From assembly GCA_036389035.1 (NCBI GenBank), contig DASVQQ010000011.1, positions 62,001-126,000 of the forward strand: a DNA stretch of 64,000 nt. Direction: 5' to 3'. The stretch is from Jatrophihabitans sp. GTDB lineage: Bacteria; Actinomycetota; Actinomycetes; Mycobacteriales; Jatrophihabitantaceae. The position numbers were made by a program, and so were the translations under genes. The notes beneath the pieces are model-generated. The model had not been told where the DNA came from and did no database searches. It worked only from the letters and a program-made list of their open reading frames with translations. Below are positions 1 through 64,000 of the stretch, in pieces (within the stretch, counting starts at the first letter, position 1; each line of letters begins with the position of its first letter).

Positions 1-483
1 CTTGCGCCGGGCCTCCAGGTCACGCTCGAGGTAGGTGGCCAGCTGGTCGAGCACCGTGTCCAGCTGCCCGGTCAGCTCGGCCGAGCGCAGGATGCCGCGG
101 TAGAACGCCGGAAAGATCTTGGGGTGGCGGTCCAGGCAGGTCGAGAGCCGGTCACCGTCTCGCAGCGACTGCTCCACCTCGGCCATCATCCGGCGCACCG
201 AGCTGTTGCTGGCCTCGGCGCCGATGGTGTGCACCGCGTCGATCAGCGGCAGACCGGCCCGGACGAAGGCCGCCAGCTGGCGCGACAGGTGCATCAGCTC
301 GTCGCGCTTGACCCGCGGAGCGGTGATCTCGCTCTTCAGCAGGCTCGTCTTGGGCACCACCCGGATGTCTCGCAGGTCCCGCTCGTACAGGGCCAGCTCG
401 GCAGCCTCCCGGCTGGCCGCCTTCTCGGTGCCGCGCGCCGACTCCCCGGACGGCAGGGTCGCTGTGTAGCTGAAGCTGGGCAC
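1..483 (-). CDS. pilC: Type IV pilus inner-membrane platform protein PilC (type II secretion F domain), partial
   Basis: The reading frame is open from a GTG at 483 to the window edge, so only the N-terminal 161 residues are present. After a variable N-terminal region, the segment starting VKRDELMHLSRQLAAFVRAG is the classical opening of a T2SS_F domain. PilC/GspF proteins form the membrane platform that couples the cytoplasmic ATPases to pilin assembly. The start lies 4 bp after the pilB stop, with the ribosome binding site in the end of pilB, so the two are translationally linked. The gene is the last seen in the leftward pilus operon. The rest, including the membrane segments, lies outside the window. 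Confidence 0.9.
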   Translation of the reverse strand, partial: MPSFSYTATLPSGESARGTEKAASREAAELALYERDLRDIRVVPKTSLLKSEITAPRVKRDELMHLSRQLAAFVRAGLPLIDAVHTIGAEASNSSVRRMMAEVEQSLRDGDRLSTCLDRHPKIFPAFYRGILRSAELTGQLDTVLDQLATYLERDLEARRK

Positions 484-487
484 GTCC

Positions 488-2272
488 TCAGACCCCCATC
501 ACGTATACGGACCGCATGATCTCGGCGAGGTCGGTGGCGCCCTCGCGCACCAGGTTGGCGGCTTCTTCCAGCAGGGTGCTCATCCCCTCGGCCCGGGCGA
601 GCTTGCGCAGCTCGTCGTGCGAGGCGCGCTCGAGCACCAGCTCGCGGATGCCGTCGGACAGCGTCAACATCTCATAGACGCCGGTCCGTTCGAGGTAACC
701 GGTCCTGGCGCAGAAGTTGCAGCCGGCGCCGTGCAGGAACCCGTCGTCCGGGGCCTCGCCGTCGATGGCGCGCAGGAACGCCAGCTCCTCAGCGCTCGGC
801 TGGTAGGGCTCGCGGCAGTGCGGGCAGATCCGGCGCACCAGCCGCTGCGACAGCACCGCGGTGACCGAGGAGGCGATCAGGAAGGTCTCGATGCCCATGT
901 CGATCAGCCGGTGCAGTGCCGAGACCGAGTCGGTGGCGTGCAGCGAGGACAGCACGAAGTGCCCGGTCAACGCTGACTGGACCGCGATCCGGGCCGTCTC
1001 GACGTCACGCACCTCCCCCACCAGGATCACGTCCGGGTCCTGGCGCAGGATCGAGCGGAGCCCGCCGGCGAAGGTGATCCCGGCCTGCTCGTTGATCTGG
1101 ATCTGGTTGATCGAGGAGAAGGTGTACTCCACCGGGTCCTCGATAGTCATGATGTTGCGGTCCGGGCTGTTGATCTCGGCCAGTGACCCGTAGAGCGTGG
1201 TGGTCTTTCCGCTGCCGGTAGGCCCGGCGCAGATCACCATGCCGTAGGGCGCGCGCAGCATCGCGGCGTAGCGCCGCGCCATCGCCGCCGGCATGCCGAG
1301 TTGCTCCAGCTTGAACAGCGGCCGGCTCTTGTCCAGCAACCGCAGCACGACCTTCTCGCCGCCCACCACTGCTGTCGTCGAGACCCGGATGTCGACCGCG
1401 CGGCCCTCGATCTCGGTGCCGATCTGACCGTCCTGGGCGCGCCGTCGCTCGACGATGTTCATCCCGGCCAGGATCTTGATCCGGCTGACCATCGCCGGGC
1501 CCATCGAGCCCGGCAGGTCCAGCACGTCATGCAGCGCGCCGTCGATGCGGTAGCGCACCCGGACCCGGTCGTCCTGCGGCTCGATGTGGATGTCGGAGGC
1601 CCGGTCCCGTACCCCCTGGGCGATCATCATCTGCACCACCCGCACGACCGGCGCTTCGTCGGCGGTGGTGGGCGTGTCCATCCGGACGGTGTCGCGCCGC
1701 AGGCCGTCGCGGGCCTCGAACAGCTTGACCTGCGAGCTGACCCCGGTGATCGCGCGGTAGGTGTTGTCGATGGCCCGCAGCAAATCCGACTGGCCGGCCA
1801 CGGTGACCTGGACGTCCTGGCCCAGCAGCGCGCGCAGGCTGACGATGGTGGTCTCGCTCGGGTCGGCGACCGCCACCAGCACGATGCCCTCGTCGATGGA
1901 CAGCGGCAGCGCCGAGAGGGCGCGGGCGCTGTCGGCGGTGATCAGGCCGGCCACCTCGGGGTCCGGCGTCACGCTGCGCAGGTCGACGGCCGACACCGAA
2001 CTCTGCTCGGCGATCATCCGGGTCAGGTCGCGCTCGGTGATGATCCCGCGGTCGAGCAGCAGCCTGCCCAGCCGCTTGGTGGCTCCGTGCTGCGCCTCTT
2101 CCAGCGCCGCCACCACCTGGGCCTGGGTCGCCAGCCGGGCATCGACGATCAGCTCGCCCAGCCGGCGGCCACCCTCGCGCACCTCGAAGTCGGCCGGTGG
2201 TTGGGCGGCGGCCGGCGAGGGCGCCGGCTCCGGCGCGACCTCGTCGGCGTGGTGACGGCCCCGAAGCTTCAT
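488..2272 (-). CDS. pilB: Type IV pilus assembly ATPase PilB (GspE/PulE family)
   Basis: This 594-residue protein should be the extension motor that powers pilin polymerisation. It has an N-terminal GspE/MshEN-type domain (about 30-160), a Walker A GPTGSGKTTT near residue 349, an Asp box (IEDPVEY), a Walker B with VILVGEVRD near 417, and a His box (SLHATDSVSA). Two CxxC pairs near 482 (CPHC) and 518 (CNFC) form the zinc site typical of PilB/GspE. All catalytic motifs are intact. The ATG overlaps the pilT stop by 4 bp (ATGA), and pilC follows 4 bp after its stop, so pilT-pilB-pilC form a tight operon. Confidence 0.96.
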   Translation of the reverse strand: MKLRGRHHADEVAPEPAPSPAAAQPPADFEVREGGRRLGELIVDARLATQAQVVAALEEAQHGATKRLGRLLLDRGIITERDLTRMIAEQSSVSAVDLRSVTPDPEVAGLITADSARALSALPLSIDEGIVLVAVADPSETTIVSLRALLGQDVQVTVAGQSDLLRAIDNTYRAITGVSSQVKLFEARDGLRRDTVRMDTPTTADEAPVVRVVQMMIAQGVRDRASDIHIEPQDDRVRVRYRIDGALHDVLDLPGSMGPAMVSRIKILAGMNIVERRRAQDGQIGTEIEGRAVDIRVSTTAVVGGEKVVLRLLDKSRPLFKLEQLGMPAAMARRYAAMLRAPYGMVICAGPTGSGKTTTLYGSLAEINSPDRNIMTIEDPVEYTFSSINQIQINEQAGITFAGGLRSILRQDPDVILVGEVRDVETARIAVQSALTGHFVLSSLHATDSVSALHRLIDMGIETFLIASSVTAVLSQRLVRRICPHCREPYQPSAEELAFLRAIDGEAPDDGFLHGAGCNFCARTGYLERTGVYEMLTLSDGIRELVLERASHDELRKLARAEGMSTLLEEAANLVREGATDLAEIMRSVYVMGV

Positions 2273-3363
2273 ACCGTCACACCCACTCGCGGACGCGGCA
2301 CGGTGATGATGTCCTTGGGATACAGGCTGCGTGCCAGGGCGTCGTCGTAGCTGATCTGGTTCTGCTGCACCAGCGCCGACAGCGACTGCTCGAAGGTCAC
2401 CATCCCGTCGCGCTGGCCGGTGAGCAGGACGTTTCGGAGTTGGTGGGTCTTGCCCTCCTTGATCAGGCCACGCGCCGGCGAGGTGGCCACCAGCACCTCG
2501 TAGGCGGCGATCATGCCGCCACCGGTCCGGGGCAGCAGGCGCTGGTAGACGATCCCGGTCAGCGCCGCGGCGAGCTGGACCCGAACCTGTGCCTGCTGCT
2601 CGCCCGGAAAGACGTCGATGATCCGCGACAGCGCCTGCGCGGTGTCGTTGGTGTGCAGGGTGGCGAACACCAGGTGGCCGGTCTCGGCGATGGTGAGCGC
2701 GAACCGGATCGACTCCAGGTCGCGCATCTCACCGACCAGCAGCACATCCGGGTCCTCCCGCAGGGCGGCCCGCAGGGCGTCGGGGAACGACGCGGTGTCC
2801 GAGCCGACCTCGCGCTGGCTGATCGCCGAGCGCTTGTGCTCGTGCACGTACTCGATCGGATCCTCGATGGTGAGGATGTGACAGGCGCGCTGGGTGTTGA
2901 TCCGGTCGATCATCGCGGCCAGGGTGGTGGACTTGCCGGAACCGGTGGGACCGGTGACCAGCACCAGGCCCTGATGCTGGCGGGTGAAGCTCTCCAGCAC
3001 CGGTGGCAGCCCCAGCTGCTCCATGGTCGGCACCTGGCGCGGGATCATCCGCAACGCCACCGTGGTCTGGTCCCGCTGGCTGAAGGCGTTGCCTCGGATC
3101 CGGGCCTGGTCGCGCCAGCTGAAGGAGAAGTCGTACTCGTGCAGGCCGGCGAAGGCGCTGAACTGGGAAGGGCTGAGCACTTCGGCCAGCAGCGCCTCGG
3201 TGTCGACCGCGCTGAGCTTGGGCTCGTCGGGCACCGGACGCAGCTCGCCGTGCACGCGGAATTGCGGCGCCAGCCCAGCCGTCAGCAGCAGGTCGGTGCC
3301 GCCGGCCTGCCAGAGCGCCTCCAGCAGCGCGTCGATCCGGCTGCCGATGTGATGACCGAGCAT
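2269..3363 (-). CDS. pilT: Type IV pilus twitching motility ATPase PilT
   Basis: PilT is the retraction motor that depolymerises type IV pili. The 364-residue product has a Walker A GPTGSGKSTT near residue 139, the Asp box IEDPIEY, the Walker B VLLVGEMRD, the His box TLHTNDTAQA and a C-terminal ARGLIKEGK segment matching the PilT AIRNLIRE region. I chose the ATG at 3363 (MLGHHIGSRI) because family similarity starts there. An in-frame upstream extension runs into the pilA 3' hairpin and has no homologous look. The stop overlaps the pilB start by 4 bp. A PilT implies a retractable pilus rather than a secretion-only pseudopilus. Confidence 0.95.
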   Translation of the reverse strand: MLGHHIGSRIDALLEALWQAGGTDLLLTAGLAPQFRVHGELRPVPDEPKLSAVDTEALLAEVLSPSQFSAFAGLHEYDFSFSWRDQARIRGNAFSQRDQTTVALRMIPRQVPTMEQLGLPPVLESFTRQHQGLVLVTGPTGSGKSTTLAAMIDRINTQRACHILTIEDPIEYVHEHKRSAISQREVGSDTASFPDALRAALREDPDVLLVGEMRDLESIRFALTIAETGHLVFATLHTNDTAQALSRIIDVFPGEQQAQVRVQLAAALTGIVYQRLLPRTGGGMIAAYEVLVATSPARGLIKEGKTHQLRNVLLTGQRDGMVTFEQSLSALVQQNQISYDDALARSLYPKDIITVPRPRVGVTV

Positions 3364-3408
3364 GGAGAAGTGCCTTTCACAAGGACGTGCTGAGTGGGTG
3401 ACCCGGCT

Positions 3409-3442
3409 GAGGCAGGGCCGCCCCGTGGGGCGACCCTGCCTC
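3409..3442 (-). terminator. Stable hairpin between pilA and pilT
   Basis: Two 16-nt arms (3409-3424 and 3427-3442) pair with a single mismatch around a minimal loop. The hairpin sits 5 nt after the pilA stop and about 45 nt before pilT. There is no clear U tract. It may be a partial terminator or a 3' stabiliser that lets the major pilin mRNA outnumber the motor mRNAs; this role is inferred. Confidence 0.6.
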
Positions 3443-3446
3443 GGTG

Positions 3447-3794
3447 CTAGGACGGGCAGCCGGTCAGGCCGTTTGCGCCGACGTTGCCGTTGGTGTTGTC
3501 GTAGGTGACGGTGTAGCCGTTGGTGGTCGAGGGCACCTCGCGCAACAGCCTGGCGGTCACCAGCGCGGGCATGTTGGCGGCGTAGCTGCCGTTCTTGGCG
3601 AAGTAGGCCTCGGAGGCGACCTCGACGTTCTTGACGTCGGACTTGCACGCCGAGACGTTGCCGCGGTCGGTGATGCCGCCGACGGCGAAGACGACGATCC
3701 CGGCCAGCACGCCCAGGATGACGATCACGATGAGGAGCTCGATGAGCGTGAATCCGCTCTCTTCCTCGCGCGCCTTACGCAGTTGTTCCAGCAT
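3447..3794 (-). CDS. pilA: Type IV major prepilin (PilA-like)
   Basis: This 115-residue prepilin has a charged leader (MLEQLRKAREEESG), then the class III signal G|FTLIELLIVIVILGVLAGI. Glu5 of the mature N-methylated helix is conserved. PilD-type cleavage would fall after the Gly, leaving a mature pilin of about 101 residues. The C-terminal half is a short globular domain with two Cys (SACKSD and the terminal GCPS) placed to form the usual D-region disulphide. The ATG at 3794 is preceded by AAGGGGG, a strong ribosome binding site; an earlier in-frame ATG has no good site. The gene overlaps the end of the CpaE-like gene by 20 bp. Confidence 0.93.
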   Translation of the reverse strand: MLEQLRKAREEESGFTLIELLIVIVILGVLAGIVVFAVGGITDRGNVSACKSDVKNVEVASEAYFAKNGSYAANMPALVTARLLREVPSTTNGYTVTYDNTNGNVGANGLTGCPS

Positions 3795-4947
3795 TGCTTC
3801 CCCCTTGGTGAGGCGAGCAGCCAAGGCGGCTGTCGCGGTCTTGAGCTGCCCGGACGCCAGCTGACGTGGGCAGGACGGCCGCGTAGCTGTCAGCGAACCG
3901 CTGAATCGCCACGCTGACGGGATGCCGTGGGTGCGCGGCCATCAACGGCACCCCCCGGTTGATCGATGCCGCGACATCGCTGCTGGAGGGCACGTGCGCG
4001 GCGATCGGCCCGCGTACGACCGCGGCCACCTCCGCCGCCGAGATCGCGGCCCGGGTGTCCGAGCGGTTGAACAGCACCGCACGGGCAGCTCGCGAGTAGC
4101 CCAGCAGGTCCAGGATGTCGAGGGTCACGCGCAGGTTCTTCAACGCCGGGCGCTCGGGCGTGGCCACCACGACGTGGTGATGGGCGTGGTCCAGCGTTGC
4201 CAGCACCGCGGGTGAGAATCGCGCCGGCAGGTCGACGACGATGACGTCGTACCGGCTGACCAGGGCGCGCAGCAGCCGGCCGAGTTTCGCCGGCCTGATC
4301 CGCTCGGCGTCACCGGGCGTCACCGGCGCAAGGATGCAGTCCAGGCCGGTTTGCGGGGACACGGTCACCAGCTCGCCGGAGTCCACCAGCTCGCCGACCT
4401 CGCGCTTGCCGGTGAGATAGGTCAGCGTCCGGCTGGTGTCCAGGTCCAGCACCGAGGCGACGTCGCCGGATTCCAGATCGAGGTCCAGCAGGCACACCCG
4501 TCGCTGGCCCTCACCCTGAAGGGCGATCGCCAGATTGGTCGCCAGGGTGGTCTTGCCACAGCCGCCCTTGGCGGCGAACACCGCGAAGATCTTGCCCTCG
4601 GCCTGCGGCGCGGTCACGGCCGAACACGCATGGGCGATCTTGTCGTGAGCGGCGACGTCGAGCACCGTGTGCGCGCCGGCGGCCAGGGCGCGCGTGATCT
4701 CGGCGTCGGTCGGCCGATCCCGGATCAGGATCACCAGTGCCGCCGGATGCTCCACGGTGACCTGCGCGGTGAATCGCAGCGCCTCGTCGATGGGGACCGA
4801 GGCGCCGATCACCACCGGGCAACGGCCGGTCACATTCGCCAGCAGCACCGAGACCTTGCCCAGCGTCGACACGATCTGCAGCTCGCCGCCGATGGCCGCC
4901 GCCAGCACCTGTGCCGCCAGCGGGTCGGACTCGCAGACGATCGTCAC
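3775..4947 (-). CDS. CpaE/MinD-like ATPase with atypical receiver-like N-terminus
   Basis: The 390-residue protein has an N-terminal domain (about 1-115) resembling the degenerate receiver fold of CpaE, then a ParA/MinD ATPase with the deviant Walker A motif AAKGGCGKTT near residue 125 and a DLDLESGD switch region. CpaE proteins localise Tad/Flp pilus machineries to a cell site. Here the gene is first in an operon encoding PilA, PilT, PilB and PilC, and may set where pili assemble. I chose the GTG at 4947 because GGGGGGAGGGTGAC lies just before it; the frame is open further upstream, but that part has no family similarity. Its last 20 bp overlap pilA and carry the pilA ribosome binding site. 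Confidence 0.85.
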   Translation of the reverse strand: MTIVCESDPLAAQVLAAAIGGELQIVSTLGKVSVLLANVTGRCPVVIGASVPIDEALRFTAQVTVEHPAALVILIRDRPTDAEITRALAAGAHTVLDVAAHDKIAHACSAVTAPQAEGKIFAVFAAKGGCGKTTLATNLAIALQGEGQRRVCLLDLDLESGDVASVLDLDTSRTLTYLTGKREVGELVDSGELVTVSPQTGLDCILAPVTPGDAERIRPAKLGRLLRALVSRYDVIVVDLPARFSPAVLATLDHAHHHVVVATPERPALKNLRVTLDILDLLGYSRAARAVLFNRSDTRAAISAAEVAAVVRGPIAAHVPSSSDVAASINRGVPLMAAHPRHPVSVAIQRFADSYAAVLPTSAGVRAAQDRDSRLGCSPHQGGSNAGTTA

Positions 4948-5221
4948 GTCACCCTCCCCCCGTTGGCACTGCTCACATCGTGTGAAGTGAGCGTGACGGA
5001 TTCCGGCTGGATGACACAGCGGGCGATCGGACAGACCTGACGTCCACTGATCGGATGACAGCCGCGCGCGGGGGGTGTTCAGCAGGTCGCGTTGTGTAAT
5101 CGAGACCAGGCATAACAGGCGTATCGCGTGAGCCTTGAGCAGAACTTTAGGCACCAAATAAGGCTGGAGTGTGCTTTCATAAGAGCGGCGTTAAATAGAA
5201 GTACGGCCTTAACGGGGGGCT
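4948..5221. promoter_or_regulatory. Divergent intergenic region between the pilus operon and the LuxR-type regulator
   Basis: This 274-bp gap separates the leftward CpaE-pilA-pilT-pilB-pilC operon from the rightward regulator. Its right half (about 5090-5215) is clearly richer in A+T than the flanking genes. It must hold the promoters of both units. A purine-rich site (ACGGGGGGCT) precedes the regulator ATG. I could not assign a convincing -35/-10 pair. Confidence 0.55.
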
Positions 5222-5950
5222 ATGGAGATCAGCACAGCGGTTGAGTCAACCGTTGCTGCCCGACGTGCCCCACATGTGCAAGAACATGCCTCGTCGGCAG
5301 CCCGGTTGATCATCGTCGACAGTCACCCGGTCACCCGGCTCGGACTGGCGCTGATGGTGAACGGCCAGCCCGACCTGCACACCGTCGCCGAGGCCGGCAC
5401 CGCCGCCGAGGCGATCGGCCTGATCGGCGCATTGCGGCCCGACGTGGTCACGATCGGGCTGTCCCTGCCCGACCGTCCCGGCCTGGAACTGGCCGCCGAG
5501 TTGCGCGACCGCTTCGAAGGCCTGGGCATCGTGATCTTCACCGCGCGCGGCGAGGACGATGTGCTGTTCCGCGCCCTGGAGACCGGCGCCTCCGCGTTCG
5601 TGTCGAAGCGGGCGTCATCACCGGAGATCCTCGGCGCCATCCGGCATGCCGCGGTCGCCGCGTCCTCCTTCAGCTCCCGGGGATTGGCGGCCGCCCTGCG
5701 ACGGCGCCAGCTCGCCCCGGCGCTACCGGTGCTCAGCGAGCGTGAACGCCAGGTGCTCAGCCTGCTGCTGGCCGGGCTCTCGGTGCCGGACCTGGCGGTT
5801 CGGCTGCACATCAGCGCCTCGACCGCCAAGACCTACGTCGCACGCCTGTACGACAAGCTCGGAGCCAACAGCAAGGCCCAGGCGCTGCTGACCGCGGTCC
5901 GGTTGGGGCTCGTCGAAAGCGCCCCGGCGCCCACGCGGTCGGCGGTCTGA
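5222..5950 (+). CDS. NarL/LuxR-type response regulator with a degenerate receiver
   Basis: The 242-residue protein has a receiver-like domain (about 28-145) and a C-terminal LuxR/GerE helix-turn-helix (about 170-232, LSERERQVLSLLLAGLSV). Phosphorylation residues are partly lost. The position after DVVTI that is normally the phosphoacceptor Asp is Gly79 (VVTIGLSLPD), and the acidic pair is reduced to Asp33-Ser34. Thr107 (IFTARG) and Lys129 (VSKRAS) are kept. It is therefore probably not controlled by aspartyl phosphorylation. It lies divergently beside the pilus operon and could regulate it, which is inference. The first 27 residues are an unstructured extension. Confidence 0.9.
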   Translation: MEISTAVESTVAARRAPHVQEHASSAARLIIVDSHPVTRLGLALMVNGQPDLHTVAEAGTAAEAIGLIGALRPDVVTIGLSLPDRPGLELAAELRDRFEGLGIVIFTARGEDDVLFRALETGASAFVSKRASSPEILGAIRHAAVAASSFSSRGLAAALRRRQLAPALPVLSERERQVLSLLLAGLSVPDLAVRLHISASTAKTYVARLYDKLGANSKAQALLTAVRLGLVESAPAPTRSAV

Positions 5951-6000
5951 GCGGCCATCCACGGTCTGCGCGGTCGGCACCCTGGGCGGTCTGAGCGGCC
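5941..6000. repeat. Direct repeat duplicating the regulator stop region
   Basis: The 16-mer GGCGGTCTGAGCGGCC, which contains the TGA of the LuxR-type gene, occurs at 5941-5956 and again at 5985-6000, 44 bp apart. It fits the pattern of duplicated gene ends seen elsewhere in the window. Confidence 0.7.
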
Positions 6001-6020
6001 GTCCCGCGATCTGAGCAGGG

Positions 6021-7070
6021 TCAGGCGTCTGACGTGCGGGCGATCGTCGCGCTGGCCCGGCGAACCGTCGGAGCCGGCCCCGCCGGGATCGACTCGGTCA
6101 GAAAGGCGTAGCTGTGGGCCAGCACGTTGGCGGCCCGGGAGCCGGCCGCTGCCTGGCTCAGCACCGCGGTCAGCCAGTCGGAGATGTCACCCCAGCCCGG
6201 AGCGGCCAGCGAGCCGCCGACCTGCTGCACCGACAGCGCCGCGCACAGGTTGGCGAAGGCCAGCCGGTTGCGCAACGGCCAGTCCCGCAGCGTCGCCAGC
6301 ACGAAAGCCGCCGCGAACACATCCCCGGCGCCGGTGGCGTCGACCTCGTTCACCGGCAGCGAGGGAACCCACTCCTCCTCACCGGTCACCGAGTCGATCG
6401 CGATCGATCCCTGCCCGCCGCAGGTCACCACCACGACCGGCACCGAATCGGCCAGCTGGAGCAGGGCGGCCCGTGGGTCGTCGGTGCGGGTGTAGGCCAT
6501 CGCCTCGGTGCTGTTGGGCAGGAAGGCGTGCAGCTGCTCGAGCTGCTCCAGCACGGCCGGTGACCACTGCTGGCTCGGGTCCCATCCCACGTCACCGAAC
6601 AGCAGCATCCCCCGCTCGGCGGCGGTGCTCACCCAGGACTCCGGCTCCTGGCCCAGGTGCACCACGCCGGCGGCCGCGGACGGCGGATCCGCCAGCAGGT
6701 CACTGGCCGGGATCGGTGACGGGTGGCTGTGGGTCACCATCGCCCGGTCGCGGTGCACCGCCATCGACACGGTCACCGGCGAGTGCCAGTGCGCCAACCG
6801 GCGTGAGCGGGACAGGTCGACGTGCTCCTGCTCGGCCAGCGTCCGCCACAGGAAGTCGCCGTAGACGTCATCGCCGAAGACAGCCGCCAGGCTGGTACGC
6901 AGCCCCAACCGGCTGGCCGCGATCGCCAGGTTCGCCACCCCGCCGGGACAGGAGCCCATTCCCTCGGCCAGCATCTCGGTGCCCTGGGCGGGCAGGGCAG
7001 GCAGGCCGGTGAGCACCACGTCGAAGAACACCGTGCCCTGCATGATCACGTCGAAGTCCGGCTCGGCCAC
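6021..7070 (-). CDS. PfkB-family carbohydrate kinase
   Basis: This 349-residue ribokinase/fructokinase-family enzyme should phosphorylate a sugar with ATP. The N-terminal glycine-rich segment GSCPGGVANLAIAASRLG matches PfkB signature 1. The DATGAGDVFAAAF near residue 247 is signature 2, holding the anion hole and catalytic Asp. The start is a GTG at 7070. The gene is divergent from a family 4 glycosidase only 56 bp away, which suggests a small sugar or glycoside utilisation locus. The exact sugar cannot be read from the sequence. The C-terminus (about 320-349) is an Ala/Arg-rich tail. Confidence 0.88.
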   Translation of the reverse strand: MAEPDFDVIMQGTVFFDVVLTGLPALPAQGTEMLAEGMGSCPGGVANLAIAASRLGLRTSLAAVFGDDVYGDFLWRTLAEQEHVDLSRSRRLAHWHSPVTVSMAVHRDRAMVTHSHPSPIPASDLLADPPSAAAGVVHLGQEPESWVSTAAERGMLLFGDVGWDPSQQWSPAVLEQLEQLHAFLPNSTEAMAYTRTDDPRAALLQLADSVPVVVVTCGGQGSIAIDSVTGEEEWVPSLPVNEVDATGAGDVFAAAFVLATLRDWPLRNRLAFANLCAALSVQQVGGSLAAPGWGDISDWLTAVLSQAAAGSRAANVLAHSYAFLTESIPAGPAPTVRRASATIARTSDA

Positions 7071-7080
7071 GGTATGAGAG

Positions 7081-7126
7081 TGCCACCTCAGAGGGGTATT
7101 GCCACCTCTTATTAGGGTATTGCCCC
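7081..7126. promoter_or_regulatory. Direct repeats and leaderless-type promoter between pfkB-like and GH4 genes
   Basis: The words TGCCACCTC (7081-7089 and 7100-7108) and GGGTATTGCC (7094-7103 and 7115-7124) each occur twice, spaced 19 and 21 bp, so they recur about every two helical turns. This fits an operator for a regulator acting on both genes. The hexamer TAGGGT (7113-7118) lies 8 nt before the GH4 ATG and could be the -10 of a leaderless transcript. Confidence 0.5.
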
Positions 7127-8461
7127 ATGCGGCTGGTGATCGTGGGCGGCGGCGGCTTTAGGGTGCCGCTGGTCCACCGGGCGCTGCGACGCCGCCCGGA
7201 GCTCGGAATCACCGAACTGGTGCTCTGTGACCTCGATGCCGCCCGGCTGGCCACCATCGGCCGGGTGCTCGAGCCCGATCCGGCGATCCGGCTCAGGCTG
7301 GAGACCTCGCCGGCGCGGGCTCTGCCGGACGCGGACTTCGTGTTCTCCGCGATCCGGGTCGGTGGGGCGGCCGGCCGGGTCGCCGACGAGCGCCGGGCGC
7401 TGTCGGCCGGCGTGCTGGGACAGGAAACGGTCGGAGCCGGCGGCCTGGCCTACGGGCTGCGGACCCTGCCGGTCGCGCTGGACCTGGCCCGGACGGTCGC
7501 CGACCTCGCGCCGCGGGCCTGGCTGATCAACTTCACCAACCCGGCCGGCATGATTACCGAGGCCAGCCGGGCGGTGCTGGGTGACCGGGTGATCGGAATC
7601 TGCGACTCGCCGGTGGGGCTGATCCGGCGGGTCTGCCGGGCGCTGGACGTGCCCGAGGCCGAGCTGCGGACCGGCCGGGTGGCGCCCGACTACGCCGGCA
7701 TCAATCATCTCGGCTGGCTGCGGTCCCTACGCCGGGACGGCCGGGACCTGCTGCCGGACCTGCTCGGCTCCGACGCGCTGATCGAGTCCTTCGAGGAGGG
7801 CCGGCTGTTCGGAGCGCCGCTGCTGCGGGCGCTGGGCGCTGTGCCGAACGAGTACCTGCACTACTACTACAACACCGCCGACGTCCTCGCCGCGCTGGCC
7901 GCCGGCCCGACCCGGGGCGAGTTTCTGCAGCGGGAGCAACAGGATTTCTACGCGACCGCGGCGGCTGACCCGGCGGCGGCTGCGACGCTGTGGGAGGCGG
8001 CCAGGCGGCGCCGGGAGGAGAGCTACCTGGCTGAGGCGCGCTCGCCGGAGCAACCCCGCGACGAGCAGGATCTGGCCGGGGGTGGCTATGAGGAGGTCGC
8101 GCTGGAGTTGATGCGGGCCCTGTCGGGCGGGCCGGCGACCAGCCTGATCGTCAACGTGGCCAACGGTGACACCTTGCCCGGGCTGCCGGCCGACCTGGTG
8201 ATCGAGGCGGTGTGCCGGGTCGATTCCACCGGCGCCCGGCCGGCGCCCGCGCCCGCGCTGGAGCTGCACCAGTTAGGGCTGATCGCCTCGGTGCGGGCCG
8301 CCGAACGCGCCGCCATCGAGGCGATCAGGACCGGGTCCTACGAGCTCGCGCTGCGAGCGTTCGCGCTCCATCCGCTGGTGGGCTCGGCGCGGATCGCGCA
8401 GGACCTGCTCACCGATCTGCTGCTGGCCGACCCCGCGCTGGCCCGGCTGCTGGCGCGGTGA
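7127..8461 (+). CDS. Glycoside hydrolase family 4, 6-phospho-beta-glucosidase-like
   Basis: The 444-residue enzyme belongs to the NAD- and metal-dependent GH4 family, which cleaves phosphorylated or free glycosides by a redox mechanism. It has the N-terminal nucleotide-binding loop VIVGGGGF, the conserved INFTNPAGMITEA near residue 134, GICDSPVGLIRRV, and GINHLGW near 191. Length is normal for the family. The start ATG has no ribosome binding site but a -10-like hexamer 8 nt upstream, so a leaderless mRNA is likely. It is paired divergently with a PfkB kinase. Whether the substrate is a 6-phospho-beta-glucoside is inferred from family resemblance. Confidence 0.88.
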   Translation: MRLVIVGGGGFRVPLVHRALRRRPELGITELVLCDLDAARLATIGRVLEPDPAIRLRLETSPARALPDADFVFSAIRVGGAAGRVADERRALSAGVLGQETVGAGGLAYGLRTLPVALDLARTVADLAPRAWLINFTNPAGMITEASRAVLGDRVIGICDSPVGLIRRVCRALDVPEAELRTGRVAPDYAGINHLGWLRSLRRDGRDLLPDLLGSDALIESFEEGRLFGAPLLRALGAVPNEYLHYYYNTADVLAALAAGPTRGEFLQREQQDFYATAAADPAAAATLWEAARRRREESYLAEARSPEQPRDEQDLAGGGYEEVALELMRALSGGPATSLIVNVANGDTLPGLPADLVIEAVCRVDSTGARPAPAPALELHQLGLIASVRAAERAAIEAIRTGSYELALRAFALHPLVGSARIAQDLLTDLLLADPALARLLAR

Positions 8462-8513
8462 CGCGGCCTCACTTCCACCGCGCCGGGCGCTGACCGGGCA
8501 GCTGCCGGCTCAT

Positions 8514-8590
8514 GCCTGGCCGCCTGCCAGGTCGGTTCAGGCCTGGCCGCCTTCCAGGTCGGTTCAGGCCTGGCCGCCTTCCAGGTCGCC
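8514..8590. repeat. 27-bp tandem repeat duplicating the cobN stop codon
   Basis: Units at 8514-8540, 8541-8567 and 8568-8590 are nearly identical. Read on the minus strand, each encodes DLEGGQA or DLAGGQA and then TGA, so the last codons and stop of cobN are present three times in the same frame. Only the first stop met by cobN (8564) matters for the protein. Confidence 0.9.
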
Positions 8591-11500
8591 CTCGGTGTCG
8601 AGGTAGGCCTGCTGCAGGGCGGCCAGGGTGTCGGGGTCGGGGTGTTCCCACATCTGGCGCTGGGCGGCTTCCAGCAGCCGTTCGGCGATGCCGTGCAGCG
8701 CCCAGGGGTTGGACTCGGCGAAGAACTTCTGCAACTGAGGGTCCAGCACGTAGGTCTGGGCGAGCTTCTCATACATCCAGTCGGCGACCACTCCGGCGGT
8801 GGCGTCATAGCCGAACAGGTAGTCCACGGTGGCCGCCAGCTCGAAGGCGCCCTTGTAGCCGTGCCGCTGCATCGCGTCCAGCCAGCGCGGGTTGACCACC
8901 CGGGCCCGGAAGATCCTTGCCGTCTCCTCGGACAACGTCCGGGTGCGGACCGCGTCCGGGTTGGTGCTGTCACCGATGTAGGCAGCCGGCGCGGAGCCGG
9001 TCAGGGCCCGCACGGTGGCCACCATGCCGCCGTGGTACTGGAAGTAGTCATCGGAGTCGGCGATGTCGTGCTCGCGGCTGTCGACGTTCTTGGCCGCGAT
9101 GCTGATCCGGCGGTAGGCGTTCTCCATGTCCGGGCGCGCCTGGATGCCATCCACGCCGCGACCGTAGGCGAAGCCACCCCAGGCCGCGTAGACCTCGGCC
9201 AGGTCGGCGTCATCGCGCCAGTTCCTGCTTTCCAGCAAGGGCAATAGTCCGGCGCCGTAGGCCCCGGGCTTGGATCCGAACACCCGCAGCGTGGCCCGGC
9301 GCTGGTCCCCGTGGCTGGCCAGATCGGCCTGCGCGTGTGCCCGGATGAAGTTCATCTCGTGCGGCTCGTCCTGCTCGGCGACCAGTTGGACGGCGTCGTC
9401 CAGCAGCGCCACCACGTGCGGGAAGGCGTCGCGGAAGAAGCCGGAGATCCGGACGGTCACGTCGATCCGGGGCCGGTCGAGCTCGGCCAGGCTGATCAGT
9501 TCCAGGCCGGAGACCCGCCGCGACGCCTCGTCCCAGACCGGGCGCACCCCGAGCAGCGCCAGGATCTCGGCCACGTCGTCGCCTGCGGTGCGCATCGCCG
9601 AGGTCCCCCAGGCCGACAGCCCTACCGAGCGCGGCCAGTTCCCGGTGTCGGCGCGGTAGCGGGCCAGCAGCGACTCGGCCATCGCCTGGCCGGTCTCCCA
9701 GGCCAGCCGGCTCGGGATCGCCTTCGGGTCTACGGAGTAGAAGTTGCGTCCGGTGGGGAGCACATTGATCAGTCCACGCAACGGTGAACCGCTCGGACCG
9801 GCCGGCACGTAGCCGCCGTCCAGGGCGTGCAGCAGGTTGGTCAGCTCGTCAGTGGTGCGGGCCAGCCGGGGCGCCACCTCGGACGCGGCGAAGGCCAGCA
9901 CCTCGCTGACCAGCGTCACCCGGTCGTCGCCGGCGCCGAGGATCTCCGCTGTCGCCTCACCGGCGGCCTCGACCCGCCAGTCCCGCTCCTCCATCGCGGT
10001 CACCAGCCGGTGTGCCAGGCTCTCGGCCTCGTCGACGTCGGTTCGCGCCTCATCGCCCTGTTCTGACAGCCCCAACGCCTCGCGCAGCCCCGGCAACGCC
10101 GCGGCCTGCCCGCCCCAGACCTGCTTGGCGCGCAGCATCGCCAGCACCAGGTTGACCCGGGCCTCGCCCTGCGGCGCCTGACCCAGGATGTGCAGGCCGT
10201 CGCGGATCTGGACGTCCTTGATCTCGCACAGCCAGCCGTCGACGTGCAGGATGAACTCGTCGAACTCGGCATCGTGCGGCCGGTCGGCCAGGCCCAGGTC
10301 GTGATCGAGCTTGGCGGCCTGGATCAGCGTCCAGATCTGGGCGCGGATGGCCGGCAGCTTGGCCGGATCCATCGCCGCGATGCTGGCGTGCTCGTCGAGC
10401 AACTGTTCCAGCCTGGTGATGTCGCCGTAGCTCTCGGCCCGTGCCATCGGCGGAATCAGGTGATCGATCAGGGTCGCGTGCGCCCGGCGCTTGGCCTGGG
10501 TGCCCTCCCCCGGATCGTTCACCAGGAAGGGATAGATCAGCGGCAGCTCGCCGAGCGCGGCGTCGGTCGCGCAGGAGGCCGACATGCCGGCGCCCTTGCC
10601 GGGCAGCCATTCCAGGTTGCCGTGCTTGCCGACGTGCACGATGGCGTGCGCGCCGAACTCCTCGGCCAGCCAGCGATAGGCCGCGAAGTAGTGGTGGCTG
10701 GGCGGCAGGTCGGGATCGTGATAGATCGCCACCGGGTTCTCACCGAAGCCCCGGGGCGGTTGCACCATCACCACCACGTTGCCGGCACGCAATCCGGCGA
10801 GCACGATTTCGCCTTGCTGGTCCTTGCTGAAGTCGACGAACAGGTTGCCGGGAGCGGGGCCCCAGTGCTGCTCGATGCCCTGGCGAAGGTCGGCCGGCAG
10901 GTTGTCGTACCAAACCTGGTAGGCCGCGGCCGTGATGCGCACCGGGTTGTGCGCCAACTGCTCGGCGGTCAGCCAGTCCTGGTCCTGGCCGCCGGCCGCG
11001 ATCAGCGCGTGGATCAGCGCGTCACCGTCCAGCGCGCTCACGCCGGGCAAGGCGTCCGGGCCGTCGAGCGGGCCGATGTCATAGCCCTGCTCGCGCATCG
11101 CGGTCAGCAGCCGGACGACGCTGGCTGGGGTGTCCAGCCCGACCGCGTTGCCGATCCGGGAATGCTTGGTGGGATAAGCCGAAAGCATCACCGCGACCTT
11201 GCGCTCAGCCGGCGGGATGTGGCGCAGCCGGGCGTGCCGGACCGCGATCCCGGCGACCCGGTCGGCCCGCTCCGGATCGGCGACGTAAACCGTCAGCCCG
11301 TCGGCGTCGACCTCCTTGAACGAGAACGGCACCGTGATCAACCGGCCGTCGAACTCGGGGATCGCGACCTGGGTGGCGGCGTCCAGGGGCGACAGGCCGT
11401 CGCCGTTGGCCAGCCAGCTGTCCCGCGAGCTGGTCAGGCACAGCCCCTGCAGGATCGGGACGTCCAGCGCCGCCAACGCGCCGACGTCCCATGCCTCGTC

Positions 11501-12196
11501 ATCGCCGCCGGCCGAGGCGGTGGCCGGTTTCGTCCCACCGGCGGCCAGCACCGTCACGACCAGGGCGTCGGCGCCGGCCAGCGTGCTCAGCAGCTCCGGC
11601 TCGGCCGCGCGCAGCGAGGCGCAGAACACCGGCAGCGCGCGGCCGCCCTTGCCCTCGATGGCCTGGCACAGGGCGTGCACGAACGCGGTGTTGCCTGCGA
11701 CGTGGTGCGCGCGGTAGTAGAGGACGGCGACCGTGGGGGCGTCGCTGTTGGCCGGGGTTCGCTCCAGACCCTCCCGCTCCAACACCCCCCACATCGGGGT
11801 GCTGGCCGGCGGCTCGAAGCCGTGGCCGGTCAGCAGGACGGTGTCGGACAGGAACCGGTGCAGCTGACCCAGGTTGTGGGGGCCGCCCTCGGCCAGGTAA
11901 GAGTGCGCCTCGGCCGACACCCCGTAGGGCACGGTGGACAGCTTCATCAGGTCGGCGTCCGGTTGCTGCTCGCCGCCCAGCACCACCACCGGCCGGCCAC
12001 TGGCCAGCAGCGCGTCGATGCCGGCCTCCCACATGCGGTAACCGCCCAGGATGCGCACCACGGTCAGCTCCACGCCGGCCAGCAGCGCGGGCAGGTCCTC
12101 GACCTCGGTACGGGCCGGATTGGCCAGCCGGTAGTCGGCGCCGCTGGCTCGGGCGCTGAGCAGGTCGGTGTCCGAGGTCGAGAGCAGCAGGATCAC
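8564..12196 (-). CDS. cobN: Cobaltochelatase large subunit CobN
   Basis: The 1210-residue protein is the large, tetrapyrrole-binding subunit of the ATP-dependent cobalt chelatase, which inserts Co2+ into hydrogenobyrinate a,c-diamide in the aerobic B12 pathway. Length and the conserved blocks (VHVGKHGNLEWLPGKGAGMS, FGSKPGAYGAGLLPLLESR, PRIDVTVRISGFFRDAFP) match CobN/BchH. No CobS or CobT partner is in the window. I chose the GTG at 12196, preceded by GGGGAGGA. The longer frame from an ATG at 12322 is the translation of a cobalamin riboswitch and should be rejected. The gene is expected to be repressed by adenosylcobalamin. Its 3' end lies in a 27-bp tandem repeat. Confidence 0.95.
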   Translation of the reverse strand: MILLLSTSDTDLLSARASGADYRLANPARTEVEDLPALLAGVELTVVRILGGYRMWEAGIDALLASGRPVVVLGGEQQPDADLMKLSTVPYGVSAEAHSYLAEGGPHNLGQLHRFLSDTVLLTGHGFEPPASTPMWGVLEREGLERTPANSDAPTVAVLYYRAHHVAGNTAFVHALCQAIEGKGGRALPVFCASLRAAEPELLSTLAGADALVVTVLAAGGTKPATASAGGDDEAWDVGALAALDVPILQGLCLTSSRDSWLANGDGLSPLDAATQVAIPEFDGRLITVPFSFKEVDADGLTVYVADPERADRVAGIAVRHARLRHIPPAERKVAVMLSAYPTKHSRIGNAVGLDTPASVVRLLTAMREQGYDIGPLDGPDALPGVSALDGDALIHALIAAGGQDQDWLTAEQLAHNPVRITAAAYQVWYDNLPADLRQGIEQHWGPAPGNLFVDFSKDQQGEIVLAGLRAGNVVVMVQPPRGFGENPVAIYHDPDLPPSHHYFAAYRWLAEEFGAHAIVHVGKHGNLEWLPGKGAGMSASCATDAALGELPLIYPFLVNDPGEGTQAKRRAHATLIDHLIPPMARAESYGDITRLEQLLDEHASIAAMDPAKLPAIRAQIWTLIQAAKLDHDLGLADRPHDAEFDEFILHVDGWLCEIKDVQIRDGLHILGQAPQGEARVNLVLAMLRAKQVWGGQAAALPGLREALGLSEQGDEARTDVDEAESLAHRLVTAMEERDWRVEAAGEATAEILGAGDDRVTLVSEVLAFAASEVAPRLARTTDELTNLLHALDGGYVPAGPSGSPLRGLINVLPTGRNFYSVDPKAIPSRLAWETGQAMAESLLARYRADTGNWPRSVGLSAWGTSAMRTAGDDVAEILALLGVRPVWDEASRRVSGLELISLAELDRPRIDVTVRISGFFRDAFPHVVALLDDAVQLVAEQDEPHEMNFIRAHAQADLASHGDQRRATLRVFGSKPGAYGAGLLPLLESRNWRDDADLAEVYAAWGGFAYGRGVDGIQARPDMENAYRRISIAAKNVDSREHDIADSDDYFQYHGGMVATVRALTGSAPAAYIGDSTNPDAVRTRTLSEETARIFRARVVNPRWLDAMQRHGYKGAFELAATVDYLFGYDATAGVVADWMYEKLAQTYVLDPQLQKFFAESNPWALHGIAERLLEAAQRQMWEHPDPDTLAALQQAYLDTEGDLEGGQA

Positions 12197-12234
12197 AGTG
12201 GTCCTCCCCGGGGTCCGCGCCCCTGGCGTGTAGG

Positions 12235-12330
12235 TAGCGGCCGGTGGAGTGTCTGGCTTCTCCGAGGGAACGGAGTCACAGTGGCGGGACCGCGCCGGGA
12301 TCGCACCGGCTTCCTCCAGCATGGCCGCTA
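12235..12330 (-). promoter_or_regulatory. Cobalamin riboswitch upstream of cobN
   Basis: On the minus strand the leader holds the conserved B12-aptamer core: GGAAGCCGGTGCGA, then CGGTCCCGCCACTGTGA, then a small hairpin (CTCC..GGAG) and GAAGCCAGACA. The element is closed by a perfect 8-bp P1 stem, TAGCGGCC (12323-12330) with GGCCGCTA (12235-12242). The cobN GTG lies 39 nt downstream. A GGGG/CCCC hairpin next to the GGGGAGGA ribosome binding site could be the expression platform, working on translation initiation. That last step is inferred. Confidence 0.93.
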
Positions 12331-12392
12331 GGCGGGGCTAACTGTAGCTGGCCGGTCCGCGCCTGGTTGGCCGGTCCGCGCCGGCCCGCGGG

Positions 12393-13817
12393 TCACATCA
12401 CTTCGGGCACGATGCTGGGAACCCGGACGATGATCTCCAGCCGCTCGATGGCCTGCTGCGCCAGCGCGAGCGCCTCGGCCGCGGTGTCGGCGTGGGCGCG
12501 GGCCTGGGCCAGCCGCGAGTGCGAGCTCTGCAGGCCGTTGAGCTGGGTTCCGGGCGGAAGCGGCCACTTGACGGTGACACCGTCAGGGTGCGGTCCGTCG
12601 ACCCCGGCTATCTCCACCAGGATTCCGGATGGTGGGGCGACGGCGAACCAGATCGCCTCGCACCGGGGGGCCCGGTCGGGGTCGCGCAGCGTCTCACGGA
12701 TGCCGGGTAGCACCTTCTCGCCGATCATTTGGCGCCACTGGTTCTTGACCAGGTCGACGCCGGTGGCGTCGGTGACCAGGTCCCAGATGGAGTCGCCGCC
12801 GAAGCGCAGGTGGGTCTCGATGAGTCGCGGCCCGGACTCGGTCAGGACGATCTCGGTGTGGGTCGGGCCGAACTCGACACCGAGCGCGCCGAGCGCTCGG
12901 CACACGTGCGCGCCGACCGCCTCCTGCTGCTCCGGGTCCAGCGGAGCGGGCATCACATGCCCGAGTTCCACCAGGCTGACCGGATCGGAGTACTTGCGGG
13001 TGATGGTCACGACCTGGTGCTCGCCCTGCTCGGAGAAGCACTCCACGCTGTACTGGACGCCGGACAGGAACTTCTCGACTATCACCTGGATCGGGCTGTC
13101 GATGGCCTGGCTGTCGGTGGCCTGGCTGTCGGTGGCCTGGCTATCGGTGGCCTGGCTATCGGTGGCCTGGCTGTCGGTGGCCTGGCTGTCGGTGGCTGCG
13201 GTGCGATTGTCGATAGTCGGGGGCGGGGTGGTCATCACCACGGGTGTCGTTGTTCCCTGCTCGCGGCTGATCCCCTGGGCCCGGGCGAAGGCGGCCTCGG
13301 CCTGGGCCGGTTCTGAGATCACCGACACGCCTGCGCTGGCCATGCCGCTGGCCGGCTTCACCACACACGGATAGCCGTGCACGGCGGCGAAGTCCACCAA
13401 TTCCGCCACGTCGCGCACGGTGGCCGAGGCGGTGGACTCGACACCGGCCTCGGCCAGCCGTTGCCGCATGGCGTACTTGTCGTGGACCAGTCGGACCGTC
13501 TCAATCGAGTGGGCGGGCAGGCCCAGGGCTTGCCCGGCCGCTGCGGCGGCGACCTGTCCCTGGTCGCTGAAGCTGCCGATTCGGGTAACCGGTTGGAGTT
13601 CGTGGACCAGCCGGGCGAAGGCGACCCACTCATCCAGAGGGGCGTCGGCAGGCAGCACGACGATCCGAGCGAGCTTCTCGGGTTCATCGATCTTCACCAT
13701 CTGCTCCGGATCGCAGATCACGCTGGAGCTGACGCTGTGGCCCTCGTTCCTCGCCCAGGTGCGCAGCCGGTCGGGAATGTAATAGCCGTTGCCGAAGATC
13801 AACACATGCTCGGACAT
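12393..13817 (-). CDS. ATP-grasp domain ligase (L-amino-acid ligase-like) with a repeat insert
   Basis: The 474-residue protein resembles ATP-grasp carboxylate-amine ligases. It has an N-terminal pre-ATP-grasp domain (VLIFGNGYYIPDRL), the ATP-binding segment YPCVVKPASGMASAGV, VEKFLSGVQYSVECFS, and the C-terminal IETHLRFGGD. The usual metal-binding pattern there is E-x-N-P-R, so the Asn position is His here. A run of about six ATDSQ repeats is inserted in the loop just before the VIVEKFL strand, between residues about 207 and 241. The start ATG has AAGGA at good distance. It would join a carboxylate to an amine with ATP. The substrate is unknown, and the cobalamin genes around it do not explain it. 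Confidence 0.82.
   Translation of the reverse strand: MSEHVLIFGNGYYIPDRLRTWARNEGHSVSSSVICDPEQMVKIDEPEKLARIVVLPADAPLDEWVAFARLVHELQPVTRIGSFSDQGQVAAAAAGQALGLPAHSIETVRLVHDKYAMRQRLAEAGVESTASATVRDVAELVDFAAVHGYPCVVKPASGMASAGVSVISEPAQAEAAFARAQGISREQGTTTPVVMTTPPPTIDNRTAATDSQATDSQATDSQATDSQATDSQATDSQAIDSPIQVIVEKFLSGVQYSVECFSEQGEHQVVTITRKYSDPVSLVELGHVMPAPLDPEQQEAVGAHVCRALGALGVEFGPTHTEIVLTESGPRLIETHLRFGGDSIWDLVTDATGVDLVKNQWRQMIGEKVLPGIRETLRDPDRAPRCEAIWFAVAPPSGILVEIAGVDGPHPDGVTVKWPLPPGTQLNGLQSSHSRLAQARAHADTAAEALALAQQAIERLEIIVRVPSIVPEVM
13096..13195. repeat. 15-bp in-frame tandem repeat in the ATP-grasp gene
   Basis: Six full copies and one partial copy of CTGTCGGTGGCCTGG, differing at one or two bases, run from 13096 to 13195. 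On the coding strand each unit gives five residues (ATDSQ). The unit length keeps the frame. Confidence 0.95.
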
Positions 13818-13998
13818 CGTTCTGTTTCCTTCGGTCTGGGTTTCCGTGATGGAGGTGTTGGTCTTGGTGTGGTCTGGCCGGCGGGTGGGTCTGTGTCGTG
13901 ACACCGCAGGTTAACCGGATCGACCGAGTCGGCGGGGTTAATCGCGCCCGACTGTTCGTTTGGAGCCGGTTATGCGGCGCTACCGCAAGGAGAACCTA

Positions 13999-14046
13999 AT
14001 GACCCTCAAGCGCCGGTTATGCACAGGCCTTCCCGATCAGATGTAG
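13999..14046 (+). CDS. Possible 15-codon leader ORF upstream of the DUF222 gene
   Basis: An ATG at 13999 has a near-ideal ribosome binding site (AAGGAGA, 7 nt upstream) and encodes MTLKRRLCTGLPDQM before TAG. It overlaps the first of two DnaA-box-like words. It could be a leader peptide or a chance ORF. No homology can be judged at this length. Confidence 0.3.
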   Translation: MTLKRRLCTGLPDQM

Positions 14047-14056
14047 GTTATCCACA
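14017..14056 (+). promoter_or_regulatory. Two DnaA-box consensus sites
   Basis: TTATGCACA (14017-14025) and TTATCCACA (14048-14056) both match TTATNCACA exactly, in the same orientation, 31 bp apart, in the 289-bp gap between the ATP-grasp and DUF222 genes. No dnaA or dnaN gene is near, so this is not an obvious oriC. DnaA regulation or titration is only a possibility. Confidence 0.45.
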
Positions 14057-14093
14057 AAGACGAAATCCCCGCCGATATCAGTGCGAGCTCTCC

Positions 14094-14099
14094 TAAAAT
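14094..14099 (+). promoter_or_regulatory. Candidate -10 (TAAAAT) for a leaderless DUF222 transcript
   Basis: TAAAAT ends 7 nt before the GTG start at 14107, and no ribosome binding site is visible, so transcription would begin at the start codon. Confidence 0.5.
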
Positions 14100-14106
14100 C
14101 AGCACT

Positions 14107-15570
14107 GTGTTCACTACCGGTCACGACAAGTCCGCCACTCCGGCGGCTGACCGTGCCGATCCAGGCTGGAGCGAACAGCCGGTGTCCGCGGTATCGCCGG
14201 GTGTCGCGGTCTTGCCGTCCGTCGCCGTGTTGCCGTCCGTCGCGGTCTTGCCGCCGGCCGTCGCGGTCTTGCCGTCCGCTGCCGCGTTGCCTGCCGTTCA
14301 GTCGTCGCACGCCCCGTCCCTGCCTGTCGCAGAGCGACTGATCCAGTTGCTCGAGCTACCGCCGGCCGACCGTCCCACTGACGAGATCGCGCTGGTCGAC
14401 CTTCGAGGGCTGCCTGCCGGCGCCCGGATCGACCTGCTCACCCTGCTCGAGCAGCAGAAGCACTGGCTCGAGTCGGTGCAACAGCGGGTGCTCGCCGAGA
14501 TCGAGATCGCTGACGCCAGCGAACTCAACCTCTCGCAAGAGGCCGTCTCACTGGCCCTGGGAGTTCCGATCCGGACGGCGCAGACCAAGCTGAAGACAGC
14601 CAGCCTGCTCGTCCGAGAGTTGCCTGACACCTTGGCGCTGCTGCATGCCGGAAAGATCTCCTATCGGCATGCCGAGGTGATCTGCGAGCAGGCATGGTCG
14701 CTGCCTGTCCAACTGGTCGCCGAATTCGAGGCGCTGGCACTGGCTCGGGCAGCTGATCAGACCGTCGGCCAAGTGCGTCAGGCTGCTCGGCGAGCGGCGG
14801 TCCGGCTTGATCCGGCCAGCGCCGAGCAGCGTCATCAGCACGCCGTCACCGGTCGCAAGGTGGGCTTTCAACCCTGCGAGGACGGCATGGTGCTGCTGCC
14901 CGTCCTGCTGGACGCGCCGCAGGGACAGTTGATCTTCACCCGGCTCACCGCCGCCGCGACCCTGCTTCCCGCCGCCGATCATCGGACGATGGACCAGAAG
15001 CGTGCGGATCTGCTGGTCGACGCCGTGCTGTCCGGGCTGCCGCACGACGCGCTTCCCGAACTGCAGGGGCGTCGGCCGAGCATCCAGATTGTGGTGGCGG
15101 CCGACACCTTGCTTGGCCTGGACGACGAGCCGGCCGACCTGGCCGGGTATGGCCCGATCACTGCCGAGACCGCCCGCCGCTACGCCGCTGACCAATCGGG
15201 AACGTGGCGCCGGCTGCTCACCGATCCGGACACCGGCGCGTTGCTGGACATCGGCCGGGACAGCTACCGCCCGGCCCAGCGACTGCGTGACTTCGTGCTG
15301 GCCCGAGACAGCGTGTGCTGCTTTCCGACCTGCGGCCAGCCTGGTTACCGCTGCGAGTTCGAGCACATCGTCGCGTTCTCCGAGGGTGGGCAGACCTGCC
15401 GATGCGGCGGCGCGCTGGCATGCAAGCGGCATAACTTGTGCAAGATCGGAATGGGCTGGCAGTATCGTCGGCTGCCTGACGGCGGCTACCGGTGGACCGA
15501 CGACACCGGCCACGAGTACACCGGCCATCCACCGCAACGCTGGACGCCCAGGCGCCAACTCGCCGGATAG
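14107..15570 (+). CDS. DUF222 and HNH endonuclease domain protein
   Basis: The 487-residue protein has the DUF222 domain (about 80-330) followed by a C-terminal HNH nuclease (about 400-450). The HNH part has CCFPTCGQPGYRCEFEHI, then CRCGGALACKRHNLCK, giving zinc-binding cysteines and the catalytic His. This architecture is found in many copies in actinobacteria, partly linked to mobile elements, and its role is not established. The N-terminus carries five VAVLPS-like units of 18 bp. The GTG at 14107 appears leaderless. No transposase, integrase or other mobility gene lies nearby, so there is no direct sign of a mobile unit here. Confidence 0.88.
   Translation: MFTTGHDKSATPAADRADPGWSEQPVSAVSPGVAVLPSVAVLPSVAVLPPAVAVLPSAAALPAVQSSHAPSLPVAERLIQLLELPPADRPTDEIALVDLRGLPAGARIDLLTLLEQQKHWLESVQQRVLAEIEIADASELNLSQEAVSLALGVPIRTAQTKLKTASLLVRELPDTLALLHAGKISYRHAEVICEQAWSLPVQLVAEFEALALARAADQTVGQVRQAARRAAVRLDPASAEQRHQHAVTGRKVGFQPCEDGMVLLPVLLDAPQGQLIFTRLTAAATLLPAADHRTMDQKRADLLVDAVLSGLPHDALPELQGRRPSIQIVVAADTLLGLDDEPADLAGYGPITAETARRYAADQSGTWRRLLTDPDTGALLDIGRDSYRPAQRLRDFVLARDSVCCFPTCGQPGYRCEFEHIVAFSEGGQTCRCGGALACKRHNLCKIGMGWQYRRLPDGGYRWTDDTGHEYTGHPPQRWTPRRQLAG
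14203..14295. repeat. 18-bp in-frame tandem repeat at the N-terminus of the DUF222 gene
   Basis: Five units of GTCGCGGTCTTGCCGTCC or close variants, with one 3-bp insertion, encode VAVLPS-type hexapeptides. Confidence 0.9.
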
Positions 15571-15606
15571 GGGTAAGCCGGTTCCCTCGAACGGCAGCGT
15601 CTATCA

Positions 15607-15810
15607 CCTTGCTTGGATCTGGGTCACTTCCTGCCCGCTGGTTATGGGTCACCTTGCCCGCTGGTCATAGGTCGCCCTGACTACTGGGTCATGAGGCATC
15701 CCTGCCGCTGGGTCATGGGCCACCTGCCGCTGGGCCATCAGTCACCTTGCCGCTGGGTCATGGGCCACCTGCCACTGGGCCATCAGTCACCTTCCCGCTG
15801 GGGTCATCAG
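15607..15810. repeat. Degenerate 20-25 bp tandem repeat filling the gap before cobG
   Basis: Nine units built on CCTGCCGCTGGGTCATGGGCCA fill most of the 277-bp gap. The right part is a 45-bp higher-order unit present twice (about 15701-15744 and 15745-15789). A 69-codon frame through it encodes only the repeat (WVMGHLPLGHQSP) and is not credible as a gene. No other feature is visible in the gap apart from a -10-like site at 15835. Confidence 0.85.
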
Positions 15811-15834
15811 GTGAGGCGTTAGTCCTGGTGGCCG

Positions 15835-15840
15835 TACGAT
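15835..15840 (+). promoter_or_regulatory. Candidate -10 (TACGAT) for leaderless cobG transcription
   Basis: TACGAT ends 7 nt before the cobG GTG at 15848, with no ribosome binding site between. It would drive the cobG-cobH-cobIJ operon. Confidence 0.5.
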
Positions 15841-15847
15841 CTCGGAC

Positions 15848-17287
15848 GTGCCACCACTGCCCGCTGCCCACCGCACCAGCCCACAGGACTCCTGCCCGGG
15901 CGCGCTGCGGATCCATCAGGCAGCCGACGGTGGCCTGGCGCGGGTGCGGATCCCCGGCGGGATCCTCACCGGCCCACAATGGCAGGCCTTGATCGCTGCC
16001 GCTGACGAGCTCGGCAACGGCCAGTTGGAGCTCACCTCGCGCGGCAACCTGCAGCTGCGGGGGCTGGGGATCGGCGATGAGGTGTCACTGGCCACTCGCC
16101 TGCAGAACGCCGGGCTGCTGCCCTCGCTGGCTCACGAGCGGGTGCGCAACCTGCTCGCCTCGCCGCTGACCGGCCGGGACGGTGTCGGCCAGATGGACGT
16201 CCGCCCGCTGATCGCCGAGTTCGATCGCGAGCTGTGCGCCCGCCCGGCGTTGGATGAGCTGTCCGGACGGTTCCTGTTTGCCCTGGACGACGGCCGCGGT
16301 GACGTCCTGGCCGCCGAGCCTGACATCGCCGTCACCGCCACCTCGCCGCACACGATGCGGTTGCTGCTGGCGGGCCAGCCGGTCGGGGCGCAGTGCCCCG
16401 GCGATGCCGCGGTCGAGCTGATGCTCGCGGCCGCGGAGGCCTTTCTGGTCGAACGCCGAGCCCAGGGCGGCACCGCCTGGCGGCTGGCCGAACTCACCGA
16501 GGGCCCCGGCCAGGTCGCGGCTCGGCTGGGGATCGCCGACGCAGCCGGTCCGACGCCCAGCCCCGCCCATGAACCCAGCCCGGCCCATGAATCCAGCCCC
16601 GGACCTGAGCCCGGCGCCGCACCCGTGCCAGGGCGACCGATCCGGCAGCGCGACGGTGCCAGCGCCCTGGTCATCGGTATACCGCTGGGCGGCTTGACCA
16701 CTGATCAGGCCAAGGTGTTTCTCCGGCCGCAGCTGATCCTGACCCCGTGGCGCAGCATCGTCCTGCCAGACCTGGACACCGATGACGTCACCGAACTTCT
16801 GGCCGCCTGCGCCGGGCTCGGGATGATCACCGACGAGTTCGACCCGCTGAGTGATGTCACGGCCTGCACCGGACGGCCGGGCTGCGCCTCGGCGCTTGCC
16901 GACGTCCGAGCCGACGCCATCACGACGCACCGGGCCCTCACAGCAGCCGGGGGGCGACCGGCCATCGGCGTGCACTGGTCCGGTTGCGCCCGCCGGTGCG
17001 GCCGGCCGGCGGACGCCGTGACCGACCTGATCGCTACCGGCTCGGGCTATCAGGTGAACTCTGGCGACCGCTCGGTCGGGGTCGGCAGCACTCCGGCTGA
17101 ACTGGCCACGGCACTGGCTGCGCTACCTGGGGCGGCTGCGCTACCTGGGGCGGCGCTATCTGGGGCGGCCGCGCTACCTGGGGCGGCGCTATCTGGGGCG
17201 GCCGCGCTACCTGGGCCGGTTGCTACTTCCGCTTTGACCGCCCAGTCGACGCCGGCCAACGACCCCGCCCTGGCAGGCGCCTCGTGA
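15848..17287 (+). CDS. cobG: Precorrin-3B synthase CobG
   Basis: CobG is the Fe-S, O2-dependent monooxygenase that makes precorrin-3B in the aerobic B12 pathway. The 479-residue protein shows the nitrite/sulfite-reductase-like repeat (LELTSRGNLQLRGL) and the [4Fe-4S] and sirohaem-type cysteines TACTGRPGC (about 337) and CARRCGRP (about 380). Two low-complexity inserts are present: an SPAHEPSPAHE-type linker (about 235-258) and a C-terminal LPGAALSGAA tail (about 424-457) encoded by a tandem repeat. The tail lies beyond the catalytic part. The stop overlaps the cobH GTG by 4 bp. CobG marks an oxygen-dependent route. Confidence 0.92.
   Translation: MPPLPAAHRTSPQDSCPGALRIHQAADGGLARVRIPGGILTGPQWQALIAAADELGNGQLELTSRGNLQLRGLGIGDEVSLATRLQNAGLLPSLAHERVRNLLASPLTGRDGVGQMDVRPLIAEFDRELCARPALDELSGRFLFALDDGRGDVLAAEPDIAVTATSPHTMRLLLAGQPVGAQCPGDAAVELMLAAAEAFLVERRAQGGTAWRLAELTEGPGQVAARLGIADAAGPTPSPAHEPSPAHESSPGPEPGAAPVPGRPIRQRDGASALVIGIPLGGLTTDQAKVFLRPQLILTPWRSIVLPDLDTDDVTELLAACAGLGMITDEFDPLSDVTACTGRPGCASALADVRADAITTHRALTAAGGRPAIGVHWSGCARRCGRPADAVTDLIATGSGYQVNSGDRSVGVGSTPAELATALAALPGAAALPGAALSGAAALPGAALSGAAALPGPVATSALTAQSTPANDPALAGAS
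17117..17218. repeat. 15/18-bp tandem repeat (33-bp higher order) in the cobG 3' end
   Basis: Six units alternate between GCTGCGCTACCTGGGGCG-like 18-mers and GCGCTATCTGGGGCG 15-mers, giving Ala/Leu/Pro/Gly-rich peptides in frame. Confidence 0.92.
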
Positions 17288-17919
17288 CCGGCTACCTCAC
17301 CGACGGCGCCGAGATCTACCGGCAGAGCTTCGCGACCATCCGCGCCGAGACGGACCTGTCGCAGCTACCCACCGACCTGGCACGGGTCGCGGTGCGCATG
17401 ATCCACGCCTGTGGGATGACCGATCTGGTGCACGACCTGGACTACTCGTCCGGCGTAGTCACCGCAGCCCGACACGCGCTGCTGGCCGGCGCTCCGGTCC
17501 TGTGCGACGCCCAGATGGTCGCCTCCGGAATCACCCGCCGCCGGTTGCCGGCCGGCAATGAGGTGCTGTGCACCCTCAGCGATCCTCGGGTGCCCCAGCT
17601 CGCCGCCGAGCTCGGCAACACCCGCAGCGCAGCGGCCCTCGAGCTGTGGCGGCCGAAGCTGGCGGGCTCGGTGGTCGCGATCGGCAACGCCCCGACCGCG
17701 CTGTTCCGGCTGCTGGAGATGATCGAGGCCGGGGCCGGGCGTCCGGCGGCTGTGATCGGCATTCCGGTCGGCTTCATCGGCGCCGCCGAGTCCAAGCAGG
17801 CACTGGCCGACTTCAGCGCCAGGACCGGCGCCACCGAGTACCTCATCGTCCGTGGCCGGCGCGGCGGCTCTGCCGTCACCGCCGCCGCGATCAACGCCAT
17901 CGCCAGCGAGGAAGAGTGA
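17284..17919 (+). CDS. cobH: Precorrin-8X methylmutase CobH
   Basis: CobH moves the C-11 methyl to C-12, converting precorrin-8X to hydrogenobyrinic acid. The 211-residue product has the expected length, the catalytic His region RMIHACGMTDL near 40, the DAQMVASGITRRRLP segment, and the C-terminal VGFIGAAESKQAL. It begins with GTG in a GTGA overlap with the cobG stop and ends in a GTGA overlap with cobIJ, so the three are translationally coupled. No repeats interrupt it. Confidence 0.95.
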   Translation: MTGYLTDGAEIYRQSFATIRAETDLSQLPTDLARVAVRMIHACGMTDLVHDLDYSSGVVTAARHALLAGAPVLCDAQMVASGITRRRLPAGNEVLCTLSDPRVPQLAAELGNTRSAAALELWRPKLAGSVVAIGNAPTALFRLLEMIEAGAGRPAAVIGIPVGFIGAAESKQALADFSARTGATEYLIVRGRRGGSAVTAAAINAIASEEE

Positions 17920-19619
17920 GCGAGCTGCCTGCGACCCCCGGCCCCACCGATTCGTCGACCGACCCCGCCACCGACCGGTCAGCCGACCCCGCCACCGACC
18001 GGTCGACCGGCCCCGCCACCGACCGGTCGGCCGACCTCGTCACCGACCAATCGACCGCCCCCGTCACACGCCGGTCGGCCGACCTCGTCACCGACCAATC
18101 GACCGCCCCCGTCACAGGCCGGCTCACCGGCGTCGGTCTGGGACCCGGCGATCCGGAGCTGGTCACGGTCAAAGCCGCCCGGTTGATCGGCGCCGCCGAC
18201 GTGATCGCCTTTCACAGCGCGCGGCACGGGCGCAGCATCGCCCGCTCGGTCGCTGAGCCCTACCTGCGGCCGGGCCAGATCGAGGAACCGCTGATCTATC
18301 CGGTCACCACCGAGACCACCGAGCACCCCGGCGGCTACGCCGGCGCGATGGATGACTTCTACACCGCCGCCACCGAGCGGCTGGCCGCCCACCTGGATGC
18401 CGGCCGCGACGTCGTCGTGATCGCCGAGGGCGACCCGATGTTCTTCGGCTCGTACATGCACCTGCACAAGCGGCTGGCGCACCGCTACCCGTGCGAGGTG
18501 GTGCCCGGAGTCACCTCGATCAGCGGAGCCTCCGCAGCGATGGGCCGGCCGCTGGTCGAGCACGAGGAGATCCTCACCGTGCTGCCGGGCACCCTGCCCG
18601 CCGAGGTGCTCGCCGAACGGCTGAACGGCACCGATCCGGCCGTGGTGATGAAGCTCGGACGCACCTTCGACAAGGTCCAGCAGGCCTTCGCCGCCGCCGG
18701 CCGGCTGGACGAGGCCTGGTACGTCGAGCGCGCCAGCACCAGCCAGCAGCGCATCCTGCCGCTGGCCGAGGTCGATCCGGCGAGCGTGCCCTACTTCTCG
18801 CTGGCGCTGCTGCCCAGCCGTGGCGGTGACGCCATCCCCGCCCCGCGCCCCGATGCTGCCCGCGCCCGGCAGCGCGGCGAGGTGGTGGTGGTCGGCCTGG
18901 GCCCGGCCGGCCGGGACTGGCTGACTCCCGAGGCGCAGGCCGAACTGGCCGCCGCCGACGAGCTGGTCGGCTACACCACCTACCTCAACCGGGTGCCGGT
19001 CAACCCGCGCCAGCGCCGGCACGCCTCGGACAACCAGGTGGAGTCCGAACGGGCCGCCTTCGCCCTGGACTTGGCCAAGCGCGGCGCCCGGGTGGTGGTG
19101 GTGTCCTCCGGTGACCCCGGCGTGTTCGCGATGGCCAGTGCCGTGCTGGAGATGGCCGACGACGAGCAGTGGCGTGACGTCGACGTCCGGATCTGCCCCG
19201 GCCTGACCGCGGCGCAGGCGGTCGCCAGCCGGGTCGGAGCGCCGCTCGGGCACGACTTCTGCGTGCTGTCGCTGTCGGACCGGCTCAAGCCCTGGGAGGT
19301 GATCGCCGAGCGGCTGGCGGCCGTCGCCCGCGCGGACCTGGTGCTGGCGATCTACAACCCGGCGTCGAAGTCGCGCACCTGGCAGGTCGAGAAGGCCCGC
19401 AACCTGCTGCTGGAGCACCGGTCCCCCGACACCCCGGTGGTGATCGGGCGTGACGTCGGCGGGCCGGCCGAGACGGTTCGGGTGCTGCGGTTGGCAGAGC
19501 TCGACCCCGAGCAGATCGACATGCGCTGCCTGCTGATCATCGGCTCGTCCCAGACCCGGCTGCGCTACCGGACGGATGGTCGACCCACCGTCTACACCCC
19601 CCGCCACTACCCCGGCTGA
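17916..19619 (+). CDS. cobIJ: Fused precorrin-2 C20- and precorrin-3B C17-methyltransferase CobIJ
   Basis: This bifunctional SAM-dependent methylase of 567 residues joins CobI (about 69-310, LTGVGLGPGDPELVTVKAAR) to CobJ (about 321-567, VVVVGLGPAGRDWLTPEA). CobI adds the C-20 methyl and CobJ the C-17 methyl with ring contraction. The CobI-CobJ fusion is common in actinobacteria. The first 68 residues are a hydrophilic tail made of seven 8-residue repeats (ATDRSADP type) with no counterpart in the family as I know it. No start codon lies between the tail and the CobI domain, so the tail is translated if the GTG at 17916 (overlapping the cobH stop) is used. Confidence 0.93.
   Translation: MSELPATPGPTDSSTDPATDRSADPATDRSTGPATDRSADLVTDQSTAPVTRRSADLVTDQSTAPVTGRLTGVGLGPGDPELVTVKAARLIGAADVIAFHSARHGRSIARSVAEPYLRPGQIEEPLIYPVTTETTEHPGGYAGAMDDFYTAATERLAAHLDAGRDVVVIAEGDPMFFGSYMHLHKRLAHRYPCEVVPGVTSISGASAAMGRPLVEHEEILTVLPGTLPAEVLAERLNGTDPAVVMKLGRTFDKVQQAFAAAGRLDEAWYVERASTSQQRILPLAEVDPASVPYFSLALLPSRGGDAIPAPRPDAARARQRGEVVVVGLGPAGRDWLTPEAQAELAAADELVGYTTYLNRVPVNPRQRRHASDNQVESERAAFALDLAKRGARVVVVSSGDPGVFAMASAVLEMADDEQWRDVDVRICPGLTAAQAVASRVGAPLGHDFCVLSLSDRLKPWEVIAERLAAVARADLVLAIYNPASKSRTWQVEKARNLLLEHRSPDTPVVIGRDVGGPAETVRVLRLAELDPEQIDMRCLLIIGSSQTRLRYRTDGRPTVYTPRHYPG
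17955..18122. repeat. 24-bp in-frame tandem repeat at the 5' end of cobIJ
   Basis: Seven consecutive 24-mers of the type TCGACCGACCCCGCCACCG-ACCGG. The last four form a 48-bp pair that is almost exact. All keep the reading frame. Confidence 0.95.
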
Positions 19620-20470
19620 GCCGAGCCTGCCACCAGCGCGGTGACCCAGTCCCGGGCTGCCGGCACCGTCGGCACCGCGGCGATGTCGGGCAGCGGCGGC
19701 CGCTGGATCATCAACACCGGCAACCCGAGTTCACGCGCCGCGACCAACTTCGCCTCGGTCAGCGGTCCACCACTGTCCTTGGTCACCAGCACCTGGATCC
19801 GGTGCTCGCGCATCAGCGCGATCTCCTGCGTCACGCTGAACGGCCCGCGCGCCAGCAACAGCTGATGCCGGCTCGGCAGAGGCGGCCGCGGCGCCTCGAT
19901 GCTGCGGATCAGGAACCAGTGCCGGTCCAGCGCGGCAAACGGCGCCAACCCGGTCCGGCCGGTGGTCAGAAACACCCGCTCGGCCGAATCGTCACGCGCC
20001 CGGCCGTCCAGCGCCAAGTCGTCCCGCGCCCGGCCGTCCAGCGCCGAACCGTCCCGCGCCGAACCGTCCCGCGCCGAACCGTCCCGCGCCAAGTCGTCCA
20101 GCGCTCGGGCCGCGGCCTCCGGCGACGGCTGCCGGCGCCAGTCATCGCCCGGACGCTCGGTCCAGCCCGGCCGGCGCAGCGCCAGGATCGGCACCCCGGC
20201 CGCAGCCGCCGCCTGGACCGCGGACCAGCTGATGGTCGCGGCGAACGGATGAGTGGCATCGACCACGGCCGCGATCCGCTCGGCGACCAGCCAGCCGGTC
20301 AGCCCGGCAGCCCCGCCGAAACCACCGATCCGCACCTCACCGGCCGGCAACGCCGGCTCGGCCACCCGGCCGGCCAGCGACGAGATCGGTCGTACCCCGG
20401 GCACACCGGCCAGGGCCGTGGCAAGCGCCCTGGCTTCGGCCGTTCCACCCAGGATCAGCACCCGCGCCAC
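19607..20470 (-). CDS. cobK: Precorrin-6A reductase CobK
   Basis: CobK reduces precorrin-6A with NADPH. The product (287 residues from the GTG at 20470) has VLILGGTAEARALA, the conserved VVDATHPFAATIS and VTKDSGG segments. The GTG at 20470 follows GAGGTGA at ideal distance; a GTG 9 bp upstream is also possible. A run of eight 15-bp units inserts ARDGS-type residues in a loop after about residue 125, so the protein is longer than typical CobK (about 245-250). It runs convergent to cobIJ and their last 13 bp overlap, so both genes end without an intergenic terminator. Confidence 0.93.
   Translation of the reverse strand: MARVLILGGTAEARALATALAGVPGVRPISSLAGRVAEPALPAGEVRIGGFGGAAGLTGWLVAERIAAVVDATHPFAATISWSAVQAAAAAGVPILALRRPGWTERPGDDWRRQPSPEAAARALDDLARDGSARDGSARDGSALDGRARDDLALDGRARDDSAERVFLTTGRTGLAPFAALDRHWFLIRSIEAPRPPLPSRHQLLLARGPFSVTQEIALMREHRIQVLVTKDSGGPLTEAKLVAARELGLPVLMIQRPPLPDIAAVPTVPAARDWVTALVAGSAQPG
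19986..20105. repeat. 15-bp in-frame tandem repeat in cobK
   Basis: Eight 15-mers (GAACCGTCCCGCGCC and variants CGGCCGTCCAGCGCC, AAGTCGTCCCGCGCC) run without gaps. They encode RARDG/ARDGS-type pentapeptides on the minus strand. Three adjacent units are identical. Confidence 0.96.
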
Positions 20471-20528
20471 GCTGATCACCTCATTCCGGCTTCGTCGGCG
20501 AGCGCCGTCTCAGGCATGCTAAGGCGCG

Positions 20529-21599
20529 ATGACCACACCCACCGGCTTGCGCTACGGCTGGACCACCGGCGCCTGCGCCACCGCGGCGACCACCGCCGCC
20601 TACACCGCGCTGCTCACCGGCAGCTTTCCAGACCCGGTGCGGATCACGCTGCCCAAGGGCCAGCAGCCGGCGTTCGCGCTCGCCCGCGAGCAGCTCGGCG
20701 ACGGCTGGGCCAGCGCCTCGATCGTCAAGGACGCCGGTGATGACCCGGACGTCACGCACGGCGCGCTGATCACCGCCACCATCCGGCCCGGACCGTCCGG
20801 CTCGGGCGTCACCTTTCTGGCAGGTCCAGGCGTCGGGACGGTGACCAAGGCCGGCCTGCCGCTGGCCGTCGGCGAGCCGGCCATCAACCCGGTGCCCCGG
20901 CAGTTGATGACCGCCGCCGTCACCGAGCTGGCCGGCGGCGCGGTCCCCGACCTGGTCATCGAGATCTCGGTGGCAGGCGGCGAGGAGATCGCCAAGCACA
21001 CCTGGAACCCGCGGCTGGGCATCCTGGGCGGCATCTCGATCCTGGGCACCACCGGCATCGTGGTGCCGTACTCGTGCGCCGCCTGGATAGACAGCATCCA
21101 CCGCGGCATCGACGTGGCCCGGGCGGCCGGCCGGCAGCACCTGGCCGGCTGCACCGGCAGCACCTCCGAGCGGGTGGCGGCACAGCTGTACGGCCTGCCC
21201 GAGGACGCCCTGCTGGACATGGGCGACTTCGCCGGCGCGGTGCTCAAGTACGTCAGGCGGCACCCGGTTCCCCGGCTCACCATCGCCGGCGGTATCGGCA
21301 AGCTGGCAAAACTGGCCGACGGGCACCTGGACCTGCACTCCGGCCGCTCCCAGGTTAACTACCGCTTCCTCGCCGAACTGGCCCGCTCAGCCGGGGCCGA
21401 CGCGTCGGTGGCCGAGCAGATGCTCGCGGCCAACACCGCCCTGGAGGTGCTGCAGATCTCCCAGCGCAACGGGTTGCCGATCGGTGACCTGGTGGCCGCC
21501 CGGGCACGGCAGACCGCCGAGCAGGTGATCGGCGAGGCCCCGGTCGCCCTCGACGTGGTGGTCATCGACCGGGCCGGCGCCATCGTCGGTAGAGCTTGA
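20529..21599 (+). CDS. cbiD: Cobalt-precorrin-5B (C1)-methyltransferase CbiD
   Basis: The 356-residue protein is a clear CbiD: LRYGWTTGACATAATTAAY at the N-terminus, then VTKAGLPLAVGEPAINPVPR, and the C-terminal HSGRSQVNYRFLAEL. CbiD methylates C-1 with loss of the C-2 side chain in the anaerobic pathway. Here it stands with the aerobic-type CobG, CobN and CobK and there is no CobF, so CbiD may supply the C-1 methylation in an otherwise aerobic route; that is inference. It is divergent from cobK with a 58-bp gap. No repeats interrupt it. Confidence 0.93.
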   Translation: MTTPTGLRYGWTTGACATAATTAAYTALLTGSFPDPVRITLPKGQQPAFALAREQLGDGWASASIVKDAGDDPDVTHGALITATIRPGPSGSGVTFLAGPGVGTVTKAGLPLAVGEPAINPVPRQLMTAAVTELAGGAVPDLVIEISVAGGEEIAKHTWNPRLGILGGISILGTTGIVVPYSCAAWIDSIHRGIDVARAAGRQHLAGCTGSTSERVAAQLYGLPEDALLDMGDFAGAVLKYVRRHPVPRLTIAGGIGKLAKLADGHLDLHSGRSQVNYRFLAELARSAGADASVAEQMLAANTALEVLQISQRNGLPIGDLVAARARQTAEQVIGEAPVALDVVVIDRAGAIVGRA

Positions 21600-21626
21600 G
21601 CCCGGCGCACCGGCTAGCCTGCTCTG

Positions 21627-21974
21627 GTGCACCCTGACTCCACGCCTGAGATCTCAGCCACCGAGGCCGTCGCGCTGCTGGACGGTGATGAGGCCGTGCT
21701 GCTCGATGTCCGCGAGCAACACGAATGGGACGCCGGGCACGCCCCGCAGGCCCGCCACCTGGCCATGTCCGAGCTGGCCGGACGGGTCGCCGAGGTCCCG
21801 ACCGACATCACGGTGATCTGCGTCTGCCACGTCGGCGGCCGGTCAGCGGCCGTGTCCGAGGCGTTGACCCGGGCCGGCTTCGACGCCGTCAACCTCAGCG
21901 GCGGGATGGCAGCCTGGGAGGCCGCCGGGTTGCCGGTGGTCGACGACGTGGGCGGTCCCGGCGTGGTGATCTGA
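21627..21974 (+). CDS. Rhodanese-like domain protein
   Basis: A single 115-residue rhodanese domain with VLLDVREQHEWDAGHAPQA and the active-site loop CHVGGRS, whose Cys would carry the persulfide. It begins with GTG, and TAGCCT (21615-21620) ends 6 nt upstream, suggesting a leaderless message. It may act in sulfur transfer or thiosulfate handling. The 27-bp gap from cbiD holds this promoter, so it need not be part of the cobalamin unit. Confidence 0.9.
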   Translation: MHPDSTPEISATEAVALLDGDEAVLLDVREQHEWDAGHAPQARHLAMSELAGRVAEVPTDITVICVCHVGGRSAAVSEALTRAGFDAVNLSGGMAAWEAAGLPVVDDVGGPGVVI

Positions 21975-22018
21975 GCCGGTCCCTGGTCGGCGGTGACGGC
22001 AGGCAGCCGGGAGCGGCC

Positions 22019-23206
22019 ATGATCGCGGTGACCACGGCCCAGCGCCGGGCCCGGCTGGGCTGGCGGCACCGGTTGGTCGCCGAAGCGCTGTCCGACAGCC
22101 CGGTCGAGGTGGCTTCTGACCTCGTCGCCCTGCACGGCACCGACCCGTCCTCGGTCTACCTGGCGGCCTGGGCGCGGATGAAGGACGGCGACCTGGCCGC
22201 CGTCCACCAGGCACTGTATGAGGAGCGCAGCCTGATCAGGCTGCTGGCCATGCGCCGCACCGTCTTCGTCACCAGCCTCGAGGTGGCTCCGGTGCTGCAG
22301 GCCGCCTGCTCACGCGCGGTGGCTGCCCGCGAGCGCCGAAAGCTCGAGTCGATGCTGACAGCCACCGGGGTAGCCGAAGGCGCTGAGGACGTCCGGCGTT
22401 GGCTCGCTGAGGCCGAGCAGGTCACGTTGCGTGCGCTGGCCGACCGCGGAGAAGCCACCGCGGCCGAACTGGCCGCCGAGGACCCGCGGCTCGGCGCCGA
22501 GATCGCGATCGGCGCCGGCGGCAACCAGGGCCGGCAGAACGTGGCCAGCCGGATGCTGTTCCTGCTTGCCGCCGAAGGCAAAGTGGTGCGCGGCCGGCCG
22601 CGGGGGTCCTGGACCTCGCACCAGTACAACTGGTCGTCACTGGAGCGGTGGTCACCGGGCGGCCTGGCCGAGTGGGACACCCAGCAGGCCGAGGTGGAAC
22701 TCGGCCGCCGCTGGTTGACCGCCTTCGGTCCGGGTACCGCGCACGACCTGGGCTGGTGGGCGGGCTGGACCAAGACCCAGGTCAGGCGGGTGCTCGCCGC
22801 GCTGGGCGCGGTGCCGGTCGAACTCGACGACGGCACCGGCTACCTGCTGCCCGAGGACCTGGAGCCCGCGCCCGAGTCCCAGCCGTGGGCGGCGCTGTTG
22901 CCGGCGCTGGACTCCACGCCGATGGGCTGGCATCAGCGTGAGTGGTTCCTCGGCGAGCACGGGCCCTACCTCTTCGACGGCTTCGGCAACATCGGCCCGT
23001 CGCTCTGGTGGAACGGCGCCATCGTCGGCGGCTGGGCGCACGACCGCAACGGCGAGATCGTGGTGCGGTTCCTGCAAGACGTCGGCTCTGAGGCGGTAGC
23101 CGCCGCGCAGGCGCAGGCCGACCTGATGACCGGCCGGCTCGGCGGTGTCCGGCTGACTGCCCGCACCCGGGGCAAGACCTGGTTGGAGCAGGAACTCACC
23201 GGCTGA
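22019..23206 (+). CDS. Winged-helix DNA-binding domain protein (HTH_42/AlkZ-like)
   Basis: The 395-residue protein resembles the winged-helix family that includes AlkZ/YcaQ-type DNA glycosylases: VALHGTDPSSVYLAAWARM, LIRLLAMRRTVFV, and a C-terminal block with GHQREWFL-like and FGNIGPSLWWNGAIVGGW segments. Members unhook interstrand crosslinks or have unknown DNA-related roles. I cannot confirm the catalytic Gln motif, so a glycosylase activity is not claimed. The start is the ATG at 22019, 44 bp after the rhodanese stop; earlier in-frame codons are within the rhodanese gene in another frame. Confidence 0.75.
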   Translation: MIAVTTAQRRARLGWRHRLVAEALSDSPVEVASDLVALHGTDPSSVYLAAWARMKDGDLAAVHQALYEERSLIRLLAMRRTVFVTSLEVAPVLQAACSRAVAARERRKLESMLTATGVAEGAEDVRRWLAEAEQVTLRALADRGEATAAELAAEDPRLGAEIAIGAGGNQGRQNVASRMLFLLAAEGKVVRGRPRGSWTSHQYNWSSLERWSPGGLAEWDTQQAEVELGRRWLTAFGPGTAHDLGWWAGWTKTQVRRVLAALGAVPVELDDGTGYLLPEDLEPAPESQPWAALLPALDSTPMGWHQREWFLGEHGPYLFDGFGNIGPSLWWNGAIVGGWAHDRNGEIVVRFLQDVGSEAVAAAQAQADLMTGRLGGVRLTARTRGKTWLEQELTG

Positions 23207-23267
23207 GCGCCGCGTCCTAAAATGGCAGCGCATCGTCTGCCCTGAGACATGCGAAGGAGCGCCAGCC

Positions 23268-23342
23268 ATGCCGATCGCCGACGTCCTCGCGGGCACCTGG
23301 GCCTGCGCAGGCCCGCCGGAATCCGGGAGCTGCCGGCAATGA
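23268..23342 (+). CDS. 24-residue small ORF coupled to the DUF1697 gene
   Basis: ATG at 23268 follows GAAGGAG and encodes MPIADVLAGTWACAGPPESG plus four residues. Its TGA overlaps the DUF1697 ATG as ATGA. A -10-like TAAAAT (23218-23223) lies upstream. It may be a leader that sets DUF1697 translation or the remnant of a longer gene. It is not recognised. Confidence 0.4.
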   Translation: MPIADVLAGTWACAGPPESGSCRQ

Positions 23343-23875
23343 GGACCTACGCCGCGTTGCTGCGCGGGGTCAACGTCGGCAAGAACAAGCTGGCGATGCC
23401 CGACCTGCGGGCGTTGCTGACCGACCTCGGCGGGCAGGACGTGCGTACCTACCTGCAAAGCGGCAACGCCGTCTTCGGCCACGCCACCAACGATGTCGCC
23501 GACCTCGCGCAGTCGATCGAGTACGGCCTGGCCAAGTTGGGGGTGTCCTCGAAGGTGCTGCTGCGGACCGGCAGGGAGCTGGCCGAGGTGCTGGCTGGTA
23601 ACCCCTACCTGGATCGCGAGTCGGACCCGACGAAGCTGCACGTCACCTTCCTCGCCGAGGCACCCGCCGCGGACCAGGCTCAGCGGCTGCAGATTCCGGC
23701 TGGCGAGACCGCCGCTTTCTCCCTAGCGGGCAAGCAGATCTACTTGCACTGCCCGGACGGCTACGGCCGCACCAAGCTCACCAACAGCTTCCTCGAATCC
23801 CGGCTGGGCACTGCGGCCACCACCCGGAACTGGCGGACGGTCACCGCGCTCACCGAGCTGACCGCCACCAGCTGA
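23339..23875 (+). CDS. DUF1697 domain protein
   Basis: The 178-residue product starts MRTYAALLRGVNVGKNKLAM and has the conserved DVRTYLQSGNAVF segment, both typical of DUF1697. The family's function is not known. The ATG at 23339 overlaps the stop of a preceding 24-codon ORF. No catalytic residues can be assigned. An 8-bp tandem repeat begins 16 bp after the stop. Confidence 0.9.
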   Translation: MRTYAALLRGVNVGKNKLAMPDLRALLTDLGGQDVRTYLQSGNAVFGHATNDVADLAQSIEYGLAKLGVSSKVLLRTGRELAEVLAGNPYLDRESDPTKLHVTFLAEAPAADQAQRLQIPAGETAAFSLAGKQIYLHCPDGYGRTKLTNSFLESRLGTAATTRNWRTVTALTELTATS

Positions 23876-23891
23876 CACGCAATCTGCCTTT

Positions 23892-23955
23892 GGCTGTTTG
23901 GCTGTTCGGCTGTTCGGCCGTTCGGCCGTTCGGCCGTTCGGCTGTTCGGCTGTTT
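23892..23955. repeat. 8-bp tandem repeat between convergent genes
   Basis: Eight copies of GGCTGTTC/GGCCGTTC/GGCTGTTT follow each other exactly between the DUF1697 and PPOX-type genes. The unit is not a multiple of three, in contrast to repeats inside genes. Confidence 0.95.
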
Positions 23956-24002
23956 GGCGTTCAGCCTTTGCCGTTCAGCCTTTTGCCGCTTGGTGTTGTC
24001 GT

Positions 24003-24404
24003 TCAGAGGTTTCCCAGCACCCGGTTGATGGCTACTTCGAGAACAACCCGGCGGGGGTTGACCCGCGGCTGGCGATAGCGCTCGGCGTAACGTCGCTCCG
24101 CGTCGGCTACCGAGTCGGCGTCGGCCCTGACGATCGCCCGCCCTTCCAATGTCGACCAGCGCCGGCCATCGACCTGGCAGAGGGCCACCGCCGCGCCGGC
24201 CGGCCCGGCGGCCAGCACCTGGCGCGCCTTGTGCGAATCGCCTGAGGTGATCACCCGCGCCAGGCCGGCCTCGACGTCCAGCGTCACCCCGACCGGAACG
24301 GTGTGCGGGGTGCCGTCCGGGCGAACCGTGCTGAGGGTGGCGAGCCGGCGTTCGGTCCAGAACTCCAGGAACTCCGGACCGCGGCCGCTGAGTGCCGGCA
24401 TCAT
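24003..24404 (-). CDS. PPOX-class (F420/FMN-dependent) flavoprotein
   Basis: This 133-residue protein belongs to the pyridoxamine 5'-phosphate oxidase-like split-barrel family: [20 protein letters not shown] at the N-terminus and a [10 protein letters not shown] strand later, as in F420-dependent TIGR03618-type enzymes. The substrate cannot be told. Its ATG overlaps the soxR stop by 4 bp, so it is translated with SoxR and probably made under the same redox-linked control. Confidence 0.85.
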
Positions 24405-24874
24405 TCATCGCCTCCATCGGGTGCTCGGCGCAGCAGCGACGGCAGGTATGCCGCGCCGGCGCCGCCTGCGGCCATGACATCGCCGGGGTTGGACATCGCA
24501 CAGGATCGTAACGACAGGCAGCCACAGCCGATGCAGGACTGCAGCCCGTCGCGTAGCGCCTGCAGTGCCTCGATCTGCTCGTTCAGCCGTTGGCGCCAAT
24601 CGCGCGAAATCCGTCCCCAGTCGGCCCTGGTCGGCGTTCGGAGGTCGGGCAGTTCGGCCAGCTCCGCCCGGATCTCCTCCAGGCTCAGACCGACGTTGCG
24701 AGCCGCTCTGATGAAGGCCAGCCTGCGCAGCACGCCGCGTTCGAAGCGGCGCTGGCCGCCGCTGGTCCGGCTGGCCCGGATCAAGCCTTCACGCTCGTAG
24801 TACCGAAGCGCCGAGGCCGCGAAGCCGCTTCGGCTGGCCACCTCGGACACCGTCAGCAACTGTGTCGAGTTCAT
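24401..24874 (-). CDS. soxR: Redox-sensing MerR-family activator SoxR
   Basis: The 157-residue protein has an N-terminal MerR helix-turn-helix ([20 protein letters not shown]), a dimerisation helix, and the [2Fe-2S] cluster motif [12 protein letters not shown] (C-x2-C-x-C-x5-C), which identifies SoxR. In actinobacteria SoxR usually responds to redox-cycling compounds and controls a few enzymes. Here the likely targets are its own operon with the PPOX protein and the divergent SDR gene, because a SoxR-like dyad lies between them. Confidence 0.95.
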
Positions 24875-24887
24875 CCTCCGATGGTAC

Positions 24888-24917
24888 TTGACTTAAAGCG
24901 CACTTCAACTTTAAGGA
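24888..24917 (+). promoter_or_regulatory. SoxR-type operator/promoter for the SDR gene
   Basis: TTGACT (24888-24893) and TAAGGA (24912-24917) are 18 bp apart, the long spacing of MerR-family promoters. Between them is the dyad TTAAAG-CGCA-CTTCAA (24893-24908). The segment is A+T-rich against its surroundings. Confidence 0.65.
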
Positions 24918-24947
24918 TGGTGCCATACCCCTAGTTCTGGAGGAGAA

Positions 24948-25787
24948 ATGCCCACTGCCGTGATCACCGGAGCGTCTGCCGGTCTCGGACGAGCACTGGC
25001 CGCCGGCCTGGCCCGACGAGGCTGGAACCTTGTCATTGACGCCCGTGGTCCCGATCGGCTGTTCCAGCTGGCCGATGAGCTGAGCGGGTCCTGCCAGCTG
25101 CGCGCGGTCGCCGGCGACGTCAGCGACGATGAACACCGCCGCCGGCTGGCCGAGGCCGCCGCCGAATTCGGCTCGCTGGACCTGCTGGTGAACAACGCCA
25201 GCACCCTGGGCCCGACCCCGCTGCCACCGCTCGCCGATCTGGCGCCGGACCGCCTCACCGAAATCCTGCAGGTGAACGTGGTGGCGCCACTGGCCCTGAT
25301 CCAGCTCAGCCTGCCGGCGCTCACGGCAGCCGGCGGCGCGGTGGTCAACCTCTCCTCCGACGCCGCAGTGGCGCACTACCCCGGATGGGGCGGATACGGC
25401 AGCGCCAAAGCAGCCCTGGACCATCTGAGCGCCACCTTGGCCGCGGAGAACCCGCAGCTTCGCTGGTACAGCTTCGACCCGGGCGACATGCGCACCGAGA
25501 TGCACCAGGCCGCCTTCCCCGGCGAGGACATCAGCGACCGGCCGACGCCCGAGTCGGTGCTGCCCGCGTTGCTGCGGCTGATCGACACCCGCCCGCCCAG
25601 CGGTCGCTACACCAGCGCCGATCCGGAGCTAGCCGCCGGATCAGCTGACGCCACCCAACCAGCCGACGCCACCCGACCAGCCGACGCCACCCAACCAGCC
25701 GAAGCCGCCCGACCGACTGAACCCATCGCACTAGCCGAAGCCGCCGAGCCTGCGTTGGCCGACTTCGCCGAAGGAGCCTCACGATGA
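24948..25787 (+). CDS. Short-chain dehydrogenase/reductase (SDR), probable SoxR target
   Basis: The core (about 1-230) is a classical SDR with the NAD(P) motif TGASAGLG at the N-terminus, LLVNNAS, and the catalytic Ser then YGSAK (Tyr-x-x-x-Lys). The substrate is unknown. A C-terminal extension of about 45 residues is mostly four 18-bp units (ADATQP/ADATRP) and Ala-rich sequence, outside the Rossmann fold. GGAGGAG precedes the ATG. The stop overlaps the start of the QueA-like gene as ATGA. Confidence 0.9.
   Translation: MPTAVITGASAGLGRALAAGLARRGWNLVIDARGPDRLFQLADELSGSCQLRAVAGDVSDDEHRRRLAEAAAEFGSLDLLVNNASTLGPTPLPPLADLAPDRLTEILQVNVVAPLALIQLSLPALTAAGGAVVNLSSDAAVAHYPGWGGYGSAKAALDHLSATLAAENPQLRWYSFDPGDMRTEMHQAAFPGEDISDRPTPESVLPALLRLIDTRPPSGRYTSADPELAAGSADATQPADATRPADATQPAEAARPTEPIALAEAAEPALADFAEGASR
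25644..25715. repeat. 18-bp in-frame tandem repeat at the 3' end of the SDR gene
   Basis: Four 18-mers of GCCGACGCCACCCAACCA type encode ADATQP, ADATRP, ADATQP and AEAARP. Confidence 0.93.
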
Positions 25788-27031
25788 CGATGCACGCCTA
25801 CGCCCCGCGCACCCGGTTCGAGCTGCCCGAGAACCTGACCGCGACCGAACCGCCCGAGCACCGCGGCCTCAGCCGGGACGGCGTGCGGCTGCTGGTAGCC
25901 GAAGCCGGGCCGAGCGCCGGCAACCCCGACGCCGAAGCCGTGCGGAGCGCCGGCGGCCCGGACGCCGAAGCCGTGCGGAGCGTCGTCAACCCCGACGCCG
26001 GAGCCGTGCGAAGCGCCGGCAACCCCGACGCCGGCGGCCCGGACGCCGGCGACGCCGATGCCGGTGACATCGACGGCGTCCGGCTGACCCACAGCCGGTT
26101 CCGGGAACTGGGCCGCCACCTCGAACCCGGCGACCTGGTCGTCGTCAACACCTCCAAGACCATCGCCGGCGAGATCGACGCGGTCGGCGACGGCGGTTGG
26201 CCGGTGGTGTTGCACGTGGCCAGCCCGCTGGCCGACGGCAGCTGGGTGGTCGAGCTGCGCACCGCGCCGGACGCGGCACTGCCGCTGCTCACCGCCCACC
26301 CGGATGAGGTGTTCCGGTTGCCGGCCGGGGTTCGGCTGCGGTTGCTGGCGCCCTATCCCGAGCACGCCGCGTCGCCGACCGGCCAGGGCAACCGGTTGTG
26401 GCGCGCAAAGGTGACCGGAGGACTGCCCTTCGCCGACTACCTGCTGCGCCACGGACGCCCGATCAGCTACGGCTACCTGCGCGGGCACTGGCCCCTCTCG
26501 GACTACCAGACCGTCTTCGCCCAGCACCCCGGCAGCGCGGAGATGCCGAGCGCCGGCCGCCCGTTCACCCCCGAACTGGTCACTGACCTGATCAGCCGGG
26601 GAATCGCGTTCGCGCCGATCACGCTGCACACCGGGGTGTCCTCGCAGGACGCCGGCGAGCCGCCGCAGGCCGAACGTTTCGAGGTGCCGGCCGCCACCGC
26701 CCGGCTGGTGAACGCCACCCGACTCGGCGGTGGTCGGGTGGTCGCGGTGGGCACCACGGTCACCCGGGCGCTGGAGTCCGCGGCCGGTCCCGACGGCTGG
26801 CTGAGCCCAGCCAGCGGCTGGACCGAGCTGGTCATCGGCCCCGAGCATCCGGCGCGGGTGGTGACCGGGCTGATCACCGGCCTGCACAATCCGGACGCCT
26901 CCCACCTGCTGCTGGTGGAGTCAATCGCCGGCCCCCGGCTCACCCAGCGGGCCTACGACGAGGCCGTACGGGCGGGCTACCTCTGGCACGAGTTCGGCGA
27001 CTCCTGCCTACTGCTCGGCGAACGGAGCTGA
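25784..27031 (+). CDS. QueA-like S-adenosylmethionine:tRNA ribosyltransferase-isomerase paralogue
   Basis: The 415-residue protein aligns over its length with QueA: an N-terminal FELPENLTATEPPEHR, a C-terminal VVAVGTTVTRALESAA. But signature positions differ. The HVGAGTF-x-PV segment is HTGVSSQDAGEPP, DTRV is NTSKTI, and TNFHLP is TGLHNP. No other queuosine gene is nearby. I read it as an actinobacterial paralogue of unknown substrate, not a proven QueA. A block of four 33-bp repeats (GNPDAEAVRSA) is inserted near residue 44-87, before the RFRELG segment. Translation is coupled to the SDR gene by an ATGA overlap. Confidence 0.8.
   Translation: MTMHAYAPRTRFELPENLTATEPPEHRGLSRDGVRLLVAEAGPSAGNPDAEAVRSAGGPDAEAVRSVVNPDAGAVRSAGNPDAGGPDAGDADAGDIDGVRLTHSRFRELGRHLEPGDLVVVNTSKTIAGEIDAVGDGGWPVVLHVASPLADGSWVVELRTAPDAALPLLTAHPDEVFRLPAGVRLRLLAPYPEHAASPTGQGNRLWRAKVTGGLPFADYLLRHGRPISYGYLRGHWPLSDYQTVFAQHPGSAEMPSAGRPFTPELVTDLISRGIAFAPITLHTGVSSQDAGEPPQAERFEVPAATARLVNATRLGGGRVVAVGTTVTRALESAAGPDGWLSPASGWTELVIGPEHPARVVTGLITGLHNPDASHLLLVESIAGPRLTQRAYDEAVRAGYLWHEFGDSCLLLGERS
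25913..26044. repeat. 33-bp in-frame tandem repeat in the QueA-like gene
   Basis: Four 33-mers (25913, 25946, 25979, 26012) encode 11-residue units of the form SAGNPDAEAVR. Confidence 0.94.
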
Positions 27032-27055
27032 GCGCCCGCACTACCGTTGCCAGGC

Positions 27056-27979
27056 ATGCACCCGTCGCCAGACACGCACCCGTTGCCAGGCATGCACCCG
27101 TCGCCAGACACGCACCCGTCGCCAGACACGCACCCGTCGCCAGACACGCACCCGTCGCCAGACACGCACCCGTCGCCAGACACGCACCCGTCGCCAGACA
27201 CGCACCCCCAACCGGACCGGCTCGCCGCGATCGCCACCCGGTTGCCCGGCGCGCTGATCGCGCTGGACTTCGACGGCACCCTGGCGTCGATCGTCAGCGA
27301 TCCCAGCACCTCACGGCCGGTGCCCGGTGTCATCGACACCCTGGCCAGGCTGGCGGACGCCGGAGCGCAGATCGCGATAGTCACCGGCCGCGACGCTGCC
27401 ACGGTGCTCGAACTCGGCGGCCTGCACGCCATCGCGGACGTGGTCGTCAGCGGCCTGCACGGCGCGGAGACCTGGCAGCACGGCAAGCTGCGGACCCGTG
27501 CCGAGCCGGCCGGACTGGCGGCGCTGCGCACCAGCCTGCCCCCGCTGCTACGCCAGGCCGGCGACGGGGTGTGGCTGGAGGACAAGCGGCTGTCGTTGGT
27601 GGTGCACACCCGGCAGGCCGCTGACCCGGAGCGGGCGCTCATCGAGCTCGGCGACCGGCTGCCGCCGCTGGTCGCCGAGCAGGGCCTGGAACTGCATCCG
27701 GGCAAGCTGGTGCTCGAGATCAGGATTCCCCACCTGTCCAAGGCCACCGCGCTGCGGCAGCTGCTGACCCCGAGCACCACGGCAGCGCTGTTCGCCGGCG
27801 ACGATTACGGGGACCTGCCGGCGCTGGCCGCGGTGTCGGCCTGGGCGGCGGACACCGGCCGGCCCGGCCTGACGATCGCGGTCGGCGAGCTGGCCGAGTT
27901 GCGCCGGGCCGCCGACTGCGCGGTGGAATCACCGGCCGAACTGGCCGGCTTGCTGGCGGGGCTGCTGGCAACCCGTTGA
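27056..27979 (+). CDS. otsB: Trehalose-6-phosphate phosphatase OtsB with repeat N-terminus
   Basis: OtsB dephosphorylates trehalose-6-phosphate. The HAD core is complete: LIALDFDGTLASIV (nucleophile Asp), IVTGRD, the GLHGAE segment, and FAGDDYGDLPAL. The first 55 residues are HPSPDT repeats from an 18-bp tandem array. The ATG at 27056 has TACCGT (27042-27047) 8 nt upstream and no ribosome binding site; a TTG 9 bp upstream is less likely, and the ATG at 27092 is inside the array. No otsA is adjacent. Confidence 0.9.
   Translation: MHPSPDTHPLPGMHPSPDTHPSPDTHPSPDTHPSPDTHPSPDTHPSPDTHPQPDRLAAIATRLPGALIALDFDGTLASIVSDPSTSRPVPGVIDTLARLADAGAQIAIVTGRDAATVLELGGLHAIADVVVSGLHGAETWQHGKLRTRAEPAGLAALRTSLPPLLRQAGDGVWLEDKRLSLVVHTRQAADPERALIELGDRLPPLVAEQGLELHPGKLVLEIRIPHLSKATALRQLLTPSTTAALFAGDDYGDLPALAAVSAWAADTGRPGLTIAVGELAELRRAADCAVESPAELAGLLAGLLATR
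27059..27202. repeat. 18-bp in-frame tandem repeat at the 5' end of otsB
   Basis: Eight consecutive 18-mers of CACCCGTCGCCAGACACG (one variant copy at 27077) encode HPSPDT. Six downstream copies are identical, which points to recent expansion. Confidence 0.97.
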
Positions 27980-28035
27980 GACACGCGGCGGGGGGACTGC
28001 CACACCCGAGCGCCGCTTGATGATCTGATGTGGCT

Positions 28036-29040
28036 ATGACGGTGTCCGAGCACTCAGCCAGCCCCGCCGCCCAACGAGGCGACGGCCGGATCGTCGTGGA
28101 CAACCTGACCAAGGTCTTCGGCACCCAGCGGGCGGTGGACTCGCTCAGCTTCACGGTCGAGCCCGGCTCGGTGACCGGCTTTCTCGGCCCCAACGGGGCG
28201 GGCAAGACCACCACCCTGCGGATGCTGCTGGGGCTGGTGCGGCCGACGTCAGGCACCGCGACCATCAACGGGGTGACCTACGAGTCGCTGCCCCGGCCGT
28301 TGCAGACCGTCGGCGCCGCGCTGGAGGCAGCCAGCTTCCATCCGGCCCACACCGGCCTGCAGCACCTGCGGATCTACTGCGCGGCCGCCGGCCTGCCCGC
28401 GCGCCGGGCCGACGAGGTGCTGGACCTGGTGGGGCTGGGCCACGTCGGCAAGAAGAAGACCAAGGGTTACTCGATGGGCATGCGGCAGCGGCTGGGCCTG
28501 GCCGGCACGCTGCTCGGCGATCCGCGGGTGCTGATCCTGGACGAGCCGGCCAACGGCCTGGACCCCGAAGGCATCCGCTGGCTGCGCGGGTTCTTCCGGC
28601 ACCTGGCCGGCGAGGGCCGCACCGTCCTGGTGTCGAGCCACCAGCTGGCCGAGGTGCAAGAAGTGGCGGACCGGGCGGTGATCCTCAACCGCGGCAAGCT
28701 GGTCAGGGCCGGCACCCTCAACGAGCTGTCGGCCGGAACAGCCACCACCGTGGTGCGCGGACCGGCGCTGGGCCCGTTGCAGCAGGCGCTGGCGCAGGCT
28801 GGTTTCGGCGGCACCACCGAGCCCGACGGCGCGCTGCGGGTCCGCACCGACCGGCTCGACCGGGTCGGCAACCTGGCCTTCGTCCACAACGTGGAGCTGC
28901 ACGAACTCCGGCTGGAGGAGTTCGACCTCGAGCGGCTGTTCTTCAGCCTGACCGAGGGTGAGCACCGCGGCGCGGAGCTGGAACCGCCCGGCAATACCCC
29001 GCACCGATTCCAGGACCGATTCCAGGGAGGTCAGCGATGA
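28036..29040 (+). CDS. ABC transporter ATP-binding protein
   Basis: The protein of 334 residues has Walker A (FLGPNGAGKTTTL), the signature YSMGMRQRLGLAGTL, and Walker B (VLILDEPANGLDPEG), followed by an H-loop (VSSHQLAEV). It resembles the DrrA/BcrA-type ATPases that drive exporters of antibiotics or act on the membrane. The C-terminal domain (after about 240) is the usual extension. It overlaps the permease gene by 4 bp (ATGA), so the two form one transporter. A GTG at 28030 is an alternative start. Confidence 0.92.
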   Translation: MTVSEHSASPAAQRGDGRIVVDNLTKVFGTQRAVDSLSFTVEPGSVTGFLGPNGAGKTTTLRMLLGLVRPTSGTATINGVTYESLPRPLQTVGAALEAASFHPAHTGLQHLRIYCAAAGLPARRADEVLDLVGLGHVGKKKTKGYSMGMRQRLGLAGTLLGDPRVLILDEPANGLDPEGIRWLRGFFRHLAGEGRTVLVSSHQLAEVQEVADRAVILNRGKLVRAGTLNELSAGTATTVVRGPALGPLQQALAQAGFGGTTEPDGALRVRTDRLDRVGNLAFVHNVELHELRLEEFDLERLFFSLTEGEHRGAELEPPGNTPHRFQDRFQGGQR

Positions 29041-29798
29041 TCAACCTGGTCCGCTCCGAAGTCCTCAAGATCCGCAGCACCCAGGTCTGGTTCTGGATGG
29101 TGCTGCTGGCCGCCGCCTTCACCGCGCTGGGCACCATCGGAATGGTGGTGACGGCGATCAACGACCACGACAACGGCGCGCCGGTCGACTACTACTCCGT
29201 CTTCACCCAGTCCGAGGGCGCCGGAGTCGCGCTGCTGGTACTGGGGTTGCTGGGCCTGACCACCGAGTTTCGGCACAAGACGATCACCCCCACGTTGCTG
29301 GCGACTCCGAACCGGTGGCAGCTGCTGGCCGGCAAGGCCGCCTCCTACGCCGTCTTCGCAGTCATCTACGCCCTCATTTGCGTGGCGCTGAACTTCGCGA
29401 TCGCGATCATCTGGCTGTCCAGCGTCGGAGTGCCGGTCGAGTTCGGGCAGGGCGTGCCCGGTGGCGTGGCGAAGGCGTTCGCGACGCTGGTGATGACCGG
29501 CATGTTCGGCCTCGGACTGGGCGCGGTGCTGCGCAATCAGGCCGCCGCGATGGTCTTCGGAATCGTGTACTTCTTCATCCTCGACCCGGTTCTCAACTTC
29601 ACGCCCTGGGTGCGCAAGGTCTACGCCTACACCCCCGGGGGCGCCGTGCAGGCCTTTCTCTCCAACGGCAATGCGGAGGGCTTGCCCGGTGACGTGAACC
29701 TGCTGGCCCCGGCTGCCGGCGGCCTGCTGTTCCTGGCCTGGACGCTGGCGCTGCTGATCATCGGAGGCAGGATCAACCTGAGCCGCGATATCAGCTGA
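29037..29798 (+). CDS. ABC transporter permease (ABC-2 type)
   Basis: The 253-residue membrane protein has about six hydrophobic segments in the pattern of an ABC-2 permease: an N-terminal LVRSEVLKIRSTQVWFWMVL, then alternating helices to a final LLFLAWTLALLIIGGRINL. It follows the ATPase with a 4-bp overlap and should form a homodimer-like exporter with it. Substrate is unknown. No regulator or resistance gene is linked. Confidence 0.88.
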   Translation: MINLVRSEVLKIRSTQVWFWMVLLAAAFTALGTIGMVVTAINDHDNGAPVDYYSVFTQSEGAGVALLVLGLLGLTTEFRHKTITPTLLATPNRWQLLAGKAASYAVFAVIYALICVALNFAIAIIWLSSVGVPVEFGQGVPGGVAKAFATLVMTGMFGLGLGAVLRNQAAAMVFGIVYFFILDPVLNFTPWVRKVYAYTPGGAVQAFLSNGNAEGLPGDVNLLAPAAGGLLFLAWTLALLIIGGRINLSRDIS

Positions 29799-29990
29799 GC
29801 GGCCCGAAATGGGCAAGCTGTGAGGAATCGCACCGATCTCAGGTCATCGGATGGGCGGGCGGCGCTGCGCCTTCCGGAGGTCCACGCGTACCCTGGTTTA
29901 TCAGGTCGTGCCCTGCCAGGGTGGTAGCTGCTACCCGGCGAGCGCTCCCCATCCGCAGGCTTTCGCAGACTCCGAGAAGGTGACGACGAC

Positions 29991-32900
29991 GTGACCGCGC
30001 AGTCCTCGACTGGCAGTGAATCAACCCGCCCCGACTTCGGCGCGAACGAGTGGCTGGTCGAGGAGATGTACGAGCGTTACCTGACCGATCCGGCGGCGGT
30101 GGACGCGGCCTGGCACGACTTCTTCGCCGACTACCGGCCCACGGCCGGCCCGGCCGGGTCTGTCCGGCATTCGCCGCCGGGCAGCAGCTACGGCGACGAC
30201 GAGACCGAGGCTCTCCTGGCCCCGCTGCCTGAGGCCGCCGAGACCGACGCGGCCACCAGCAACGGACACGACGGCAACCGCGCCACCGTCGGCAGCCATC
30301 GGGACACGGCCGCCTCGGACGAAGACGCAACCGCCTCGGACGGCAGTGGCCGCACCGCCGCGGGCGGAGACCGGGCTGCCTCGGACGAAGACGCGGCCGC
30401 CTCAGACGGCAGTGGCGCCGCCTCGGACGGCAGCGGCCGTACCGCCATGGGCAAGACCGAGACCTCGGCAGCGGTGAGCGTCCCGCAGAACCCGGCACCG
30501 ACGCCGCCTTCCAGCGAGCAGGCGCCCGGCGACCAGGCCACCGGTCAGCCGGCAGCCAGTGAGCCCCCCGCCAAACCGGCCCCCGCCAAGCCGGCCGACG
30601 CCAAGCCGGCCGACGCCAAGCCCGCGACCGAGCCCGCCGCCGCCAAGCCCGCGACCGAGCCGGCCGCCGCCCAGCCCGCCGCCGCTCAGCCCGCCAAGGC
30701 CTCCTGGACCACCCCGTCGGTCGCGCCGAACGCCCCGGCCGAAGGTCACGTCACCGTGCTGCGCGGCGCGCCGGCCAAAGTCGTCACCAACATGCAGGCC
30801 TCGCTGGAGATCCCGACCGCGACCAGCGTCCGGGCCGTGCCGGCCAAGCTGCTCGCCGACAACCGGATCATCATCAACAACCACCTGCGCCGGGCCCGCG
30901 GCGGCAAGGTCAGCTTCACCCACCTGATCGGTTACGCCGTGGTGCGGGCGCTGCATGACTACCCGGAGATGAACAACTTCTTCGCGGTCAACGCCGAGGG
31001 CAAGCCGGTCGTGGTGCAGCCCGAGCACGTCAACCTGGGCCTGGCGATCGACCTGCCGGGCAAGGACGGCGGCCGCTCACTGGTGGTCGCCTCGATCAAG
31101 AACGCCGAGAAGATGGACTTCGCGGCCTTCTGGGGCGCCTACGAAGACATCATCCGCCGCGCCCGCACCGGCAAGCTGACCGCCGAGGACTTCGCCGGCA
31201 CCACCGTCAGCCTGACCAACCCCGGAACGATCGGCACCAACCACTCGGTGCCGCGACTGATGCAGGGCCAGGGCGCGATCATCGGCGTCGGCGCGATGGA
31301 GTACCCCGCCGAGTTCAGCGGCATGAACCCCGACGCCCTGAACGACATGGGCATCTCGCGCACCATGACGCTCACCTCGACCTATGACCACCGGATCATC
31401 CAGGGCGCCCAGTCGGGTGAGTTCCTGCGCCGGGTGCACCAGCTGCTGCTCGGCGAGGACAGCTTCTACTACGACATCTTCGCCGCCCTGCGCATCCCGT
31501 ACGAGCCGGCGATCTGGCTGACCGACCGCGAGTTCAGCCACGAGGGCCAGATCGACAAGGGCGCCCGGGTGATCGAGCTGATCAACGCCTACCGGACCTC
31601 GGGCCACCTGATGGCCGACACCGATCCGCTGGAGTTCAAGATCCGGACCCACCCGGACCTCGATATCACCAAGCACGGCCTGACCCTGTGGGACCTGGAC
31701 CGGGAGTTCGCGGTCGGCGGCTTCGCCGGCAACAAGCTGATGAAGCTGCGCGACATCCTCGGGGTGCTGCGTGACGCCTACTGCCGCCGGGTCGGTGTGG
31801 AGTACATGCACATCATCGACCCCGAGGAGCGCGCCTGGATCCAGCAGAACATCGAGATCAAGAACGACGCCCCGACCCGGGAGGAGCAGAAGCACATCCT
31901 GTCCCGGCTCAACGTCGCCGAGGCGTTCGAGACCTTCCTGCAGACCAAGTACGTCGGCCAGAAGCGCTTCAGCCTCGAAGGTGGCGAGACCGTCATCGCG
32001 CTGCTGGACGCGGTGCTGGCCGAGGCGGCCAGCTACTCGCTGGACGAGGTCGTCATCGGCATGCCGCACCGCGGCCGGCTCAACGTGCTCGCCAACATCG
32101 TGGGCAAGCCCTACGCCAAGATCTTCAACGAGTTCGAGGGCAACATCGACCCGGGCACCGCGCAGGGCTCCGGTGACGTCAAATACCACCTCGGCGCGCA
32201 CGGCACCTACGTCAGCCCCGACGGGACCAAGGTCGCGGTCGAGCTGACCGCCAACCCCTCGCACCTGGAGGCCGTCAACCCGGTGCTCGAGGGAATCGTC
32301 CGCGCCAAGCAGGACATCCTCGACAAGGGCGAGGACGGCTTCACGGTGCTGCCGCTGCTGATGCACGGCGACGCCGCCTTCGCCGGCCAGGGCGTGGTGG
32401 CCGAGACCTTGAACCTGTCACAGCTTCGCGGCTACCGCACCGGCGGCACCGTGCACGTGGTGGTGAACAACCAGGTCGGCTTCACCACCTCGCCGGCGCA
32501 GTCCCGCTCCAGCCTGTACTGCACCGACATCGCCCGGATGATCTCGGCGCCGATCTTCCACGTCAACGGCGATGACCCCGAAGCCTGCGTGCGGGTGGCC
32601 AAGCTGGCAGTGGCCTACCGGGTGAAGTTCAAGAAGGACGTCATCATCGACATGGTGTGCTACCGGCGCCGCGGGCACAACGAGGCCGACAACCCCTCGT
32701 TCACCCAGCCGCTGATGTACGACATCATCGACAGCAAGCGCAGCGTCCGAAAGCTCTACACCGAGGCCCTGATCGGCCGCGGCGACATCACCATCACCGA
32801 CGCCGAAGAGGCGCTCAAGGACTTCCAGTCCCAGCTGGAGAAAGTGTTCCTGGAGACCAGGGACGCCACCGGCAAGCCACGGCCCGAGCCCGTGATGGAG

Positions 32901-34085
32901 GAGTCGCCCACCCAGCCGCACACCTCGACGGCCATCTCGGCCGAGCTGATCAAGACCATCGGCGACCTCTACGCCAACCACCCGGCCGGATTCAGCATCC
33001 ACCCCCGGCTCAAGCCGCAGATCGACCGCCGGGTGGCCCAGACCACCGGCGGCGACGTGGACTGGGCCACCGCCGAGCTGCTGGCCCTGGGCTCGCTGAC
33101 CGTCGACGGCCACCCGGTGCGGCTGGCCGGCCAGGATTCCCGCCGCGGCACCTTCACCCAGCGGCATGCGGTGCTGATCGACCGGGCCAACGGCGAGGAG
33201 TACACCCCGCTGCGGCACATCCCGGGCGCCAAGGCCCCGTTCCGGGCCTATGACTCGCTGCTGTCGGAGTACGCCGCGATGGGCTTCGAGTACGGCTACT
33301 CGGTGGCCAACCCCGACGCCATGGTGGTCTGGGAAGCCCAGTTCGGCGACTTCGCCAACGGCGCGCAGACCATCATCGACGAGTTCATCGCCTCGGGCGA
33401 GGCCAAGTGGGGCCAGCGCTCCTCGGTGACGCTGCTGCTGCCGCACGGCTACGAGGGTCAGGGTCCGGACCACTCCACCGGCCGTCCGGAACGGTTCCTG
33501 CAGCTGGCGGCGGAGAACAACATGACGGTGGCGATGTGCTCCTCGCCGGCCAACTACTTCCACCTGCTGCGCCGGCAGGCGCTGTCCGACATCCGCCGGC
33601 CGCTGATCGCGTTCACCCCCAAGTCGCTGCTGCGGCTCAAGGCCGCGGTCAGCCAGCTGGAGGAGTTCACCGACGGCGGCTTCCGGTCGGTGATCGGAGA
33701 CTCCTCGGCGGCGCCGGACCAGGTCAGCCGGGTGGTGCTGTGCAGCGGCAAGGTCTACTACGACCTGCTGGCGGCACGCACCGAGGCCGGCCGGTCCGAC
33801 CTGGCGATCGTGCGCCTGGAGCAGCTCTACCCGCTGCCCGGTGACGAGATCGCCGCCGAGCTGGCCAAGTACCCGCAGGCCCAGCTGATCTGGGCGCAGG
33901 AGGAGCCGGCCAACCAGGGCGCCTACCCGTTCATCGCGCTGAACCTTCCCGAGCGTCTAGCTGCCCACGGCGACACCCGGCAGCTCTACCGCGCCTCGCG
34001 CAAGGCTTCGGCGTCCCCGGCGGTCGGCTCGGCCAGCGTGCACGACAAGCAGCAGCGCGAGGTCGTGGCGACGGCGTTGGGCTGA
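29991..34085 (+). CDS. kgd: Multifunctional 2-oxoglutarate decarboxylase/dehydrogenase Kgd
   Basis: The 1364-residue protein joins an E2-type acyltransferase domain to a full E1 2-oxoglutarate decarboxylase, as in mycobacterial Kgd. After an N-terminal helix segment ([13 protein letters not shown]) and about 170 residues of linker, the E2 core (about 255-490) has [17 protein letters not shown]1 follows, with [13 protein letters not shown] and the ThDP motif GDAAFAGQG...NNQVGFTT near 793. It is a TCA-cycle enzyme. The linker is unusually repetitive ([12 protein letters not shown] blocks and Pro/Ala/Lys repeats). The GTG has GAGAAGG upstream. The stop codon is the first copy of a tandem repeat. 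Confidence 0.95.
30304..30705. repeat. Low-complexity repeat blocks in the kgd linker
   Basis: Two in-frame blocks occur: about 30304-30450, encoding SDEDA/SDGSG units, and about 30565-30705, encoding [14 protein letters not shown] units. The second type is common in E2 linkers; the first is less usual. Confidence 0.75.
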
Positions 34086-34181
34086 CGGCCAGCACTGCCG
34101 CCGCTGACGGCCAGCGCCGCCGCTGACGGTCCGCGCCGCCGCTGACGGCCAGCACTACCGCCGCTGACGGTCAGCACCGCC
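34081..34181. repeat. 19/22-bp tandem repeat beginning at the kgd stop codon
   Basis: Five units starting GCTGACGG (lengths 22, 19, 19, 22, 19) run from the kgd end into the gap. The first unit supplies the kgd TGA, so the stop region is duplicated. The repeat nearly fills the 132-bp gap. Confidence 0.92.
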
Positions 34182-34217
34182 GGCAGCGGCGCATCCCACG
34201 CGCGCTAGGTTGGGCTC

Positions 34218-35222
34218 ATGGGTCAACCCGCAACCGATGATGCCGTCATCCGCTGGGGCATCCTCGGCGCAGGCGGCATTGCCGGCAAGTTCGCCGCCGA
34301 CCTGGCTCGCACCCCGGGCAACGTGCTGGCCGCGGTCGGCGCCCGGCAGGCCGACCGGGCCGCCGACTTCGCGGCCAGGCACGGCGCGCCCCGCTCCTAC
34401 GGCAGCTACCACGAACTGGTTGCCGACCCTGACCTGGACGTCGTCTACATCGCCACCACCCACCCCGGCCATCACGAGCAGGCGCTGCTGGCGATCGCGG
34501 CCGGCAAGGCGGTGCTGATCGAGAAGCCGGTCTGCCTCAACGCCGCCGACACCCGCGAGGTGTTCGCGGCGGCCGCCGCCGCGGGGGTGTTCGCCATGGA
34601 AGCCATGTGGATGCGCACCAACCCGCTGATCCGCAAGGCCCAGGAGCTGGTGTCCGGGTCAGCCATCGGCGAGCTGGTGTCGGTGCGGGCCGAGCTGGGC
34701 CTGGGACGGACCTTCGATCCCGGCCATCGGCTCTATGACCTGGCCAACGGCGGCGGCGCCCTGCTGGATCTGGGCATCTACCCCGTCACCTTCGGCTGGA
34801 TCTTTCTCGGCCGGCCCGAGTCGGTGGCCGTCACCGGAGCGCTGGCGCCCACCGGCAGCGACGCCACCGTGGCGATGCAGTGGGGCTACCCGGACGGCCG
34901 GGACGCCCAGCTCTGGTGCTCGGCCCCGGTCAAGGCGCCCATCCGAGGGCTGGTGGTGGGCACCGAGGGCTGGATCCGGACCGAGGGCCGGTTCTACCGC
35001 CCGACCGCCCTGACCGTGATGGTGGGCGAGCTGGAGTCCCGGATCGATGACCCGCTGGGCAGCGACACCCACGGTTACGGCCCCGAGATCGCCGAGGTCG
35101 CCCGCTGCCTGCGGGCTGGGCTGACCGAGAGCCCGCTGATCCCGGCCGCCGACACGATCGCCATCATGGAACTGCTCGACGGCGCGCGGGCCGAGCTCGG
35201 CGTCCGCTACCCGGGCGAGTGA
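34218..35222 (+). CDS. Gfo/Idh/MocA family oxidoreductase
   Basis: The 334-residue protein has the N-terminal NAD(P) site (WGILGAGGIAGKFAADLA), the VYIATTHPGHHEQA segment and the family EKPVCLNA motif with its Lys, then the substrate domain with GGGALLDLGIYPV. The family acts on sugars, inositols or related polyols. The substrate is not evident. The ATG has TAGGTT (34206-34211) 6 nt upstream and no ribosome binding site, suggesting a leaderless message. It is not coupled to kgd. Confidence 0.9.
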   Translation: MGQPATDDAVIRWGILGAGGIAGKFAADLARTPGNVLAAVGARQADRAADFAARHGAPRSYGSYHELVADPDLDVVYIATTHPGHHEQALLAIAAGKAVLIEKPVCLNAADTREVFAAAAAAGVFAMEAMWMRTNPLIRKAQELVSGSAIGELVSVRAELGLGRTFDPGHRLYDLANGGGALLDLGIYPVTFGWIFLGRPESVAVTGALAPTGSDATVAMQWGYPDGRDAQLWCSAPVKAPIRGLVVGTEGWIRTEGRFYRPTALTVMVGELESRIDDPLGSDTHGYGPEIAEVARCLRAGLTESPLIPAADTIAIMELLDGARAELGVRYPGE

Positions 35223-35246
35223 AGCCACGCACGGACGGAGTAGCGG

Positions 35247-35423
35247 ATGTACTTCACTGATCGTGGGATCGAGGAGCTGGAATCGCGGCGCGGCGACGAG
35301 GAGGTCAGCCTGGCCTGGCTGGCCGAGCGGCTGCGCACCTTCGTCGACCTCAACCCCGACTTCGAGATCGCGGTGGACCGGCTGGCGACCTGGCTGGCCA
35401 GGGCCGACGACGAGGATGACTGA
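35247..35423 (+). CDS. DUF6104 family small protein
   Basis: A 58-residue protein starting MYFTDRGIEELESRRGDEEV and rich in acidic and Leu residues. It matches an actinobacterial small family (DUF6104) often found near kgd, which fits its place here. The ATG follows a GGAG-like stretch. The function is not known. Confidence 0.8.
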   Translation: MYFTDRGIEELESRRGDEEVSLAWLAERLRTFVDLNPDFEIAVDRLATWLARADDEDD

Positions 35424-35440
35424 CCCGAGCCGGCAGGCAA

Positions 35441-36191
35441 TTAGTCCGGCCGCGCCATCACCGGCTCAGCCACCTCATGGGCCGGGCTGATCACGTTCGA
35501 GCTGTCCAGTCCGAAGCGCGCGAAGAGCCGGAGGAACAGCTGCGCCACCGGTCCGATCGTGACGGCGAACAGCGCCGTGCCCACTCCCACCGTGCCGCCC
35601 AGCAACCAGCCGGTGAGCAGCACCGCCAGCTCGACGATGGTCCTGCTGAGCCGGATGGAGATGCCGGTCCGGCGCGCGATTCCGGTCATCAGGCCGTCAC
35701 GCGGGCCCGTACCGAAGCCGGCGCAGATGTACATGCCGGTGGCCAGGCCGCACAGCAGCACCGCCGCCACCAGCATCGCCACCCGCGCCGCGAGACCGTG
35801 CTGCACCGGCAGCAGCGCCAACGTGGCGTTCATCGCCAGGCCGACCACCAGCACGTTGCTCACCGTGCCCAGCCCCGGACGCTGGCGCAGCGGAATCCAC
35901 AACAGCAGCACCAGCGCCCCGACCGCGATGTTGACGGTGCCGATCTCACGGTCGAGCCCGAAGGCGATGCCCTGGTGCAGCACGTCCCACGGGCCCAGGC
36001 CGAGGCCCGCCTGCACCAGCATCGCCGCCGACACCCCGTACAGCACCAGGCCGAGGTAGAGCTGCCCGAGCCGCCGGCCCCAGTGCAGCGCCACGGCGCG
36101 CCGGGTCCGGACTATCGGGCCGGCCGGTCGGAGCGGGAGCATCCGCTGAGCATGCCGGTCCCGGCCGGCCCGGGCCCAGCCGGGATCATAC

Positions 36192-36202
<11 letters not shown>
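35441..36202 (-). CDS. YczE/YyaS/YitT-type membrane protein
   Basis: The 253-residue protein has five to six hydrophobic segments and the glycine-rich LVQAGLGLGPWDVLHQGIA and ICAGFGTGPRDGLMTGIA repeats that mark the YczE/YitT family. The inner membrane is its place; the role is unclear. The first ATG overlaps the malic enzyme stop by 11 bp, but an internal ATG at 36142 would also fit. It would be co-transcribed with malic enzyme. Confidence 0.82.
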
Positions 36203-37370
<1,168 letters not shown>

Positions 37371-37550
37371 GCGGCAAGCTCCAAGTGATCGCGGATAACG
37401 GTGAACGACTGGCGAGACGGTGCTGGGACCCTTTACAGGGTGCGGCAACGCCGGGCCGATGGTCGGCTTGCTACATGCTTGATACGCCGGCTTACTCATC
37501 AGATGCGCCTGCCCGCCCACCTAGATACTCCTCGCGCATCCGGGCGAGAT

Positions 37551-37928
37551 TTATCCTGGCGGGCTGAACTCCCGGGGAGCGGTTCCCCACCAGCGTCGCG
37601 CCGCCGACCGCCACCAGTTGCCGGCAGGAACCGGCCCGCTCCGACGCCAGACCCGCACCGCCGTGGCCAGCACGTCGGCCACCCCGTACTGGCGCGAGTC
37701 GCTGCCCTGGCCGGCGTTGTCGCTGGCCAGCAGCCAACCGCCGTCCTGCTCGGCCACCGCCCGCTTGATCACCAGCAGCTCCGGCCGGCGCCGGAACCTG
37801 GCCAGCACCAGCGCGCCGGGCCGGACCGGGGCTCCGTGACGCACCAGGAGCCAGTCCCCCGGCAGCAGGGTGGGGGTCATCGACAAGCCCTCGACGCGCA
37901 CCCGCTGCCAGGGAAGCAAAGCCTGCAT
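37551..37928 (-). CDS. sodX: Nickel superoxide dismutase maturation protease SodX
   Basis: This S24/S26-like serine peptidase (125 residues) has the catalytic Ser in VEGLSMTPTLLPGD and Lys in VIKRAVAEQ. Its neighbour sodN encodes a Ni-SOD precursor with a short leader, and SodX-type enzymes cleave that leader to free the N-terminal His. I chose the ATG at 37928 (MQALLPWQRV); the longer frame runs antisense through sodN and is false. The divergent gap with sodN is 99 bp and contains a CTGCCT/AGGCAG dyad (37938-37958). Confidence 0.9.
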   Translation of the reverse strand: MQALLPWQRVRVEGLSMTPTLLPGDWLLVRHGAPVRPGALVLARFRRRPELLVIKRAVAEQDGGWLLASDNAGQGSDSRQYGVADVLATAVRVWRRSGPVPAGNWWRSAARRWWGTAPREFSPPG

Positions 37929-38027
37929 GCGCTGATGCTGCCTGACCCGGCTAGGCAGGTTGCGGAGTAGGGTCCAATCGAGCGTTCCGCCACCGGAATG
38001 CGTTGTTGTCGCGACTGGAGGAGAGTT

Positions 38028-38426
38028 ATGCGCTTGATGCGCCGTTCGATCACCGCTTCGGCTCACTGCGACCTGCCGTGCGGTGTGTATGACCCGGCAC
38101 AGGCTCGCATCGAGGCCGAGTCGGTCAAGGCGATTCAGGAGAAGTACCAGGCCAACGAGGACCCGATCTTCCGGACCCGGGCACTGCTCATCAAGGAGCA
38201 GCGCGCCGACCTGGTCAAGCATCACCTGTGGGTGCTGTGGACGGACTACTTCAAGCCCCCGCACTTCGAGAAGTACCCGCAGCTGCACGAGCTGTTCAAC
38301 AAGGCCACCAAGCAGGCCGGCGCGGCCGGTGGCAAGAGTTCGGTCGACCCGGCCGAGGGCCAGAAGCTGCTGGACATGATCGCCGAGATCGACACCATCT
38401 TCTGGGAGACCAAGAAGGCTGCGTGA
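38028..38426 (+). CDS. sodN: Nickel superoxide dismutase SodN
   Basis: SodN converts superoxide with a Ni centre. The precursor of 132 residues has a 12-residue leader (MRLMRRSITASA) and then HCDLPCGVYDPAQARIEA. After cleavage the N-terminus is His1-Cys2-Asp-Leu-Pro-Cys6, the full nickel hook. The body is the helical bundle of a hexameric enzyme. GGAGGAGA precedes the ATG at good distance. It is divergent from its protease sodX and its stop overlaps the next gene (GTGA). Confidence 0.97.
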   Translation: MRLMRRSITASAHCDLPCGVYDPAQARIEAESVKAIQEKYQANEDPIFRTRALLIKEQRADLVKHHLWVLWTDYFKPPHFEKYPQLHELFNKATKQAGAAGGKSSVDPAEGQKLLDMIAEIDTIFWETKKAA

Positions 38427-39145
38427 GCGAACCGGTGTCCGCACCTGAGCAATCGACCGAGGCCGACCCGATCACCGGGTCGGCCTCGGTCGTCCGGCGC
38501 TGGCCCGCGCCCAACACCCAGCCCGCCCTGCTGCTGGTCCGGCACGGCGAGACCGAGTGGAGCCGCAGCGGCCAGCACACCGGCAACTCCGACATCGCCT
38601 TGACCGAGTTCGGCGAGCGGCAGGCCCGGGCGTCCGGCCCGTTGATCCGGGCCGTGCTGGGCTCGACAGCGCCGGCACTGGTGCTCAGCTCGCCCCGCCA
38701 ACGTGCCTGGCGGACGGCGGAGCTGGCCGGCTTCGAAGTGCAGGAGCGCGTCCCCGACGCCGCTGAGTGGGACTACGGCGATCTGGAAGGGCTGACCTCG
38801 GCCGAGATCCGGCGACAGTGGCCGGACTGGTCGGTGTGGTCCGGCCCGATCCCCGGCGGCGAGGACGCCGCGGCGGTCAGCGCGAGGTTCGACCGGTTGC
38901 TCGGCACGATCACCGACCGGCTGCAGTCCAGCGGCCGGACCGGGCCGGTGCTGGTCTTCTCGCACGGGCACGCGATCCGGTGCCTGGCCGCTCGCTGGCT
39001 CGGTCATCCGGTGACCTCGGGACGGCAGTTCTGGCTGGGCACCGGCGCCGTCTGCAGCCTCGGCTACGAGCACGAGCGGCCGGTGGTGCTGCGCTGGAAC
39101 ATCGACAGCACTCTGAGCCCGGCGGCGGCGGCCGGTGACCGCTGA
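38423..39145 (+). CDS. Histidine phosphatase family protein
   Basis: The 240-residue protein has the phosphoglycerate-mutase-like catalytic LLVRHGETEWSRSG, an acidic DYGDLEGL segment with the proton donor, and the second His in FSHGHAIRCLA. Substrate could be a phosphosugar or a small phosphate ester. The GTG at 38423 overlaps the sodN stop by 4 bp, so the two are co-translated. The GTG start of the RsbW-like gene lies inside its 3' end. Confidence 0.9.
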   Translation: MSEPVSAPEQSTEADPITGSASVVRRWPAPNTQPALLLVRHGETEWSRSGQHTGNSDIALTEFGERQARASGPLIRAVLGSTAPALVLSSPRQRAWRTAELAGFEVQERVPDAAEWDYGDLEGLTSAEIRRQWPDWSVWSGPIPGGEDAAAVSARFDRLLGTITDRLQSSGRTGPVLVFSHGHAIRCLAARWLGHPVTSGRQFWLGTGAVCSLGYEHERPVVLRWNIDSTLSPAAAAGDR

Positions 39146-39542
39146 GGACCGGCTGAACGCCACCGACATCGTCGAGCTGACGGTGCCGGCCGATCCCGCT
39201 TACCTGTCGGTGCTGCGCACGGTGATCGCCTCGCTGGCGGCCAGGCGTGGCTTCACCCTGGACGAGATCGATGACCTGCGGATCGCGGTGGACGAGGCCG
39301 GCGCGCTGCTGCTGCCCCACGCCAGCCCCGGCGCGCAGCTGTCGGCGGTCTTCGGCGGCGAGGCCACCAACCTGCGCGCCGAGGTGTCGGTGCCCGTGCC
39401 GGCCGGTGGCGCCGGTCAGCCGGACCGGTCGAGCTTCGCCTGGCTGGTGTTGGCCGCCCTCACCGATTCCGTCGCGCTGACCGAGTCGGGTCAGCGGTTG
39501 TCGCTCACCCTGAGCAAGGCACGCGGCCCCCAGGACCCATGA
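39135..39542 (+). CDS. RsbW-like anti-sigma factor (HATPase)
   Basis: The 135-residue protein resembles GHKL-type anti-sigma kinases: an LRTVIASLAARRGFTLDEIDDLRIAVDEA block contains the N-box-like residues. It sits directly upstream of a SigF/SigB-type sigma factor, so it is likely its antagonist. Its TGA (39540-39542) overlaps the first copy of a 23-bp repeat that carries an ATG. It starts GTG inside the phosphatase gene. It lacks a clear glycine-rich G2 box, so ATPase activity is uncertain. Confidence 0.8.
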   Translation: MTAEDRLNATDIVELTVPADPAYLSVLRTVIASLAARRGFTLDEIDDLRIAVDEAGALLLPHASPGAQLSAVFGGEATNLRAEVSVPVPAGGAGQPDRSSFAWLVLAALTDSVALTESGQRLSLTLSKARGPQDP

Positions 39543-39621
39543 CCGAGCGAAGCCAGGACCCATGACCGAGCGAAGCCAGGACCTATGACCGAGCGAAGCC
39601 GGGACCCATGACCGAGCGAAG
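39530..39621 (+). repeat. Four 23-bp tandem repeats forming a chain of ATGA-coupled mini-ORFs before the sigma gene
   Basis: Units at 39530, 39553, 39576 and 39599 are CCAGGACCCATGACCGAGCG-AAG with one change in copy 3. Each has an ATG (39539, 39562, 39585, 39608). The first three give 8-residue ORFs (MTERSQDP, MTERSQDL, MTERSRDP), each ending in a TGA that overlaps the next ATG. The RsbW-like stop overlaps the first ATG and the last ATG starts the sigma gene. Confidence 0.95.
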
Positions 39622-40381
39622 CCGGCCGGATCGCGATCGCACCCATCAGCTGTTCGCCGAACTGGGCACGCTGCAGCCGGGCAGCCCGCGGCGACAGCAG
39701 GTGCGCAACGCGCTGGTCGAGATTCACCTGCCGCTGGTGCGCTATCTGGCCCACCGGTTCACCGGTCGGGGTGAGCCGGTCGATGACCTGCTGCAGATCG
39801 GCACCATCGGCCTGCTGCAGTCGATCGACCGGTTCGAGCAGGAGCGCGGGCTGGAGTTCTCGACCTTCGCCACCCCCAGCATCGTCGGGGAGATCAAGCG
39901 GCATTTCCGCGATCGCGGCTGGATGGTCCGGGTGCCGCGCCGGCTGCAAGAATTGCAGGCCGAGATCGGCGTCGGCATCAACGACCTGACCCATCGCCTG
40001 GGTAGGGCGCCGACGGTGGCCGAACTGGCCGGGCACCTGCGGTTGAGCCCGGAGCAGGTCATCGAGGCCACCGACTCGGCTCGGGCGTACTCGGCGGTGC
40101 CGATCGACGTGCCCAGCGCCACGACCGGCCGGACCATCGCCGACGGCCTGGTGGAGCCGGACACCGCTCTGGAGCATGTGGAACTGCGGCACGCGCTGCG
40201 CCCGGTGCTGGCCGGGCTCACCGAGCGGGAGCGGCAGGCGTTGCTGCTGCGCTTCGTGGAGAACAAGACCCAGAGTGAGATCGCCCAGGTGCTCGGGGTC
40301 TCGCAGGTGCACGTCTCGCGGTTGCTGGCCAAGACCCTCGCCGCCCTGCGCGACCGGCTGCCCGACCTGCACCACCGCTGA
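39608..40381 (+). CDS. SigF/SigB-type RNA polymerase sigma factor
   Basis: The 257-residue sigma-70 family member has region 2 (DDLLQIGTIGLLQSIDRFEQ and the FSTFATPSIVGEIKRHFRD block), region 3 and region 4 (LTERERQALLLRFVENKTQSEIAQVLGVSQVHVSRLL). This fits the SigB/SigF/SigG group used for stress and development. The RsbW-like protein just upstream is its probable antagonist. The start ATG is the fourth copy of a 23-bp repeat and has no good ribosome binding site of its own, so translation probably depends on upstream coupling. Confidence 0.92.
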   Translation: MTERSRPDRDRTHQLFAELGTLQPGSPRRQQVRNALVEIHLPLVRYLAHRFTGRGEPVDDLLQIGTIGLLQSIDRFEQERGLEFSTFATPSIVGEIKRHFRDRGWMVRVPRRLQELQAEIGVGINDLTHRLGRAPTVAELAGHLRLSPEQVIEATDSARAYSAVPIDVPSATTGRTIADGLVEPDTALEHVELRHALRPVLAGLTERERQALLLRFVENKTQSEIAQVLGVSQVHVSRLLAKTLAALRDRLPDLHHR

Positions 40382-40401
40382 TCGCCGCGGCCCAGCCTTC
40401 G

Positions 40402-40812
40402 CTACCCGAAGCGGTCCAGGGCCTGCCGCGAGGACGGCAGCATCAACAGCACCACCACCGTGATCGCGATGATCAGGATCGGCGCCCCGATCAGCAGCCG
40501 GTCGGCCTGGACAGCCAGCGAGTAGCCGACCGGCACCGCCAGCAGCTGCACCAGGATCACCGGCGATCGGGCGCTCGGACGCAGCTGCAACAACCCGCGG
40601 GCGCACAGTGCCAGCACCGCCGCGCCCAGCAGCGCGAAGCCGACGATCGCCACCGCACCCCAGAGCCGGGTCGTGGTCCGCGTGAAGGCGAGCACCAGCA
40701 GCACCAGCGCGGTGATAGCCAGCGCGGCGGCCTCCAGCAGCACGATCGCGGCGGCCGCCTGGACACCGCCGGGAGGCGGGCCGGTGGCCGGCTCGGCTGC
40801 GGTGTCGGGCAT
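40402..40812 (-). CDS. Small hypothetical membrane protein
   Basis: The 136-residue protein has four hydrophobic segments (AAAIVLLEAAALAITALVLL, then AIVGFALLGAAVLALCA, SPVILVQLLAVPVGYS and APILIIAITVVVLLML) after a Pro/Gly-rich N-terminus. It is not recognised. It is convergent with the sigma gene, with a 20-bp gap, and divergent from the lipid kinase gene. Confidence 0.7.
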   Translation of the reverse strand: MPDTAAEPATGPPPGGVQAAAAIVLLEAAALAITALVLLVLAFTRTTTRLWGAVAIVGFALLGAAVLALCARGLLQLRPSARSPVILVQLLAVPVGYSLAVQADRLLIGAPILIIAITVVVLLMLPSSRQALDRFG

Positions 40813-40910
40813 GTCAGCAGCGTATGCGAGCACTCTGCCGCCGGTTGGACGCGGGCAGGCCGCGGTCGAGCTGAGCACTCCGGTAGCGCTGGATGAGCCC
40901 GCCTCGACGG

Positions 40911-40916
40911 TAGGGT
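40911..40916 (+). promoter_or_regulatory. Candidate -10 (TAGGGT) for the lipid kinase gene
   Basis: TAGGGT ends 6 nt before the GTG at 40923 and no ribosome binding site is visible, so the message is probably leaderless. Confidence 0.5.
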
Positions 40917-40922
40917 CAGGTT

Positions 40923-41855
40923 GTGCGAGTCCTGGTCGTCACCAACCCCCGAGCCACCGCCACCACGGTGCGCCAGCGCGACGTCCTGGTGCACGCGCTG
41001 TCCGTCGATGCCAAGCTCGAGGTCGAGGAGACGGCGAACCGGGGTCATGCCGCGGCGCTGGCCTGCCGGGCGATGCGTGACGGCGTCGATGTCGTGGTGG
41101 CTCTCGGCGGGGACGGCACCGTCAACGAGGTGGTCAACGGGTTGCTCACCGACGGCGTGCATCCCGGCGTCCCCCGGCTCGGGATCGTGCCCGGCGGTTC
41201 GACCAACGTCGTCGCCCGGGCCCTGGGCCTGCCCAACGAGCCGGTCGAAGCCACCTCGGTGCTGATCGACGCGATGCGCACCGACCGGCTTCGGCACATC
41301 GGCCTGGGCCAGGCCGATGACCGCTGGTTCGTGTTCGCCGCCGGCCTCGGCTATGACGCCGCGGTGGTCGCCGCCGTCGAAGCCCACCGCAGGCGTGGGC
41401 GCACGTCGACCCACGCGCTCTACGTGCGCACCGCGGTCCGGACGTACTTCGAGCAGGACCGGCGCCATCCCGCGATCACCTTGGAATTCGCCGACGGCAG
41501 CACCATGTCGGGTATCCACCTGGCGCTGGTGACCAACTGCGATCCATGGACGTACTTGGGTGAGCGGCCGGTCTCGCCCACCCCGCTGGCTTCATTCGAC
41601 ACCGGCCTGGACGTCTACGCCCGGACCCGGATGGGCGCGGCCGGAATCGTGTTCGCTGCCACCCGGATGGTCACCTCGCCTCGCCGGGCCGCCGGCCGCC
41701 GCAAGGGTTTCGGCTCGCGGCTGGAGCACGACCTGGCCGAGTTCGTGCTGCGCTCGGACCGGCCACTGCCCTTTCAGGTGGACGGCGACGCCCTTGACGA
41801 GCGCCGGCAGGTTCGGTTCCGGGGCGTGCCTCGGGCACTCGAGGTGTATGTCTGA
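40923..41855 (+). CDS. Diacylglycerol kinase-family lipid kinase
   Basis: The 310-residue protein has the DAGK catalytic motif VVALGGDGTVNEVVNGLL and the GIVPGGSTNVVARALGLP segment typical of bacterial lipid or sphingolipid kinases (DgkB/YegS type). It would phosphorylate diacylglycerol or a related lipid in membrane turnover. A possible terminator hairpin (GCGCTC-TGAT-GAGCGC, 41875-41890) follows. Confidence 0.9.
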   Translation: MRVLVVTNPRATATTVRQRDVLVHALSVDAKLEVEETANRGHAAALACRAMRDGVDVVVALGGDGTVNEVVNGLLTDGVHPGVPRLGIVPGGSTNVVARALGLPNEPVEATSVLIDAMRTDRLRHIGLGQADDRWFVFAAGLGYDAAVVAAVEAHRRRGRTSTHALYVRTAVRTYFEQDRRHPAITLEFADGSTMSGIHLALVTNCDPWTYLGERPVSPTPLASFDTGLDVYARTRMGAAGIVFAATRMVTSPRRAAGRRKGFGSRLEHDLAEFVLRSDRPLPFQVDGDALDERRQVRFRGVPRALEVYV

Positions 41856-41933
41856 CGGAGCTGCCGACGGGTGCGCGCTCTGATGAGCGCCGTCTGATCA
41901 GACCTGCCGGCCCGGCCTCGTGCTGTGAACCGT

Positions 41934-42125
41934 CACTGTCCGCACAGGCCTGCCTGCACAGCGCTATCTGCCCAGCCCTGTCTGCAAGGTAATTCCGCAC
42001 AACGCAGTCCGCGCCATCCTGTCTGCAAAGACTGTCTGCCAGAGCGCTGCCCGCACGTCCTGTTCGCACAACGCTGTCCGCACGCCTGTTCACACAACGC
42101 TGTCTGCATAAATGTCTGCAACCTC
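41934..42125. repeat. Degenerate about 14-bp tandem repeat array upstream of whiB1
   Basis: About 14 imperfect units on the theme CTGTCYGCACAACGC follow each other with spacing of 11-15 bp. The sharpest are TTCGCACAACGCTGTCCGCA (around 42062) and TTCACACAACGCTGTCTGCA (around 42090). They lie in a 614-bp gene-free stretch (41856-42469). Frames that cross it in either direction are repetitive and have no gene-like features. It looks more like a set of protein-binding sites than a recent slippage array. Confidence 0.7.
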
Positions 42126-42151
42126 GCTCTTGACGCCGGCACCACAGCAGT

Positions 42152-42163
42152 TGATGATCATCA
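42152..42163. promoter_or_regulatory. Perfect 12-bp palindrome TGATGATCATCA
   Basis: The palindrome lies 26 bp after the degenerate repeat array and 307 bp before whiB1. It could be an operator; no family is assigned. Confidence 0.4.
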
Positions 42164-42344
42164 CGACAAAACACGGCGTTTGGCTGTGTTTCAGCTGTGC
42201 GAATGCCAGGCAGTTTCGGCAACAGGGCGTTTTGGACTTGCCCCGTTGCGCAAGGTGGGCAAGGCTTGTAAGTGAGACCGGACGTGACCGAACCAGGAAC
42301 CTAGTCGTCCGCTGAACCATGGATCGTAGAACGAGCCATGTGAC

Positions 42345-42359
42345 ACACGTCTGACGTGT
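42345..42359. promoter_or_regulatory. Dyad ACACGT-CTG-ACGTGT upstream of whiB1
   Basis: A 6-bp inverted repeat with a 3-bp centre lies 110 bp before the whiB1 ATG, in the likely promoter region. It has the shape of a CRP-like or other dimer site, but no specific regulator is claimed. Confidence 0.5.
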
Positions 42360-42469
42360 CGCGTGGTCCTTGAACTAGTCGGCAGCTCGTGAAAGAATTC
42401 ACAAGCACCTGCTGCGCGGCTCATGCTTGCCTGTCAGCAGTTTCCAAGCCAAGTGAGGAGATCGGCCCC

Positions 42470-42721
42470 ATGGACTGGCGTCACCGCGCGGTATGCCGCG
42501 ACGAGGACCCGGAACTGTTCTTTCCGATCGGTAATACCGGTCCGGCATTGATGCAGATCGAAGAAGCGAAGGCCGTGTGCCGTCGCTGTCCCGTCATGTC
42601 AGAGTGCCTTTCGTGGGCACTGGAGAGCGGCCAGGACGCCGGCGTCTGGGGCGGACTGAGTGAGGACGAACGACGTGCCCTCAAGCGCCGCAATGCCCGC
42701 GCTCGCGCCCGAATGTCCTAG
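42470..42721 (+). CDS. whiB1: WhiB1-type iron-sulfur transcription factor
   Basis: The 83-residue protein has the four Cys (C9, C37, C40, C46) that hold a [4Fe-4S] cluster, the GVWGG turn and a basic C-terminus (RALKRRNARARARMS). It starts MDWRHRAVCRDEDPELFFPI, as in WhiB1/WblE, which binds NO and works with the housekeeping sigma factor. GTGAGGAG is 8 nt before the ATG. Its neighbour is pdtaS, as in mycobacteria. An upstream in-frame ATG at 42389 lacks a ribosome binding site. Confidence 0.96.
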   Translation: MDWRHRAVCRDEDPELFFPIGNTGPALMQIEEAKAVCRRCPVMSECLSWALESGQDAGVWGGLSEDERRALKRRNARARARMS

Positions 42722-42860
42722 CGCTGCCTGAGTACCCACGCTGGTTGAGTGTCCAACGCTTCGTGAGTTCGCTAGCGCCGCTTGAAGGTCTGGCGTCGCC
42801 CGAGGGTCCAGCCTTTGGGCTTCAGCCGTCTGATGTGCAACGCCGAGCCTGTGTTGCTCC

Positions 42861-44357
42861 TCACACCGAGCCCCGCTCCCGCCGGCTGATCGGAACGCGC
42901 AGCGTCACGGCAGTGCCAGGCTGACCCGGACCGCGGCCGGTGAGTTCCAGCGTCGCGTTCAACTCCGCTTCCACCAAGGTCCGAACGATCTGTAGGCCTA
43001 ACCGGTCGCTGTTGTCGATGGAGAACCTTTCCGGCAGGCCGACGCCGTCGTCGAGGATCTGAACGGCCAGTACCCCTCGAGCACGTTCGCCGACCACCCG
43101 CACCGACCCGCATCGATTGCCGGCGAAGCCGTGCTCGACGGCGTTTCCGACCAGTTCTGTGAGCACCATCACCAACGGTGTCGCCAACTCGGCGGGCAGC
43201 TGACCGAAACTACCGATCCGCTGCACCAGCACCCGAGTGCCGGAGCCTGCCACCTCGCCCAGCATCGACAGCAGCCGGCCGACCACCTCGTCGAAGGCGA
43301 CCTCTTCATCGATCGCCGAGGACAGCGTCTCGTGCACCAGCGCGATCGAGGACACCCGGCGCATCGATTCCTCCAGCGCAGTACGGGCCTCGGTATTGGC
43401 TACTCGGCGTGACTGCAGCCGCAGCAGCGCCGCGACAGTCTGCAGGTTGTTCTTCACCCGATGGTGGATCTCGCGGATCGTGGCGTCCTTGCTCAGGATC
43501 TGCCGGTCGCGACGGCGCAGCTCGGTCACGTCCTGTAATAGCACCAGCGCACCGAGTGATTCACCGCGGGGATGCAGGGGAATCGCGCGGAACTGCACGA
43601 TCGCGCCGTCGCCGTCGAGTTCTCGGCTCACCGGATGCATGCCGCCCAACGCCTCGGCGGTCATCTTGTTGAGGTCAGCCGCCTTGAACGGATCCCGGGC
43701 CAATTCGGTGACCACGTCAGCGAATGCGGCGCCCAACAGGTTGCCGGCGAAACCGAGCCGACGGAACGCCGACGAGCCGTTGGGGCTGGCATAGAGCACC
43801 CTGCCCTCGGCGTCCAGGCGCACCATGCCGTCGCCCACCCGTGGCCCCGAGCCTTCCTCGCGTTCGTTCGGTGGGCCCGGGAACTTGCCGGTGGCCACCA
43901 TCGACGCCAGGTCGGCCGCGCTCTGCAGGTAGGCGAGCTCGAGCTGGCTGGGGCTGCGCAGGCTGGTCAGGTTGCCGTCGCGCCCGAGCACCGCCACCGG
44001 CCGGTCCCTGAACAGGATCGGAATCGCCTCCCGCCGGATAGGCGTATCGCCTTCCCAGTCGGGATCTGACTCCCGGAAGATCCGGGCCTCGGTCAGCGCG
44101 ACCTGCAGCGCCGCGGCGCGGGTACCGGCCAGCCGTTCGCCGACCCGGTCCAGCAGGTAGGCGGTGGCGCCGGTGGTGGGCCGGCACTGGGCAGCGCACA
44201 GGAACTCGCCCTCGGTCGCGGTGGGAACCCACAGCAGCAGGTCGGCGAAGGACAGATCCGACAGCAGCTGCCACTCGGCGACCAGCTGCTGCAGATGGGC
44301 GGTCTCGGGCTCGTCCAGCTGCGTCTGGCTGGCGAGCAGGTCCGACAATGCTGACAT
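42861..44357 (-). CDS. pdtaS: Sensor histidine kinase PdtaS
   Basis: The 498-residue protein has an N-terminal GAF domain, a PAS domain (about 185-290) and a HisKA_2/HWE-type kinase region with phospho-acceptor IREIHHRVKNNLQTVAALLR near residue 297, followed by an HATPase. Membrane segments are absent, so it is cytoplasmic. PdtaS phosphorylates the RNA-binding regulator PdtaR. Its place next to whiB1 and near rsrA-sigR follows mycobacterial gene order. I chose the ATG at 44357 (MSALSDLLASQTQ). PdtaR is not in the window. Confidence 0.93.
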   Translation of the reverse strand: MSALSDLLASQTQLDEPETAHLQQLVAEWQLLSDLSFADLLLWVPTATEGEFLCAAQCRPTTGATAYLLDRVGERLAGTRAAALQVALTEARIFRESDPDWEGDTPIRREAIPILFRDRPVAVLGRDGNLTSLRSPSQLELAYLQSAADLASMVATGKFPGPPNEREEGSGPRVGDGMVRLDAEGRVLYASPNGSSAFRRLGFAGNLLGAAFADVVTELARDPFKAADLNKMTAEALGGMHPVSRELDGDGAIVQFRAIPLHPRGESLGALVLLQDVTELRRRDRQILSKDATIREIHHRVKNNLQTVAALLRLQSRRVANTEARTALEESMRRVSSIALVHETLSSAIDEEVAFDEVVGRLLSMLGEVAGSGTRVLVQRIGSFGQLPAELATPLVMVLTELVGNAVEHGFAGNRCGSVRVVGERARGVLAVQILDDGVGLPERFSIDNSDRLGLQIVRTLVEAELNATLELTGRGPGQPGTAVTLRVPISRRERGSV

Positions 44358-44521
44358 GGTGAGCTGAGAGTGCCACAGCCCGTCCCTGGATGAGCCAACC
44401 GGCCCGAAACCCGGCCGACGCGTCACCTCTCGCGCGGCAAGGCCGCTGCCATTAACGTGACGAACGGCAAGCGAACGTGTCCCCGCATCACATCGTCACC
44501 GGTTCTTCCCAGGAGGTTGTC

Positions 44522-44758
44522 TTGTCCCAACCATCCAGGCACCGCCTGTCCCGCGGCACCATGATCACCGCCGGCGTGCTGCTGGGCCTACCGATCGTCG
44601 CCCTGCTCTGGGTGCCGCTCTATGCCCGCAAGGATCCCGAGCTGTGGGGCTTCCCGTTCTTCTACTGGTACCAGATGGCCTGGGTCATCGTGTGCGGGTT
44701 CTGCACCGCGGGCGCCTTTCACGTCATCGAGCGTGACCGCAGGCGAGGCAACCGATGA
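44522..44758 (+). CDS. DUF3311 small membrane protein
   Basis: The 78-residue product starting at TTG 44522 follows AGGAGG by 5 bp. It has two hydrophobic segments (MITAGVLLGLPIVALLWVPLY and WYQMAWVIVCGFCTAGAFHV) as in DUF3311. These proteins pair with sodium/solute symporters, and the next gene overlaps it by 4 bp (ATGA). It likely acts as a small subunit of the permease. Confidence 0.85.
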   Translation: MSQPSRHRLSRGTMITAGVLLGLPIVALLWVPLYARKDPELWGFPFFYWYQMAWVIVCGFCTAGAFHVIERDRRRGNR

Positions 44759-46440
44759 GCACCCTGGCGACCGGCGAGACCGTGACCCTGGCCGCCGACA
44801 AGGTGGACGGCGTAGCCCTCAGCGTCCTGCTGTTCTTCTTCATCGTCGTGACCATCGGCGGATTCTGGGCCTCCAACTGGCGAAAGGCCGACAGCCCGCA
44901 CAGCCTGGACGAGTGGGGCCTGGGCGGACGCAGCTTCGGAACGGTGATCACCTGGTTCCTGCTGGGTGGTGACCTCTACACCGCCTACACGTTCATCGCG
45001 GTGCCGGCCGCGATGTTCGCCACCGGAGCCGTCACCGGGTTCTTCGCGGTCGCCTACACCGTCATGATCTATCCGATCGTGTTCATCTTCATGCCGCGGA
45101 TGTGGTCGGTCTCGCACAGCAAGGGTTACGTCACCGCCGCCGACTTCGTTCGGGGCCGGTTCGACTCCCGGTTCCTGGCGCTGGCCGTCGCGCTGACCGG
45201 CATCCTCGCCACGATGCCCTACATCGCGTTGCAGTTGGTGGGTATTCAGGCGGTCATCGACAGCATCGGCCTGGGCGGCCGCGGCAACGCCTTCGTCCGC
45301 GACCTGCCGCTGCTGATCGCCTTCGCGGTGCTGGCCGCCTACACCTACTCCTCCGGCTTGCGCGCGCCGGCGATCATCGCCTTCGTCAAGGACAGCTTGA
45401 TCTACCTGGTGATCGCGGTGGCCGTGGTCTACGTCGGGGTGCACGTCGGCTACGGCGCCCTGTTCGACGCGGCCGAAACCAAGATGGCGACCAAGACCCC
45501 GGCCGGCGTCAACACCGGGGTGTTCATCCCCGCCAGCAACAACTACTGGGCCTACGCCACGCTCGCCCTGGGTTCAGCGCTGGCGCTGTTCATGTACCCG
45601 CACTCGATGACAGCGGTCCTGTCGGGCAAGTCGCGCAACGTGATCCGCCGCAACGCCACGATCCTGCCTGCCTACTCGCTGCTGCTGGCGATGCTGGCCT
45701 TGCTCGGCTACGCCGCGATCGCATCCGGGACCTCAGTCATCGGAGTCGACGGAAAGCCGAACCCGCAGCTGGCGGTGCCGCACTTCTTCCGCGACGAGTT
45801 CCCGAGCTGGTTCGCCGGAATCGCCTATTCGGCTATCGCTATCGGCGCGCTGGTGCCGGCGGCGATCATGTCGATCGCTGCCGCCAACATGTTCAGCCGC
45901 AATATCTACAAGGAGTTCCTGGTCCCCCACGCGACCCACAAGCAGGAGGCGCAGGCCGCCAAGATCACCTCACTGGTGGTCAAGTTCGGCGCGCTGATCT
46001 TCGTGCTGTTGCTGGACAAGCAGAACGCCATCAACATGCAGTTGCTCGGCGGGGTCTGGATCCTGCAGACGCTGCTGGCGATCGTGGTCGGGCTCTACAC
46101 CCGATGGTTGCACCGGTGGGCGCTGCTGGCCGGCTGGGCGGTCGGCATGATCTACGGAACGGTAGCGGCCTACAACCAGAAGTCGGCTGTCACCGAGCAC
46201 TTCGGCGGTTCGCTGGCGACCTTCCCGTTCACCGACACCAGGGTCTACATCGCCCTGTCCGCCCTGGTGCTCAATATCGTGGTGACCGTGCTGCTGACCT
46301 TCGTGCTGCGGGCGATGAAAGCGCCCGAAGGCGTCGACGCGACCACCTATGAGGATTACTACTCCGAGAGCACCAAGAAGGTGAGCGACCTGCCGGGCAC
46401 CGACGGCGGCCTGCCGGTGCCTGGCGGGGTCCGCGGCTAG
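44755..46440 (+). CDS. Sodium:solute symporter family permease (MctP-like)
   Basis: The 561-residue protein has 13 or so membrane segments and an SSS-family layout; the early GGRSFGTVITWFLLGGDLYT block and the DUF3311 partner are typical of monocarboxylate permeases. Pyruvate, acetate or lactate are plausible substrates, not proven. It ends before a strong bidirectional hairpin that separates it from rsrA. Confidence 0.87.
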   Translation: MSTLATGETVTLAADKVDGVALSVLLFFFIVVTIGGFWASNWRKADSPHSLDEWGLGGRSFGTVITWFLLGGDLYTAYTFIAVPAAMFATGAVTGFFAVAYTVMIYPIVFIFMPRMWSVSHSKGYVTAADFVRGRFDSRFLALAVALTGILATMPYIALQLVGIQAVIDSIGLGGRGNAFVRDLPLLIAFAVLAAYTYSSGLRAPAIIAFVKDSLIYLVIAVAVVYVGVHVGYGALFDAAETKMATKTPAGVNTGVFIPASNNYWAYATLALGSALALFMYPHSMTAVLSGKSRNVIRRNATILPAYSLLLAMLALLGYAAIASGTSVIGVDGKPNPQLAVPHFFRDEFPSWFAGIAYSAIAIGALVPAAIMSIAAANMFSRNIYKEFLVPHATHKQEAQAAKITSLVVKFGALIFVLLLDKQNAINMQLLGGVWILQTLLAIVVGLYTRWLHRWALLAGWAVGMIYGTVAAYNQKSAVTEHFGGSLATFPFTDTRVYIALSALVLNIVVTVLLTFVLRAMKAPEGVDATTYEDYYSESTKKVSDLPGTDGGLPVPGGVRG

Positions 46441-46462
46441 CGGCCCTCTCCTGCTCATCAAG

Positions 46463-46510
46463 CACCAACGCCTGACTCCAGGGTGAGAACCCGGGAGTCA
46501 GGCGTTGGTG
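46463..46510. terminator. Bidirectional hairpin between the symporter and rsrA genes
   Basis: A perfect 17-bp stem (46463-46479 with 46494-46510) carries a 14-nt loop with an inner GGGT-GAGA-ACCC stem. It lies between two convergent genes, 22 nt after one stop and 34 nt before the other. No U tract is seen on either side, as is usual in high-GC actinobacteria. Confidence 0.88.
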
Positions 46511-46544
46511 TCAGTCGTGCTGTCCGGCCAGCGGGCCGGCGCTG

Positions 46545-46829
46545 TCACTCGGCGCGGTACTCCAGATGGCTGGCGTCGATGGCCGCCTGCTGGAGCCGGA
46601 TCCGGATCCGGGACTTGAGACTGCTCGGCGCCACGTCACCGCCGCAACTGCGAGCCACCAGCACCTTCACGTCCTGCTCGAGCCCGAACTGGCGCAGGCA
46701 GGGCGCGCAGCCGTCGAGGTGGGTGCGGATCCGCTGCCGCACCTCGCCGTCGGTCTCGTCATCGAGGTAGAGGTAGACGTCGGCGAGGACTTCTTCACAG
46801 TCCATGCCACCGGGACCGAAGCCGGTCAT
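46545..46829 (-). CDS. rsrA: Zinc anti-sigma factor RsrA/RshA
   Basis: The 94-residue protein has the ZAS motif H37-x3-C41-x2-C44 (THLDGCAPC), with C11 as further thiol, typical of the redox-sensing zinc anti-sigma factors of SigR/SigH. On disulfide stress the Cys form a disulfide and the sigma factor is released. The ATG overlaps the sigR stop by 4 bp. The M9 (MDCEEV) is an alternative start. Confidence 0.95.
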
Positions 46830-47569
46830 GCGTGTTCTCCTTCGGCGCTCTGGGACGTCGAGGTTCCTGTCTTGACAAGCCCTCGATCACGCGCGTAGTC
46901 AGCCAGCAACACCTGAAGCTGCTTGCGACCGCGGTGCAATCGCGACATCACAGTGCCGATCGGCGTGTCCATGATCTCGGCGATCTCTTTGTAGGCGAAA
47001 CCCTCGACATCGGCGAGGTACACCGCGAGCCGGAACTCCTCGGGCAGGGACTGCAAGGCGTCCTTGACGTCGGAGTCGGGCAGGTGGTCCAGGGCTTCCA
47101 TCTCGGCCGAGCGCAACCCGCTGGAGGTGTGCGATTCGGCCGCGTGCAACTGCCAGTCCTCGATCGTGTCGGAGTTGGACTGCTGCGGTTGGCGCTGCTT
47201 CTTGCGGTAGGTGTTGATGAACGAGTTCGTCAGGATCCGGTACAGCCAGGCCTTGAGGTTGGTGCCCTCGTGGAACTGGTGGAAGGCCGCGAACGCCTTG
47301 ACGAACGTCTCCTGGACCAGGTCCTCTGCGTCGGCCGGATTGCGGGTCATTCGCATCGCGGCGGCGTACAGCTGATCGAGGAACGGCAGGGCGTCACGCT
47401 CGAACCGAGCTCGGCGCGCCTCGACAGTCTCCTCAGCCACCACAGTTCCCCTCGCCTGAACCGCCGGACCGAAGGAGACCGGCACCTGTGAGCTTACGGG
47501 TGCGGCGAAGCCCGCGCGTGGCGTGTCCGAAGATAGGACGCCCGGCGGCGGGCGATCCACTACGAGCAT
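46826..47569 (-). CDS. sigR: Disulfide-stress ECF sigma factor SigR/SigH
   Basis: The sigma factor has region 2 ([43 protein letters not shown]) and region 4 ([33 protein letters not shown]), close to actinobacterial SigR. The longer form begins at ATG 47569 after AAGGAG and has 247 residues. Two adjacent GTG codons at 47443 and 47440 would give a form shorter by 42 or 43 residues, close to the usual SigH length. A SigR-type promoter lies at 47624-47649, so the long form would come from the autoregulated promoter. A similar pair of isoforms is known in Streptomyces. Confidence 0.95.
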
Positions 47570-47623
47570 GGCTTGCTCCTTGGCGGCGGTTCGACTCCCA
47601 TGGCTCAGGGGTTCGTGGTGTGC

Positions 47624-47649
47624 AACCCAACTCTTGCTGCATCCATTCC
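47624..47649 (-). promoter_or_regulatory. SigR-dependent promoter upstream of sigR
   Basis: On the minus strand GGAAT (47649-47645), an 18-nt spacer and GTT (47626-47624) match the SigR consensus exactly. It lies about 55 nt before the ATG of the long form of sigR, so SigR is expected to activate its own gene. Confidence 0.85.
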
Positions 47650-47690
47650 ATCCCCGCCCGCCGGTGTGGCCGCCGCGCGCCGGGCTGCGC

Positions 47691-48230
47691 TCAGACCAGC
47701 AGTCGATCTCCGCGCGGAAGGTCGGGTTCATCCACGTTGTCCCGCTCGCCGCCACCGCCGCCGGAGCATTGCGGGCACCAGGGCTGCAATCGGCGGTGGC
47801 TGCAGTGGGCCATGATCAGGTAGATCATCGTGGACTGGACCAGCGCCCAGCCGACCCGGCCGGCCGGGCTGGTCAGAAAGTTCGAGCCCACCAGCACGAT
47901 CAGGTACGGAACCATCACCCAGGGATTGCTGCCGGCGTGCGCCAGCCGGAACCGGCGGCTGTACCGGGCGGCATGCTCGGCGGCGTTCAGCGGCATCGAG
48001 GCCGCGCAGCGCTCGCACAGCCGCCGATCGTGCTGACGCATGAACAGCCAGGTGACCACCACGAACACCAGCAACGTCAGCGAGGTGAGCAGCGTCAGCA
48101 ACGTCGGCGCCACCGGCCGCACTCCCAGTGCGATGGCGCCCAGAATGGCGACGCTGAGCAGTTGCGGAGCCCAATGTCCCCAACCGCGCGCCAGGCCGCC
48201 GGAATAGGGCAAGCCGATACTGTGAGTCAA
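47691..48230 (-). CDS. Hypothetical membrane protein with Cys pairs
   Basis: The 179-residue protein has about four hydrophobic segments ([66 protein letters not shown]). Cysteines occur as CERCAAS and CPQCSG. I do not recognise it. It lies upstream of sigR on the same strand, with the SigR-type promoter between. Confidence 0.7.
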
Positions 48231-48346
48231 GTGCGTGTCCGATCCCCCGTGGCCCGTCGACAGCGACCGGCCTTTAAGTACGCAGAATGCCTTTCTTTTA
48301 CAGGGGGATCATCCGCTATCAGGCGACTTCGGGCAACTGCAAACTG

Positions 48347-48562
48347 TCAGTGCACAACCAGTTGCTCACCGCGCACGCTCACCACGTCTCCAGGTGACAG
48401 TTGCCGGCCCCGTCGCGTCTCGACCTCGCCGTTCACCCTGACACTGCCCTCGCCGAGCAGCAACTTGACGTCCGAGCCCAGCTCGACCGCGTCGGCCAGC
48501 TTCAGGAACTGACCCAACCGGATCGGCTCGCCGGAGCCTCTGGACGTGTGCACCTCTCGCAT
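48347..48562 (-). CDS. S4-domain RNA-binding protein
   Basis: A 71-residue S4-like protein: IRLGQFLKLADAVELGSDVK and VRVNGEVETRRGRQLSPGDVV. It resembles the stand-alone YaaA/RlbA-type S4 proteins. The ATG at 48562 is the first codon before the S4 fold; a longer frame starts inside a tandem repeat. It is likely an RNA-binding protein linked to ribosome work, without clear target. Confidence 0.85.
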   Translation of the reverse strand: MREVHTSRGSGEPIRLGQFLKLADAVELGSDVKLLLGEGSVRVNGEVETRRGRQLSPGDVVSVRGEQLVVH

Positions 48563-48610
48563 GGCGCCCATTCTCCTCCCCGCTCCTGTCCGCTCGACTT
48601 CCACCCACCG

Positions 48611-48704
48611 CGGATGGGCTTCCGCTCACTCCGGATGGGCTTCCGCTCACTTCGGATGGGCTTCCGCTCACTTCGGATGGGCTTGCGCCACTCCGGATGG
48701 CAGG
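48611..48704. repeat. 21-bp tandem repeat in a divergent promoter region
   Basis: Units of CGGATGGGCTTCCGCTCACT plus one base at 48611, 48632 and 48653 are nearly identical; a fourth and a partial fifth follow. They lie between the leftward S4 gene and the rightward deacylase gene, ending just before the deacylase ATG. Confidence 0.95.
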
Positions 48705-48716
48705 ATCTTGGAGATC

Positions 48717-49193
48717 ATGAGTGGTGGAACACCGGCGACCGTCGCGCTGGACCGGGCCCGGATCAGCTACACCCTGCACCCCTACGCCCACGACAGCCGG
48801 GCCGGCTCCTACGGCGAGGAGGCAGCCGCCCTGCTCGGCATCGACCCGCGCCGGATGTTCAAGACCCTGATCGCGGCGGTCGACGGGCGGCTGGTGTGCG
48901 CGGTCGTCCCGGTGGCCAGCCGGCTCGACCTCAAGGCGCTGGCCAGCGCCGCCGGTGGCCGGCGCGCCGAGCTGGCCGACCCCGCCAAGGCCCAACGAGC
49001 CACCGGCTACGTCATCGGCGGGATCAGCCCGCTCGGGCACAAGAGCCCGATGCCGGTGCTGGTGGACTCGTCGGTGACCGGCTTCGACACGGTGTACGTC
49101 TCGGCCGGCAAGCGCGGGCTGCAGGTGCAGCTGCCCCCGGCCGAGCTGCTCCGGCTGAGCGGGGCGCGCACCGCGCCGATCGCTACGAGCTGA
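48717..49193 (+). CDS. YbaK/EbsC-type Cys-tRNA(Pro) deacylase
   Basis: The 158-residue protein has the YbaK fold blocks (AEL-type VVPVASRLDLKALASA and TGYVIGGISPLGHKSPMPVLVDSS) seen in the proofreading family that hydrolyses mischarged tRNA(Pro). The ATG at 48717 follows TTGGAG. Its 3' end overlaps the acyl-CoA synthetase gene by 11 bp in convergent orientation. Confidence 0.9.
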   Translation: MSGGTPATVALDRARISYTLHPYAHDSRAGSYGEEAAALLGIDPRRMFKTLIAAVDGRLVCAVVPVASRLDLKALASAAGGRRAELADPAKAQRATGYVIGGISPLGHKSPMPVLVDSSVTGFDTVYVSAGKRGLQVQLPPAELLRLSGARTAPIATS

Positions 49194-50994
49194 GATCCTC
49201 CTCGCGGTACTCCCCGGCCGCCCGCTGCTGGCCGCGGCCGTCCTCCGCGCGGCGCAGGTCCACCCGGCGGATCTTGCCGCTGATCGTCTTGGGCAGCTCG
49301 GCGAACTCCAGCCGGCGGATCCGCTTGTACGGCGCCAGCTGCTCCCGGCAGAACACCAGGATCTGCCCGGCCAGCTCGGCCGAGGGCGAGTAGCCCGCCG
49401 CCAGCGTGACGTAGGCCTTGGGCACCGACAGCCGGACCGGGTCAGGTGCGGGCACCACGGCCGCCTCGGCCACCGCCGGATGCGTGACCAGCACGCTCTC
49501 CAACTCGAACGGGCTGATCCGGTAGTCGCTGGACTTGAACACGTCATCGGTTCGCCCGACGTAGGTGACGTAGCCGTCGGAATCGATCGTGGCGACATCG
49601 CCGGTGTGGTAGAGCCCGTGCGCCATCGCGGTGTCATTTCGCTCGGCGTCGTCCCGATAACCCACCATCAACCCCACCGGACGCTCGGCCAGGTCCAGGC
49701 AGATCTCACCCTCAGCTGGAGCTGCCACTTCGGTCCGCTCGTCGCTCGTTCCTCGCTGCGATGCTCCCTCAGCTGGAGCTGCCACTTCGGTCCGCTCCTC
49801 GCTCGTTCCTCGCTGCGATGCTCCCTCAGCTTGCAGCCGCTGGCCGGTGACCGGGTCGGCCAGCACCACCCGGTAGCCGGGCAGCGGCCGGCCCATCGAT
49901 CCCGGCTTGACCAGCTCGCCGGGCGGGTTGCCGATCTGGGCGGTGGTCTCGGTCTGGCCGAAGCCGTCCCTGATGGTCAGCGACCAGGCGCGTTGAACCC
50001 GCTCGATCACCTCGGAGTTCAACGGCTCGCCGGCGCCCACGACCTCGCGCAGCGACAGCTGCCACCTGCTCAGGTCCTGCTGCACCAGCATCCGCCACAC
50101 CGTCGGCGGCGCGCAGAAGGTGCTCACGCCGGCCTCGGCCAGCACGTCCAGCAGCCGGGCGGCATCGAAGCGGGCGTAGTTGAACAGCACCACGGTGGCC
50201 CCGGCGTTCCACGGCGCGAAGAAGCAGGACCAGGCGTGCTTGGCCCAGCCCGGCGACGAGACGTTGAGGTGGACGTCGCCGGGGCGCAGCCCGATCCAGT
50301 ACATCGTCGACAGGTGCCCGACCGGATAGCTGAGATGGGTGTGCTCCACAAGCTTGGGCTGGGCGGTGGTCCCCGAGGTGAAGTAGAGCAACAGCGGGTC
50401 CGTCCCGACCGTCGGCACGTCAGGCTGGTACGGCTGGTCGAAGCCGGCCGCCTCGGCGTAGTCCAGCCACCCGGGGACCGGCTCGCCCGCCGCCACCGCG
50501 ACGCAGCCGGCCGGAGCCGAGCCGAAACCGGCCGTCAGATCCGAGCGGCTGATGACCGCTCCGACAGCGCCACGCTCCAGCCGGTCGGCCAGGTCGGCCG
50601 GTGACAGCAGCGTGCTGGCCGGGATGATCACCGCGCCCAGCTTCATGCAGGCCAGCATCGACTCCCACAGCTCGACCTGGTTGCCCAGCACCAGCAGCAC
50701 CCGCATGCCGCGGCTGACCCCGTTCGCGGCCAGCCAGCCGGCGAGCCGCGACGAGCTCCGCGACAGCTGCCCGAAGGTGTAGCCGGCCCGGCTGCCGTCG
50801 TCCTCGATCAAGCGCAACGCGTCCTGGTCGGGCCGCTGGGTGGCCAGCACCCCGTCGAAGTAGTCCAAGGCCCAGTTGAACCGCTCCGGTCGAGGCCAGC
50901 TGAACTGCCGGTAGGCGGTGGCGTAGTCCCCGCGGGCGTTCAACAGCAGGTCGCGGGCGGCGAGGAATTCGTCGATGCCGGCTGTGTCGTTCAT
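49183..50994 (-). CDS. AMP-binding acyl-CoA synthetase with a 57-bp duplication
   Basis: The 603-residue protein is an adenylate-forming ligase: LLYFTSGTTAQPKLVEHTH (A3), the DGFGQTETT (A5), YHTGDVATIDSDGYVTYVGRTDD (A7/A8) and the catalytic Lys in LPKTISGKIRRVDLR (A10). It activates a medium-chain or aryl acid as acyl-AMP and transfers it to CoA; the acid is unknown. Between A5 and A7 is a duplicated 19-residue block with EGASQRGTS(E/D)ERTEVAAPA. I chose the ATG at 50994 (MNDTAGIDEF). Confidence 0.9.
   Translation of the reverse strand: MNDTAGIDEFLAARDLLLNARGDYATAYRQFSWPRPERFNWALDYFDGVLATQRPDQDALRLIEDDGSRAGYTFGQLSRSSSRLAGWLAANGVSRGMRVLLVLGNQVELWESMLACMKLGAVIIPASTLLSPADLADRLERGAVGAVISRSDLTAGFGSAPAGCVAVAAGEPVPGWLDYAEAAGFDQPYQPDVPTVGTDPLLLYFTSGTTAQPKLVEHTHLSYPVGHLSTMYWIGLRPGDVHLNVSSPGWAKHAWSCFFAPWNAGATVVLFNYARFDAARLLDVLAEAGVSTFCAPPTVWRMLVQQDLSRWQLSLREVVGAGEPLNSEVIERVQRAWSLTIRDGFGQTETTAQIGNPPGELVKPGSMGRPLPGYRVVLADPVTGQRLQAEGASQRGTSEERTEVAAPAEGASQRGTSDERTEVAAPAEGEICLDLAERPVGLMVGYRDDAERNDTAMAHGLYHTGDVATIDSDGYVTYVGRTDDVFKSSDYRISPFELESVLVTHPAVAEAAVVPAPDPVRLSVPKAYVTLAAGYSPSAELAGQILVFCREQLAPYKRIRRLEFAELPKTISGKIRRVDLRRAEDGRGQQRAAGEYREEDLSS
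49711..49824. repeat. 57-bp direct duplication in the acyl-CoA synthetase gene
   Basis: 49711-49767 and 49768-49824 differ by a single base. The unit is a multiple of three and adds 19 residues in frame. It contains the inverted stretch TCGCTCGTTCCTCGCTGCGA, so the unit may come from elsewhere. Confidence 0.95.
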
Positions 50995-51014
50995 GGGTGC
51001 CCTCCCAGCGTGTG

Positions 51015-51629
51015 TCATCCCAGCGTGTTGATCCAGTCCGCGACCAGCTGGCCGATCCGGGCGGTCTCGCGTCTGAGCCCATGGTCACCGGGCACCTGCT
51101 CGACCGTGCGGCCGGGTCCTGGTCCGGGCATTCCGAACGGGTCGTTGACGCCCTGCACGACCAGCACCGGGCACGGCGTCGCTGCCAGCTCCGGCAGCCG
51201 TGACTTGTCCGGGCGCCCTGGCGGGTGCAGCGGAAAGGCCAATGCCACCACCCCGATCGGCGCCGGCCTGGTCAGCTCGTCGGCGGCGCACCGGCAGGCG
51301 ACCCGGGCGCCGGACGAGCGGCCGGCATAGACGAAGTCCAGGCCGGTGAGCACCTTGCGCCGGCCGAGCGAGGCGATCACCGCTCGCCAGGCCTGATCCA
51401 GCGTGCCGATCGGCGGCACCGCCTTCTTGCCCGCCACCCGATAGGGCTGGGTCACCCGCGCGACGCTGATCCCGGCGGCCAGGCAGGCCTTGCGCACCGC
51501 CAGGATGTCGGGCGCCTCGACCGAGCCGCCGGCGCCGTGGCCGATCACCAGCACCGTCCTGGCCTCGGCTGCCGGGTCCAGGTCGACGACCGACTCTCCC
51601 ACCGGGGTCGCGATCTTCAGGCGGGGCAT
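51015..51629 (-). CDS. Alpha/beta hydrolase of the KANL3/Tex30-like family
   Basis: The 204-residue protein has the nucleophile GRSSGARVA (Ser), an oxyanion segment VIGHGAGGSV, a late Asp (VQGVNDPFG) and His (VPGDHGLR). It is a compact hydrolase of unknown substrate. Its ATG lies 20 bp downstream of the end of nothing on that strand; the acyl-CoA synthetase follows 20 bp later, so they could share a message. Confidence 0.82.
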   Translation of the reverse strand: MPRLKIATPVGESVVDLDPAAEARTVLVIGHGAGGSVEAPDILAVRKACLAAGISVARVTQPYRVAGKKAVPPIGTLDQAWRAVIASLGRRKVLTGLDFVYAGRSSGARVACRCAADELTRPAPIGVVALAFPLHPPGRPDKSRLPELAATPCPVLVVQGVNDPFGMPGPGPGRTVEQVPGDHGLRRETARIGQLVADWINTLG

Positions 51630-51772
51630 CGGTCACCGCGAGGCGTCTGCGCAGTCCGGTTCATGGGTGCAGCTTAGGGAGTGCGCTGTCGGGCCGATCC
51701 CCGTCGCGGCCGCTCGCTGCCGGGCCCGCCGCGGGCAGCGTCGCTGTCAGTGCCTTCAGGCACAATCGCAGT

Positions 51773-52525
51773 ATGTGCGGACGCTATGTCAGCTCGGCCT
51801 CGACGGCCGACCTTCTCACCGAGTTCGACGTCGAGGAGGTGGTCGGCGAAGAGCTGCGGCCGTCCTGGAATGTCGCACCCACCGATCCGGTGCGGGCTAT
51901 CCTGCGGCGGCCCCCGAAGGAGCCCACCGAGCAGGCCGAGCCGGACAAGCCGGTTCGCCAGCTCCGCACGCTGCGGTGGGGTCTGGTGCCCAGCTGGTCC
52001 AAGGACCCCAAGAGCGGCGCCCGGATGATCAACGCCCGGATCGAGACGGTGACCGAGAAGCCGGCGTTCAAGAAGGCCGCGGCCCGCCGCCGGTGCCTGC
52101 TGCCGGCGGCCGGTTACTACGAGTGGCAGAAGACCGACCACGGCAAGGTCCCGTACTTCCTGCACGACCCGGACGGCCGGTTGCTCGCGATGGCCGGGCT
52201 CTACGAGCTGTGGCGCGACCCGGCGCTGGCAGACGATGACCCGAACCGGTGGCTGTGGTCCTGCACGATCATCACCCAGCAGGCCACCGACCTGCTCGGC
52301 GAGATCCATGACCGCAACCCGGTGCTGGTGCCGCCCGAGCTGCAGGCGGCCTGGCTGGACTGCTCCAGCGACGACCCGGCCACCGCGCGCAAGATCCTGG
52401 ACCAGATTCCGGAGGCACGGCTGGAGCCCTACGTGGTCTCACCTGCCGTCGGCAACGTCCGCAACGACGGGCCCGAACTCATCCAGCCGGTAGAGCTGCC
52501 CGAGCAGCAGCCCCTGCAGCTGTGA
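51773..52525 (+). CDS. SOS response-associated peptidase family protein (SRAP/YedK-HMCES)
   Basis: The 250-residue SRAP protein shields abasic sites in single-stranded DNA by linking to them through Cys2. It begins MCGRY, and keeps RPSWNVAPT, RMINARIET and AGYYEWQK (catalytic Glu). The late His is in EIHDRNPVLVP, where Met is usual at the Asn. Its place ahead of aroA-rsgA follows mycobacterial order. CACAAT ends 6 nt before the ATG, so the message may be leaderless. Confidence 0.95.
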   Translation: MCGRYVSSASTADLLTEFDVEEVVGEELRPSWNVAPTDPVRAILRRPPKEPTEQAEPDKPVRQLRTLRWGLVPSWSKDPKSGARMINARIETVTEKPAFKKAAARRRCLLPAAGYYEWQKTDHGKVPYFLHDPDGRLLAMAGLYELWRDPALADDDPNRWLWSCTIITQQATDLLGEIHDRNPVLVPPELQAAWLDCSSDDPATARKILDQIPEARLEPYVVSPAVGNVRNDGPELIQPVELPEQQPLQL

Positions 52526-52643
52526 CCGAGCGGGTGTCGCCCCGCAGGCATAATCTGGCAAGCAAGGCGCGGACGCACGCCGCGCGGCAGAACTGGCGCC
52601 AAGCAGCCGGCTACCAGATCGCACCTGACGCTAAGGAGCTTTG

Positions 52644-52889
52644 ATGGCAGAGCACCCGCACGGCATCGATCCGGCAGCACTGGCCGACGATGACCTTCGC
52701 CGTGAGCTCAAGCACCTGCACGACACCCGGCACGACACCTTGCTGGGTGGCAGCGAGGACGCGCTGGAGCACCACACCCGGCGGATGCTCGAGCTGGAGG
52801 CCGAGTTCCTGACCCGCTTTCCGCAGGAGAGCGCGCCGGACCCACGGCGCACCCGGGCAGGCAGCCGCCGAGAGGCCGGGCAGGACTGA
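52644..52889 (+). CDS. DUF6158 family protein
   Basis: An 81-residue actinobacterial protein, MAEHPHGIDPAALADDDLRR, with the LHDTRHDTLLGGSEDAL motif of DUF6158. Charged and helical, likely soluble. TAAGGAG is 8 nt before the ATG at 52644. It is followed at once by a strong hairpin. Function unknown. Confidence 0.85.
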   Translation: MAEHPHGIDPAALADDDLRRELKHLHDTRHDTLLGGSEDALEHHTRRMLELEAEFLTRFPQESAPDPRRTRAGSRREAGQD

Positions 52890-52920
52890 GCGCCGCGGCG
52901 GTGTCACCACCGCGCGGCGC
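52890..52920. terminator. Hairpin terminator after the DUF6158 gene
   Basis: GCGCCGC-G-GCGGTG and CACCGC-GCGGCGC pair as a 13-bp stem with one bulge and a small loop directly after the TGA. It separates two convergent genes. Confidence 0.75.
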
Positions 52921-52976
52921 CTCAGCTTCCCGCTGACGGCGTGGCCGTCAATGCTGGCCGCTGTCAGCCACCCCGG

Positions 52977-54143
52977 TCAGGGCGCTTCTATGACCGTGCT
53001 GGCACCCGTACTGGTGCCGGCCACTGTGAACAGGGCCTCCACCAGCGCCTTGGTGCTCTGCCCCGTCCGGCTTCCGTTGGAGGCTCCCAGGTCGCCGCAC
53101 AGTGTGAGCCGGACGACGACGATCACCGGATCCCCGCTCGGGTAGTCCGCTTGGATCCGATAGGCCTCGGCGTCGGAGGTGCTCCTTCCGTCGACCGTGT
53201 TCGGGCCCTCGGCGGGGGTCTCGCACAGCGGGGGCCAGAACCTGTTGGGGTCAGCGCGGCTGAGACCGGCTGGCAGTCCGTTCAGCACGGTTATCAACGT
53301 GGTGGCCTGCGGGCCGGTCAGGGCAGCGCCCTGGTCGAGACGGCCGGCGAAGTAGCGGCACACCCGCAGCACGTCTGGTCGTCCGGGCACCAGCGTGTCA
53401 GCGGCGCCGTCTCGCGCCGGTGGCTTGTCACGCGGCAGCTCTGCCACGTCCGAGACCATCGCCGGGCAACCGTGGATGTCGAACGCGTTGACCTGGAGGG
53501 AGCCGGCCAGGTCGGCTCCGGTCTGTCCCAGCGCCGGGACGATCCGCACGGAGGCTTGCAGCTCGGGCACCGTGTACGCGAACGCCGGCCGAGCCTCCCA
53601 GATCCCGTCGGTGCGGGTGGCAGCGATGCCGCTGATCCTGGTCTTGGTGGTCTTGAGTTTCCCCGTCAATCCGAGCGGGCCGTCTCCCCCGAGAAACTCG
53701 ACGAACGCCACGCTCGGCGTGTCAGGAACACCGCACCCCGGGCGGATGCCAGGACGCAGGACGGTCTCTCTGGTGAGCTTGCAGATTTCGGGGTCCTCCA
53801 CCAGCCACGAGCTGGGGACGGTGATGCTCAGGCCGCGGAAGGTGACCACCTGGAAACCGGGCCGGGCCGACGCGGTGCTGGTGATGTCGCCGAGCGAAAG
53901 CTTTGCCAGCGTTGCATCCCGGTTCAGGTACCTCGGCAGGCCGGTCACCGTGGCCACGACGAGCGCGGCCATCGCCACGCCTGCGCACACTCGCAGCAGG
54001 ACCGTGCCCCGGTGGGTGGGGGTAGCGACAGTCATCGACGACACCGGCACGGCAACCGGCCGGGCCGCCTCGCGCGCTGCCTGCCCCCAGTCCGACAACC
54101 GCGCGTCGATCTCGTCATCCGCCCGGTTCACGTTGTCTCTCAC
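52977..54143 (-). CDS. Membrane-anchored protein coupled to an ECF sigma factor
   Basis: The 388-residue protein has a short N-terminal cytoplasmic part (about 1-45), one membrane helix (VLLRVCAGVAMAALVVATVTG, about 48-68) and a large C-terminal domain outside. It follows a SigE-family ECF sigma gene with a 4-bp overlap, the place of an anti-sigma or sensor. There is no zinc (HxxxCxxC) motif. Cys in the outer domain could form disulfides. Anti-sigma action is inferred. Confidence 0.72.
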   Translation of the reverse strand: MRDNVNRADDEIDARLSDWGQAAREAARPVAVPVSSMTVATPTHRGTVLLRVCAGVAMAALVVATVTGLPRYLNRDATLAKLSLGDITSTASARPGFQVVTFRGLSITVPSSWLVEDPEICKLTRETVLRPGIRPGCGVPDTPSVAFVEFLGGDGPLGLTGKLKTTKTRISGIAATRTDGIWEARPAFAYTVPELQASVRIVPALGQTGADLAGSLQVNAFDIHGCPAMVSDVAELPRDKPPARDGAADTLVPGRPDVLRVCRYFAGRLDQGAALTGPQATTLITVLNGLPAGLSRADPNRFWPPLCETPAEGPNTVDGRSTSDAEAYRIQADYPSGDPVIVVVRLTLCGDLGASNGSRTGQSTKALVEALFTVAGTSTGASTVIEAP

Positions 54144-54667
54144 GACTCCTCCAGAAGCGTCTTGAGCCCCGCCCGAGCAGCGACCAGATGAGCCTTGACC
54201 GAAGATTCACTGATGCCGAGGGCCACTGCCACCTCGGCGACCGCGAGATCTGCCAGGTAGTACAGAGTGACGACCTGGCGTTGGCGTCGGGACAATCTCG
54301 CGATCGCACGCTCGAGATCGACCCGGTCGCCGTTCGGACCGGCAAGGCCGCTCGCCGGCGGCTGCGAGGTCGAACTCGTCCATCGCCAGCGCATCCGGTG
54401 CCGGCGTGCCTGGTCCAGCAAGATCGCCACCAGCCACGAGCGGGCGGTGCCGCGGTCAGGCCGAAAGGTCTCTCTGCGGCGCCAGGCGCGTAGCAGCGTC
54501 TCCTGCAGCACATCCGCGGCCGCGGCCGCGCCGACCTGCCGCTCCGCGAGGACCGCGAGCACGGCCAGGTGCGGCGACACCCAGTGGGCGAAGCCGTCGG
54601 CCGTCGCCGGGATGGCCGGCGCCTCAACGGTGTCGACGACGACCTCGCGACTTATCCATTCCCCCAC
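54140..54667 (-). CDS. SigE-family ECF RNA polymerase sigma factor
   Basis: The 175-residue ECF sigma has region 2 (VLQETLLRAWRRRETFRPDRGTARSWLVAILLDQARR) and region 4 (LSRRQRQVVTLYYLADLAVAEVAVALGISESSVKAHL). This matches the SigE/SACE family of small actinobacterial sigma factors. It starts with GTG at 54667 and is divergent from aroA. Its partner membrane gene overlaps by 4 bp. Confidence 0.9.
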   Translation of the reverse strand: MGEWISREVVVDTVEAPAIPATADGFAHWVSPHLAVLAVLAERQVGAAAAADVLQETLLRAWRRRETFRPDRGTARSWLVAILLDQARRHRMRWRWTSSTSQPPASGLAGPNGDRVDLERAIARLSRRQRQVVTLYYLADLAVAEVAVALGISESSVKAHLVAARAGLKTLLEES

Positions 54668-54742
54668 ATCCTTGATACGCCACAGGATGCCTCCTGGGTT
54701 TAGCCGGCGTAACGGCAGAATGCATTACGGCAGACTGTAGGC

Positions 54743-56071
54743 GTGGCTGACGAATCTCGCGGACGTAGCTGGAACGCGCCCGTGGCCGACGGGCCGGTGA
54801 CGGCTGTTCTCGAGCTACCCGGTTCGAAGTCGCTGACCAACCGGGTGCTGGTGCTGGCCGCGCTGTCAGCCACCCCGACCCGGATCTGCGCCCCGCTGCG
54901 GGCCCGCGACACGTTGCTGATGGCGGCGGCGCTGCGCGGTCTGGGGGTCGAGGTGTGCGAGGACGGCGCGGACTGGGTGGTCCGGCCGGGAGTTCTGCAC
55001 GGTGGCTCGGTGGACTGCGGCCTGGCCGGCACCGTGATGCGGTTCGTGCCGCCGCTGGCCGCGCTGGCGGTGGGTGACAGCCACTTCGACGGCGACCCGG
55101 CCGCCCGGGTCCGGCCGATGAGCACCCTGATCGAGGGGCTGCGCCAGGCCGGCGCGGTGATCAGCGACGGTGGTCGCGCGGCGCTGCCGTTCACGGTGCA
55201 CGGCGCCGGCGCGCTGCCCGGCGGCCGGGTGCTGATCGACGCCGCCGCGTCCTCGCAGTTCGTCTCGGCGTTGCTGCTGGCCGGCGCCAGGTTCGACAAG
55301 GGCTTGGAGCTGGTGCATCACGGCGCCGACCTGCCGTCGCTGCCGCACATCGAGATGACCGTGACAGCGCTGCGCGAGGCCGGCGCGAGCGTCGACACCA
55401 CCGCCGCCGACCGCTGGCTGGTCGCCCCCGGCCCGATCGACCTCACCGACCTGGTCATCGAGCCGGACCTGTCCAACGCCGCGCCGTTCCTGGCCGCGGC
55501 ACTGGTGACCGGCGGCTCGGTGACGGTGCCCCGGTGGCCCGCAAGCACCAACCAGCCGGGCGCGCTGCTGGCCGAGCTGCTGACCTCGATGGGAGCCACG
55601 GTGGCGCTCGGCGACGCCGGGCTGACGGTGACCGGCAACGGCGCGATCGGCCCGCTGACCGCCGACCTGCACGAAGCCAGCGAGCTCACACCGGTGCTGG
55701 CGGCGCTGTGCGCGCTGGCCGACGGCGAGTCGGTGATCACCGGAGTGGCTCACATCCGCGGCCATGAGACCGATCGGCTGGCGGCGCTGGCCACCGAGCT
55801 GAACGCCCTCGGCGGCGACGTCACCGAGACCGAGGACGGCCTGGTGCTGCGCCCGGCGCGGCTGCACGGCGGGCGGTGGCACAGCTACGCCGACCACCGG
55901 ATGGCGCAGGCCGGCGCGGTGCTGGGGCTGGCGGTTCCCGGCGTGAAGGTCGATGACATCGGCTGCACCAGCAAGACCCTGGCGGACTTTCCGGGCATGT
56001 GGCAGCGACTGCTCTCACCCGCCACCGCTCCCCCGGTCCCACCCGACGCTGCTCACCGAGCCGCGGAATAA
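54743..56071 (+). CDS. aroA: 5-enolpyruvylshikimate-3-phosphate synthase AroA
   Basis: AroA joins shikimate-3-phosphate and phosphoenolpyruvate in aromatic amino acid synthesis. The 442-residue protein has [17 protein letters not shown] (the N-terminal PGSKS motif), [17 protein letters not shown] and [14 protein letters not shown], and the [13 protein letters not shown] near the C-terminus. All key motifs are intact. The GTG at 54743 is close to the divergent sigma gene. rsgA follows after 10 bp. Confidence 0.95.
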
Positions 56072-56081
56072 CGGCAACCGG

Positions 56082-57101
56082 ATGGCACAGCGCGACACCA
56101 GGCGGCTGGACGAGGACGACGTCCGCAACCGGCCCACCCGGTACGGCAGCCGGGCCCGCACCAAGCAGCGGCCGGCGCACGAGGACGCCTCCACCGGGAT
56201 GGTGGTCACCGTCGACCGCGGCCGGTTCACGGTGCTGCTCGATGACAGTCAGGCGCTGCTGACCGCGATGCGGGCCCGCGAGCTGGGCCGCACCGCGATC
56301 GTCGTCGGCGATCGGGTCGGGGTGGTCGGTGATCTGACCGGAGCGCCGGACACGCTGTCCAGGATCGTCCGGGTCGAGCCGCGCCAGACCGTGCTGCGGC
56401 GCACCGCCGACGACAACGACCCGTACGAGCGGGTGATCGTGGCCAACGCCGACCAGCTGCTGATCGTGACCGCGCTGGCCGACCCGCCGCCGGTCTACGG
56501 CCTGATCGACCGGTGCGTGGTCGCCGCGCTGACCGCCGGCCTGGAGCCGATCCTGTTGCTGACAAAGGCGGATCTGGCCTCACCCGAGCAGGTGCTGGAC
56601 AACTACGCCGAGCTCGACATCCCGGCCATCGTGACCTCGCGCGGGGCCGATCTGGCGCCGATCCGGGCCGTCCTGGACTCACACGTCACCGTCTTCGTCG
56701 GCCATTCCGGGGTCGGCAAGTCAACGCTGGTGAACGCCCTGGTGCCTGGCGCCGCGCGCAGCACCGGCGTGGTCAGCGAGGCCGGCAAGGGCCGGCACAC
56801 CTCCACCTCGGTGTTCGCCCTGGCGCTGCCCGAACCGGCGCGCGGCTGGGTGATCGACACCCCCGGGGTGCGCTCGTTCGGGCTGGCGCACGTCAGCGCC
56901 GACGACGTGCTGTGGGCGTTCCCGGACCTGGAGGACGGCGCGGCGCAATGCCCGGGAAGCTGCGAGCATCTGGCGGCCGCCGACGGCTGCAAGCTCGACG
57001 CCTGGGTCGCCTCCGGGCACTCCACGCCGGCCAGGCTGGATGCCTACCGGCGGCTGCTGTTCAGCCGCAAGGACCTCGGCGGCGCGATCCCGCTCCCGTG
57101 A
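56082..57101 (+). CDS. rsgA: Ribosome small subunit-dependent GTPase A (RsgA)
   Basis: The 339-residue protein is a circularly permuted GTPase that aids 30S maturation. It has an N-terminal OB fold, G4 (LLLTKADL) ahead of G1 (GHSGVGKST near 207) and G3 (DTPGVRSFG), then the zinc site CPGSCEHLAAADGCKLDAW. The pair aroA-rsgA is as in mycobacteria. The ATG at 56082 is 10 bp after the aroA stop. Confidence 0.95.
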   Translation: MAQRDTRRLDEDDVRNRPTRYGSRARTKQRPAHEDASTGMVVTVDRGRFTVLLDDSQALLTAMRARELGRTAIVVGDRVGVVGDLTGAPDTLSRIVRVEPRQTVLRRTADDNDPYERVIVANADQLLIVTALADPPPVYGLIDRCVVAALTAGLEPILLLTKADLASPEQVLDNYAELDIPAIVTSRGADLAPIRAVLDSHVTVFVGHSGVGKSTLVNALVPGAARSTGVVSEAGKGRHTSTSVFALALPEPARGWVIDTPGVRSFGLAHVSADDVLWAFPDLEDGAAQCPGSCEHLAAADGCKLDAWVASGHSTPARLDAYRRLLFSRKDLGGAIPLP

Positions 57102-57128
57102 GCGGCTCGCCCCGTCAGCCGCCGGCGG

Positions 57129-57180
57129 CAAGATCCGTCCGTACACCGAACAAGATCCGTCCGCACACCGAACAAGATCG
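57129..57180. repeat. 22-bp tandem repeat after rsgA
   Basis: Units of CAAGATCCGTCCGTACACCGAA at 57129 and 57151, with a third partial copy to 57180, fill about half of the 117-bp gap before the next gene. Confidence 0.9.
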
Positions 57181-57218
57181 GAGACGTGCCGGCGCGCTGA
57201 TGTCCTAGCGTGACGTCC

Positions 57219-58628
57219 ATGTCATCTACCGGCAGCGCCGTGGTCATCGGCGCCAGCATCGGCGGGCTGCTCGCGGCCCGCGTGCTCAGCGACACCTACT
57301 CCCGGGTGGTGGTCCTCGATCGGGATGTGCTCCCCGAGGGCGCGGCGGCCCGGCGCGGGGTGCCGCAGGGCCGGCAGTTGCACGTGCTGCTCTCGCGCGG
57401 CAAGGAGGCGCTCGACGAGCTGTTCCCGGGCTTGTCCGCCGAACTCAACGCCCGCGGCGTGCCGCTGGTCGACCTGCACGACGACGTGCACTGGTACAAC
57501 GACGGCCAACGGATGCTGCGCGCGCCGTCCCCGCTGATCGCGCTGGGGATGAGCCGGCCGCTACTGGAGGACGCGTTGCGCGCCCGCGTCAGGGCGCTGC
57601 CGGGAGTGGAATTGAGCGGCCCGACCGAGGTGCTGGGCCTGACCGCCACCGCCGACGGCAGCCGGGTCACCGGAGTGCGGCTGCTGCCGTCGGGCCCAGG
57701 CGGCGCCGACCGTGCCGAGGAGACACTCTCCGCTGACCTGGTGGTGGACGCCAGCGGTCGCGGCTCGCGCACCCCGATCTGGCTGGAGGAGTTGGGGTAC
57801 CCGCGCCCCGCCGAGGAGCAGGTGCGGGTCGACGTCACCTACGTCACCCGTGTCTACCGCCGGGAGCCGCACCACCTGGAAGGTCTGTCCGGCGCGCTGA
57901 CCAACGCTGTGCCGGGACTGCCCCGGGCCGGCATCGTCGCGGCCCAGGAGGATGGCTGTTACGCCGTGGCGCTGTCCGGCATGCTCGGCGAGGAGCCGCC
58001 CACCGCCGACGAGGGCATGGCCGCGTTCGCCGACTCGCTGTCCGCCCCGCAGGTCGGCGAGGTCGTGCGAACCGCCGTGGCGCAGAGCCCCGCGGTCAAG
58101 ATGCGCTTTCCGGTGAGCACCCGGCGCCGCTACGAGCGGCTGCGCCGGTTCCCCGCCGGCTACCTGGTGGTGGCGGACGCTCTGTGCAGCTTCAACCCGA
58201 TCTACGGCCAGGGCATGACTGTCGCCGCGCTGGAGGCGCTGCTGCTGCGCCGGCTGCTCGGCGACACCGCCACCGGCGCCGGCGCTGGCGCTGGCGCCAG
58301 TGATGACCTCGCCCGGCGCTTCTTCCGGGGGGCCGCCCGGGTGATCGACGGGCCGTGGTCGATCGCGGTCGGCACCGACCTGCGCTTTCCGGAGGTGACC
58401 GGGCGGCGCTCGCCGAAGGTGCGGTTCGTCAACGCCTACGTGCACCGGCTGCACGTGGCGGCGGTGGCCGATCCAGTGCTGGGGGCGGCGTTCCTGCGGG
58501 TGCTCAACCTGGTGGACGCGCCGACCCGGCTGCTCGCGCCGGGAATCGTGCTACGGGTGCTGCGGGGCTCGGTCGGCCGCCGGGCCGCCAGCACCCCGGA
58601 CGGCACGCCCGCGGTGCGGGCCGGTTAG
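57219..58628 (+). CDS. FAD-dependent oxidoreductase (monooxygenase-like)
   Basis: The protein of about 469 residues has an N-terminal FAD motif (VVIGASIGGLLAARVLS), the second motif VVDASGRGSRTP and the GYLVVADALCSFNPIYGQG segment (third FAD motif). It resembles flavin-dependent hydroxylases or halogenase-like proteins. TAGCGT (57206-57211) ends 7 nt before the ATG at 57219, so the transcript is probably leaderless; a GTG at 57210 is a second option. Substrate unknown. Confidence 0.85.
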   Translation: MSSTGSAVVIGASIGGLLAARVLSDTYSRVVVLDRDVLPEGAAARRGVPQGRQLHVLLSRGKEALDELFPGLSAELNARGVPLVDLHDDVHWYNDGQRMLRAPSPLIALGMSRPLLEDALRARVRALPGVELSGPTEVLGLTATADGSRVTGVRLLPSGPGGADRAEETLSADLVVDASGRGSRTPIWLEELGYPRPAEEQVRVDVTYVTRVYRREPHHLEGLSGALTNAVPGLPRAGIVAAQEDGCYAVALSGMLGEEPPTADEGMAAFADSLSAPQVGEVVRTAVAQSPAVKMRFPVSTRRRYERLRRFPAGYLVVADALCSFNPIYGQGMTVAALEALLLRRLLGDTATGAGAGAGASDDLARRFFRGAARVIDGPWSIAVGTDLRFPEVTGRRSPKVRFVNAYVHRLHVAAVADPVLGAAFLRVLNLVDAPTRLLAPGIVLRVLRGSVGRRAASTPDGTPAVRAG

Positions 58629-58677
58629 TCAGCCGCGGGCGTGTTCGCGGCGCTCAGCCGCGGGCGCGTCCCGGCGC

Positions 58678-59847
58678 TCAGCCGCCGGCCTGCAGGTACT
58701 TGCCCAGCACCGTCACACCCTGCTCGATCACGGTGATGTCGCCGGCGAAGGACAGCCGGGCGAACCGGTGGCCGTCGGTGGCGTCGAAGTCCAGCCCCGG
58801 CGCCAGCGCCACCCCGGTGGCGGCCAGCACCTGGCGAACCCAGGCCAGCGAGTCGTCGGTGTGATCGGAGACGTCGGCGTAGATGTAGAACGCCCCGTCC
58901 GCCGGCGCCAGCCGGTCCAGGCCGATCGCCGGCAGCGCCTGCAGCAGCAGCGCCCGGCTCTCGGCGTAGCGGGCCACGTTGGCCTCCAGCTCGGCATGCG
59001 CGTCGAAGGCCGCCAGCGCCGCCAGCTGTGACAGCGTCGGCGGGCAGATCGTGAAGTTGGCGACCAGCCGGTCCACCGCCTCCAGCAGCTCGTCCGGCAC
59101 CAGCAGCCAGCCCACTCGCCAGCCGGTCATCGAGAAGTACTTGGAGAACGAGTTCACCACGATCGCCGACCGGTCGAACTGCCAGGCGCTGGCGCCCGGG
59201 CCGGCGTAGCTGATGCCGTGATAGATCTCGTCCGAGATCAGCCGGACGCCCGAGTCCCGGCACCAGGCCGCGATCTCGGCGAGCTGGTCCGGCGCCACCA
59301 TCGCGCCGGTGGGGTTGGCCGGCGAGCCCAGGATCAGCCCGTCGGGCACCGGGTCCAGCGCCTGCAGCATCGCCAGCGTCGGGGTGAACCCGTGGCCCGG
59401 GCCGCAGTCGAACTCCTGCACCACATAACCCAGGCTGGTCAGGATGTTGCGATAGGCGGGATAGCCCGGCCGGGCCATCGCGACCACCTGGCCCGCCTCG
59501 AAGGCGGCCAGGAACGCCGCCAGGAAGCCGCCGGACGAGCCGGTGGTGACCACCACGTTGGCCGGCGGCACGTCGATGCCGTACCAGGCCCGGCTGTGCT
59601 CGGCGATCGCCGCCCGCAACGGCGGGAGCCCGAGCGCGTCGGTGTAACCGAGCTGGTGCTCGGCCAGCGCCTGCCGGGCCGCCTGGCGCACCGCCGCCGG
59701 CGCGGGGGTGCCCGGCTGGCCGATCGCCAGGTTGTACACCGGCAGCCCCAGGTTGCGCCGGGCCTCGGCCAGCTGGAAGACCTGCATCACGTAGAACGGC
59801 GACACCGCCGAACGCGCGGACGGGCCAGCGGCACCTGGTCCGGTCAT
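58678..59847 (-). CDS. PLP-dependent aminotransferase (class I/II)
   Basis: The 389-residue protein has a fold-type I core: VVVTTGSSGGFLAAFLAA, GSPANPTGAMV, ISDEIYHGISY, and the PLP Lys in NSFSKYFSMTGWRVGW. Its substrates cannot be read from the sequence. The ATG overlaps the stop of the DUF2087 gene by 4 bp (ATGA). GGGGGA lies 8 nt before it. Confidence 0.92.
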   Translation of the reverse strand: MTGPGAAGPSARSAVSPFYVMQVFQLAEARRNLGLPVYNLAIGQPGTPAPAAVRQAARQALAEHQLGYTDALGLPPLRAAIAEHSRAWYGIDVPPANVVVTTGSSGGFLAAFLAAFEAGQVVAMARPGYPAYRNILTSLGYVVQEFDCGPGHGFTPTLAMLQALDPVPDGLILGSPANPTGAMVAPDQLAEIAAWCRDSGVRLISDEIYHGISYAGPGASAWQFDRSAIVVNSFSKYFSMTGWRVGWLLVPDELLEAVDRLVANFTICPPTLSQLAALAAFDAHAELEANVARYAESRALLLQALPAIGLDRLAPADGAFYIYADVSDHTDDSLAWVRQVLAATGVALAPGLDFDATDGHRFARLSFAGDITVIEQGVTVLGKYLQAGG

Positions 59848-60179
59848 GTCCATCCCCCGCATCGCCAGTACACGCTGTCCTGCCGGGCCAGCAGCCCCGC
59901 ATCGACCAGGTAGCGGCGCAGTGCGGCCACGTCCGGGTTCCACACCCCCACGATCGAGTTCACCTCTGTTTCCCGATAGCGCACCCCGGGTTCGAAGGCG
60001 GTCGCCAGGTAGGCCAGCAGCAGGCTGCGCTTGACGCCGCCCCGCGGGAGAACCGGCAACCGTCCGCGCACCAGGTAGGAACGCAGCACCCGGCGCAGAG
60101 CGGGATCGGCGATCTCGTCGAAGGACGCCGGATCGGCCAGCGCCCGTGCCCGGTCCACGCCGGCTTGGCCCTGTGTCAC
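59844..60179 (-). CDS. DUF2087 domain protein
   Basis: The 111-residue protein has the DUF2087 core, [20 protein letters not shown] then [16 protein letters not shown]2087 often occurs with HTH domains, and this is likely a small DNA- or RNA-binding module. It starts GTG at 60179 and is coupled to the aminotransferase gene. Divergent from hisN by 23 bp. Confidence 0.82.
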
Positions 60180-60189
60180 CCGGCGACGA

Positions 60190-60195
60190 TAGCCT
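60190..60195 (+). promoter_or_regulatory. Candidate -10 (TAGCCT) for leaderless hisN transcription
   Basis: TAGCCT ends 7 nt before the GTG at 60203 without a ribosome binding site. It overlaps the region just upstream of the divergent DUF2087 gene. Confidence 0.45.
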
Positions 60196-60202
60196 GCTGG
60201 CC

Positions 60203-61027
60203 GTGACCAGTACGCCGGAATATCCGCCTGCTGACCCCGACCACGGCTGGCTGGCCGATCTCGAACTTGCCCTGCGGCTGGCCGAGCTGGCCGACGCCGT
60301 CACCACCGAGCGGTTCCGCAGCGCCGACCTGGTGGTGCGCACCAAACCTGACCTGACACCGGTCAGCGACGCCGACCAGGCCGTCGAGCGGCTGATCCGG
60401 CAACGGCTGTCCGCCGACCGACCTGATGACGCCTTCTGCGGCGAGGAGTCCGGAACGGCCGGCAGCGGGCCGCGCCGGTGGGTGCTCGACCCGATCGACG
60501 GCACCAAGAACTTCGTCCGCGGGGTGCCGGTCTGGGCGACCCTGATCGCCCTGCTGGTGCACGACGAACCGGTGCTGGGGGTGGTCAGCGCCCCGGCGCT
60601 TGGGCAGCGCTGGTGGGCGGCTCGCGGGCAGGGCGCGTTCGGCAGCTCGTTCGGCCAGCCGCCCCGGCGGCTGCGGGTCTCGGCCGTCAGCCGGCTCGCC
60701 GACGCCAGCCTGTCCTACGCCTCGCTGTCCGGATGGGCCGAGCTGGGCCGTCAGCAAGCATTCCTGGAGCTGACCAACCAGGTCTGGCGCACGCGGGCCT
60801 ACGGGGATTTCTGGTCCTACATGCTCGTCGCCGAGGGCGCGGTGGACCTGGCCGCCGAACCCGAGCTGTCACTGTGGGACATGGCGGCCCTCGCGCCGAT
60901 CGTCACCGAGGCCGGTGGCCGGTTCACCGGCCTGAACGGGGTGGACGGCGTGCGGCAGGGCAACGCCGCCGCGTCCAACGGCCTGCTGCACGACGCCTTG
61001 CTGACCGCGCTGGACGACCATCGCTGA
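60203..61027 (+). CDS. hisN: Inositol-monophosphatase-family histidinol-phosphatase
   Basis: The 274-residue protein has the metal sites [14 protein letters not shown] and [15 protein letters not shown] of the IMPase family, closest to actinobacterial HisN (histidinol-phosphate phosphatase) in the layout. Activity on inositol phosphate is possible. The GTG at 60203 is likely leaderless. It has no his genes nearby, as is common for this form. Confidence 0.85.
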
Positions 61028-61066
61028 CTTCAGCGCTGCGCGCGCTGGCTGAGCAGCGCTGACCGC

Positions 61067-61627
61067 TCAGCGTTGCGACAGCTCGGGCACCACCTCAGCG
61101 CCTGGCAGGGTGCCCAGCAAGGCGCCGTCCAGGCGCAGCTTGGAGCGCCGCAGCCCGCTGCCGATCACCACCGGCCCGGCGGCGGCCACCTCGCCCGACA
61201 CCAGCACCGGCCAGTCGGCGGGCAGCCCGATCGGGGTGATGCCGCCGTACTCCATGCCGGTCAGCTCGACGGCCTCGGCCATCGGGGCGAAGGAGGCCTT
61301 GCGCACGTCCAGCAGCCGGCGCACCGCGCCGTTGACGTCGGCCCGATCGGTGGCCAGCACCATGCAGGCCGCGTACTTGACCTCGCCGGCCCGCTTGCCG
61401 GTCACCACCACGCAGTTGGCCGAGGCCTCCGGAGGCACCCCGTAGAACTCGCAGAACGCGGCCGTGTCCGCCAGCGCCGGATCGATCTCAGCCACCGAGA
61501 CCAGCCCGGCGCTGGGCCAGCCGGCCAGGAACGCGCTGACCGGCGCCGCTAGCAGGTCTCCGCCGCCAATCGTGTTGCGCCAGTTCAGCCGGGCCGGCCC
61601 GACCTCCGGCGCGGGGTCAGTCACCAT
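61067..61627 (-). CDS. YbaK-like aminoacyl-tRNA deacylase domain protein
   Basis: The 186-residue protein resembles the YbaK/ProX editing domain: SANCVVVTGKRAGEVKYAAC and LTGMEYGGITPIGLP. This is the second YbaK-type gene in the window. The start (61627) lies inside the VOC gene's 3' end (11 bp overlap). A role in editing mischarged tRNA is expected. Confidence 0.82.
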   Translation of the reverse strand: MVTDPAPEVGPARLNWRNTIGGGDLLAAPVSAFLAGWPSAGLVSVAEIDPALADTAAFCEFYGVPPEASANCVVVTGKRAGEVKYAACMVLATDRADVNGAVRRLLDVRKASFAPMAEAVELTGMEYGGITPIGLPADWPVLVSGEVAAAGPVVIGSGLRRSKLRLDGALLGTLPGAEVVPELSQR

Positions 61628-62399
61628 AACCCTCGGGCGGGGCGGCCATCAGCGAGAAGCTCGCGCCCTGGTTGTCGGCCACGGTGGCGATCCGGCCGTA
61701 CGGGGAGTCCGCGGGCGGGCGGATCACGCTGCCGCCGAGCTTGACCACCTGATCGACCCTCGCGTCGGTGTCATCGACCGCCAGGTACACCCACCACTGG
61801 GCGGGCAGTTCCAGATCGTCGGCGGCGTACTCACCCACCCCGCCGATGTCGCGGCTCTCGATCACGAAGGTGGCATACCGAAGGTCGTCCGTCGACATGT
61901 CGTGGAACTCCCAGCCGAACACCGCGCCGTAGAAGGCGAGGTTCTCCTGCGACGAACGGCTCATCTGCTCGGTCCAGATCAGCGAGCCCGGCTCGTTCAC
62001 GACGCCCAGTCCGGCATGGCTGCCGGCCTGCCACAGGCTGAAGCCGGCGCCGCTGGGATCAGCGCACACGGCCATCCGGCCCAGGTCCATCAGATCCATC
62101 GGCGGCATGCTCAGCTGGCCGCCGTTCGCGCTGACCCGCTCGACCGAGGCTTCGAGGTCGGAGGTGGCGAAGTGCGTCAGCCACCCGGTCGGCGCCTCCG
62201 GCGTCATCTTCGGGCCGATGCCGGCGGCCGGCCGGCCGTTCTTCAGGCAGTTGAGGTACCCGCCGTACTCCGGCGGGGTCTCCTGGATCTCCCAGCCCAT
62301 CACACCCTCATAGAACGGCCTGGCCGCGTCGACGTCCGGAACGGACAGGTCGATCCAGCAGGGCGTGCCATCGAGCCACGGGCCATCATGGATTGGCAT
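61617..62399 (-). CDS. Two-domain VOC (glyoxalase/bleomycin resistance) protein
   Basis: The 260-residue protein has two VOC modules: the first begins CWIDLSVPDVDAARPFYEGV and the second NEPGSLIWTEQMSRS. The layout is like CFP30B-type mycobacterial proteins. Metal-binding residues are partly visible. The ATG at 62399 (MPIHDGPWLDG) has a good purine stretch (GAAAGG) upstream. An in-frame ATG 15 bp upstream is an alternative. Confidence 0.85.
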   Translation of the reverse strand: MPIHDGPWLDGTPCWIDLSVPDVDAARPFYEGVMGWEIQETPPEYGGYLNCLKNGRPAAGIGPKMTPEAPTGWLTHFATSDLEASVERVSANGGQLSMPPMDLMDLGRMAVCADPSGAGFSLWQAGSHAGLGVVNEPGSLIWTEQMSRSSQENLAFYGAVFGWEFHDMSTDDLRYATFVIESRDIGGVGEYAADDLELPAQWWVYLAVDDTDARVDQVVKLGGSVIRPPADSPYGRIATVADNQGASFSLMAAPPEGYGD

Positions 62400-62510
62400 G
62401 GCGAGGCCTTTCATGATCAGTGCGAGTCGGACACCTCACCCTGCCATTGAAACTTTGCCGGAACCAGCAACCCGCCAAAATCGACTGCACGGGGCGCGGC
62501 GGCCGTCGGA

Positions 62511-62801
62511 CTAGCCGGCGCGAACCTCCACGCCGCGCCAGAAGGCCACCCGGTCCTTGATCTGGCTGGCGGCCTCCTTGGGCTCGGAGTAGTACCAGGC
62601 AGCGTCCTGGTTCAGCTTCCCGTCCACTTCGAGGGAGTAGTAGGACGCCGTGCCCTTCCAGGGGCAGAGGGTCTCGTACTGCGAGGGCCGCAGCACGTCC
62701 TGCCGGACGGAGTCCAACGGGAAGTAGTGATTGTTCTCGACGACGACGGTGTCATCGCTCTCGGCGATGACCTCGCCGTTCCAGATCGCTTGCATGCTCA
62801 T
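62511..62801 (-). CDS. DUF427 protein
   Basis: The 96-residue protein has the DUF427 core: AIWNGEVIAESDDTVVVENNH, FPLDSV and TLCPWKGTASYYSLEV. Function unknown, often a small beta-tent fold. There are two possible ATGs, 62801 and 62795; a TTATAT hexamer ends 8 nt upstream of the second, so a leaderless start at 62795 is possible. Confidence 0.88.
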   Translation of the reverse strand: MSMQAIWNGEVIAESDDTVVVENNHYFPLDSVRQDVLRPSQYETLCPWKGTASYYSLEVDGKLNQDAAWYYSEPKEAASQIKDRVAFWRGVEVRAG

Positions 62802-62905
62802 GGATATAACGATGCCACTTCAGCCGATGATTGGCACCAGCCGTTTGCGCTGGGAGGGCCACCGGATTTCGCACTGGCTTCATCCATTGCAAACCGGGCG
62901 CTGAG

Positions 62906-62911
62906 TAACGT
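62906..62911 (+). promoter_or_regulatory. Candidate -10 (TAACGT) for the beta-propeller gene
   Basis: TAACGT ends 8 nt before the ATG at 62920 and there is no ribosome binding site, so the transcript may be leaderless. Confidence 0.45.
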
Positions 62912-62919
62912 CGCGGCGC

Positions 62920-64000
62920 ATGAACCTGTCGCTGACGACCCGGACCCGCGCCGTGGCGGGCGCCGCGCTGACCGCGGTGCTGGCCGCACTGGCAACCCCC
63001 GCCGTCGCCGCCCCCGCCCATCCGGTCCCCGCCAACTCTGGAAAAGCCGGCTCTGGACATCAGGGCTCTGGAAAACCCGTCGCGGCCCCGGCCTGGCGAC
63101 TGGTCGACACCGGCAGCACTTCGCACTTTCGCGGCCTGTCCGCGGTGAGCGCCAGGGTGGCCTGGGTCGGCGGCTACGACGGCACGATCCTCATGACGGC
63201 CGATGGCGGCCGGCACTGGCGCGACGTCTCACCGGCCGGCGCCGAAACGCTCCAGTTCCGCGACATCCATGCCTTCGACACCAGGCATGCGGTCGCGATG
63301 GCGGCCGGCTCCGGAACCGACTCGGCGCTGTACACCACCAGCGACGGCGGCCGGCATTGGCAGGTCGCCTACCAGAACACCAATCCGGAGGCCTTCTTCG
63401 ACTGCATGTCGTTCTCCGACCGCAAGCACGGCCTGGTGTTGAGCGACCCGGTCGGCGGCAAGTTCCGCATCCTGGCGACCAGCGACGGCGGCCGCAGCTG
63501 GCAGGTGCTGTCGAATGCCGCGATGCCGGCCGCGCTGCCCGGCGAGGCGGCCTTCGCGGCCGGCGGTGACTGCATCACCACGCTCGGCCGCGATGCCTGG
63601 TTCGGCACCGGCGGCCAGAGCCAGGCCCGGGTGTTCCACTCCCGCGACGGCGGGCTCAGCTGGACGGTGACCGACACCGGGATGGGCAGCGGCCCGACTG
63701 CCGGCGTCTTCGCGCTGGCGTTCCGCGACCGGTGGCACGGCGTGGCCACCGGCGGGGACTTCAACACCCCGACCAGCGCCACCGAGGCGCTGGCCCGCAC
63801 CAACACCGGTGGGGACAGTTGGCGGCTGGTGTCTGATGCGCCGAGCGGCTACCGCTCCGGAGTGGCCTGGTTGCCGCACCGTCACGACCCCACAGCGATC
63901 GCCGTCGGCATTTCCGGCAGTGACATCAGCTACGACGACGGCCACAGCTGGCACCAGTTCGACAGCGGCAGCTTCGACACCATCAGCTGCGCGAAGAACG
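62920..64000 (+). CDS. Secreted beta-propeller protein (YCF48/sialidase-like), partial
   Basis: The frame is open to the window end; about 360 residues are present. It starts with a signal peptide (MNLSLTTRTRAVAGAALTAV...ATPAVAAPA) and then a Gly/Ser-rich linker. The body has repeats of the form WxxV-x-T-DGGxxW (for example MTADGGRHW, TTSDGGRHW, ATSDGGRSW, HSRDGGLSW) as in YCF48/BNR-type beta-propellers. The function outside the cell is unknown. The C-terminus is not seen. Confidence 0.85.
   Translation, partial: MNLSLTTRTRAVAGAALTAVLAALATPAVAAPAHPVPANSGKAGSGHQGSGKPVAAPAWRLVDTGSTSHFRGLSAVSARVAWVGGYDGTILMTADGGRHWRDVSPAGAETLQFRDIHAFDTRHAVAMAAGSGTDSALYTTSDGGRHWQVAYQNTNPEAFFDCMSFSDRKHGLVLSDPVGGKFRILATSDGGRSWQVLSNAAMPAALPGEAAFAAGGDCITTLGRDAWFGTGGQSQARVFHSRDGGLSWTVTDTGMGSGPTAGVFALAFRDRWHGVATGGDFNTPTSATEALARTNTGGDSWRLVSDAPSGYRSGVAWLPHRHDPTAIAVGISGSDISYDDGHSWHQFDSGSFDTISCAKN

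What the first reader, a model, noticed from the sequence alone, without database searches (positions are those of the whole stretch)
8514..57180. Short tandem repeats in many conserved genes and gene junctions; units inside genes are multiples of three
I count more than fifteen short arrays. In-gene units are 15 bp (ATP-grasp, cobK), 18 bp (DUF222, SDR, otsB), 24 bp (cobIJ), 33 bp (cobG, QueA-like) and 57 bp (acyl-CoA synthetase). Gap units are 8, 19/22, 21, 22 and 23 bp, with a 27-bp unit crossing the cobN stop. Several neighbours are identical copies, which suggests recent duplication. Selection would remove frame-breaking arrays in genes, leaving the pattern seen. The inserts lie in loops or at ends of enzymes. 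I know of no description of this density in cobalamin biosynthesis genes. It could be neutral slippage, loss of a repair step, or a store of length variation.
Basis: partly seen in the sequence, partly recalled or inferred. Interest (0 to 1): 0.8.

Follow-up and report, generated by a model that had tools for sequence, protein, structure and literature searches.

The report
Young minisatellites across an actinobacterial genome
In this actinobacterium short stretches of DNA keep being copied head to tail, in and between ordinary genes, and inside genes almost only the copies that keep the protein readable are found; this kind of repeat is known, but it seems to arise faster than usual in this small group of species.

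Summary
The arrays are real: TRF gives 20 in 64 kb (score >=80, unit 12-120 bp) against 1 in 640 kb of Markov simulations. They are not special to cobalamin genes: 480 kb elsewhere in the same genome has 16.7 per 100 kb and sister species G002 17.8, versus 8.6 in 80 actinobacterial loci and 5.0 in a single-contig genome of the same genus; the window is not clearly denser than its genome (p=0.057). The multiple-of-three rule holds: 54 of 55 genic arrays in 544 kb against 20 of 46 outside or at gene edges; other actinobacteria show it too (76 of 78 genic). Against the collinear sister (88% identity) 46 of 70 anchored arrays are longer in their bearer; 21 of these 46 have a unit-like copy at the sister's site. 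All 12 rows anchorable in a more distant congener are longer than it. Tandem-linked length changes: 3.65 per 10 kb against 1.31 in five control pairs. Best reading: local tandem duplication, probably slippage, filtered by selection on reading frame, with raised supply in this clade. Six repair families searched give no cause. A known kind, unusually active.

The parts
8506..8588 (-). 27-bp unit x3.1 across the cobN stop codon (last 8 codons and downstream)
   Evidence: TRF score 145; residues 1245-1252 plus stop; net +16 bp against G002
13094..13196 (-). 15-bp unit x6.9 in an ATP-grasp ligase gene, peptide (ATDSQ)n
   Evidence: +78 bp against G002; a stretch identical to the unit lies at the G002 site
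14187..14296 (+). 18/21/39-bp array in the N-terminal part of a DUF222 protein
   Evidence: G002 interval 137 bp shorter
15635..15807 (.). 23/45-bp array between the DUF222 gene and the cobG-like gene
   Evidence: +136 bp against G002
17116..17219 (+). 33-bp array near the C-terminus of the cobG-like gene
   Evidence: +120 bp against G002
17954..18122 (+). 24/48-bp array in the N-terminal extension of cobIJ
   Evidence: +153 bp against both G002 and G001
19983..20104 (-). 15/30-bp array in cobK, residues 126-166
   Evidence: query residues 129-165 lie between residues 124 and 127 of solved precorrin-6A reductase 4x7g; same length but different unit in G002, +90 bp against G001
23892..23988 (.). 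8-bp array (9 copies) plus 14-bp array in a gene junction
   Evidence: no anchor pair in G002
25631..25714 (+). 18/36-bp array near the C-terminus of an SDR gene
   Evidence: no anchor pair in G002
25898..26033 (+). 33-bp array in a QueA-like gene, residues 39-84
   Evidence: the Pfam match starts at residue 100; placement against 1vky rests on a left anchor of 0.0 bits; no anchor pair in G002
27044..27207 (+). 18-bp unit x9.1 at the start of the otsB-like gene, with in-frame ATGs at 27056 and 27092
   Evidence: one copy holding an ATG in the G002 alignment
30309..30433 (+). 21-bp array in the kgd-type 2-oxoglutarate dehydrogenase gene, between its N-terminal and acyltransferase domains
   Evidence: +129 bp against G002
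30562..30695 (+). 15/27-bp Ala-Pro-Lys array in the same linker
   Evidence: +39 bp against G002
34081..34182 (.). 19/22-bp array after the kgd-type gene
   Evidence: +23 bp against G002, which has a 20-bp array there
39530..39623 (+). 23-bp unit x4.1 holding an AGGA box and the start codon of a sigma-factor gene
   Evidence: one copy in G002; three upstream 8-codon reading frames
48611..48700 (.). 21-bp unit x4.3 at the start of, or just upstream of, an aminoacyl-tRNA editing-domain gene
   Evidence: +70 bp against G002
49709..49831 (-). 57-bp unit x2.2 between the AMP-binding and AMP-binding_C domains of an acyl-CoA synthetase
   Evidence: net +45 bp against G002, which holds one copy in the alignment
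57129..57179 (.). 22-bp unit x2.3 downstream of an RsgA-type gene
   Evidence: no anchor pair in G002

Best explanation
These are young minisatellites. A local segment of about 12-60 bp is duplicated head to tail, most likely by slipped-strand copying, and the array then grows and is re-homogenised by further rounds, sometimes of two-unit blocks. Purifying selection removes arrays whose unit breaks a reading frame, so genes keep units such as 15, 18, 21, 24, 33 and 57 bp at termini, between domains or in loops, while gaps keep any length. The supply of new duplications is raised in this clade (G000, G002, and less so G001) relative to other members of the genus. Shown: lineage specificity, length gain against a more distant congener at the few testable places, the frame filter, the raised density and the raised tandem-linked length change. 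Inferred: slippage as the copying step, and a mutational rather than selective cause of the excess.
For: Collinear sister G002: of 27 window arrays (score >=50) 20 could be anchored; 13 are longer in the window, 4 equal, 3 shorter; G002 has its own arrays elsewhere. Native copies at the sister site are plain for the otsB-like gene and the sigma factor; 21 of 46 lineage-specific arrays have a unit-like copy at the sister site at p<=0.05, about 2.3 expected. All 12 rows (seven places by my count) that could be anchored in G001 are longer than G001. In 544 kb no exact 16-mer occurs at more than 5 separate places, so units are local, not a mobile element. Frame: genic 54:1 multiples of three, edge plus intergenic 20:26, Fisher p=1.2e-10. 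Supply: tandem-linked length events 60 in 164 kb aligned versus 14 in 107 kb over five control pairs, 50% versus 20% of length events. Genic and non-genic densities are both raised over the 80 loci, 2.1-fold and 2.5-fold (12.1 vs 5.9; 52.4 vs 20.6 per 100 kb), as expected of a raised supply.
Against: 25 of 46 lineage-specific arrays have no recognisable unit at the sister site, and 24 of 70 anchored arrays show no length gain. Only 6 simple one-unit duplications could be read among 81 pure indels (0.58 expected), with extra matched runs of 0 to 14 bases, too few to show slippage between short repeats. Adjacent copies are only slightly more alike than distant ones (0.84 vs 0.81, p=0.07, 18 of 29 arrays). 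The 60 events come from 52 arrays by my count of the list. Net length changes do not separate genes from gaps (24 of 33 versus 10 of 15 multiples of three, p=0.74). The control pair of like divergence (G048/G057, 89% identity) has 1.40 tandem events per 10 kb, a ratio of 2.6, on 21 kb only. Low densities in G003, G006 and G007 come from small samples of fragmented assemblies, which may lose repeats; G004 (5.0 per 100 kb, one contig) is the only clean contrast in the genus. G034 (18.3 per 100 kb in 60 kb) and 11 of 80 other loci are as dense. In the 80 loci 40 of 65 non-genic arrays are also multiples of three, which suggests that my gene calls miss some coding stretches.
Confidence: 0.75

Rival explanations
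1. The arrays are selected: copy number tunes expression or protein properties (a store of length variation, as in phase-variable VNTRs).
For: Two arrays repeat a start region: the sigma-factor array repeats box plus ATG with three coupled 8-codon frames, and the otsB-like array carries two ATGs. Promoter tandem repeats vary in copy number in M. tuberculosis (PMC12817950, abstract and passages).
Against: Many arrays sit at different places in the sister species, share no dispersed unit, and genic ones keep frame so they cannot switch genes. The genic hosts named here are mostly metabolic enzymes. None of this tests copy-number effects directly.
Confidence: 0.1
2. Loss of a DNA repair function in this clade causes the excess.
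For: The excess covers genes and gaps alike and differs within the genus, which is what a mutator would give.
Against: NucS is present (57 of 61 genomes, 45 of 45 near-complete ones), as are 5' nuclease domains, Ku and Y-polymerases (17 of 17 each) and, over the curated cut-off in G000, G001 and G002, SbcD (12 of 17 over cut-off, 14 of 17 at E<=0.001; G008, an 85% complete assembly near this clade by CobN identity, has only a weak match). MutS is absent from all 17. Point defects and untested genes remain open.
Confidence: 0.2
3. No special rate: ordinary actinobacterial background seen in a window chosen because it is rich.
For: 11 of 80 cobIJ loci are as dense as this genome; 26 Streptosporangiaceae loci (my grouping by title) average 14.3 per 100 kb. 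The window exceeds its own genome only at p=0.057.
Against: 480 kb outside the window still has 16.7 per 100 kb against 8.6 (p=0.0002), and its 24 slices of 20 kb rank above the 73 loci of 20 kb or more (p=0.00014).
Confidence: 0.2
4. Assembly artefact.
For: G000 is a 40-contig draft.
Against: Copies within arrays mostly differ from one another, genic arrays keep frame, and a separate assembly (G002) shows arrays of the same kind.
Confidence: 0.02

Closest known systems
Bacterial minisatellites / VNTR loci (for example mycobacterial VNTRs; PMC12817950, abstract and passages)
   Same: Local head-to-tail units of tens of bases in genes and gaps; an in-frame bias of structural variants in genes (17 of 25 in pe/ppe genes there); copies of promoter or start regions
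   Different: Copy-number polymorphism within the species is not shown here; here the arrays differ between sister species. That paper ascribes the in-frame bias to mechanism rather than selection; here the contrast of genes and gaps speaks for selection
Prokaryotic 'satellites' of Subirana and Messeguer 2019 (PMC6749651, part 1 of 5 and passages)
   Same: Units of 10-200 nt; the authors note that long-repeat units are mostly multiples of three and probably coding
   Different: They list 4.20 per Mb in Streptomyces coelicolor and at most 23.0 per Mb for a bacterial replicon in Table 1; with TRF and 3.9 or more copies I get 83 per Mb here outside the window, but also 41 per Mb in 80 actinobacterial loci, so the two methods are not comparable in level
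Small variable segments by short-homology illegitimate recombination (PMC2884548, passages)
   Same: Short length changes ascribed to replication slippage between repeats under 30 bp
   Different: Studied within species; here between species, with arrays in core enzymes
Ala-Pro rich linkers of kgd-type dehydrogenases (recalled)
   Same: The second kgd array is of this type
   Different: Most other genic arrays of the window are not in such linkers

Membership tests
Minisatellite | Tandem head-to-tail units of about 10-100 bp | tested here: met
Minisatellite | More than chance for the base composition | tested here: met
   20 in 64 kb versus 1 in 640 kb of order-2 simulations
VNTR | Copy number differs between isolates of one species | not testable with these tools
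   No second isolate of the species; lengths differ between sister species
Frame-filtered coding repeats | Genic units multiples of three, non-genic units not so restricted | tested here: met
   54:1 versus 20:26; gene calls are GC3-based, not curated
Slippage products | Ancestral single unit flanked by short direct repeats | tested here: inconclusive
   Unit-like copy seen in 21 of 46; end matches readable in only 6 cases
Dispersed mobile repeat | Same unit at several unlinked loci | tested here: not met
   No exact 16-mer at more than 5 separate places in 544 kb; diverged copies not tested
Repair-deficient mutator | Loss of a relevant repair gene in the dense clade only | tested here: not met
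   Six families searched; none is lost in G000, G001 and G002 only; other genes and point defects not tested

The most novel reading that the evidence does not exclude
One clade inside an actinobacterial genus carries a heritable 'minisatellite mutator' state: new 12-60 bp tandem duplications arise two to four times faster than in close relatives, genome-wide, without loss of any repair gene tested, and roughly half or more of the in-frame ones are tolerated even in core metabolic enzymes, so that proteins gain repeat loops as a routine evolutionary step.
Probability: 0.35. Interest if true: 0.6.

Novelty: new member of a known kind. Interest (0 to 1): 0.4.

Why it matters
A sister pair at 88% identity with dozens of lineage-specific arrays (46 in about 190 kb) is a usable natural experiment on how minisatellites start and how much repeat insertion enzymes tolerate. 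If non-genic arrays (52.4 per 100 kb) reflect supply, a frame filter alone predicts about 17.5 genic arrays per 100 kb (one third), or 22.8 if the non-genic share of multiples of three (20 of 46) is used; 12.1 are seen (my arithmetic), so half to two thirds of in-frame arrays seem to survive. The contrast within one genus could lead to what sets the rate.

Tried and rejected
Dispersed element: part of the 57-bp acyl-CoA synthetase unit looked like a widespread actinobacterial motif from memory; the 16-mer count over 544 kb of this genome showed no dispersed element. Special role of cobalamin genes: in 80 cobIJ loci the two bins 0-2 kb upstream of the cobIJ match are among the highest (17.9 and 16.3 per 100 kb, like a bin 8-9 kb away at 17.0), but cobIJ itself is at 6.2-6.3; 10 of 80 loci have an array in or within about 150 bp of it, with unrelated units; most match ends were taken as a fixed length. 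Truncated polA: the open frame in G000 is only 745 aa, but the match starts about 2.1 kb from the contig end (C8 is 230973 bases long), so the frame is cut by the contig end. Homogenisation by neighbour exchange: weak. Outgroup polarity: only 12 of 83 rows could be anchored in G001; that G001 is an outgroup rests on CobN identity (82% against 94% for G002), and a loss in G001 cannot be told from a gain. In the net-length test 24 of 33 in-gene tandem changes were multiples of three and intergenic ones did not differ (10 of 15, p=0.74); net lengths mix several changes, and unit length (31 of 33 genic against 13 of 27 others) is the cleaner measure. Rows without anchors were dropped: 13 of 83, 7 of 27 window arrays and 1 of 24 G002 arrays. 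Papers: I read part 1 of 5 and passages of PMC6749651, passages of PMC12817950 and of PMC2884548; the rest only as search listings. In these nine searches the listings showed no description of such arrays in actinobacterial cobalamin genes; one search listed 12 of 67 papers, and most subscription papers are not held.
Full report
Check of the observation. With score >=80 and unit 12-120 bp there are 20 arrays in 64 kb; ten order-2 Markov simulations of the window together gave 1. The window lies at G000:C11:62001-126000 of a 4.5-Mb, 40-contig genome. The organism is an actinobacterium, judged by the named relatives of its CobIJ; its name was not established.

Is it special to this window or to cobalamin genes? 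Not clearly. In 480 kb sampled elsewhere in the same genome the density is 16.7 per 100 kb against 31.2 in the window (p=0.057). Along 80 actinobacterial cobIJ loci the two bins just upstream of cobIJ are high (17.9 and 16.3 per 100 kb), cobIJ itself is not (6.2-6.3); 10 of 80 carry an array in or beside it, near the N-terminus, in the middle or near the C-terminus, with unrelated units.

Is the genome unusual? Moderately. Per 100 kb: G000 outside the window 16.7, G002 17.8, G001 11.1; in the same genus G004 (one contig) 5.0, G003 2.9, G006 3.4, G007 1.8 (fragmented, small samples); other family or order members 1.2 to 18.3; 80 actinobacterial loci 8.6. With at least 88% match between copies: G000 10.4, G002 13.6, G001 7.9, G004 3.1, 80 loci 4.0. 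G000, G002 and G001 together against the rest of the genus sample, p=7e-9; against G004 alone, p=8e-5. G005 and G008 were not sampled for density. GC does not explain it: the 29 loci with GC 0.68-0.72 average 7.9. But 11 of 80 loci are as dense, and 26 Streptosporangiaceae loci average 14.3, so this is the upper range, not a class of its own.

Frame rule. In 544 kb of G000, arrays wholly inside called genes have units that are multiples of three in 54 of 55 cases, against 20 of 46 at gene edges and between genes (p=1.2e-10). The 80 loci give 76 of 78 and 40 of 65; G002 gives 12 of 14 and 9 of 22. Gene calls rest on GC at third positions, so some arrays may be misfiled; the 40 of 65 suggests so. 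Subirana and Messeguer already reported multiples of three for prokaryotic satellites with long repeats (PMC6749651). Density outside genes, edges included, is 52.4 per 100 kb and inside 12.1; in the 80 loci 20.6 and 5.9. Both classes are raised, 2.5-fold and 2.1-fold, which I read as a raised supply rather than relaxed selection on proteins.

Age and origin. G002 is collinear with the window (pieces at 80-91% identity; 88% over 164 kb aligned). Of 20 anchored window arrays 13 are longer in the window, 4 equal and 3 shorter; of 23 anchored G002 arrays in the same stretch 10 are longer in G002, 4 equal, 9 shorter. Over the 190-kb pair, 46 of 70 anchored arrays are longer by at least 0.8 unit in the genome that bears them, and 21 of the 46 have a unit-like copy at the sister site at p<=0.05, about 2.3 expected; 25 do not. 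The clean cases are the otsB-like gene and the sigma factor, where G002 has one native copy. All 12 rows that could be anchored in G001 (seven places by my count, two genomes) are longer than G001, by 12 to 342 bp; this fits gains, though losses in G001 are not excluded. In cobK both species have 122 bp, 90 bp more than G001, but with different units, as if an old array had been re-homogenised in each line.

Rate. Length differences of 9 bp or more with an array (TRF score >=40) on the longer side number 60 in 164 kb aligned (3.65 per 10 kb, 50% of 120 events) against 14 in 107 kb (1.31 per 10 kb, 20% of 70 events) over five control pairs at 76-89% identity. Four control pairs are more diverged; G048/G057 (89%, 1.40 per 10 kb on 21 kb) is about equally so. 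The 60 events come from 52 arrays by my count of the list.

Where in the proteins. The cobIJ, otsB-like and DUF222 arrays are N-terminal; the cobG-like, SDR and cobN arrays C-terminal; the ATP-grasp array lies between two domain matches, touching the second; the acyl-CoA synthetase and kgd arrays lie between domains. The CobK insert lies between the residues aligned to 124 and 127 of the solved enzyme 4x7g. In the QueA-like protein the array lies ahead of the Pfam match; its placement against 1vky is weak. The peptides are short polar or Ala-rich repeats such as ATDSQ.

Mechanism. Local units with no dispersed exact copies, native copies at part of the sister sites, and higher-order blocks in 8 of 29 arrays fit slipped-strand duplication. 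The direct signature, short repeats at the ends of the ancestral unit, could be read in only 6 cases and is inconclusive. Loss of FEN1-type nuclease, which in yeast gives such duplications (recalled), is not seen: 5' nuclease domains are present in all 17 genomes searched; so are Ku and Y-polymerases; NucS is present in G000, G001 and G002; SbcD is over the cut-off in those three; MutS is absent from all 17. The cause of the raised rate is therefore open.

Verdict. A real, well-marked case of a known kind: fresh minisatellites filtered by reading frame, with a clade-level excess that deserves a whole-genome test.

Noticed in passing
window 39530-39623: Four 23-bp copies repeat an AGGA box and the start codon of a sigma-factor gene; copies 1-3 open 8-codon frames (MTERSQDP, MTERSQDL, MTERSRDP) whose TGA overlaps the next ATG. 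Sister G002 has one copy.
   Followed up: partly
window 27044-27207: The otsB-like N-terminal array repeats the start region; in-frame ATGs at 27056 and 27092, so the start site is uncertain.
   Followed up: partly
window 23213-23999 and about 24571-26890: About 0.66 and 2.2 kb more in the window than at the collinear place in G002; the second stretch holds the SDR gene and most of the QueA-like gene with their arrays, while the end of the QueA-like gene is present in G002.
   Followed up: no
L011, L022, L025, L048: Winogradskya humida, Planomonospora, Planotetraspora mira and Nonomuraea sp. PA05 loci have 8 to 11 arrays in about 21 kb each, denser than the window.
   Followed up: no
G000:C8 end (L235): The contig appears to end inside polA.
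   Followed up: partly
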